Shown piece by piece: positions 1 through 22,684 of a stretch of DNA of 22,684 nucleotides. This DNA comes from a virus. The translations under genes and the position numbers were made by a program. The first letter of the stretch is position 1. Every line of letters begins with the position of its first letter. Under the pieces are notes generated by a model. The model made no database searches. It was not told the origin of the DNA and worked only from the letters and a program-made list of their open reading frames with translations. Where the stretch lies: positions 1 through 22,684 of the IMG/VR virus record IMGVR_UViG_3300025137_008070; one strand, written 5' to 3'.

Positions 1-1
1 T

Positions 2-1912
2 AAGCATATTGACCATTTAGAAGAAAATATACTTAATAAAGGTAAGCAAGGTGTTATAGAAGCTATTAACCAAATAGAATCTTCTATATCATATTTTGTC
101 GATGAATCTGATTATAAAATATCTACTAAGTTTGATGGAGCACCTGCTATTGTTGCAGGTATTGATACTAATAATAAATTTTTCGTAGCTAGTAAGTCAG
201 CTTTCGCTAAAAACCCTAAAATTAATTATACAGAACAAGATATTACCGAAAATCATGGTACAGGTGGATTGGCTGATAAGTTAAAATTAGCTTTACGGTA
301 TTTACCGTCTTTAAACCTTAAAGGTATATATCAAATGGATTATATGTTTGATCCGCAAATGAAAGTGTATGAAACACCAGAAACAATTGACGGTGTTAAA
401 AATGAAAATAAATTTTTAACCTTTACCCCTAATACTATTAAATATGCTGTTACAGAAAATAGCCCATATGGAGATCAAATAGCTAGGTCCAAGATAGGTG
501 TTGCAGTTCATATTGAATATATGGTGCAAAATGGTATATTGAAAGTAAAAAAATATACTTCTTCAACAGATGAATTTTCACCATCTAATACAGTATTTGT
601 TTTTAACGTACTAGCAAATAAAGCCAAAAATAGTAAATCTTCTTTTAGTAAATTACTCTTAAAAGATGTAAAAACAAAAAAGAAACAGCTACTTAAATTA
701 GCCGATAAGGTCGATTTTAGTTCACTAGATGATTATACAAGTACTCTTAAATCTTATATTAATTCTGAAATAAGATCAGGTAGATTCTTAGAAGATACAT
801 CGATATCTACTGAAGAATATGTTAACTATATTAGTGGTAGATTTACTAAAGAGTTGGAAAGACTAAAAAGTGAAAAAGGTAAGGTAAAAAAGCAAGAGCA
901 GATGAAATCGACATTAAAATCTCTTAAAATACTTAAACCTTCTATTAAAAATGCTTTCGAAATTACTAAAATTATTGCTAATTTAAAAAATAATTTAATT
1001 AAAATTTTTAATGAAATAACAAAAAATGATTTGTTAGGTACATATCTTGATGAAAGCCCTAATAACTGGCAAACAACTGCTCCTGAAGGTTTTGCTTTAT
1101 CAAAAGTTACTGCTGATGGTGCAGAAATTACTAAAATGGTAGATAGAGAAGAATTTAGCCGAGCTAATTTTGGTACCGGTAAACCAACATCTCCAGAAAA
1201 TCAAGAATCTTATATTAGCAACCCGCCTATGTTTAATACAGGTGAAGGTACAAGACTACAAAAGCGGTCAACTTTTGGGGAAATGTATAAAATTATTAAA
1301 GAGTTTGAAGATGCTGAAGATTTAACAAAAACAGTAGTTATTTACCCAGGAAGATTTCACCCATTCCATAAAGGTCATGCGTCTGTTTATAATAAATTGA
1401 AACAACAATTTCCAGCAGCAGATGTATTCGTCTCTACATCTGGTAAAACTAACGATACAAATTCGCCGTTTGAATTCGAAGAAAAGAAAATGATGATACA
1501 AAGTGCTGGTATCGACCCACAATTTGTTGAAATGACAGCTAACCCATATTTGGCTAAAGAAATAACTGAAAGATATGATTTAGATAAAACTAAAGTTATA
1601 TTTGCTGTTTCTGAAAAGGATATGGAAGGTGATAAACCACGCTTTAAATTTGGTTTAAAGAAAGACGGTACTCCTAGTTACTTTCAACCATATGATAAAT
1701 CTAAAAAATTAACTAGTGGGGATAAACACGGTTATATTGCAACTTTACCTACTATGGATTTTAGTATTCTTGGTAAAGATATTAGAAGTGCATCTCAAAT
1801 AAGAGAATTATATAAAAATTCTGATGAACAAGGTAGAAGAGACCTTATTCAAGACCTATACGGTTCACTAGACGAAGAGGTAAAAAGAATATTTGACAAT
1901 AAGCTAATTTAA
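2..1912 (+). CDS. DUF6267-like protein: KxDG nucleotidyltransferase-like N-part fused to NMN adenylyltransferase-like C-part (5' partial)
   Basis: The frame is open from the left edge, so the true start lies outside; 636 residues are visible. A TTG at 269 is inside the conserved domain and is not the start. Visible residues 43-46 are K-F-D-G followed by A-P-A, and then F-F-V-A-S-K. This order resembles motifs I and Ia of covalent nucleotidyltransferases (ligases, capping enzymes), and the block is recognisable as the DUF6267 family of T4-like marine phages. Residues 450-459 read GRFHPFHKGH, the HxGH nucleotide-binding motif of NMN/cytidylyl transferases, and residues 593-602 (DIRSASQIRE) resemble their ISxTxIR motif. 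The middle (about 200-350) is Lys-rich and helical-looking. The gene shares a TTAA stop overlap with the convergent minus-strand gene. That the C-part binds ATP and a mononucleotide is family knowledge; that the N-part forms a lysyl-nucleotide is my inference. Its role in phage particles is unknown. Confidence 0.85.
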   Translation, partial: KHIDHLEENILNKGKQGVIEAINQIESSISYFVDESDYKISTKFDGAPAIVAGIDTNNKFFVASKSAFAKNPKINYTEQDITENHGTGGLADKLKLALRYLPSLNLKGIYQMDYMFDPQMKVYETPETIDGVKNENKFLTFTPNTIKYAVTENSPYGDQIARSKIGVAVHIEYMVQNGILKVKKYTSSTDEFSPSNTVFVFNVLANKAKNSKSSFSKLLLKDVKTKKKQLLKLADKVDFSSLDDYTSTLKSYINSEIRSGRFLEDTSISTEEYVNYISGRFTKELERLKSEKGKVKKQEQMKSTLKSLKILKPSIKNAFEITKIIANLKNNLIKIFNEITKNDLLGTYLDESPNNWQTTAPEGFALSKVTADGAEITKMVDREEFSRANFGTGKPTSPENQESYISNPPMFNTGEGTRLQKRSTFGEMYKIIKEFEDAEDLTKTVVIYPGRFHPFHKGHASVYNKLKQQFPAADVFVSTSGKTNDTNSPFEFEEKKMMIQSAGIDPQFVEMTANPYLAKEITERYDLDKTKVIFAVSEKDMEGDKPRFKFGLKKDGTPSYFQPYDKSKKLTSGDKHGYIATLPTMDFSILGKDIRSASQIRELYKNSDEQGRRDLIQDLYGSLDEEVKRIFDNKLI

Positions 1913-2460
1913 GCTCCTGCGTAACCTGTATTTTTAGCGGTTCGGGTGTCATTTAATTCATCAACTTCCACTCTATCATCATCTGGATCTTGCTCGTCTT
2001 CAACATCAGCATCTAACTTATCATACTCTAAAGCATGATATACTGATGATAGGTAATCAGCAGCTTTTGTAATTTTAGAAGCTGTCCAACCTTCTAAATT
2101 CTCTAAATTCTCCATATGGTTAAATAACTTGGTCGCATATTCAGCAGCTTTAAGTAATTCGGATCTTGCCATATCTAATTCTCCATCGTAATCATCAGTA
2201 TCGTGGTCATCGCAACCACAATCACTTCCACACCCATCTTCCTCACCAGCTTGAATATAAACTGTTTCTTCCTCTTTCTCTGCATCTTCACAATCTGATG
2301 AATCTCCTCTATCATCAATTTTAAGTACCACTACCTTTGAAGCAGTATTTTGAGAACCTGGTCCAGGTACATTTACCATTTTACCGACCATGGGACCCAT
2401 ACCCATATTTTCATTTAATGTTTTATATTGTTCAAATATTAGATTAGCCTCGTTATTCAT
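1909..2460 (-). CDS. Acidic Asp/Glu-rich phage protein with a CGxDCGC cluster, probably virion-associated
   Basis: This is a 183-residue protein if it starts at the ATG at 2460. An upstream in-frame ATG at 2490 would add ten residues, but that would put the TAAATA promoter element (2466-2473) inside the gene and overlap the divergent gene, so 2460 is preferred. The N-terminus (MNNEANLIFEQYK) resembles that of other phage structural proteins and holds an I-F-E site. The middle is strongly acidic, with a short Cys-rich stretch (C-G-S-D-C-G-C-D-D-H-D) that could bind a metal. The C-terminal half holds a helical domain containing ARSELLKAAEYA and SKITKAADYLSSVYH, which I recall as conserved in T4-like marine phages without an assigned function. 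A second acidic tail rich in D/E follows. It is the only minus-strand gene in the left part of the window. The function is unknown. Confidence 0.7.
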   Translation of the reverse strand: MNNEANLIFEQYKTLNENMGMGPMVGKMVNVPGPGSQNTASKVVVLKIDDRGDSSDCEDAEKEEETVYIQAGEEDGCGSDCGCDDHDTDDYDGELDMARSELLKAAEYATKLFNHMENLENLEGWTASKITKAADYLSSVYHALEYDKLDADVEDEQDPDDDRVEVDELNDTRTAKNTGYAGA

Positions 2461-2465
2461 ATTAT

Positions 2466-2473
2466 TATTTAAT
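2466..2473 (-). promoter_or_regulatory. T4-late-type promoter element ATTAAATA for the 2460 gene
   Basis: On the minus strand this reads ATTAAATA, followed by exactly five bases (ATAAT) and the ATG at 2460. It matches T4 late promoters (TATAAATA) except for the second base pair region, and it has the same N5 spacing as five other starts here. It overlaps the divergent plus-strand element by three bases. Confidence 0.55.
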
Positions 2474-2478
2474 AAATA
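2471..2478 (+). promoter_or_regulatory. T4-late-type promoter element AATAAATA for the 2484 gene
   Basis: AATAAATA differs from the T4 late consensus TATAAATA by one base. Five bases (ATTAA) separate it from the ATG at 2484. Because the T4 element is centred about ten bases upstream of the start site, transcription would begin at the ATG itself. There is no Shine-Dalgarno sequence. Confidence 0.6.
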
Positions 2479-2483
2479 ATTAA

Positions 2484-2795
2484 ATGACATTCGACAAACT
2501 ATATACTTCTCTTATAGAAGCATTCGACGAAGACGCAGAATATAAAGGTAGAAAAGTAACTCTCAATAAACCTACAAGAGGCGATGTAAAGAAATTTAAG
2601 GTATATGTTAAAAATCCTAAGACTGGTAACGTAAAAAAGGTTAATTTCGGTCATGGTGGTACATCTGCTAAAAGAAAAACAATGAGAATACGTAAATCAA
2701 ACCCTGCAGCTCGTAGATCCTTCAGGGCACGTCATAAATGTGATCAAAAGAAGGATAGAACAACTGCAGGCTACTGGTCATGCAAAAAATGGTAA
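2484..2795 (+). CDS. Small basic phage protein with capsid-targeting-type N-terminus
   Basis: This 103-residue protein is very rich in Lys and Arg. The first 13 residues (MTFDKLYTSLIEA) form a short amphipathic leader ending in L-I-E before Ala. That fits the (L/I)-x-E cleavage site of T4 prohead protease gp21, and T4 internal proteins carry a similar leader (MKTYQEFIAE then A). The body holds a Lys-rich section and then ARRSFRARHKCD and TTAGYWSCKKW. I recall these Cys/Trp blocks from small proteins of T4-like marine phages, with no known function. A histone-like, DNA-associated internal head protein is my inference from charge, leader and context. It is the first of four consecutive small basic genes and is probably expressed late from the element at 2471-2478. 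Confidence 0.8.
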   Translation: MTFDKLYTSLIEAFDEDAEYKGRKVTLNKPTRGDVKKFKVYVKNPKTGNVKKVNFGHGGTSAKRKTMRIRKSNPAARRSFRARHKCDQKKDRTTAGYWSCKKW

Positions 2796-2801
2796 TTTAT
2801 T

Positions 2802-2936
2802 ATGAAGACATTTAAAATATTTTTTGAAGATAGATGTAAAAGAAAAGCTGATAGCGTATATGGTAAAAAGACTTCAGCATATAAATCGGGGGCAATCGTT
2901 AGATGCCGTAAAGGTAAAATTTGGAAAAAGAAATGA
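2802..2936 (+). CDS. 44-residue basic protein with SAYASG-type block and capsid-targeting-type leader
   Basis: This gene is very short and easily missed. It starts at the ATG six bases after the previous stop and ends with TGA overlapping the next ATG (ATGA). The protein begins MKTFKIFFED, very like the T4 internal-protein leader MKTYQEFIAE, with a predicted cut after F-F-E. The remaining 34 residues include C-K-R-K, then KTSAYKSGAIVRCRKGKIW. This matches the recurrent S-A-Y-x-S-G-x-(V/I)-V-(R/K)-C-R block that I know from small proteins of T4-like marine phages. The product would be a peptide of about 34 residues with two cysteines and high positive charge. Coding is supported by the leader, the recognisable block and the exact ATGA coupling on its 3' side. 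Its function is unknown; a packaged internal peptide is inferred. Confidence 0.75.
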   Translation: MKTFKIFFEDRCKRKADSVYGKKTSAYKSGAIVRCRKGKIWKKK

Positions 2937-3094
2937 ATCAATTCGATACAATATTAGAAAGCTTATGGGCTAACATTAACAAGAAGAAAAAGTCTGGTAG
3001 AAAATCTGCAAGAAAAGGTTCAAAAGCTTACAAGGCTGCGAAAAAATCAGGTGATAAATTGCATGCTAATAAAGAGCGTAAAGCTGGTAAATAA
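2933..3094 (+). CDS. 53-residue Lys-rich protein, probable internal head protein
   Basis: This short gene has an ATGA overlap with the preceding one and a TAATG overlap with the following one, so the four small genes form one translationally coupled run. The N-terminus MNQFDTILES holds an I-L-E site before Ser, like the leaders of its neighbours. From residue 17 onward it is an almost pure Lys/Arg/Ala/Gly/Ser sequence (about 20 basic residues), resembling bacterial and chlamydial histone-like tails, with no cysteine. No catalytic motif is present. DNA binding or charge neutralisation inside the capsid is my inference. No family name can be given with confidence. Confidence 0.72.
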   Translation: MNQFDTILESLWANINKKKKSGRKSARKGSKAYKAAKKSGDKLHANKERKAGK

Positions 3095-3369
3095 TGAATT
3101 TTGATAATCTAGTTGAATACTATTTAACTGAGGCTAGTGATAGTTTACACCAATGGTTTAAACGTGGTGGTAAAGATCCAAAAACAGGTAAAAAATTTAG
3201 TGGTTGGATAAATTGTAAAACTGGAGGTCCTTGCGGTAGAAAATCAAAAAAATCAGGAGGTAGTTACCCAGCATGTAGACCTACTAAAGCTGCATGTAAA
3301 AAAATAAAAGGCAAGATGTATAAAAAGAAAAGTTCAAAGAGGGTATCCTGGAAGAAAAAAGGTAAATAA
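3094..3369 (+). CDS. Basic Cys-rich DUF5872-like phage protein with capsid-targeting-type leader
   Basis: This 91-residue protein has a leader MNFDNLVEYYLTEAS ending in L-T-E before Ala, a good gp21-type cleavage site. The body contains KDPKTGKKFSGWINCKTGGP and then CGRK...SGGSYPACRPT and AACKK. This Gly/Cys/Pro pattern with four or five cysteines I associate with DUF5872, a small domain in large phages and some giant viruses. The C-terminus is a Lys/Arg/Ser tail with W. The cysteine spacing could bind zinc, but that is not established. It is the last gene of the small-basic-protein run and shares one base with the previous stop. The same leader type on unrelated bodies in this run is the strongest hint of co-packaging. 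Confidence 0.8.
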   Translation: MNFDNLVEYYLTEASDSLHQWFKRGGKDPKTGKKFSGWINCKTGGPCGRKSKKSGGSYPACRPTKAACKKIKGKMYKKKSSKRVSWKKKGK

Positions 3370-3376
3370 TTAAATA
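3369..3376 (+). promoter_or_regulatory. T4-late-type promoter element ATTAAATA for the 3382 gene
   Basis: ATTAAATA, then ATAGT, then the ATG at 3382: exactly five bases again. It overlaps the TAA stop of the previous gene (3367-3369) by a single base and has no ribosome binding site. Confidence 0.6.
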
Positions 3377-3381
3377 ATAGT

Positions 3382-4104
3382 ATGGCACACAACAATAATA
3401 TCGGTAAGATAACATCTACTAACGTGGCACCGAAAGGTACAGGAGCTAATCTTAGTACCACAACTGATAGTGGTAGTATATTAGGTTTAAGATATATTAA
3501 AGATAGTTCTAGTGGTGGTTCATCAGGTACGGGTGTAGCTCCAACTAATTTAGGCTCGATAGCTATTAAAGACTGGTTTGAGACATATGTTGGTAGTTTA
3601 GGTAATTATACTAATTCAAGCGGTGGTGATACTGATTTAAAGTGGGGCGATTATCGAGGTGCTACTATTTTAGGTATGAAGCTAAAAGCAAAAAATGAAT
3701 CTGCATCAAGGTATAAAAATGATGATAATGCTCAATTACAAATAACACCATTAAATGGTAGTGGTGTAGCTGGTGCATATACAATCACAGTCGGGGGATC
3801 ATCAGTTACCTCAAGTGGTAGTCGAGGTACTACATATACATCTGGTGGTTTTGGTAGCGATTCAACGGTAGCTGTTGTATTAACTGATACTAATACTGGT
3901 ACTTCTATTAGTATGCAGTGGACCACTGCATATGATAACGGGTCAACGAGTATTAGAGGCAGTGGTACCGTGGCTGGTCCAGAATTTCAATTCTTTTTTA
4001 CTGGTGCTACTGGCACAGCTTTTGGACCAACCAACGGTCTTTACTTTTTTAACGGAGTTGCGGCAAGTAGAGGATATGGGGTAGGTTACCCTGGTACCGG
4101 GTAA
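3382..4104 (+). CDS. Gly/Ser/Thr-rich probable virion structural protein (tail or fibre type)
   Basis: This 240-residue protein has low lysine content, many Gly, Ser, Thr and short hydrophobic beta-like repeats, and no cysteine. Residues around 85-100 (KWGDYRGATILGMKLKAKN) and the C-terminal Tyr/Phe/Gly-rich part (FFTGATG, GLYFFNGVAASRG) look like the beta-rich modules of phage fibre or tail-decorating proteins. I do not recognise a specific family. Unlike its left neighbours it has no capsid-targeting-type leader. It has its own late-type promoter element. Codon use is slightly richer in G/C than the island that follows, as expected for a structural gene. Host recognition is possible but not supported by any motif. 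Confidence 0.7.
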   Translation: MAHNNNIGKITSTNVAPKGTGANLSTTTDSGSILGLRYIKDSSSGGSSGTGVAPTNLGSIAIKDWFETYVGSLGNYTNSSGGDTDLKWGDYRGATILGMKLKAKNESASRYKNDDNAQLQITPLNGSGVAGAYTITVGGSSVTSSGSRGTTYTSGGFGSDSTVAVVLTDTNTGTSISMQWTTAYDNGSTSIRGSGTVAGPEFQFFFTGATGTAFGPTNGLYFFNGVAASRGYGVGYPGTG

Positions 4105-4105
4105 G

Positions 4106-4133
4106 TTGTTTTCCAGCAGTTTTTGCATATAAT
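4106..4133 (+). promoter_or_regulatory. Sigma70-like promoter opening the accessory island
   Basis: TTGTTT at 4106-4111, a 16-base spacer, then TATAAT at 4128-4133, five bases before the ATG at 4139. The 16-base spacer is the same as in the promoters at 15077 and 22062. The -35 matches the consensus only in TTG. It lies within the 34-base gap after the structural gene. Host-polymerase (early) expression of the island is inferred. Confidence 0.45.
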
Positions 4134-4138
4134 ATATT

Positions 4139-4993
4139 ATGGCAACCCTTAAAGAGCTACTGACTGAAGATGCATCTAAATACATTTGTAGAATACAAAT
4201 AGGTAATTTAACAATACCTTATACAAATATTAAAAAGTTTAATTCAAATAATTTAGTTGTAGATAAACCTACCGATATTGTATTATATAACATTATTACT
4301 GATAAAGTTGATACTATTGATGTAAATTCTATAGTTAAATATACAGTATTGCATAGAGATGATGAGAATAAAAATGAAACTGCAGAATTATCTTTGTTTA
4401 ATGAATATAAAGAAATTATTAAAGATAAAAATGTATATGATAAAATTTTATATAAAGATGTAGTTAGTCATAATTTACATAAAGTATTAAATTTATTTAA
4501 CTTTTCAATTAATAGTGATAATATTATAAACAACAAACCTTTTGATGAAGAAAGAGAAACTATTATATCAAGTTTTATCAAAATAATTCAAAATAAAGTC
4601 GATAAAACGTTATTAGAGTTAGATGAACTTCTAACAAAAACAGATGATGAAGAAGATATTGAAGATATAAACAATATAAAAGAAATCTTTAATGATGTGG
4701 TAAGCGATATGGATCTTAGTGAATTAAATACTTTTACTGATTTGACTGATAACTGGCCACCGTTATTATTACCGTTACCTGATGTAATGACAAATGCTTT
4801 TAACTCCCCTACAACATTTGTAACTGAAGATACTATCGATGAACATATACAAGTAATTGAATCTATAGAAAATATTACTGATAAAGATATGTTATCTAAT
4901 TTTTTAAAAATTTTAGAAAATAATAAAAGTAAATTAACTGACTATCATTATAATACCCTCTATAAAGCAATTAACGATAATTATATATTGTAG
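4139..4993 (+). CDS. Hypothetical protein leading the radical SAM island
   Basis: This 284-residue protein is not recognised. The N-terminus MATLKELLTEDAS has the look of a capsid-targeting leader (L-T-E before Asp), and residues 16-75 look like a small beta domain. Residues 85-200 are helical and charged, with a D/E cluster at about 168-177. A Pro/Leu patch (NWPPLLLPLPDVM) lies near 206-218, and the C-terminus is helical. There is no cysteine cluster and no membrane segment. Its last codons and stop sit inside a 10-bp perfect inverted repeat that also holds the ribosome binding site of the next gene, so the two are probably translationally coupled. It could be a virion protein left of the island boundary or a partner/substrate of the radical SAM enzymes; the sequence does not decide. 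Confidence 0.7.
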   Translation: MATLKELLTEDASKYICRIQIGNLTIPYTNIKKFNSNNLVVDKPTDIVLYNIITDKVDTIDVNSIVKYTVLHRDDENKNETAELSLFNEYKEIIKDKNVYDKILYKDVVSHNLHKVLNLFNFSINSDNIINNKPFDEERETIISSFIKIIQNKVDKTLLELDELLTKTDDEEDIEDINNIKEIFNDVVSDMDLSELNTFTDLTDNWPPLLLPLPDVMTNAFNSPTTFVTEDTIDEHIQVIESIENITDKDMLSNFLKILENNKSKLTDYHYNTLYKAINDNYIL

Positions 4994-5000
4994 AGGGTAT
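4953..5000 (+). promoter_or_regulatory. Inverted repeat sequestering the ribosome binding site of the first radical SAM gene
   Basis: ATACCCTCTA (4953-4962) is perfectly complementary to TAGAGGGTAT (4991-5000), with three more inner pairs possible (one G-U) and a 22-base loop. The right arm carries the stop codon of the upstream gene, the AGAGGG Shine-Dalgarno-like sequence and the first two bases of the ATG at 4999. A ribosome finishing the upstream gene would open the stem, so coupling or translational control is likely. No U-run follows, so it is not a standard terminator. Confidence 0.6.
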
Positions 5001-6024
5001 GAATGTTAATAATTTAAGTATTAAAAATTTTGATGTCGATTACGAAACAAAAAGATGTAATCGAGCGAAATTAGATACTGGATTTCACTGCAATTATAAG
5101 TGTGAATTTTGTTATTACATAGATAGGCTAGATGTTAAAACCCCATTTTCTACAATACAGCAACGTATTAATATACTTCATAAATATGGTATTTCCGAAG
5201 TAGACTTATCTGGAGGTGAAAGTTCAATACATAAAGATTGGTTTAAAATACTAGATTATTGCAATGAAAGATTTGATAATATTAGTTGTTTAAGTAATGG
5301 TTCAGTCTTTTCTAACGAAAAGTTTTTATTAAAATCAAAAAAGCATGGTCTAAAAGAAATATTATTTAGTTTACATGGTTATAATGAAGAAGTGCATGAT
5401 GATATAGTAGGTAGAAAAAATGGTTGGAAGAAAATACATAAAGCTATTAAACTATGTAAGAAACATGATATAAAAGTTAGGATTAATTGCACAGTATATC
5501 AAAAAAATTACAAAGGTTTAGTAGAATATGCTGATATTATAAAGGAAATACAACCATTTCAAGTTAACTTTTTAACGTTAAACTACTGGGATGCCAATAA
5601 AACATTCGAACCTATTGATGATTACGAAGGTCTTACAGATAAAATAAAACAGTGTATTGATCTTATCGTAAATGATACAAAATATATTAATGTAAGATAT
5701 ACCCCTTACTGCTATATGAAGGGTTATGAAAAATATGTATGTAATCAGTATCAACATGTGTATGATATATATGATTGGAATAAGGAAATATATGATTATG
5801 ATGTAGATTTAACTAAAACATACACTGAAAAAGAAAAAATAGATTTAGGTTATTTAAAAGCACAAGACGGTCGACTAGATGGGTGTAAGAAACCTATTAA
5901 ATGTATAAGATGTAAATATTTTAACATCTGCGATGGTATTGAACAGCAACTAGATATAGAAGTACACCCTGAAGAAGGGGAAAAAATTACTGATGTAAAT
6001 TTTTATAGAAAAGATTTTTATTAA
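4999..6024 (+). CDS. Radical SAM enzyme 1 (MoaA/SPASM-like)
   Basis: This is a 341-residue iron-sulfur enzyme expected to cleave S-adenosylmethionine to a 5'-deoxyadenosyl radical. Cys31, Cys35 and Cys38 form the CxxxCxxC cluster-binding motif (CNYKCEFC), and residues 72-74 are the SAM-contacting G-G-E. A partial TIM barrel follows, with the usual N-G-S and H-G strands (LSNGS, FSLHGYNEEVHD). The C-terminus has Cys296, 302, 305 and 311, compatible with an auxiliary iron-sulfur cluster as in SPASM/Twitch proteins. It is the first of six different radical SAM genes and is the only one with a clear Shine-Dalgarno sequence, which is hidden in a hairpin. The substrate is unknown; nearby glycosyltransferases make a sugar, glycan or peptide substrate possible. 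Confidence 0.88.
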   Translation: MNVNNLSIKNFDVDYETKRCNRAKLDTGFHCNYKCEFCYYIDRLDVKTPFSTIQQRINILHKYGISEVDLSGGESSIHKDWFKILDYCNERFDNISCLSNGSVFSNEKFLLKSKKHGLKEILFSLHGYNEEVHDDIVGRKNGWKKIHKAIKLCKKHDIKVRINCTVYQKNYKGLVEYADIIKEIQPFQVNFLTLNYWDANKTFEPIDDYEGLTDKIKQCIDLIVNDTKYINVRYTPYCYMKGYEKYVCNQYQHVYDIYDWNKEIYDYDVDLTKTYTEKEKIDLGYLKAQDGRLDGCKKPIKCIRCKYFNICDGIEQQLDIEVHPEEGEKITDVNFYRKDFY

Positions 6025-6924
6025 ATGAATATACAAAAATGCGGCTATAAAGATTTTAAGCTACATACACTACAATGGTTCATGATAGATGTATGTAATA
6101 TGAAATGTAGTTATTGCATCGAGGGTTTCGGTAATAATGAATATTTAAAAAAATGTGATTTTAATAAAAATAAAACAAAACAAGAATCATATAAAAAGGT
6201 CTTAAAATTACTAAATCTCAAAAAAGTTCCTAAGTTTAATATAGAATTATTAGGAGGAGAACCAACGCTACATCCTAAGTTTAATTATATTCTCGACTCA
6301 TTGGTTGAAATTAATCAGTGTGATAAAATAGAAATAATGACTAATTTAAAAAATGCTAAACGTATATTTGAAAATGTTAAACCGGTTAATAAAATTTTAA
6401 TAAACCCTTCTATACATTTTGAATCATATGATGAAAATTCAATTCAAAGTAATATAAAAAATTTAATAGATAGAGGCTTTAGACTGACCCCTACAGTTAT
6501 GCTGCATGATAAAAGTCAATACTGGGATAAGATGGAAGAGTTTTTTAACTTTTGTTTAGATAACAATATAAAATACGATGTTTCATATCTTTATGATACC
6601 GGGTTTGGTTATAGGTCAAAATATAGTGAAGAGTTTTATAGCATATTTAAAAAATATATAAAAAATGATGATAGAACCTGGCCGTTTCAAGTTGATGGTG
6701 TTCAAGGTAACTATAGTTATGATGATATTATTACCAATAAAATGTCTAATTTAAAAGGTATTAATTGTAAACCTCTAAGGTGGGTTATCGACTATAAGGG
6801 TGGTATATATAATGCGTGTTCTAAAATGCCATTCATCTTATACATGAACAAAGAAACATCAATAAAGTGTCCTTTTGGTACTTGTGGGTGTGATATACAG
6901 TGGGATTATGAAAAGCATTTTTAA
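6025..6924 (+). CDS. Radical SAM enzyme 2 (SPASM-like), paralogue of the 10491 gene
   Basis: This 299-residue protein begins at the base after the previous stop. Cys24, Cys28 and Cys31 (CNMKCSYC) bind the radical SAM cluster, and the G-G-E-P motif is at 77-80 in LLGGEPTLHP. The C-terminus has CKPLRW then cysteines at 248, 265, 282, 287 and 289 (CPFGTCGC), arranged like an auxiliary-cluster domain. It is clearly a relative of the gene at 10491: the shared elements are IDVCNxKCSYC, ELLGGEPTLHP, CxPLxW and a cysteine-rich end. The pair probably arose by duplication within the island or was recruited twice. The next gene starts inside its last 17 bases. The substrate is unknown. Confidence 0.87.
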   Translation: MNIQKCGYKDFKLHTLQWFMIDVCNMKCSYCIEGFGNNEYLKKCDFNKNKTKQESYKKVLKLLNLKKVPKFNIELLGGEPTLHPKFNYILDSLVEINQCDKIEIMTNLKNAKRIFENVKPVNKILINPSIHFESYDENSIQSNIKNLIDRGFRLTPTVMLHDKSQYWDKMEEFFNFCLDNNIKYDVSYLYDTGFGYRSKYSEEFYSIFKKYIKNDDRTWPFQVDGVQGNYSYDDIITNKMSNLKGINCKPLRWVIDYKGGIYNACSKMPFILYMNKETSIKCPFGTCGCDIQWDYEKHF

Positions 6925-7873
6925 ATTAAATAAAAATTATGATATATTCTTATCTCTTACTTGGGAAAATGGTCATGAACATGGGATTAGCGGCCACATA
7001 TATGAGATCATAGATTATTTTTATATTTTAAATAAAACATTTAAAGTTGGTATTTTTTTTGGAGAAAGTATTAATAACTGGTCTGAATTTAAAAAATTAA
7101 TTTTACAAAAATATAATTTTAGTGATTTAGAATTAAAAGATTATAAAAATAATACATTTTATTATAATAGACCAGAAATTATAACTGGAAAGAATATATT
7201 ATTTGTCGATGGTGCGTTGAAGGCTAGATTTGTCAATAATGGTACTATATTAAATTTTAAAAATATATTATCATTTAAATGTTCAAACCATTGCAATCAT
7301 ACACTTTTTGATATACCATATAAAGTACAACTATTATCGGACTTAAGAGTATATTCAGAAATAATACCTGAAGAAAATAAAATAGCATTACATTATATTA
7401 AAAAAATATTGTTTGAAAAATACAAACAAATTGATAAATGTAAAGTTAATAAAACGGCAATGTTATATATAACCTCTAATTGTAGATATATAACTGATAA
7501 ACTATTAACTGATATAACTAATAGATATAATTTTGAAAAATATATAGTAATTACCAATAAACCTGAAAAGTATATTAATTATAGAGATGGACGGGTTGAA
7601 TTTATAAAGCCTGGTATTGATAAACTATTTGAAAAATTTAATACCTATATATACACTCCAATAGATGGTAAATTTGACTGCAGTCCTAGATTAATAGCAG
7701 AGTGTAAATATTATAATAAAGATGTTATTTATCATAATATAGATAATGAATATTTAAAAATTGATAGCGGTTTAAGAGTACGTAGAAGTGATGTTGATAC
7801 TAATTTTAAAACATTATTTTTAAATAATAAAGACCCAATCGTAGGAATACTAAATGAAACAATACATAGATAA
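6908..7873 (+). CDS. Putative GT-B-type glycosyltransferase-like protein
   Basis: The 321-residue product starts at the ATG at 6908, which overlaps the previous gene by 17 bases; an earlier GTG at 6875 would overlap it by 50 and is less likely. The N-terminal part (SLTWENGHEHGISGHIYEII) has the small-residue and His-rich loop seen at the acceptor side of some GT-B enzymes. Near the C-terminus, YTPIDGKFDCSPRLIAECKY resembles the donor-binding region where such enzymes have a conserved acidic/Pro motif and a following helix (SPRLIAECKYYNK). No DxD motif or membrane segment is seen. I assign glycosyltransferase from this pattern and from the neighbours only, and it may be a more distant sugar- or nucleotide-binding protein. 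It overlaps the next gene by 20 bases. Confidence 0.6.
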   Translation: MKSIFKLNKNYDIFLSLTWENGHEHGISGHIYEIIDYFYILNKTFKVGIFFGESINNWSEFKKLILQKYNFSDLELKDYKNNTFYYNRPEIITGKNILFVDGALKARFVNNGTILNFKNILSFKCSNHCNHTLFDIPYKVQLLSDLRVYSEIIPEENKIALHYIKKILFEKYKQIDKCKVNKTAMLYITSNCRYITDKLLTDITNRYNFEKYIVITNKPEKYINYRDGRVEFIKPGIDKLFEKFNTYIYTPIDGKFDCSPRLIAECKYYNKDVIYHNIDNEYLKIDSGLRVRRSDVDTNFKTLFLNNKDPIVGILNETIHR

Positions 7874-8879
7874 AATAAAATCATTTGAATTAATAAAAAA
7901 TGATGATTGGTTCGACTACGATTTAAAAATTACTTTAAAACCTAGTTTTAAGTGTAACCATAAATGTTGGTTTTGTGGGGAATATGATAATAATACTAAA
8001 ACGTGGACTAAAGATCAATGTGATGAAGTCTTATCTAAGTTAAAAGAAATACCAAAAAGTAAGAAAAAAATATTTTTTTATTTCTACGGGGGAGAACCTA
8101 CATTAAGTAAATTTTGGGAATATTTAAACTATGAAATTGTAAAATTATTTCCAGATAAAGAGCTTTTTTTACAAACTCATACAAACTTAAGTTTACCAGT
8201 TAGAAGATTAGAAAAATTTTTAATTAATATTCATAAATTAAAAAATAGTAACCATACAATAGATATATGTAATAGTTATCATATTGGTAAACAACAAGTT
8301 ACTGAGTATATTAAGAAAATGGATATATGTGACAAATACAATAGTCTAGGTTTTTGTTTTTTCAGTACTGAAATACCTAAAAAAGAACAAATGTTAGATG
8401 AAATGGGTCAAATTATACAATCACATCCAACCAAACTTAAAATGAAATTTACTGAAATAGAAAATTTGGCTTTAAAACCTAGTAGTGGTTATGAAGAATA
8501 TGTAAAAGATATAGAACTAGTTGGTGATGATAACGGTAAAAGTTTAGAGTATCGATACTGGATGAAATACTATCCTCAATTTGAAAAATACTTCGAGGAA
8601 AGTTGGAATTTTCTTATAAACGGTAAATTAAAACTAAATTATTCTCATGTTAAAGGTAATAACGTACATAAAAAATTTAGATTCATGAAATGTGAAAGTG
8701 GTAAAAAAAATATAATTATAAACTACGATATGAGAGTGTTTAGATGTAACGATTATAGTTATAAAAATTTAAAATCTATTAACCTATCTGATTTAAATTT
8801 TGAACAATATTTAGATACATGTGAAAGATGCGTTATAACTTCATGTTGCGATGGACTGGACCATAAAAAGACGTTATGA
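7854..8879 (+). CDS. Radical SAM enzyme 3 (SPASM-like)
   Basis: This 341-residue protein carries the CxxxCxxC motif at Cys34, Cys38 and Cys41 (CNHKCWFC), and G-G-E-P at 79-82 in YGGEPTLSKFW. The C-terminal part has FMKCESG, FRCNDYS, and CERCVITSCCDG, a cysteine-rich region fitting one or two auxiliary clusters. The start overlaps the previous gene by 20 bases, and the stop overlaps the next ATG (ATGA), so the whole section is read as one message. It is not closely similar to the other radical SAM proteins here outside the motifs, which suggests a different reaction or substrate. A weak GGA lies seven bases upstream of the start. Confidence 0.87.
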   Translation: MKQYIDKIKSFELIKNDDWFDYDLKITLKPSFKCNHKCWFCGEYDNNTKTWTKDQCDEVLSKLKEIPKSKKKIFFYFYGGEPTLSKFWEYLNYEIVKLFPDKELFLQTHTNLSLPVRRLEKFLINIHKLKNSNHTIDICNSYHIGKQQVTEYIKKMDICDKYNSLGFCFFSTEIPKKEQMLDEMGQIIQSHPTKLKMKFTEIENLALKPSSGYEEYVKDIELVGDDNGKSLEYRYWMKYYPQFEKYFEESWNFLINGKLKLNYSHVKGNNVHKKFRFMKCESGKKNIIINYDMRVFRCNDYSYKNLKSINLSDLNFEQYLDTCERCVITSCCDGLDHKKTL

Positions 8880-9538
8880 AATTATCTATATTAATATTAA
8901 CCCACAATCGACCTAAATTATTTAAAAGGTGTATTGATAGTGTTATAAAAAATCTACCAGATTTTGATATAGAAATACTTGTAAATAACGATAGTAACGA
9001 TATAGAAGAAGTTTATAGCGAAAATATAACTATAAAATATTTTTATAAAAAATATAAAGAATTAGGTGAAACATATAGATTTTTATATTTAGAAAGTAAA
9101 GGGGAATATATATTTTTCTTAGAAGATGATGATTATATTTTACCTGCTTTTTTTAAACATATAAAACTTAAACAAGATCTGTATATATCAAATTATATAT
9201 CTAAACCTCTACAAAAAACTTATAATTTTAAAACTGTATTTAAAGAAATAGATTGTACATTATATTACAAAGATAGTTTAAATTTTAAAGAATATATCTC
9301 ACTATATAACCCAAGATATTTTCAATTAACTCAGATAGTTTTCCGGAAAAGTTCTGCAATAAATTTCTTTAAGAGTAATTTTAAATCGACTTTAGATTTT
9401 GATTATAATTTATTTAAAAGTTTAAAAATTGATACATTTAAATGTATAAAATCACCCATATGGGTTCAAACTAATGATGGTGAAGATAATTTAAGTTTTT
9501 CTGAATTAAATACAGATAAAAGGTACCCTATAAAATGA
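8876..9538 (+). CDS. GT2 family glycosyltransferase
   Basis: This 220-residue protein has the GT-A fold of family 2 glycosyltransferases. The N-terminus LSILILTHNRPKLFKRCIDS is the usual first strand and helix, LVNNDSND is the second strand with the nucleotide-binding acid, and FFLEDDDYILP (83-86 E-D-D-D) contains the metal-binding DxD. There is no membrane segment, so a soluble enzyme that moves a sugar from a nucleotide-sugar donor is expected. The acceptor is unknown. It is shorter than a typical 250-300-residue GT2 domain. ATGA overlaps on both sides tie it between two radical SAM genes, so both activities probably act on the same molecule. Confidence 0.85.
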   Translation: MKLSILILTHNRPKLFKRCIDSVIKNLPDFDIEILVNNDSNDIEEVYSENITIKYFYKKYKELGETYRFLYLESKGEYIFFLEDDDYILPAFFKHIKLKQDLYISNYISKPLQKTYNFKTVFKEIDCTLYYKDSLNFKEYISLYNPRYFQLTQIVFRKSSAINFFKSNFKSTLDFDYNLFKSLKIDTFKCIKSPIWVQTNDGEDNLSFSELNTDKRYPIK

Positions 9539-10470
9539 AAACTACACCAATACCACAAGCTCAAGTTTTTTTAAATAACACCTGTTCATTAAAGTGTAAT
9601 TTTTGTATGAATAAACATATAAAAAATGAATCTTCTGATTACCCATGGCCATGGGAAAATAAAGATGATAATTTAAAGGTAGGTAGAATAAATGATATAA
9701 AAAAATATATAGACTATCTAATTGAAATGGGTGTCAGGAGAATAGAATTAGGTACAACTATCGGTGAACCATTAGAACATGATATAGATGATTTGAATGA
9801 AATTTTTAGGTATTTAGAAATTAACCCAGACATAGAAAGTTATTTTTTCTATACAAATTTAACCCAATTGAAAGATAAACATATTGAAATTTTTGACCAG
9901 TATAAAAAATTACAGATAAAAATTAGTTGTTATGGTTTAACTTCAAAACAGTTTAAACAACAGACTGGTTATGAATTATGGTACAAATTTAAAACTAATC
10001 TTAAAAAATTGGTAACAGTTAAACGTAAAATGAAAATTTTACTAGCACTACGCGCGCCAATTAAAAATGATGAACAGCAACTTAACTGGTTAAAATTAAA
10101 AGCTATTAGTATTAAGTCTCATCATGATGTAGTATTTGAAGAAACTGCTATACATTTTAATTGGAAACATACAATTGATTTTAAGAAAATTAAAAACCAA
10201 AAACCTAACCAACATAAAGGACACTGTGGTATGATATACACTGATTGTGGTATTTTAGGCAACGGAGATTTTACTATTTGCGCATGGTTAGATGTCTACG
10301 GAGATGGTAAAGTTGGTAACGTGTTTAAAGATGCACCTAAAGAGATGCTACAACTACGACAAAAGATAATAGACGATCAAAATAATGGTATATTTAACAA
10401 TATATGTAAATATTGTAAATTTTATGTACCTGCTAATATAGGAAAGGCTGATCAAGCTGGTACTATATAA
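9535..10470 (+). CDS. Radical SAM enzyme 4 with unusual GGE variant
   Basis: This 311-residue protein has Cys17, Cys21 and Cys24 in CSLKCNFC near the N-terminus. The position normally occupied by G-G-E-P reads T-I-G-E-P (75-79, in GTTIGEPLEHD), so one glycine is replaced but the glutamate is kept. The C-terminal SPASM-type region contains HCGMIYTDCGILGNGDFTIC and ICKYCKFYVP; the G-x-G-D/x-x-x-C pattern is typical of SPASM auxiliary cluster binding. It is the last gene of the first block and ends 20 bases before the next promoter element. Its substrate is unknown. SPASM enzymes commonly act on peptides, sometimes on sugars or cofactors (family knowledge). Confidence 0.86.
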   Translation: MKTTPIPQAQVFLNNTCSLKCNFCMNKHIKNESSDYPWPWENKDDNLKVGRINDIKKYIDYLIEMGVRRIELGTTIGEPLEHDIDDLNEIFRYLEINPDIESYFFYTNLTQLKDKHIEIFDQYKKLQIKISCYGLTSKQFKQQTGYELWYKFKTNLKKLVTVKRKMKILLALRAPIKNDEQQLNWLKLKAISIKSHHDVVFEETAIHFNWKHTIDFKKIKNQKPNQHKGHCGMIYTDCGILGNGDFTICAWLDVYGDGKVGNVFKDAPKEMLQLRQKIIDDQNNGIFNNICKYCKFYVPANIGKADQAGTI

Positions 10471-10477
10471 TAAATTA

Positions 10478-10485
10478 ATTAAATA
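10478..10485 (+). promoter_or_regulatory. T4-late-type promoter element ATTAAATA for the 10491 gene
   Basis: ATTAAATA, then CATAA, then the ATG at 10491, so exactly five bases. It lies in a 20-base gap, the only true gap between 4999 and 15096. It separates the first block of the island from the second. Confidence 0.55.
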
Positions 10486-10490
10486 CATAA

Positions 10491-11588
10491 ATGTTTGATA
10501 CCATAACAGCTGCGGGTAACACAAACTATAAATTACTAACTTTTTCTTGGGATATTATAGATGTATGCAACTATAAATGTAGCTATTGTAGTGCAAAAGC
10601 TTTTAATAAGCATACATTTAAAAAAATAAAAGATAAAAAAGCTACATGGCAGAATGTAATAAAAATATTGTCTCTTAAAAAAATAAAAATACCATTTACT
10701 GTTGAATTACTCGGCGGTGAGCCGACTTTACACCCGGATATATATGAAATAGTTAAAGAATTATGTGCTATAGATAATTGTATTCAAGTTGAAATAACAA
10801 CTAATCTATCAAAAAGTATAGATTTTTTTAAACAATTTGATAAACCTGAAACTGATAAAGTTGATATAGTTGCTTCATACCATCCAGAATATTTTACACC
10901 AAAATTTATTGATAAATTAATTGAAATAGACAAATGTAAACATTTAACTATTACCCCTCTTATAAATTTATTTCATGAAAAAGAATATTGGCAATCTACT
11001 TTAGATTTAGTCAATACATTAAAGAATAATAAAATTAATTTTGCTGGTAATTTATTATATGAATTTGAAGGTAATGACTTTACTCCAAAATATACTAAAG
11101 AATTTTGGGACATTTTTGAACCTATTTTTTATAACAATCCTTTAGATGAAAGTATGTATATAGAAGGAAGTAATAAATTAACAAACGATAATATAGATAA
11201 ATATTTTAACGAAAAACTAGTTAACTACGATCAAAATTTTTTAATAAATCATCGAAAGTTAATAAAAGAAGAAAAGTATAAAAATAATAACTCAGTTATA
11301 ATTAATCGAGCTCGTATATTCAGAGGCGATATTAATGGTAAATCAGTAAATAAAACATTAACAGATGCTGATATTTATAAACATAAATTGTATCAGTATG
11401 AAGGTTGGGATTGCAGACCGTTAATGTGGAAGATCAATATGAATGGTACTATTCAAAATTCATGTACCGGTAAACTAATACAGTTAATGGAGATAGATAA
11501 TAATAATCTGACTAGCTGTGTTACATGTCCGTTAAAATATTGTGATTGTAATACCAAATATCAGTATGTAAAAAGAAAAAAATCATGA
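10491..11588 (+). CDS. Radical SAM enzyme 5 (SPASM-like), paralogue of the 6025 gene
   Basis: This 365-residue protein has Cys26, Cys30 and Cys33 in IDVCNYKCSYC, and G-G-E-P at 75-78 in LLGGEPTLHP. The C-terminus has CRPLMW, then cysteines in NSCTGK and CVTCPLKYCDC, an auxiliary-cluster arrangement. It shares the N- and C-terminal motif sets with the 299-residue protein encoded at 6025, but carries an extra charged helical section of about 60-70 residues (around 210-290) before the C-terminal cysteines. It is the first gene of the second block and has a late-type promoter element just upstream, with no ribosome binding site. ATGA overlaps the next gene. Confidence 0.87.
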   Translation: MFDTITAAGNTNYKLLTFSWDIIDVCNYKCSYCSAKAFNKHTFKKIKDKKATWQNVIKILSLKKIKIPFTVELLGGEPTLHPDIYEIVKELCAIDNCIQVEITTNLSKSIDFFKQFDKPETDKVDIVASYHPEYFTPKFIDKLIEIDKCKHLTITPLINLFHEKEYWQSTLDLVNTLKNNKINFAGNLLYEFEGNDFTPKYTKEFWDIFEPIFYNNPLDESMYIEGSNKLTNDNIDKYFNEKLVNYDQNFLINHRKLIKEEKYKNNNSVIINRARIFRGDINGKSVNKTLTDADIYKHKLYQYEGWDCRPLMWKINMNGTIQNSCTGKLIQLMEIDNNNLTSCVTCPLKYCDCNTKYQYVKRKKS

Positions 11589-12418
11589 TACCAAGTTGGG
11601 ATAAAAAATACATCGAGCTGTCAATTACAGCTAAATGTAATATGGCTTGCCATAACTGCGATGCTATGATTAGACAAGCTCCTAAAATGGATAATACCAT
11701 GACGATTGAACAAATAACTAGTTTTATAGATGAATCTTTAGAAAATAATATAAAATGGGAAATTATAGTTCTTACTGGTGGTGAGCCTTTACTTCATCCA
11801 AATATACAACAAATAATTAGAATGTTAAATAAAGCATTTTTTAAGAATGGTGTAATATATAAAGGTGATTATAACCATACTACTTATTTTCATGAACATA
11901 TAGAGAATTATATTAAAGAGGGGTTAGTAGTATTAACTAACGGTAAACAAAAAAATAAATTAATAAATTTACAACATACATCCCATTTAATTAATCTCCT
12001 AAGCACTCATAAAAAAGATAATAATCAATTATTTTACCCTATTAATATTGCACCGATAGATAATATTAATTATAAGGCAAATAAAAATAAAGAATATGCC
12101 CGTGTTCATAAAAAATGTCAATGTGCTCAACCTTGTTTAACAAAACATGGTTATTATCCGTGTACAACTGGTGCTGCTATTGATAAAGTATTCGGTATGG
12201 ATACTGGTATTAAAAATATTAAAGACATTAATGATGATGCGGTATATAAACAATTTGAAGATTTATGTAAATATTGTGGTTACTTTAACGAAATCGCACC
12301 ATTTGAAGTCCCAGAGGAACATGTTAAATATACAGATAAGACAACTCTTTCACCAACATGGAAAAAGAAGTTAATTGAATATAAAATAAACAAACCTGAC
12401 TTAACTGATTATAAATGA
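11585..12418 (+). CDS. Radical SAM enzyme 6
   Basis: This 277-residue protein has Cys18, Cys22 and Cys25 in CNMACHNC, and G-G-E-P at 65-68 in VLTGGEPLLHP, the most canonical of the six. The C-terminal region has KKCQCAQPCLTKHGYYPCTT and LCKYCGYFNE, likely ligands of an auxiliary iron-sulfur cluster, with the G-Y-Y-P-C pattern typical of SPASM-like domains. The resemblance to enzymes in nucleoside, cofactor or RiPP chemistry is only at the motif level. It starts with ATGA overlapping the previous gene and ends with ATGA overlapping the next, a glycosyltransferase. A 75-codon open frame within it in another register is not considered real. Confidence 0.87.
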   Translation: MIPSWDKKYIELSITAKCNMACHNCDAMIRQAPKMDNTMTIEQITSFIDESLENNIKWEIIVLTGGEPLLHPNIQQIIRMLNKAFFKNGVIYKGDYNHTTYFHEHIENYIKEGLVVLTNGKQKNKLINLQHTSHLINLLSTHKKDNNQLFYPINIAPIDNINYKANKNKEYARVHKKCQCAQPCLTKHGYYPCTTGAAIDKVFGMDTGIKNIKDINDDAVYKQFEDLCKYCGYFNEIAPFEVPEEHVKYTDKTTLSPTWKKKLIEYKINKPDLTDYK

Positions 12419-13344
12419 AAAATATAATATATACATGTTTCTCATGCCCAGATGATAAGCGTCCTAAATTTTTAGACTTACATGTAGATCTAATAAAAAC
12501 GTATGCAAAAAAATGCAAATGCGATTTTAAAATAATGGATGTCGATAAAAATTATAATCCTCCAGTTTTTACCGTATACGAGGCTTATAAAGAATTTGCA
12601 GAATCTAATTATGATAAAATGTTATATATTGATTGGGATGTTTTAATATCTTTAAAAAGTGATAATATATTCGATAGTTATAATAAAGATAAATTTACTG
12701 CATATAAATGGAAAACAGGGTTTACCGATAAACATATTATTATTGATACTATGTCTGATTTTAATGAATATGTATCTACCCCGGGTCTAGACGGAAAGGA
12801 TAATCTACTGCTACCTGAATTTATAAAAAAAATATGTGGTAGGGATGTTAGTTTAAATTTTTTAAGGTATTATGTAAATGATGCAATATCTGGAGGAGTT
12901 ATGATGTTTGATAGAGAGACTATGAATACCTTCTTGTATAATGGTCATATAACATGGGAAGAAATATATGATAAAATAACTTTTCTTAGAGAAGTACAGG
13001 ATTTAGAACATAATAAACTATTAAATGCAGGTGGAGTTTTATCTCATTTTGCTATTAATTATCTATTATATATTAATGATATTAAAGTAACTGCTTTAGA
13101 TAAAAAATGGAATACAAATAGCGTAACTGGTAAAATGATGCCAGATGAGTTCTTCTATAATTTTAATTGTGGGGGCGACGAATTAATAACAGGTAATGAT
13201 TTTAATGAAAAAAATAATGCAGCCCTAAAGTATGTTATTAACAATAGGTCTTCCTTTTTTAATACGAAAGAAAAATTTACAAACTTTATAAAAAAATATA
13301 ATGCAACTGATATAATTAAAAGTAAAGGTAATAATGGAAAATGA
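12415..13344 (+). CDS. GT-A-type (GT8/GT34-like) glycosyltransferase
   Basis: This 309-residue protein starts MKNIIYTCFS, followed by a region describing a moving nucleotide-sugar fold: LIKTYAKKCKCDFKIMDVD, then MLYIDWDVLIS with D73-W-D75 as the metal-binding DxD. The D-x-D with preceding hydrophobic strand (DKMLYIDWDVLI) is characteristic of GT8/GT34-type and related alpha-galactosyl or hexosyl transferases. Later NDAISGGVMMFDRETM and NAGGVLSHFAINYLL match the usual acceptor-side strand (S-G-V-M-x-F). It is soluble with no transmembrane segment. The exact family number is uncertain. It overlaps the transketolase N-terminal gene by 11 bases. Confidence 0.78.
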   Translation: MKNIIYTCFSCPDDKRPKFLDLHVDLIKTYAKKCKCDFKIMDVDKNYNPPVFTVYEAYKEFAESNYDKMLYIDWDVLISLKSDNIFDSYNKDKFTAYKWKTGFTDKHIIIDTMSDFNEYVSTPGLDGKDNLLLPEFIKKICGRDVSLNFLRYYVNDAISGGVMMFDRETMNTFLYNGHITWEEIYDKITFLREVQDLEHNKLLNAGGVLSHFAINYLLYINDIKVTALDKKWNTNSVTGKMMPDEFFYNFNCGGDELITGNDFNEKNNAALKYVINNRSSFFNTKEKFTNFIKKYNATDIIKSKGNNGK

Positions 13345-14023
13345 TATAATAAAACTATCATATGAAAATGATCTTTCTCATATACCATCTGCTCTTAGTA
13401 TGTTAAACTACTTAGATAGGTTGTATTATAATAAAATTTTATCTAAACAAAATCATACAGTTATAGGTAAACCTCATGGGGCTCAATCGTATTTTTATAT
13501 ATGGAAAAAATATGGATTAATTAATGATTACAACAATATATCTACGTCATTAAAAAATAATGATGTAGATTTTTTAGATTTTTCGATAGACATACTTGGT
13601 GATGCATTAGGTATAGGTTCAGGTATTGCTCATGTTAGTGATAAGCATGTATGGGTTAATATAGGTGATGGTGTATTGCAAATGGGTAATACATTAGAGG
13701 CTATACAATATATCGGTACTAAACAAATAAAAAATATATTATGTACTGTAGACTTCAATAAATCCCAACGATGTGGTAATTTATTGATAGATATTGAACC
13801 AGTAATAAATTTTTGTAAAGAGTATAACTGGAATGTATATCGCTGCAACGGACATGATAACGATGAAATCGACTCTATACTAAATAAACTTAAATTTAAT
13901 AAACCTACAATTATATTTTTCGATACTATTAAAGGACATGGAGTAGATTTTATGCAAAAAAATATAAAAGAATGGCATTATAAAAAAATAGATGAGAAAT
14001 ACTATAGACAGATTTTTGGGTAA
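13334..14023 (+). CDS. Transketolase N-terminal (pyrophosphate-binding) subunit
   Basis: This 229-residue protein corresponds to the first domain of transketolase, which binds the diphosphate of thiamine diphosphate. Visible family elements, in order: VIGKPHGAQSYFYIWKKYG (the S-K-G-H-A region, with P in place of G), LGDALGIGSGIA, then I-G-D-G at 110-113 followed 29 residues later by N142 in VDFNKSQ (the GDG-x26-30-N metal and diphosphate motif), and GHGVDFMQKN then EWHYKK near the end. A two-gene split (N and C subunits) is well known in archaea and some bacterial sugar-biosynthesis clusters. Together with the next gene it would move a two-carbon unit onto an aldose or related aldehyde. The substrate pair is unknown. 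Confidence 0.9.
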   Translation: MENDIIKLSYENDLSHIPSALSMLNYLDRLYYNKILSKQNHTVIGKPHGAQSYFYIWKKYGLINDYNNISTSLKNNDVDFLDFSIDILGDALGIGSGIAHVSDKHVWVNIGDGVLQMGNTLEAIQYIGTKQIKNILCTVDFNKSQRCGNLLIDIEPVINFCKEYNWNVYRCNGHDNDEIDSILNKLKFNKPTIIFFDTIKGHGVDFMQKNIKEWHYKKIDEKYYRQIFG

Positions 14024-14480
14024 ACTACATAATAAGGATATCTACTTAATACATGGTGATATGTGGCATTTTGATTATTTTAAAAATAGAATGCCAAATA
14101 ATGTCATTGACTGCGGTATTCAAGAACCTAATATTGTAAATATAGCATGTGGTATTGCTAGTCAAGGTAAAACAGTTTTTATATATGGTGTATCGGGTAT
14201 GATATTGCATAGAGCATATGAGCAAATTAAACTAAATGTTAAAAGTTGGGCTGAATATAAAGGTAAGATTATTTTTATAAATTCTGGACATAATGGTTGT
14301 TATACTGACGCTGGTAGAGGTCATTTAATTGATGATGATATTGCTCTTTGCAAAGCTTTAAATATAAAAACTCATACACCTAGTACCAGAGGTGGTTTAA
14401 TAAGGTATATAAAAAATAAATTAAAAGATAAAACTGGTACATGTTTTATTAGACTAGGGTGGGATAATTGTGAATGGTAA
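13992..14480 (+). CDS. Transketolase C-terminal (pyrimidine-binding) subunit, lacking the last domain
   Basis: This 162-residue protein matches the second transketolase domain: DCGIQEPNIVNIACGIASQG contains the catalytic glutamate (E45) in G-I-x-E-x-N, and YTDAGRGHLIDDDIALCKAL corresponds to the G-x-D-G-x-T-H-x-x-x-E-D region. Two-gene transketolase C subunits are normally about 300 residues because they also contain a third domain. Here the protein stops at about the end of domain two, so only 391 residues in total cover both genes. It starts at an ATG inside the previous gene (32-base overlap) and ends inside the next (11-base overlap). Whether it works as a full transketolase, or as a reduced TPP enzyme, is not known. 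Confidence 0.87.
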   Translation: MRNTIDRFLGKLHNKDIYLIHGDMWHFDYFKNRMPNNVIDCGIQEPNIVNIACGIASQGKTVFIYGVSGMILHRAYEQIKLNVKSWAEYKGKIIFINSGHNGCYTDAGRGHLIDDDIALCKALNIKTHTPSTRGGLIRYIKNKLKDKTGTCFIRLGWDNCEW

Positions 14481-15096
14481 AAAAATTTTATTAACCGGTA
14501 GTAACGGGTTTTTAGGTAAACATTTATATAAAGCTTTATCAATTCATAATGATGTTATTGAATATAATAAAGATGTAAGATTACCAATTACAGATAATTT
14601 AGATATTGATACAATCATTCATTTAGCATCTCCTACTGATTTTGAAGACTTAAAAGATAATAATAAAGTAGTTACTACTATTATTGATGGTACTTGTAAT
14701 ATGTTAAATCTAGCAAATAAAACAAAAAGTAAGTTTATATTTGCTAGCACTATGGGTATATACGAAAAGGATACTAGATATGCATATGGTAATTGTAAAT
14801 TAGCTATGGAAAATTATATTACTAGTACTAATCACAATTATGTAATATTACGAATACCTCGGGTGTATCATAAAAGTAAGATAAAAGGTTTAATGAAACG
14901 GTTAAGAAGGGGTATGATTAACTCTGCAGATTTAAATAATACTGTTAATTTTATATATATAGATGATTTTTTAGACCAGACCATTAAATGTATTGATGAT
15001 ACTAATATAGTTTATGAATATATTAATATAAAGACAGATACAATAAAAAATATATCACATATGTGTGATATAAGTATTGAAATTCCTGAAATATAA
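14470..15096 (+). CDS. NAD-dependent epimerase/dehydratase (extended SDR)
   Basis: This 208-residue protein starts with a GTG inside the end of the transketolase C-subunit gene. It has the Rossmann G-x-x-G-x-x-G at G10/G13/G16 (TGSNGFLGKHL), the D-x-x-x-x-L-A-S strand (IIHLAS), and FASTMGIY followed by Y106-x-x-x-K110, the SDR catalytic Tyr and Lys. Typical nucleotide-sugar epimerases are about 310 residues; this one lacks around 100 residues of the substrate-binding end. It probably converts a nucleotide sugar, but the specificity (epimerase, dehydratase or reductase) cannot be told. It is the last gene of the second block; the stop lies just before an early-type promoter. Confidence 0.85.
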   Translation: MNGKKILLTGSNGFLGKHLYKALSIHNDVIEYNKDVRLPITDNLDIDTIIHLASPTDFEDLKDNNKVVTTIIDGTCNMLNLANKTKSKFIFASTMGIYEKDTRYAYGNCKLAMENYITSTNHNYVILRIPRVYHKSKIKGLMKRLRRGMINSADLNNTVNFIYIDDFLDQTIKCIDDTNIVYEYINIKTDTIKNISHMCDISIEIPEI

Positions 15097-15104
15097 TATA
15101 TAAT
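15077..15104 (+). promoter_or_regulatory. Sigma70-type promoter TTGAAA-N16-TATAAT inside the island
   Basis: TTGAAA at 15077-15082, then 16 bases, then TATAAT at 15099-15104, seven bases upstream of the GTG at 15112. It lies partly in the end of the SDR gene. The same hexamers and spacer occur upstream of folE2. It would allow host-polymerase expression of the last block of the island. Confidence 0.55.
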
Positions 15105-15111
15105 TAATATT

Positions 15112-15729
15112 GTGAATAACCCATGGTTATGTGTAAAGGATTTTGAGCAATCTATTTGTAATTATACCGGTAGTAAGTATGCAGTAGCTGTTGATAGTTG
15201 TACTAATGCAATTTTTTTATCACTAATATACTATAAAAAATTTATTAACAAAAAAGATATTACAATAACTATACCGAGTAGAACGTATATATCTGTACCA
15301 ATGCAAATAATAAATGCTGGTTATAAACTAAACTTAATAGATTATGAGTGGATTGGTTCATATAAATTAAAAAATACTCCTATTATTGATTCGGCTCAAA
15401 ATTTTACAAAAGACATGTATATAAAAGATACATTTCAATGTATATCTTTTCAGTTTAAAAAACATTTACCAATTGGTAGGGGAGGAGCAATATTAACAGA
15501 TGATGCTAATGCATACGAGTGGTTAATCAAAGCGAGACACGATGGTAGAAATATGTATACTGAATATGGTAATATAGGTAATATAGATATAATTGGTTAT
15601 CACTGTCCTCTATTACCTAATGAAGCAATTAAAGGTCTAGAATTATTATTAAATATGAATTTAACGTCTAATAATATACCTGGTAGATCTACAGATTACC
15701 CTATAATAAATAAAAATTTATTTAAATGA
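15112..15729 (+). CDS. DegT/DnrJ/EryC1-type sugar aminotransferase, short
   Basis: This 205-residue protein starts with GTG. It shows the DegT/StrS fold-type I PLP pattern: YTGSKYAVAVDSCTNAIFLSL (the N-terminal G-x-x-x-A-x-x-x-S-x-x-N/T-A signature), P-I-I-D-S-A-Q (D93, which contacts the pyridine ring), and SFQFKKHLPIGRGGAILTDD with K117 as the likely PLP lysine. Enzymes of this family are usually about 370 residues; this one ends after the large domain and keeps only a short C-terminal end with P-L-L-P-N-E-A-I-K. It could aminate a keto-sugar, or be a reduced paralogue. The stop overlaps the next gene (ATGA). No ribosome binding site is seen. Confidence 0.82.
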   Translation: MNNPWLCVKDFEQSICNYTGSKYAVAVDSCTNAIFLSLIYYKKFINKKDITITIPSRTYISVPMQIINAGYKLNLIDYEWIGSYKLKNTPIIDSAQNFTKDMYIKDTFQCISFQFKKHLPIGRGGAILTDDANAYEWLIKARHDGRNMYTEYGNIGNIDIIGYHCPLLPNEAIKGLELLLNMNLTSNNIPGRSTDYPIINKNLFK

Positions 15730-16616
15730 GAGTTTTAATAACAGGTCATAACGGATTTTTAGGTAAATCTATAGTTTCAAAATTATATAAAAATATAGAA
15801 ATTATTGGTATAGATAAAGTAATAGATAAAAATACACCAATTAAATCTATAGAACATGACTTAATGTTTTATAATAATGCTGTTGAGGAAGAAATTAAAT
15901 CTAGTGATATTATAATACATTTAGCCGGTCCTGTTGGAGTTGAAAGAATTGATTATAATTATGATACTTACTTACATGATATGTTAACTATAAATTTAAA
16001 TGTATTCAATTTAGTTAAAAAATACAATAAGAAAATTATTTTTGCTAGCACGTCAGAGGTTTATCATGATGTAAAGTCTGCCAAAGAAAATGATAATTTA
16101 GTTATTGGTAGTCCGGATAAATCTAGATGGGGGTATGCTTCCGGTAAGTTAACTTCAGAATTTTTATGTAAATCGTTGTGTCAAAATAGTTTAATACTAA
16201 GATTTTTTAATATAACTGGTGTAGGAGATAATAAAGGCGTTTTACATAAAATGATAACAGCAATAAAAACAAATAATAGTATACAGTTATACGGTTCTGG
16301 AAATCAAGTTAGATCTTTTTGTGATCAAAGAGATGCTGTCGAGTTTATTAAACTTGCTATTGATAATGATATTTTTAATGGTGATATTTTTAATGTAGGT
16401 TCATCAGAAAATTGTATAACAATATCAGATTTAGCTATTTTATGTAAAAATATATCTAAAAAAAATATTAATATAAACAAAATAGATTATGATAAAATTT
16501 TCTCAAAAAATCATGATGATATTTTATTTCGAAGTCCGTGCTGTAAAAAAATGAATACAATATATAAGTCTAAATATACTAATGTGGATATAATTGAAAG
16601 TATGTTAAATGAATAA
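15726..16616 (+). CDS. NAD-dependent sugar epimerase/dehydratase (extended SDR)
   Basis: This 296-residue protein is the more complete of two SDR enzymes in the island. It shows G7-x-x-G10-x-x-G13 (ITGHNGFLGKS), IIIHLAGPVGV with the N-x-x-x-x-x-N loop (TINLNVFNLVK), FASTSEVY and the catalytic Y137-A-S-G-K141, then LRFFNITGVG and a conserved R-S-F-x-x-x-x-D motif (QVRSFCDQRDAVEF) that holds the nucleotide sugar. This resembles UDP-glucose 4-epimerase, UDP-glucuronate decarboxylase and dTDP-glucose dehydratase; the residues do not decide between them. The stop overlaps the next gene by eight bases, and the start has an ATGA overlap. Confidence 0.9.
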   Translation: MRVLITGHNGFLGKSIVSKLYKNIEIIGIDKVIDKNTPIKSIEHDLMFYNNAVEEEIKSSDIIIHLAGPVGVERIDYNYDTYLHDMLTINLNVFNLVKKYNKKIIFASTSEVYHDVKSAKENDNLVIGSPDKSRWGYASGKLTSEFLCKSLCQNSLILRFFNITGVGDNKGVLHKMITAIKTNNSIQLYGSGNQVRSFCDQRDAVEFIKLAIDNDIFNGDIFNVGSSENCITISDLAILCKNISKKNININKIDYDKIFSKNHDDILFRSPCCKKMNTIYKSKYTNVDIIESMLNE

Positions 16617-17262
16617 TAATATTTTAATAATTGTAGCACATCCAGACGACGCAGAGTTTGGTATGGGAGGTACTATATCTAAATTATCTAAAACTAATAC
16701 TATTACTCTTTGTGTATTGTGTAGAGGTAATAGACCAGGCAGTCATTCTGATGTAGAGGTTGATCGTAAAAAGGTACTTAATGAAAATGTAAAAAGTTTA
16801 GGTATTTCAAAATTAATACAACATGTATATGATGATGTAAGTTTGGATAAGCATCCCTTTTTATCAATTAGTAGTTATATATCATCTATTATATCACAAA
16901 TAAAACCTGATACTGTTTATACAAATTATAACGGTGATATACATATTGATCACGAGTTAGTATCGAAAGCAGTAAGAGTCGCTTGCAGACCAAGACGTAA
17001 CTGTTCTGTTAAGGCATTATATGAATTTTCAATACCGGGCAGCGGAGAATGGAATTTTAAGGGTATAAATTATAATACATTTTATAATATTGAAGAAAAT
17101 GTAAAAATAAAATATAATTGTATAGATAAGTATATAACTGAGTTACAACCGGCTCCAGACCCTATAAGTAGTGAATATATAAAATATCGAGACTTATATT
17201 ATGGTAGTATTTCAGGGTATAAACAAGCAGAACCATTTGTTTGCATTTTTAATATGTTATGA
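16609..17262 (+). CDS. PIG-L family N-acetylglucosamine-type deacetylase
   Basis: This 217-residue protein carries the PIG-L/LmbE zinc motifs: A-H-P-D-D at 10-14 (VAHPDDAEFGMGG) and H112-x-D114-H115 (GDIHIDHELVSKA). The first strand IIVAHPDD, VYTNYNGDIHIDH and the C-terminal FSIPGSGEW are characteristic. Members remove acetyl (or acyl) groups from N-acetylglucosamine-like sugars in GPI-anchor precursors, mycothiol, bacillithiol and antibiotic pathways (family knowledge). Here it most likely deacetylates a sugar made by the neighbouring SDR and aminotransferase genes. It is the only clear zinc hydrolase of this type in the window. Translation is coupled by overlaps on both sides. Confidence 0.93.
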   Translation: MNNNILIIVAHPDDAEFGMGGTISKLSKTNTITLCVLCRGNRPGSHSDVEVDRKKVLNENVKSLGISKLIQHVYDDVSLDKHPFLSISSYISSIISQIKPDTVYTNYNGDIHIDHELVSKAVRVACRPRRNCSVKALYEFSIPGSGEWNFKGINYNTFYNIEENVKIKYNCIDKYITELQPAPDPISSEYIKYRDLYYGSISGYKQAEPFVCIFNML

Positions 17263-17996
17263 TTTTTAAGCGTAAAAAGGAAAATATATTAGTAGTTGGT
17301 AACGGTGAAATTGGTAAATCAATTCATAAGTTATATAATAGCGTCTATTACAATGTAACTGTTGTAGATATTAATTCCTCTTTAGTTAAAGTTAAGGATA
17401 TTAATGTAATGAATATTTGTATACCATATAGTGAACAATTTGTTGATATAGTAAAAAATTATATAACTAAATTTAACCCGAAGTTAACAATAATACACAG
17501 CACAGTTTTACCTGGGTCAACAAAAAAAATTAAAACTTCAAATATAGTATATTCCCCTGTTGTTGGTACTCATCCGGATTTATATAAAAGTATAAAAACA
17601 TTTACAAAATTTATTGGTGCAAACGATAAAAGTAGTCTTAAACTTGCAAAAAAACATTTTAAAAAATTAAAAATTAAATATAAAATTTTTAAAAATACTA
17701 AAACTGTCGAAACGTCAAAAATATTATCTACATTATATTATGGTATGTGTATAGCTTTTCATAATGATGTAGATTTATTATGTAAGAAGAATAATTTACC
17801 TTATGAACAAATTATGACTGAATGGAATACTGAATACAATAAAGGTTATACTGCTTTAGGTAAAATAAATGTAGTAAGGCCTGTACTTAATTCTCCTAAA
17901 GGTAAAATTGGCGGGCATTGTATTATTAATAATGCTGAAATAATTAAAAATTATTTTAAAAGTGATATAATCGATTACGTATTAAAATTGAAATGA
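17259..17996 (+). CDS. UDP-glucose/GDP-mannose dehydrogenase-like protein, short
   Basis: This 245-residue protein begins with a Rossmann motif G14-x-G16-x-x-G19 (VVGNGEIGKS). It then shows IIHSTVLPGSTKKI (the S-T-V-x-P-G-[ST]-T of UDP-glucose dehydrogenases) and YSPVVGTHPDL, followed by VETSKILSTLYYGMCIAFHNDVDLLC, like the central helix of that family. Near the end, G-G-H-C at 218-221 corresponds to the catalytic cysteine loop G-G-x-C (C221). Full enzymes are 390-450 residues with a C-terminal UDP-binding domain; that domain is missing here. The protein might oxidise a sugar or alcohol, or be a simplified oxidoreductase related to the family. It has ATGA overlaps on both sides. Confidence 0.8.
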   Translation: MIFKRKKENILVVGNGEIGKSIHKLYNSVYYNVTVVDINSSLVKVKDINVMNICIPYSEQFVDIVKNYITKFNPKLTIIHSTVLPGSTKKIKTSNIVYSPVVGTHPDLYKSIKTFTKFIGANDKSSLKLAKKHFKKLKIKYKIFKNTKTVETSKILSTLYYGMCIAFHNDVDLLCKKNNLPYEQIMTEWNTEYNKGYTALGKINVVRPVLNSPKGKIGGHCIINNAEIIKNYFKSDIIDYVLKLK

Positions 17997-18523
17997 AACC
18001 AATATTAATGATACACGAATTTACGGAAGAGTTTTTAAATTTACCGTTAGAAGATTATGTATTAACTTTTGATGATGGGTTATATACTCAATATCTATTT
18101 TTAGATAAGTTGTTAAAAATAAATACCGAGAAATATTTTTTTATTAGTAGTGGTATAGTTTGTCCTGAAGATGAAATGCAAGACAGTAGCTTTATTACAT
18201 GCGTAGATGCACATAAAAACTCATATAAAGGTGTATACAACAACTATATGAAATGGTCGCAAATTAAAAATATAAATGAACAAGATAATTGTACTGTTGG
18301 GTGCCATAGTCATTTTCATATGAAAAAAACCCCTGACTGTGTTGAGTGTATTATAGCTGATAATAGGTATATGTTAAATGATTTTAATAAACATTTAGGA
18401 AAAATACCTGATATATTTTGTTTCCCATTCAATAAAGAAACAGGTTTATATAAAGAAATTTTAACTAAAAGAGGCTTTAATAAATTTTACGGTAAAGGAA
18501 GAATAGATATAAATGAATTATAA
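17993..18523 (+). CDS. NodB-type polysaccharide deacetylase (CE4)
   Basis: This 176-residue protein has the NodB motif 1 T-F-D-D-G at 25-29 (D27 base, D28 metal ligand) and motif 2 H-S-H-F-H at 105-109 (the H-x-x-x-H metal pair). The remaining motif region FCFPFNKETGLY corresponds to the R-x-P-[WY]-G loop, with P-F-N in place of R-P-x-G, so the arginine is missing. Typical CE4 domains are about 200 residues. No signal peptide is present, so it probably works in the cytoplasm on a lipid-linked or soluble precursor, unlike secreted chitin or peptidoglycan deacetylases. It overlaps its neighbours by 4 and 11 bases. Confidence 0.85.
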   Translation: MKPILMIHEFTEEFLNLPLEDYVLTFDDGLYTQYLFLDKLLKINTEKYFFISSGIVCPEDEMQDSSFITCVDAHKNSYKGVYNNYMKWSQIKNINEQDNCTVGCHSHFHMKKTPDCVECIIADNRYMLNDFNKHLGKIPDIFCFPFNKETGLYKEILTKRGFNKFYGKGRIDINEL

Positions 18524-19163
18524 AATTATACATCAAAGTTGGAGTAATAAATTCCTACCCATAAAATATAAAAAAAATCAACTTACATTAAAAAAATATT
18601 TTAACGATTGTGAGTTTAAATTATGGACCGATGAAGATAATAATAATTTTATAAAAAATAAATTTCCAGATTTTTATCCTATATATTCTAATTATAATAA
18701 TAAAATTAATCAGATAGATTCAGCAAGATTTTTTTACTTATATGAATATGGCGGGTTATATATAGATTTAGATGTATTATTAACTAAGGATATTAGATGT
18801 TTACTAGATGATAAATGTTGCATGTTTTCGCAGGATTCAAATAATAGTTATTATAATCACCAAAATTTACCTTTTTATATAGATTCTATGTGCATGTATA
18901 GTGAACCTAAAAATATCTTTATTGGTAAAATAATTGAACATTTATATAAAAATGAACCTATCGATATAGTTAACGATTTGGATAACGTTTTTTTAACTGG
19001 ACCAGGAATGGTAACTAATTTATACAATAAACTGCAACCAAATATTAAATTAAATCATAATAAAATTATAGTTAAAAACGATTTAGATTTATATAATGAA
19101 ATTTATGGTATACATTTTTGTAGTAGTACATGGGTTGGAAAAAAATACCATTTAACTAAATAG
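18513..19163 (+). CDS. GT32 (OCH1-like) glycosyltransferase
   Basis: This 216-residue protein begins with IIHQSW (I-I-H-Q-x-W, residues 5-10) and carries the GT32 signature A-R-x-x-x-L-Y-E-Y-G-G-L-Y-I-D-L-D (about 71-87), with D85-L-D87 as the metal-binding DxD. The end (FLTGPGM, CSSTWVGKKYHL) is the typical GT32 tail. Members add mannose, galactose or related sugars in cell-surface or capsule biosynthesis (family knowledge). No membrane segment is seen. It is the last clear gene of the accessory island. The TAG stop lies within a late-type promoter element for the next gene. Confidence 0.9.
   Translation: MNYKIIHQSWSNKFLPIKYKKNQLTLKKYFNDCEFKLWTDEDNNNFIKNKFPDFYPIYSNYNNKINQIDSARFFYLYEYGGLYIDLDVLLTKDIRCLLDDKCCMFSQDSNNSYYNHQNLPFYIDSMCMYSEPKNIFIGKIIEHLYKNEPIDIVNDLDNVFLTGPGMVTNLYNKLQPNIKLNHNKIIVKNDLDLYNEIYGIHFCSSTWVGKKYHLTK
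19155..19162 (+). promoter_or_regulatory. T4-late-type element ACTAAATA upstream of the 19170 gene
   Basis: ACTAAATA ends seven bases before the ATG at 19170, two more than the N5 seen at other starts. It overlaps the last codons and the stop of the GT32 gene. The core TAAATA is the same as in the other elements. Confidence 0.4.
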
Positions 19164-19169
19164 ATTAAT

Positions 19170-19358
19170 ATGAATGAAGAAAATATTAATACATTAACTG
19201 AACAATTTAGCATTTTTACAGAAGAAGTTCAAAAATTTAATGATAAAGGGGTAGCTGCTGCTGGTACAAGAGCAAGAAAATCTCTTTTAGAAATTGCAAA
19301 GTTAACGAAAGTCATTAGAAAAGATATTCAAGATGTAAAGAATGCTGGTAAAGCATAA
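19170..19358 (+). CDS. Histone H1-like small phage protein (Hc1 type)
   Basis: This 62-residue helical protein contains KGVAAAGTRARKSLLEIAKL followed by VIRKDIQDVKN. It matches the recurrent pattern F-x-x-K-G-x-x-A-A-G-T-R-A-R-K-x-L-x-E-[IL]-x-x-L-x-K-x-[IV]-R-x-x-I-Q of bacterial and chlamydial H1-like proteins and their marine-phage relatives (established knowledge). It is probably a nucleoid-associated or DNA-binding protein. The net charge is only mildly positive, so DNA binding may require the helical AAGTRARKS region. No leader with an (L/I)-x-E cut is present, unlike the small basic genes on the left. The next gene begins after an eight-base gap. Confidence 0.75.
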   Translation: MNEENINTLTEQFSIFTEEVQKFNDKGVAAAGTRARKSLLEIAKLTKVIRKDIQDVKNAGKA

Positions 19359-19361
19359 ATA
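19354..19361 (+). promoter_or_regulatory. T4-late-type promoter element CATAAATA for the 19367 gene
   Basis: CATAAATA, then ATAAT, then the GTG at 19367: exactly five bases. It overlaps the stop codon of the H1-like gene (TAA at 19356-19358). Confidence 0.6.
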
Positions 19362-19366
19362 ATAAT

Positions 19367-19798
19367 GTGATCACTTTTAAAACATTCTTTGAGTCTAATA
19401 AACCTTTAGGTTTAATTGAAACTATAACTTTTGAAGAATTAGGTCCCATTGAAGCTAAGATTGATAGCGGCAATGGGGCTTATAATGTCTTACATGGTGT
19501 CAACTTACAACATAAAAATAATGAAGTTACATTTGATACTGTTAATGATAAACAAATTACCAAACCAGTTATTGAATTTATAGATATAAATGTTGGTTCT
19601 GGTCCAGATGGTGAACCTACGATCGATAATAGACCAGTTGTTGAGTTTGATATTAAAATAGGTGATAGATCATACCCTAAAACGAAATTCTCTATTGGTT
19701 CAAGAGAAGGTAACGATTATAAAATATTGGTCGGTAAAGATTTTATTGAAAAACTGGGCGGTTTGATCGATGTTAGCGCTGAAGGTAATTTAGATTAA
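19367..19798 (+). CDS. RimK-associated/retropepsin-like aspartic protease with capsid-targeting-type leader
   Basis: The gene starts with GTG; an ATG two bases upstream runs at once into TGA. The 143-residue protein begins MITFKTFFES, with a leader like those at 2802 and 2484 (F-F-E before S). It then shows EAKIDSGNGAYNVLHGVNL, which corresponds to the A-K-[IV]-D-[TS]-G-x-x-x-[ST]-x-[LI]-H-x motif of the RimK/LysX-associated zinc protease family and its retropepsin-like relatives. D33-S-G is the predicted catalytic aspartate triad. The rest is beta-rich and ends FIEKLGGLIDVS, as in related marine-phage proteins. It probably acts as a small aspartic protease dimer in or on the virion. The substrate is unknown, and it is not the usual phage prohead protease. 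Confidence 0.75.
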   Translation: MITFKTFFESNKPLGLIETITFEELGPIEAKIDSGNGAYNVLHGVNLQHKNNEVTFDTVNDKQITKPVIEFIDINVGSGPDGEPTIDNRPVVEFDIKIGDRSYPKTKFSIGSREGNDYKILVGKDFIEKLGGLIDVSAEGNLD

Positions 19799-19800
19799 TT

Positions 19801-19808
19801 AATAAATA
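19801..19808 (+). promoter_or_regulatory. T4-late-type element AATAAATA upstream of the 19822 gene
   Basis: AATAAATA lies 13 bases before the ATG at 19822, so a short leader of about eight bases would be expected. An ATG at 19818 lies just downstream, but it runs into a stop after three codons (ATG-TAT-GGT-TGA). Confidence 0.4.
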
Positions 19809-19821
19809 ACTGCATTTATGT

Positions 19822-20712
19822 ATGGTTGACATTATACCTATTGATGTATATTTGATCTTTAAAAAGCTTAACCGTAATATTAAAATGTCTGATATAGCCA
19901 TTTTAAACTTTAATGAAGAAAGAGGTAGTATTTTATATAAAGCAAATAATATAGTACTAAAACCTGAACAAAATAATTTTTTAAAAAATTATTACCCATC
20001 TATTAAAAAACTTTGTTCAATAGATTCGACATATATATCAAATTATAATAATATAAAAGATATAAATCCTAATATATTTTATTATGATTATACAGAAGGA
20101 AATAAATTATGTGATTTTGTATACGATTACGGTTTTAAATTTATTAATAAAAAAGAAATTATTAAAAATATCGTAAAATTTATAAAATTTTATATTAATA
20201 TTGATACAAGTATTTTTGGTAGTATGATTGAAACATCTGAAGTTGATCATGATATTATTAATTTTAGAAAAAAATTAATTAGTAATAATTCATTTAATAA
20301 AAATTTAATACAAATTTATGACACCTGTATCAAAAAACAAAAAAAATCAAACAAAACACTATTATTATTAAATGATTTAAATGCACATAACATTATAATA
20401 AGTGAAAACAATAATGTTAAATTAATTGATATGAGTGAAGGTATTATAATTGGTAATTATAACTTATTTATACATAGATATTTTTCACTATTATGGTTAT
20501 TTGGTGAAAAGGTTGTTGACAAAGCAATTAAAGATTGCAGTATTAATAATGAAAATTTATTATTAAAAGAATTATCATTTTTTTATTTTTATAATTATCA
20601 ACTGCATGTATTTGATTTAAATTCACCAATTGAGCGATTTGAATGCCTACTATTTAAATATAAATGTAGTAAAATTTGTAAAAAAATTATAAAATCTTTT
20701 AATAAGCGTTAA
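19822..20712 (+). CDS. APH/choline-kinase-like phosphotransferase
   Basis: This 296-residue protein is related to small-molecule kinases of the aminoglycoside-phosphotransferase/choline-kinase fold. It shows LLNDLNAHNIIIS (N184-D185-x-N187-x-x-N190), where D185 fits the catalytic base and N190 the metal ligand of the H-[GN]-D-x-x-x-x-N motif, and KLIDMSEG with D203 as the metal-binding D of the D-F-G equivalent. The usual His at the start of the catalytic loop is replaced by Leu/Asn. The ATP-binding lysine region is not obvious in the N-terminus. It is very A+T-rich and Lys/Asn/Ile-rich like the island, although it lies beyond phage-type genes. A sugar or alcohol kinase role linked to the island is plausible but unproven. 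Confidence 0.65.
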   Translation: MVDIIPIDVYLIFKKLNRNIKMSDIAILNFNEERGSILYKANNIVLKPEQNNFLKNYYPSIKKLCSIDSTYISNYNNIKDINPNIFYYDYTEGNKLCDFVYDYGFKFINKKEIIKNIVKFIKFYINIDTSIFGSMIETSEVDHDIINFRKKLISNNSFNKNLIQIYDTCIKKQKKSNKTLLLLNDLNAHNIIISENNNVKLIDMSEGIIIGNYNLFIHRYFSLLWLFGEKVVDKAIKDCSINNENLLLKELSFFYFYNYQLHVFDLNSPIERFECLLFKYKCSKICKKIIKSFNKR

Positions 20713-20721
20713 CTTAATTAA

Positions 20722-21003
20722 TTACCAAATTTCTAAAGCTCGTCCAAACCCGAATACATTTACAATACAAAAATATATTGTTAATAATAACGGGAAAGCT
20801 AATTTTCTCATATAATGTGCTATTGATGAACAAAAAGCAGCTATAAAAAAAATAGGGTAAACTAAAATCATATTTGGGTTGTTCGCTGTATTAGCTAAAT
20901 AGAAAGAAGCAGAAACAGCACCAACAAAAGCTACAATCTCAAAGTAAAATGCTTTTTTATTTGATGTATAACTACCAACCCAGAATTTTTTCATTTTTTC
21001 CAT
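20722..21003 (-). CDS. Small three-TM membrane protein downstream of folE2
   Basis: This 93-residue protein has three hydrophobic segments at about 19-38, 45-64 and 68-90, and a positively charged N-terminus (MEKMKKFW). It could start at either M1 or M4; M1 overlaps the folE2 stop by one base (TAATG), so the two are probably translationally coupled. Aromatic and Gly residues in the first and last segments (FYFEIVAFVGAVSASFY, GFGRALEIW) remind me of half of a PnuC/NMN-type transporter, but the resemblance is weak and it is too short to be a complete one. A membrane transport or anchoring role associated with folate/deazapurine precursors is a guess. It ends close to a convergent gene. Confidence 0.65.
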   Translation of the reverse strand: MEKMKKFWVGSYTSNKKAFYFEIVAFVGAVSASFYLANTANNPNMILVYPIFFIAAFCSSIAHYMRKLAFPLLLTIYFCIVNVFGFGRALEIW

Positions 21004-22055
21004 TAACGTAACCCGGTAGTTTCAAATACATCTCTTGCAACTCCTGCTGAAAAGCCTCCTTCAACACCTTTAACTATAACTGATATAGCGTTATGACTAT
21101 GAAGACTTTCATTATGAGAAGCTACAATCTTAAAGTCTTTAATACGAGACTCGCTACTAAGCTTTTCATACATTAAACGTACTGCATCTTCTACAAACTT
21201 TAGATTAGAACCATTAAGTTCAGCAAATGCTTGCTCATCTTCTCTCTTAACCATAACTTGTGTTTCAGTCTGTAAAGCAGTCAAGCATAACTCTTGTATA
21301 TCTTCTACCCACAACATATCATCAAACTTAACACTAACTCTTGCAACACTTCGTTGACTATGAGGTACAGTAGCACGGTTACGATACTTTTCAGCATGCT
21401 CACTCAATTCAAAACTACAAGGACATGCAGATGAATATACAAAATCGAAGTGAATATACTTCTTAAATTCACCATCTTTAGTAAGATCACCTTCGAATAC
21501 TACATCATAATATTGATAACCTTCTAACCCACTACGTAAACTAGTTTGCTTAATAGGATATGAAATCTTAAGCATAATTCTAGAATCAAAGCATTTAAGA
21601 TTCTCTCTATATGACTCTAATACATCTTTAATATTATTAATACTAAAAACATCATCCTTATGATCATAAAAACTTCTCATTATACGAGACATATTAATAC
21701 CTTTCTTATGAGCTTCTAAACTTACACTACCAGTTACACTAGTTTCAAGATTAATAGTCTTACCATCTCTCTTCTTATATGTTAAAGGTAACTTAAAGTT
21801 ATGTATACCTACTTGTTGAATAGGTACCGCAGCACCTTGAATTAAACTCGACGGGCCATTCTGTAGATCGGGTAGAGATGAAATATATTTTCTATCGGCT
21901 TTAACCTTATTATCATAAACTCTAATAGGGGGAAAATAACCTTTACTATATTCTTCACCCATTAGTTCTTTTGCAATAATATCTTTTTCACCGGTAAGTT
22001 CACTTTCACTTACATCATCACCCAACCATTCATAACTTTTATTTTTATCCGACAT
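21003..22055 (-). CDS. folE2: GTP cyclohydrolase I, FolE2 type
   Basis: This 350-residue enzyme converts GTP to 7,8-dihydroneopterin triphosphate, the first step towards folate and 7-deazapurines. FolE2 (the COG1469/MptA type) works with metals other than zinc (established knowledge). Visible signatures: VGIHNFKLPLTY, then VSLEAHKKGINMSR (about 111-124), IMLKISYPIKQTSLRSG, and ACPCSFELSEH at 210-220 with Cys211 and Cys213, then VPHSQRS at 230-236. The order and spacing match the FolE2 family. N-terminal 1-60 is a charged tail not seen in short family members. It has the strongest promoter in the window (TTGAAA-N16-TATAAT) and is transcribed opposite to the island. In phages this enzyme can feed deazaguanine DNA modification, but no queD/queC gene is in this window. 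Confidence 0.93.
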   Translation of the reverse strand: MSDKNKSYEWLGDDVSESELTGEKDIIAKELMGEEYSKGYFPPIRVYDNKVKADRKYISSLPDLQNGPSSLIQGAAVPIQQVGIHNFKLPLTYKKRDGKTINLETSVTGSVSLEAHKKGINMSRIMRSFYDHKDDVFSINNIKDVLESYRENLKCFDSRIMLKISYPIKQTSLRSGLEGYQYYDVVFEGDLTKDGEFKKYIHFDFVYSSACPCSFELSEHAEKYRNRATVPHSQRSVARVSVKFDDMLWVEDIQELCLTALQTETQVMVKREDEQAFAELNGSNLKFVEDAVRLMYEKLSSESRIKDFKIVASHNESLHSHNAISVIVKGVEGGFSAGVARDVFETTGLR

Positions 22056-22061
22056 ATATCT

Positions 22062-22089
22062 ATTATACCATATAGATTAAATATTTCAA
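22062..22089 (-). promoter_or_regulatory. Sigma70-type promoter TTGAAA-N16-TATAAT for folE2
   Basis: On the minus strand TTGAAA (22089-22084) is followed by 16 bases and TATAAT (22067-22062), six bases before the ATG at 22055, with GG before TATAAT. This is a near-consensus host-type promoter with a predicted start at the ATG itself. The late-type element for the opposite gene lies inside its spacer. Confidence 0.7.
22076..22083 (+). promoter_or_regulatory. T4-late-type promoter element ATTAAATA for the 22089 gene
   Basis: ATTAAATA, then TTTCA, then the ATG at 22089: exactly five bases. It lies entirely between the -35 and -10 of the opposite folE2 promoter. Confidence 0.6.
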
Positions 22090-22684
22090 TGACCGATAAA
22101 GAATTATTTGAGAAAACTGAAAAAGTTTTTAAACTCAAGAAAGAGAATAAGATTATTAAAGAATCTTATAATAAAAGTGAATTTAAAAAGGTTTTGGAAA
22201 AAAATAAACGCAAGATTCGTTATAAAAGTTCTGACAACGAACAAAAAACATCTCCAATTGGATCAAATTACGGAGATAATACAGTAAGTGCTGCTAGGGG
22301 ATTAGGTAGAGGAGCAGCAACAGCAGCTCAATTAGGTGGTCAAGCCATAGGAGCGACAGCTAGAGCTGGTGCAGCAACAGCAGGAGCAGCAGCAAGAGGA
22401 TTAGGTAAATTTGGTAAATTTTTAAGTAAAGTAACCCCTGGAACTAAAGCTTATAAGGATAGAAAAGCCGATACACAACAAAAACAAGCTCAAGCTAGGG
22501 CCGAACAACTAAAAAATATTCAAATGCAACAGCAAATGATGTTCGGTGGTGATCAATCTAAACCTGGTCAAGATGGCAAGCCGGGTCCAGGAGGTCCAGG
22601 AGGTCCTAAGCCGGGTCCAGGAGGTCCAGGAGGTCCTAAGCCGGGTCCAGGAGGTCCAAAACCAGGTCCAGGAGGTCCAGGAGG
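22089..22684 (+). CDS. Ala/Gly-rich protein with Pro/Gly tandem repeat (3' partial)
   Basis: 198 residues are visible before the right edge. Residues 1-60 are charged and helical (MTDKELFEKTEKVFK...), with an L-F-E site at the seventh residue region. Residues 66-115 are Ala/Gly-rich with repeating small residues (AARGLGRGAATAAQLGG, then ATARAGAATAGAAARGLGKF), which could be an amphipathic or membrane-interacting segment. A Gln/Lys-rich helix then leads into a Pro/Gly tail with a ten-residue unit, PKPGPGGPGG, still continuing at the edge. The unit does not keep Gly at every third place, so it is not true collagen. A tail fibre, neck or internal virion protein is possible. Its function is not recognised. 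Confidence 0.7.
   Translation, partial: MTDKELFEKTEKVFKLKKENKIIKESYNKSEFKKVLEKNKRKIRYKSSDNEQKTSPIGSNYGDNTVSAARGLGRGAATAAQLGGQAIGATARAGAATAGAAARGLGKFGKFLSKVTPGTKAYKDRKADTQQKQAQARAEQLKNIQMQQQMMFGGDQSKPGQDGKPGPGGPGGPKPGPGGPGGPKPGPGGPKPGPGGPG
22581..22684 (+). repeat. 30-bp tandem repeat encoding PKPGPGGPGG
   Basis: A 30-base unit at 22581-22610 is repeated exactly at 22611-22640. A third partial copy follows, and then a variant where AAACCA replaces the start of the unit, up to the window edge. The reading frame stays open throughout, so copy number can change without a frameshift. Confidence 0.85.

Follow-up and report, generated by a model that had tools for sequence, protein, structure and literature searches.

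The gene island at positions 4139–19163 of a viral DNA fragment of 22,684 nt (the window) forms a tightly packed operon, which we tentatively read as conserved among T4-like phages and as making and tailoring a sugar, without membrane proteins, to decorate the virion surface. The ORF map of the window places 19 ORFs in this span, all on the plus strand, with intergenic gaps of at most 20 bp and mostly overlaps of 4–32 bp. They encode six radical SAM (rSAM) proteins, the two transketolase halves (TKN and TKC), two SDRs, a PIG-L and a NodB deacetylase, GT2 and GT32 glycosyltransferases and two short variable enzymes, among other genes listed here, with catalytic motifs assessed by pattern only:

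3382–4104, plus strand: o3382, hypervariable Ser/Thr/Gly-rich protein just before the island, candidate acceptor
4139–4993, plus strand: o4139, variable gene before rSAM1, with an equivalent position upstream of rSAM1 in relatives
4999–6024, plus strand: rSAM1 (Pfam 1.1e-18; CX3CX2C and CX2CX5C)
6025–6924, plus strand: rSAM2 (Pfam 1.3e-8)
6908–7873, plus strand: u6908, predicted GT-B-fold glycosyltransferase from a structure model; alternative TTG start at 6875
7854–8879, plus strand: rSAM3 (Pfam 3.1e-10)
8876–9538, plus strand: GT2 glycosyltransferase (Pfam 1.9e-10)
9535–10470, plus strand: rSAM4 (Pfam 6.2e-8)
10491–11588, plus strand: rSAM5 (Pfam 1.2e-10)
11585–12418, plus strand: rSAM6 (Pfam 3.4e-10; CX3CX2C)
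12415–13344, plus strand: protein with DxD-type motifs only, earlier called GT8-like
13334–14023, plus strand: TKN, transketolase ThDP-binding half (Pfam 1.3e-11; GDG motif)
13992–14480, plus strand: TKC, transketolase Pyr half, 162 aa (Pfam 4e-6; GIQEPN)
14470–15096, plus strand: SDR1, short, reductase-like (Pfam Epimerase 6.7e-14)
15112–15729, plus strand: short DegT-type aminotransferase, 205 aa, accessory (Pfam 1.9e-15)
15726–16616, plus strand: SDR2 (Pfam 3.5e-34)
16609–17262, plus strand: PIG-L deacetylase (Pfam 1.3e-19)
17259–17996, plus strand: short UDP-sugar-dehydrogenase-like protein (UGD), accessory (sub-cut-off matches)
17993–18523, plus strand: NodB polysaccharide deacetylase (Pfam 4.4e-6)
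18513–19163, plus strand: GT32-type glycosyltransferase (Gly_transf_sug 3.2e-14)

All six rSAM proteins carry CX3CX2C and match Pfam PF04055 above its cut-off, in agreement with the six counted in an earlier sequence-only reading. The split transketolase of that reading likewise holds, with TKC lying right at its cut-off; both halves carry their motifs, but the 162-aa TKC lacks the third, C-terminal domain of a full transketolase. SDR1, SDR2, GT2 and GT32 are borne out by their Pfam matches, as are PIG-L and NodB, which score above the Pfam cut-offs and contain AHPDD and HxDH, and TFDDG and HSHFH, respectively. The closest solved relatives of SDR2 are ArnA decarboxylase domains (7.9e-19), and that of PIG-L is BshB (6p2t, 2.4e-10). 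The proposed aminotransferase was recovered as a DegT match, though the protein is just 205 aa long, while the UDP-sugar-dehydrogenase-like enzyme has matches that all fall under the cut-offs, both in Pfam (21.7 bits against a cut-off of 25.4, and 19.4 against 27) and, far more so, in NCBIfam (43.6 vs 189.8). Since DegT occurs in 0 and UGD in 3 of 27 distinct loci, we consider both accessory. The GT8-like assignment of 12415–13344 was not borne out, since searches of Pfam, PHROGs and NCBIfam, and of the PDB, gave no match. By structure, u6908 was modelled as a predicted GT-B glycosyltransferase that the earlier reading had overlooked (AlphaFold2 mean pLDDT 91.2), with fold matches, by Z score, to PimA (17.3) and BshA (16.1).

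No hydropathy window of at least 1.9, our measure of a TM-like segment, was present in any of the 19 window proteins or in any of 218 homologous-island genes (genes of at least 150 aa counted), compared with 5/133 in Campylobacter phage CP220, 8/147 in the 185 kb relative G001 and 4/14 in an O-antigen-like bacterial locus with a split transketolase. By the same measure, none of these 19 + 218 proteins could be the flippase, polymerase, transporter or membrane phosphoglycosyltransferase of an O-antigen or capsule locus. This lack of membrane segments speaks against a pathway of that kind with lipid-linked intermediates.

The island had been described as lying between virion genes and sharing a late promoter code. 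Family searches found no virion match in the flanks of the window, although fibre-like structural genes do follow the homologous islands in loci L124 and L139. The exact promoter sequence TATAAATA occurs 0 times on the plus strand and twice on the minus strand, vs 15.4 expected, while 6 of the 26 starts checked have a looser TAAATAA box no more than 45 bp away, four of them outside the island and two inside (rSAM3 and SDR2). On the whole, the gene set of the sequence-only reading stands, its GT8-like call is not confirmed, and its late-promoter code survives only in part. Just before the island, o3382 shares 17–45% identity with nine relatives and contains no cysteine. Its model has a beta-rich part and low confidence (pLDDT 53.9), a fold search with this poor model returned no significant match, and a structure-based family assignment was dropped for the same reason. 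Neighbouring o4139 had no match in the family searches, including NCBIfam.

Comparing neighbourhoods, as the earlier reading had suggested, revealed a core of rSAM1, GT-B (u6908), GT2, TKN, TKC, SDR1, SDR2, PIG-L and NodB that recurs across 40 viral contigs, representing 27 distinct TKC proteins. Among 23 distinct full-length loci of at least 18 kb, TKN was found in 23, GT2, SDR1 and PIG-L in 22 each, rSAM1 and NodB in 20 each, SDR2 in 18 and u6908 in 15; TKC, present in all 23, was the query by which they were selected. Because the gene set recurs in other loci, the island is more than a chance association, and judged by homology it is a set shuffled yet recognisable across many phages rather than a one-off. 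Its most conserved member is rSAM1, with 69–81% identity in the nearest loci and about 49% in Campylobacter phages. In G001 the island spans 68.5–87 kb, far from gp23 (20 kb) and the sheath gene (127 kb). Among named phages there was no match to near-identical DNA; protein searches with rSAM1 led to Campylobacter phages, those with TKC to Campylobacter phages, four short 'Listeria phage' records and one further phage, and those with SDR2 to uninformative generic epimerases. The cultured Campylobacter phage CP220 has matches to rSAM1, u6908, TKN, TKC, SDR1, SDR2, PIG-L, NodB and UGD, with SDR2-PIGL-NodB contiguous and the remaining core genes scattered. Its profile scores for rSAM1, u6908, SDR2, PIG-L and NodB are inflated by CP220 sequences within those profiles, whereas the TKN, TKC and SDR1 profiles contain none, and the pairwise CP220 matches are independent of profiles.

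Outside phages, the best 80 of 131 bacterial rSAM1 relatives (79 loci) belong mostly to distant rSAM arrays of Elusimicrobia, DPANN, CPR and Myxococcota, and among the 46 of these loci with maps only L030 and L031 hold the core. L030 resembles a phage contig within a bin. In Bdellovibrionota, 50 of 290 genomes contained a split transketolase at 1e-15, only one of the phage-like type (G013, 228 bits; others at most 95 bits). This Bdellovibrionales MAG chromosome (G013:C15; L171-L172) shares rSAM1, u6908, TKN, TKC, PIG-L, SDR1, SDR2, NodB and GT2 with the window and has additional rSAMs, but differs in gene order, in having genes on both strands, in its bacterial flanks, where a SUF-like operon was identified by eye, and in an rSAM1 ORF of just 168 aa. 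The scans thus turned up no bacterial relative that combines the window's gene order with a known product. A more distant bacterial O-antigen-like cluster, L167, also places an adjacent TKN-TKC pair beside nucleotide-sugar-type genes, but its TKC is about 300 aa rather than 162 and the stretch lacks rSAM1. A Pacearchaeota contig carries two rSAM genes, TKN and a 162-aa TKC adjoining an SDR-like ORF.

Taking these observations together, we tentatively favour an island whose enzymes make and tailor a sugar in the cytosol and act on a soluble acceptor, for which the phage's own hypervariable fibre-type protein, here o3382, is the likeliest candidate; we infer the substrates, acceptor and benefit as follows. 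SDR2, resembling ArnA and UDP-GlcA decarboxylases, and SDR1, aided here by UGD and DegT, would produce a nucleotide-activated amino- or keto-sugar, onto or off which the minimal split transketolase could move a two-carbon unit. The sugars would then be transferred by u6908, GT2 and GT32 to the soluble acceptor and, once attached, deacylated by PIG-L and NodB, while rSAM1 and the variable rSAMs may diversify the product through radical changes such as dehydrogenation, epimerisation or new carbon or sulfur bonds. With the fibre-type protein adjoining the island as acceptor, the result would be a decorated virion surface that alters adsorption or affords protection. If so, phages would apply both radical enzymology and sugar chemistry to the surface of their own particles, receptor-binding diversity would arise outside amino-acid coding, unseen by host-range prediction, and the abundant rSAM genes in Campylobacter phages would gain a role, with the CP220 relatives as a cultured test system. 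Several points weigh against this reading: the poor o3382 model with no significant fold match, the window flanks with no virion family match, the distance of the G001 island from gp23 and the sheath gene, and the published interpretation of similar islands as acting on the host O-chain.

A rather unlikely alternative is that the island remodels a host surface glycan during infection, as in serotype conversion or superinfection exclusion, by borrowing the host flippase and polymerase. The sugar-activation enzymes and deacetylases fit this idea, as does the split transketolase within L167, and similar glycosyltransferase-rich, hypervariable pelagimyophage islands with rSAM cassettes are interpreted as modifying the host O-chain in the available portion of PMC7029224. 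Against it stands the complete lack of membrane proteins among the island genes. Phage glycan-conversion loci usually include membrane glycosyltransferases or flippases. Hypermodification of DNA or of nucleotides is a very improbable product, although a downstream folE2 (21003–22055), with a QueD-like gene close by in L126, and QueC/D/E-like annotations in CP220 could be cited for it. That folE2 lies beyond the island, is encoded on the other strand and would fit a separate 7-deazaguanine pathway, deacetylases and several glycosyltransferases would be superfluous, and rSAM6, with its CX3CX2C motif, lacks a QueE-type site. Exceedingly improbable, finally, is a small diffusible glycoside of aminoglycoside or bacillithiol type. 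Aminoglycoside pathways do combine rSAM, SDR, PIG-L and DegT parts, and the kinship of PIG-L with BshB and of the u6908 fold with BshA and PimA points the same way, but neither a scaffold synthase nor an exporter was recognised among the island genes, DegT lies outside the core and the fibre-like neighbours would be left unexplained.

The rSAMs could instead be peptide maturases, with glycosylation secondary in a RiPP-like locus acting on a polypeptide, which we regard as improbable. Among NCBIfam models rSAM1 best matches the sactipeptide maturase AlbA (4.6e-19), though far under the cut-off of that model. Elsewhere among phages, a (CTC[N/D]CNY)n protein with peptide-maturase-like rSAMs on its flanks is often a neighbour of the island; such rSAMs lie near the protein in 36 of 38 viral contigs, and one Cys-heptad protein of this kind is AEF56812. 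However, rSAM1 has the CX2CX5C of SPASM-type maturases with only sub-cut-off NCBIfam matches among those shown, and the best models for rSAM2–6 (MoaA, viperin, twitch and AF0577) are sub-cut-off as well. With gaps of at most 20 bp, the island genes are too close together for a small precursor gene to fit between them, no (CTC[N/D]CNY)n protein occurs in the window, and of 15 related contigs examined 14, including G001, do not have the motif. We rejected this protein as a substrate for the rSAMs of the window: those that adjoin the Cys-heptad protein are other rSAMs, rSAM1 is missing in 12 of the 38 Cys-heptad contigs (several of them fragments), and the motif is, as just noted, all but missing from the relatives of the window. 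The association is a separate find and may be newer than the island. A doubtful but wider scenario would have T4-like phages post-translationally remodel their own fibres, combining the core glycan with, in many phages, a RiPP-like rSAM module that crosslinks the same or a neighbouring (CTC[N/D]CNY)n fibre-type protein.

The open-licence PMC papers yielded no description of the CTCNCNY motif or of this gene set, and the island indeed fits no named locus, yet its designation as new needs qualifying in view of two published precedents (PMC2853527 and PMC7029224, as far as their available text goes). Firehammervirus phages CP220, CPt10 and IBB_35 (PMC2853527, PMC3322345) similarly encode 11–12 rSAM proteins, UGD, SDR2-PIGL-NodB and both transketolase halves, but scattered rather than in one operon; in the available parts of these papers the rSAM role is left open, or metabolic fitness or DNA protection is suggested. 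For IBB_35, PMC3322345 tabulates 38 virion proteins. The closest precedent is the 'host recognition cluster' that PMC7029224 describes in pelagimyophages and cyanomyophages. There too, T4-like phages of aquatic habitats have a large hypervariable island that combines rSAM cassettes with glycosyltransferases and sugar enzymes. That cluster lies between VrlC and gp14, with tail fibres. The window is a 22.7 kb fragment, and in G001 the island sits at 68–87 kb, with gp23 at 20 kb and the sheath gene at 127 kb; transketolase, PIG-L, NodB and a conserved core go unmentioned in the available portion of that paper, but the hypervariable island with glycosyltransferase and rSAM genes that characterises the cluster is also what the window contains.

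The island at 4139-19163 is a real, conserved phage biosynthetic system. It comprises 19 genes, all on the + strand, with intergenic gaps of at most 20 bp and mostly short overlaps, a packing that makes expression of the island as a unit plausible; the record itself is probably a fragment. Family models confirmed six radical SAM proteins (rSAM1-6), the ThDP-binding (TKN) and Pyr (TKC) halves of a split transketolase, two SDRs (SDR1 and SDR2), PIG-L, NodB, GT2 and GT32, with motifs intact wherever these were pattern-checked. The YxxxK motif of SDR1, missed by the pattern search, was read by eye as YGNCK. The GT8-like call found no family support, and the UDP-sugar dehydrogenase-like enzyme (UGD) is indeed short (245 aa) and scored under its cut-offs; TKC (162 aa), SDR1 (208 aa) and DegT (205 aa) are also short. 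The gene at 6908-7873 (u6908) had no match in Pfam and NCBIfam searches, and its PHROGs match was a single PHROG of unknown function. A confident AlphaFold2 model built from 23 sequences (mean pLDDT 91.2) resembled GT-B glycosyltransferases in Foldseek (best E 1.4e-4, TM ~0.45) and aligned with PimA over 269 residues in VIA-align 2 (Z 17.3, rmsd 3.2), and we read u6908 as a predicted GT-B enzyme.

Searches with rSAM1 found 15 viral loci, and a TKC profile found 40, carrying 27 distinct TKC proteins. Among 23 distinct loci with at least 18 kb of sequence, scored at 100 bits, TKN (23), GT2, SDR1 and PIG-L (22 each) were near-universal, as was TKC by selection (23); rSAM1 and NodB (20 each), SDR2 (18) and u6908 (15, an under-count, the gene being missed where it lies outside the 10 kb flank) were frequent, and rSAM3 (6), GT32 (4), UGD (2) and DegT (0) were rare or absent. 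The commonest order was u6908/rSAM1, (rSAM3), GT2, rSAMs, variable genes, TKN, TKC, SDR1, SDR2, PIG-L, NodB, (GT32); one locus, L110, had GT2, TKN and TKC only. The comparison of neighbourhoods that had been proposed as a check returned a recurrent gene set. A halogenase-like ORF, recognized by motif and length, occurred in the island in 13 of the 23, in most cases with TKN on one side and TKC on the other. The Trp-halogenase-like gene L118:11054-12319, from a locus whose TKC is identical to that of L113, one of the 13, matched Pfam Trp_halogenase at 1.3e-61; halogenase genes are also found in Campylobacter phages CP21 and IBB_35, HTVC008M and many cyanophages.

Genes in or near the variable parts of related islands
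L121:5123-5767, 2OG oxygenase gene
L136:14869-15513, sulfotransferase gene
L120:12642-13310, cytidylyltransferase gene

IscU-like and IscA-like iron-sulfur assembly genes lie close to the island in some contigs (L121:15425-15802, L123:13784-14152) and could supply the rSAM enzymes.

Among 50,697 named phage records, rSAM1 matched 15, all Campylobacter records, at about 48-52%. The cultured Campylobacter phage CP220 carries rSAM1, u6908, TKN, TKC, SDR1, SDR2, PIG-L, NodB and a UGD match, with SDR2, PIG-L and NodB adjoining and the others dispersed; the GT2, DegT and GT32 profiles had no match there. The CP220 paper describes 11-12 rSAM proteins, five of them in an interchangeable module, and leaves their function open (PMC2853527). 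In cells, a 52 kb Bdellovibrionales MAG contig encodes rSAM1 (an ORF of only 168 aa), u6908, TKN, TKC, PIG-L, SDR1, SDR2, NodB, GT2 and further rSAMs, but in a different order and with genes in either orientation; by eye, its neighbours look like SUF, two-component and ammonium-transporter genes. In this chromosomal copy of the set (L171, G013:C15:1-20000, and L172) a Cys-rich 150-aa protein adjoins two rSAMs, both with PapB as best NCBIfam match. A Pacearchaeota contig terminates in rSAM, rSAM, TKN and a TKC of 162 aa, and in a Methylococcales locus TKN-TKC adjoins RfbF/RfbG-like genes (named by eye). The view that no named locus has this mix is supported; the bacterial relative differs in order, and no cellular relative found has a known product. 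Arrays of several rSAM1-like genes occur in DPANN, CPR and Elusimicrobia genomes (L051, L054, L061, L064, L075 and others).

The proposed shared late promoter code stood in part: TAAATAA lies upstream of 7854 and 15726 within the island, and of 2484, 3382, 19367 and 19822, but in the window not upstream of 4139 or 4999, and the + strand of the window has no copy of the T4-type TATAAATA. In a 185 kb relative, a TAAATAAT-type box occurs in 28 of 205 upstream regions, 33.5-fold over the inside-gene control.

Neither the 19 island proteins nor the products of 218 genes from homologous islands at 14 loci, each 150 aa or longer, contained a 19-residue window with mean hydropathy of at least 1.9, compared with 5/133 in CP220, 8/147 in the 185 kb relative and 4/14 in the Methylococcales locus. 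The island therefore appears, from its predicted proteins, to encode no flippase, polymerase or membrane phosphoglycosyltransferase, which argues for a soluble acceptor, although host machinery could be borrowed. PMC7029224 interprets comparable islands as modifying host O-chains. Since SDR2 is similar to ArnA-type UDP-GlcA decarboxylases and PIG-L to BshB, the most economical reading, every substrate being inferred, is that an amino- or pento-sugar would be produced in the cytosol, transferred, deacetylated and rSAM-edited. The weak link of this mechanism is the identity of the acceptor: the candidate encoded at 3382-4104 (+) adjoins the island and is hypervariable and Ser/Thr/Gly-rich, and its structure model is poor.

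A second system in other phages centres on a (CTC[N/D]CNY)n repeat, first noticed in CP220 gp140, adjoining TKC, and in several island loci, at the C-terminus, close to it, or internally.

Proteins with the repeat near peptide-maturase-like rSAM genes
L139:188-787, Cys-heptad protein
L111:175-933, Cys-heptad protein
L017:6816-7604, Cys-heptad protein
L020:6166-6678, Cys-heptad protein
L157:2933-4537, Cys-heptad protein, CP220 gp140
L031:14821-15273, Cys-heptad protein with a variant repeat

A two-repeat pattern (exact, degenerate) occurred in 38 viral contigs, 20 of them by name among the 40 TKC contigs, counts that are not independent, the contigs being related and eight carrying the same protein. 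With rSAM1 at 1e-10 in 26 (G339 weakly) and PF04055 genes in 10 of the other 12 (15 records tested, 13 positive), 36 of the 38 bear rSAM genes; the two negatives are short, with the motif close to the contig end. The closest CX3CX2C ORF often shared the strand of the repeat gene and was separated from it by 4-526 bp. The 27 adjacent rSAMs tested (of 30) all matched PapB, a ranthipeptide-maturase model, with E-values no higher than 1e-5, as they did many other rSAM models, and the top solved relative of their profile was 5wgg (1.4e-31), a SCIFF maturase. Two of six Cys-heptad proteins scanned contained a Peptidase_S74 chaperone domain. Together, the repeat proteins and nearby rSAMs look like a RiPP-like module. 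Of the 15 island contigs examined, G003 alone had the motif; the 14 that lacked it include the near relatives of the window.

Genes downstream of the island, and a gene of a relative
19170-19358, histone-H1-like Hc1 protein directly after the island (Pfam 1.5e-16)
19822-20712, unassigned protein of 296 aa in which a kinase-like pattern, DLNAHN...D, was recognized by eye
21003-22055 (-), folE2, beside the island
L126:18537-19190, QueD-like gene in a relative

The folE2 and QueD-like genes likely belong to a separate 7-deazaguanine pathway. As far as our searches of open-licence PMC papers show, the island core has not been described. T4-like aquatic phages are known to carry GT/rSAM islands, and we regard this island as a variant of those.

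Follow-up and report, generated by a model that had tools for sequence, protein, structure and literature searches.

Radical SAM (rSAM) genes in T4-like phages have been read differently in four papers, as serving low-oxygen fitness, DNA protection, Fe-S metabolism or a change of the host O-chain. The Campylobacter phages CP220 and CPt10 carry 11-12 rSAM genes, and an interchangeable module of five has been described in them (Timms 2010, PMC2853527). A 183-kb T4-like marine genome, TARA_ERS488813_N000010, has 12, interpreted as Fe-S metabolism (Nishimura 2017, PMC5332604), and the pelagimyophage host recognition cluster, a hypervariable region of T4-like marine phages that has VrlC and gp14 as defining borders and includes tail fibres and glycosyltransferases, carries rSAM cassettes interpreted as changing the host O-chain (Zaragoza-Solas 2020, PMC7029224). 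Given these precedents, rSAM clustering in itself is not new.

We analyzed a 22,684-nucleotide stretch of viral DNA (hereafter the window; IMG/VR record IMGVR_UViG_3300025137_008070) that carries six rSAM genes (Table 1) and, having at least five in a T4-like phage, resembles the Firehammervirus type of rSAM module. CP220, also T4-like and with 11 rSAM genes in this analysis, encodes relatives of RS1 (gp163, 48% identical) and GTx (gp184, about 28%) and shares the core homologues TKN, TKC, EPI2, PIGL and PDAC; in CP220 and CPt10, as here, an rSAM module is exchanged between close relatives. In contrast to the window, the CP220 genes are scattered, with RS1 at 139 kb, GTx at 121 kb and the rSAM cluster at 70-79 kb, and that cluster includes an amidinotransferase, which the window lacks. 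CP220 gp140, in which a 21-bp intragenic repeat was noted (Timms 2010, PMC2853527), is a CTCDCNY-repeat protein, whereas no such repeat occurs in the window; PapB is the best match of the CP220 rSAM protein gp136, encoded a few genes from gp140. The window also resembles the pelagimyophage host recognition cluster, being hypervariable and combining glycosyltransferases with rSAM genes, with g3382 as its putative fibre gene; the cultured pelagimyophage HTVC008M has one rSAM gene only. By its published description, TARA_ERS488813_N000010 is comparable in being T4-like and rSAM-rich. Bacterial O-antigen and capsule loci likewise combine nucleotide-sugar enzymes with glycosyltransferases in a block that can be exchanged while its borders are conserved, but the locus studied here is rSAM-rich and has no flippase, polymerase, initiating transferase or membrane protein. 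Unlike RiPP clusters, the window has no gene for a Cys-rich repeat substrate.

Table 1 Features of the window, with positions counted from its first nucleotide.
Feature	Position	Strand	Support or remark
Conserved left flank: cytidylyltransferase-like (CYT), g1909, g2484, g3094	2..3369		
g3382, fibre/adhesin-like, fast-diverging, proposed acceptor	3382..4104	+	putative role
g4139, unknown protein, always adjoining RS1 in the window's lineage	4139..4993	+	
RS1, core rSAM (phrog_27238), left cassette border	4999..6024	+	PF04055 68.4 bits
RS2, rSAM of RS2/RS5 family (phrog_13987)	6025..6924	+	PF04055 35.7 bits
GTx, core GT-B glycosyltransferase (phrog_24441)	6908..7873	+	predicted fold; no Pfam match
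RS3, rSAM (phrog_24890)	7854..8879	+	PF04055 40.9 bits
GT2-family glycosyltransferase	8876..9538	+	PF00535 E=1.9e-10
RS4, rSAM, variable part	9535..10470	+	PF04055 33.4 bits
RS5, rSAM, variable part, RS2 paralogue	10491..11588	+	PF04055 42.2 bits
RS6, rSAM, variable part	11585..12418	+	PF04055 40.8 bits
GTy, putative, GT-A-like	12415..13344	+	DWD motif only
Transketolase N-terminal half (TKN)	13334..14023	+	PF00456 E=1.3e-11
Transketolase pyrimidine-binding half (TKC)	13992..14480	+	PF02779 at cut-off
NAD-dependent sugar epimerase/dehydratase, short	14470..15096	+	PF01370
DegT/DnrJ/EryC1 sugar aminotransferase, short	15112..15729	+	PF01041
NAD-dependent epimerase/dehydratase	15726..16616	+	PF01370 E=3.5e-34
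PIG-L type de-N-acetylase	16609..17262	+	PF02585
UDP-glucose/GDP-mannose dehydrogenase-like	17259..17996	+	PF00984, PF03721 below cut-off
Polysaccharide deacetylase-like (PDAC)	17993..18523	+	PF01522
GT32-type glycosyltransferase, right cassette border	18513..19163	+	PF04488
Conserved right flank: g19170, g19367, kinase-like gene, membrane protein, FolE2, g22089	19170..22684		

Six rSAM genes lead into a sugar-enzyme operon

The original prediction of six distinct rSAM enzymes in about 7.4 kb is borne out: all six ORFs score above Pfam's threshold for Radical_SAM (33-68 bits, threshold 29.5), and searching the whole record in six frames recovers the identical six and none further. Six T4-like control phages (T4, HTVC008M, S-PM2, P-RSM6, Melnitz and NCTC12673) have 0-1 rSAM genes in their whole genomes, and judged against them the concentration in the window is beyond chance. 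Residue positions confirm that each protein has one complete CxxxCxxC motif and a Cys-rich C-terminal region: C302/305/311 in RS1 (invariant), C248/265/282/287/289 in RS2, C280/298/323/326/331/332 in RS3, C231/238/249/291/294 in RS4, C308/325/343/346/351/353 in RS5 and C178/180/184/193/228/231 in RS6. As proposed, the proteins differ outside the core, except that RS2 and RS5 form a single family (34% identical) with invariant C-terminal cysteines in its alignment. RS3 is about 35% identical to Firehammervirus proteins (CPt10 and others), and RS4 is 30% identical to CP220 gp087 over half of its length. Peptide-pattern scans, which detect close relatives only, found no close IMG/VR relative of RS4, RS5 or RS6, and RS3 and RS6 have no significant PDB sequence relative. 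Matches of RS1-RS6 to known rSAM models mostly cover the core domain only and lie far below the cut-offs; none of the six matches a peptide-maturase model near full length, a feature by which a RiPP system would be recognized.

The genes follow the order RS1-RS2-GTx-RS3-GT2-RS4-RS5-RS6-GTy. The rSAM genes are thus interspersed with three glycosyltransferase-type genes, but RS1-RS2 and RS4-RS5-RS6 are adjacent, so that "alternate" was loose wording. Overlaps of at least 4 bases join most genes, although not all, RS4 and RS5 being separated by a 20-bp gap. Downstream of the rSAM block, genes for sugar enzymes continue the operon as far as 19163. All of it is co-directional, and the idea of one pathway is supported as likely. 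The aminotransferase, epimerase and transketolase pieces, although short, vary little in length from locus to locus and are therefore not decaying fragments.

GTx has no Pfam family and no significant PDB sequence relative; its assignment comes from structure prediction. With 6908 as the better start, the AlphaFold2 model (pLDDT 88.8, pTM 0.90) consists of two Rossmann-like domains placed as in GT-B enzymes, one of which it matches in VIA over 268 aligned residues (Z 17.1, rmsd 3.7). The matches listed by VIA are glycosyltransferases of GT-B type, Foldseek likewise returns GT-B, and GTx is accordingly a predicted GT-B glycosyltransferase. GTy is putatively glycosyltransferase-like from its DWD motif, having no family match and no significant PDB sequence relative. 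A hydrophobicity scan (19-residue window) gave no value above 1.43 for any cassette protein, compared with 2.14 for a 93-aa control protein, and revealed no flippase, polymerase, initiating lipid-carrier transferase or any membrane segment among them.

Inner genes are replaced at a fixed site

In the window's lineage the cassette sits between the same flanking genes. The left flank is 81-86% identical in DNA to that of the relatives G002, G005 and G006, and on the right side identity is 82-83% at 19157-19801 and 93% at 21002-22193. Flanking proteins of the window and G002/G006 are mostly 91-99% identical (CYT 91%, g2484 96-97%, FolE2 99%), with lower values for g1909 (77%) and g19170/g19367 (80-85%), and RS1 is 79-84% identical to its counterparts in same-site relatives. 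Against the same two phages, g3382 (34-36%), RS2 (36-40%), GTx (48-50%), TKN (49-51%) and GT2 together span 34-52%, and RS4-GTy has almost no DNA match in any same-site relative. G002 and G006 themselves are 98-100% identical in flanks, RS1 and PDAC (except g3094, 95%, and g19367, 94%), with GT2 at 38%, TKN at 51% and TKC at 49%. The cassette at 4999-19163 is thus swappable: its site is fixed while its inner genes are replaced wholesale between sister phages, and RS1 and GTx are its conserved core. A short version in G010, RS1-GTx-RS3-unknown-PDAC-GT, is a natural minimal set. Near relatives have the locus in the same place but filled with different genes, which speaks against a one-off insertion.

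The window phage belongs to a deep, uncultured, aquatic T4-like lineage. Those of its relatives that have long contigs encode the T4 major capsid protein, which in the 185-kb relative G005 is only about 33% identical to that of isolates. FolE2 (NF010200, 276.7 bits) is 98% identical between G005 and the window, and CYT, the left-end protein, is 27-32% identical to proteins of T4-like cyanophages and pelagiphages.

rSAM-rich loci are widespread in phage DNA

Queries with RS1 alone and with an RS1 alignment retrieved 15 and 65 IMG/VR loci, respectively. At least five rSAM genes are present in 45 of 52 distinct loci around RS1 relatives, a richness partly conditioned on RS1, through which the loci were retrieved; Pfam counts per whole record range from 1 to 11. 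Genes were called as simple ORFs, and since the contigs are fragments, absence of a gene carries little weight. Clustering defined the families, some of which may be divided or fused; RS1, for one, is spread over several clusters. The concentration had been considered unusual for phage DNA, a view that does not hold in the face of at least 52 distinct loci and the published rSAM clusters (PMC2853527, PMC5332604, PMC7029224). In the open-access literature we found no characterised pathway of this gene order.

Across RS1 loci, no other non-rSAM family is as widespread as GTx; the TKC family is present in 28 loci. The f8 and f25 families are GTx relatives. Additional genes in sister cassettes are halogenase, 2OG-oxygenase and amidinotransferase-like, the last in G008, L064 and L065, for example. 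In the phage collection, relatives of RS1, RS3 and GTx occur only in Firehammervirus-group Campylobacter phages. A bacterial source of RS1 was rejected: the sole genome-scan match, an 8.4-kb MAG contig (L050), carries the same phage-type cassette.

Fibre-like and Cys-repeat genes lie upstream of RS1

A g3382-like and a g4139-like gene directly precede RS1 in each of the 10 loci from the window's lineage and its relatives G007-G009. The flanks differ in G007-G009, where the gene before this pair ends in an S74 fibre chaperone domain, in G009 from sequence motif only. Identity of g3382 between phages is 27-46%, compared with 82-97% for the genes beside it, and its divergence does not clearly follow that of any cassette gene (Spearman 0.4 for GTx). 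g3382 has no significant PDB match, and its family gives marginal matches only in PHROG, one member matching a tail protein (E=0.011). The AF2 model of g4139, of moderate confidence (pLDDT 76.1), has no significant fold match in PDB or BFVD. Homology of g3382 or g4139 to the S74/Cys-repeat, f15 or f8 families was tried with hhalign, which found none.

In 29 loci of other lineages we found a Cys-repeat protein (e.g., CTCNCNY), often with an S74 domain, encoded mostly 4-6 genes before RS1 and 1-2 genes from an rSAM gene of families R12, R16, R18, R19 or R21. The PapB ranthipeptide maturase, a peptide thioether maturase, is the best match of the exemplars of these families, nearly end to end in four of the five (78-132 bits), so that protein modification by rSAM enzymes is plausible in the sister loci. 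Common descent accounts for both gene orders in which Cys repeats and maturases are linked, and the 29 loci are therefore not independent. The CxC(N/D)CNY repeat is found neither in the window nor in G005. Altogether, a fibre-like or Cys-repeat gene lies upstream in 42 of 52 RS1 loci, a count that includes three truncated S74a cases (G012, G013 and L071), while several of the other loci start too near RS1 for such a gene to be seen.

Putative modification of a virion appendage and its alternatives

In our assessment, it is an even call whether the cassette makes a variable, rSAM-tailored glycan or other modification, with putative substrate and product, and attaches it to a virion fibre or adhesin. 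The analysis shows the gene identities, the predicted GT-B fold, the lack of membrane segments, the cassette replacement and the recurrent fibre-like linkage; acceptor, glycan, order of steps and selective reason are our inference. Enzymes encoded at 13334-18523 would make unusual nucleotide sugars, probably amino or deacylated; the RS1-GTx pair may start or anchor the product, which RS2-RS6 together with GT2, GTy and GT32 would tailor and extend. All enzymes would be cytoplasmic, and the product would be joined to a protein of a virion appendage, for which upstream g3382 is the likeliest candidate. Swaps of inner genes between sister phages would then alter particle surface chemistry and, with it, recognition by hosts or competitors. 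Variable regions of this sort gather host-interaction genes of any kind, and proximity to g3382 is therefore weak proof that it is the acceptor.

A wider form of this proposal, which we offer tentatively, is a widespread phage system that post-translationally modifies a tail fibre or adhesin, cross-linked and RiPP-like in the sister lineages and CP220, and a swappable glycan on g3382 in the window's lineage. Under such tail-fibre modification, Cys heptads (CTCNCNY/CTCDCNY) near ranthipeptide-maturase-like rSAM enzymes would represent a cross-linked RiPP-like virion protein.

The main rival, which we find rather unlikely, is that the cassette's sugars are transferred in the cytoplasm to the lipid-linked O-chain or core of the host, altering its surface during infection so that competing phages are excluded. 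O-antigen loci typically contain glycosyltransferases, epimerases and deacetylases, and the region is similar to the pelagimyophage host recognition cluster (PMC7029224), but the cassette has no membrane protein, flippase, polymerase or initiating transferase. This lack speaks against an O-antigen pathway that is self-sufficient and agrees with a target in the cytoplasm. Together with the close linkage of fibre-like genes across lineages, this favors modification of a virion appendage over host glycan remodelling; virion and host surface, both named in the original prediction as sites of decoration, are kept as the leading options.

A secreted or intracellular metabolite, or a part in host Fe-S or low-oxygen metabolism (as read in PMC5332604 and PMC2853527), appears improbable, because a fixed metabolic need would not go with contents that are exchanged between phages otherwise nearly identical, and the cassette has no transporter, even though the halogenase, 2OG-oxygenase and amidinotransferase-like genes of sister cassettes are as in natural-product clusters. 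We regard decoration of phage DNA by the rSAM enzymes and glycosyltransferases, as suggested for rSAMs (PMC3322345), as highly improbable. DNA of related Campylobacter phages is reported to be refractory to enzymes and FolE2 is nearby, but in G005 QueD and QueC accompany FolE2 outside the cassette and neither is seen in the cassette phages G011, G014, G020, G023 and G024, so that the two systems are separable; moreover, no cassette protein matches a DNA-modification family. Viperin-like synthesis of antiviral nucleotides against competing phages has next to no likelihood, as RS1 matches prokaryotic viperin models at 60-73 bits within the rSAM core only, like many other rSAM models, and this identity, at 60 bits against the NCBIfam cut-off of 180, was rejected together with a defence role.

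New here are the fixed site, the RS1-GTx core, the swapping of inner genes and the recurrent linkage to fibre-like or Cys-repeat genes. Together they give one testable frame, that of a changeable particle chemistry, and it can be tested directly, since cultures of CP220 and its relatives exist.

Cysteine-rich fibre-like proteins of sister loci

Fibre-like proteins encoded close to radical SAM (rSAM) genes in sister loci bear CTCNCNY Cys heptads, and many of them contain the fibre chaperone domain S74. The neighboring rSAM genes match ranthipeptide/SCIFF maturases. In gp140 of Campylobacter phage CP220, the heptad CTCDCNY corresponds to the 21-bp intragenic repeat recorded in this phage by Timms 2010 (PMC2853527). 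The heptad-bearing protein is possibly a RiPP-like virion protein, on which we found no paper in the open-access literature. A second Cys pattern, CICNSDCxCNxVCxCxxDCGCNYSDERLK, is present in Cys-repeat/S74 (S74a) proteins whose genes lie directly 3' of the rSAM family R12. CP220 also encodes gp166 (L007:23107-23532), a 141-aa protein with densely packed CxxC-type repeats, three genes 5' of its homologue of the core cassette rSAM, RS1.

Features in the window and related loci
Feature	Location	Detail
N-terminus likened to capsid-targeting peptides	window 2484-2795	
Same	window 3094-3369	
Same	window 4139-4993	
Same	window 19367-19798	
Cys-heptad fibre-like protein	L054:6864-7514	
Same	L055:5972-6730	
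Same	L056:3955-6519	
Same	L089:4579-6636	
Same	L097:3392-4267	
Same, CP220 gp140	L107:933-2537	CTCDCNY
Second-pattern S74a protein	L061:6971-7681	
Same, further loci	L064-L067, L073, L075, L099	
Aminoglycoside/choline kinase-like gene	window 19822-20712	NDLNAHNIII...IDMSE
FolE2	window 21003-22055	
QueD	G005:C1:68012-68404	
QueC	G005:C1:101552-102199	

Cassette versions and flanking genes

The cassette of RS1, core glycosyltransferase (GTx), transketolase (TK) and PIG-L type de-N-acetylase (PIGL) is found on L050 (NZIV01000084.1), a contig binned to a Neomarinimicrobiota MAG, which is probably either a misbinned phage contig or a hint to the host. Other cassette versions include tryptophan-halogenase-like and 2OG-Fe(II) oxygenase genes (L089:18194-19474; L078:15198-15809).

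Four window proteins have N-termini, among them MTFDKLYTSLIEA, MNFDNLVEYYLTEA, MATLKELLTED and MITFKTFFES, that we take to resemble T4 capsid-targeting peptides, which are cleaved by the gp21 protease. The kinase-like gene sits between the cassette and FolE2; among relatives with the cassette at the same site, G006 has a relative of this gene (31%) at the equivalent position, and none was found there in G002 and G005. The window encodes FolE2, and G005 has QueD and QueC, which hints at a 7-deazaguanine pathway outside the cassette, possibly serving DNA modification.
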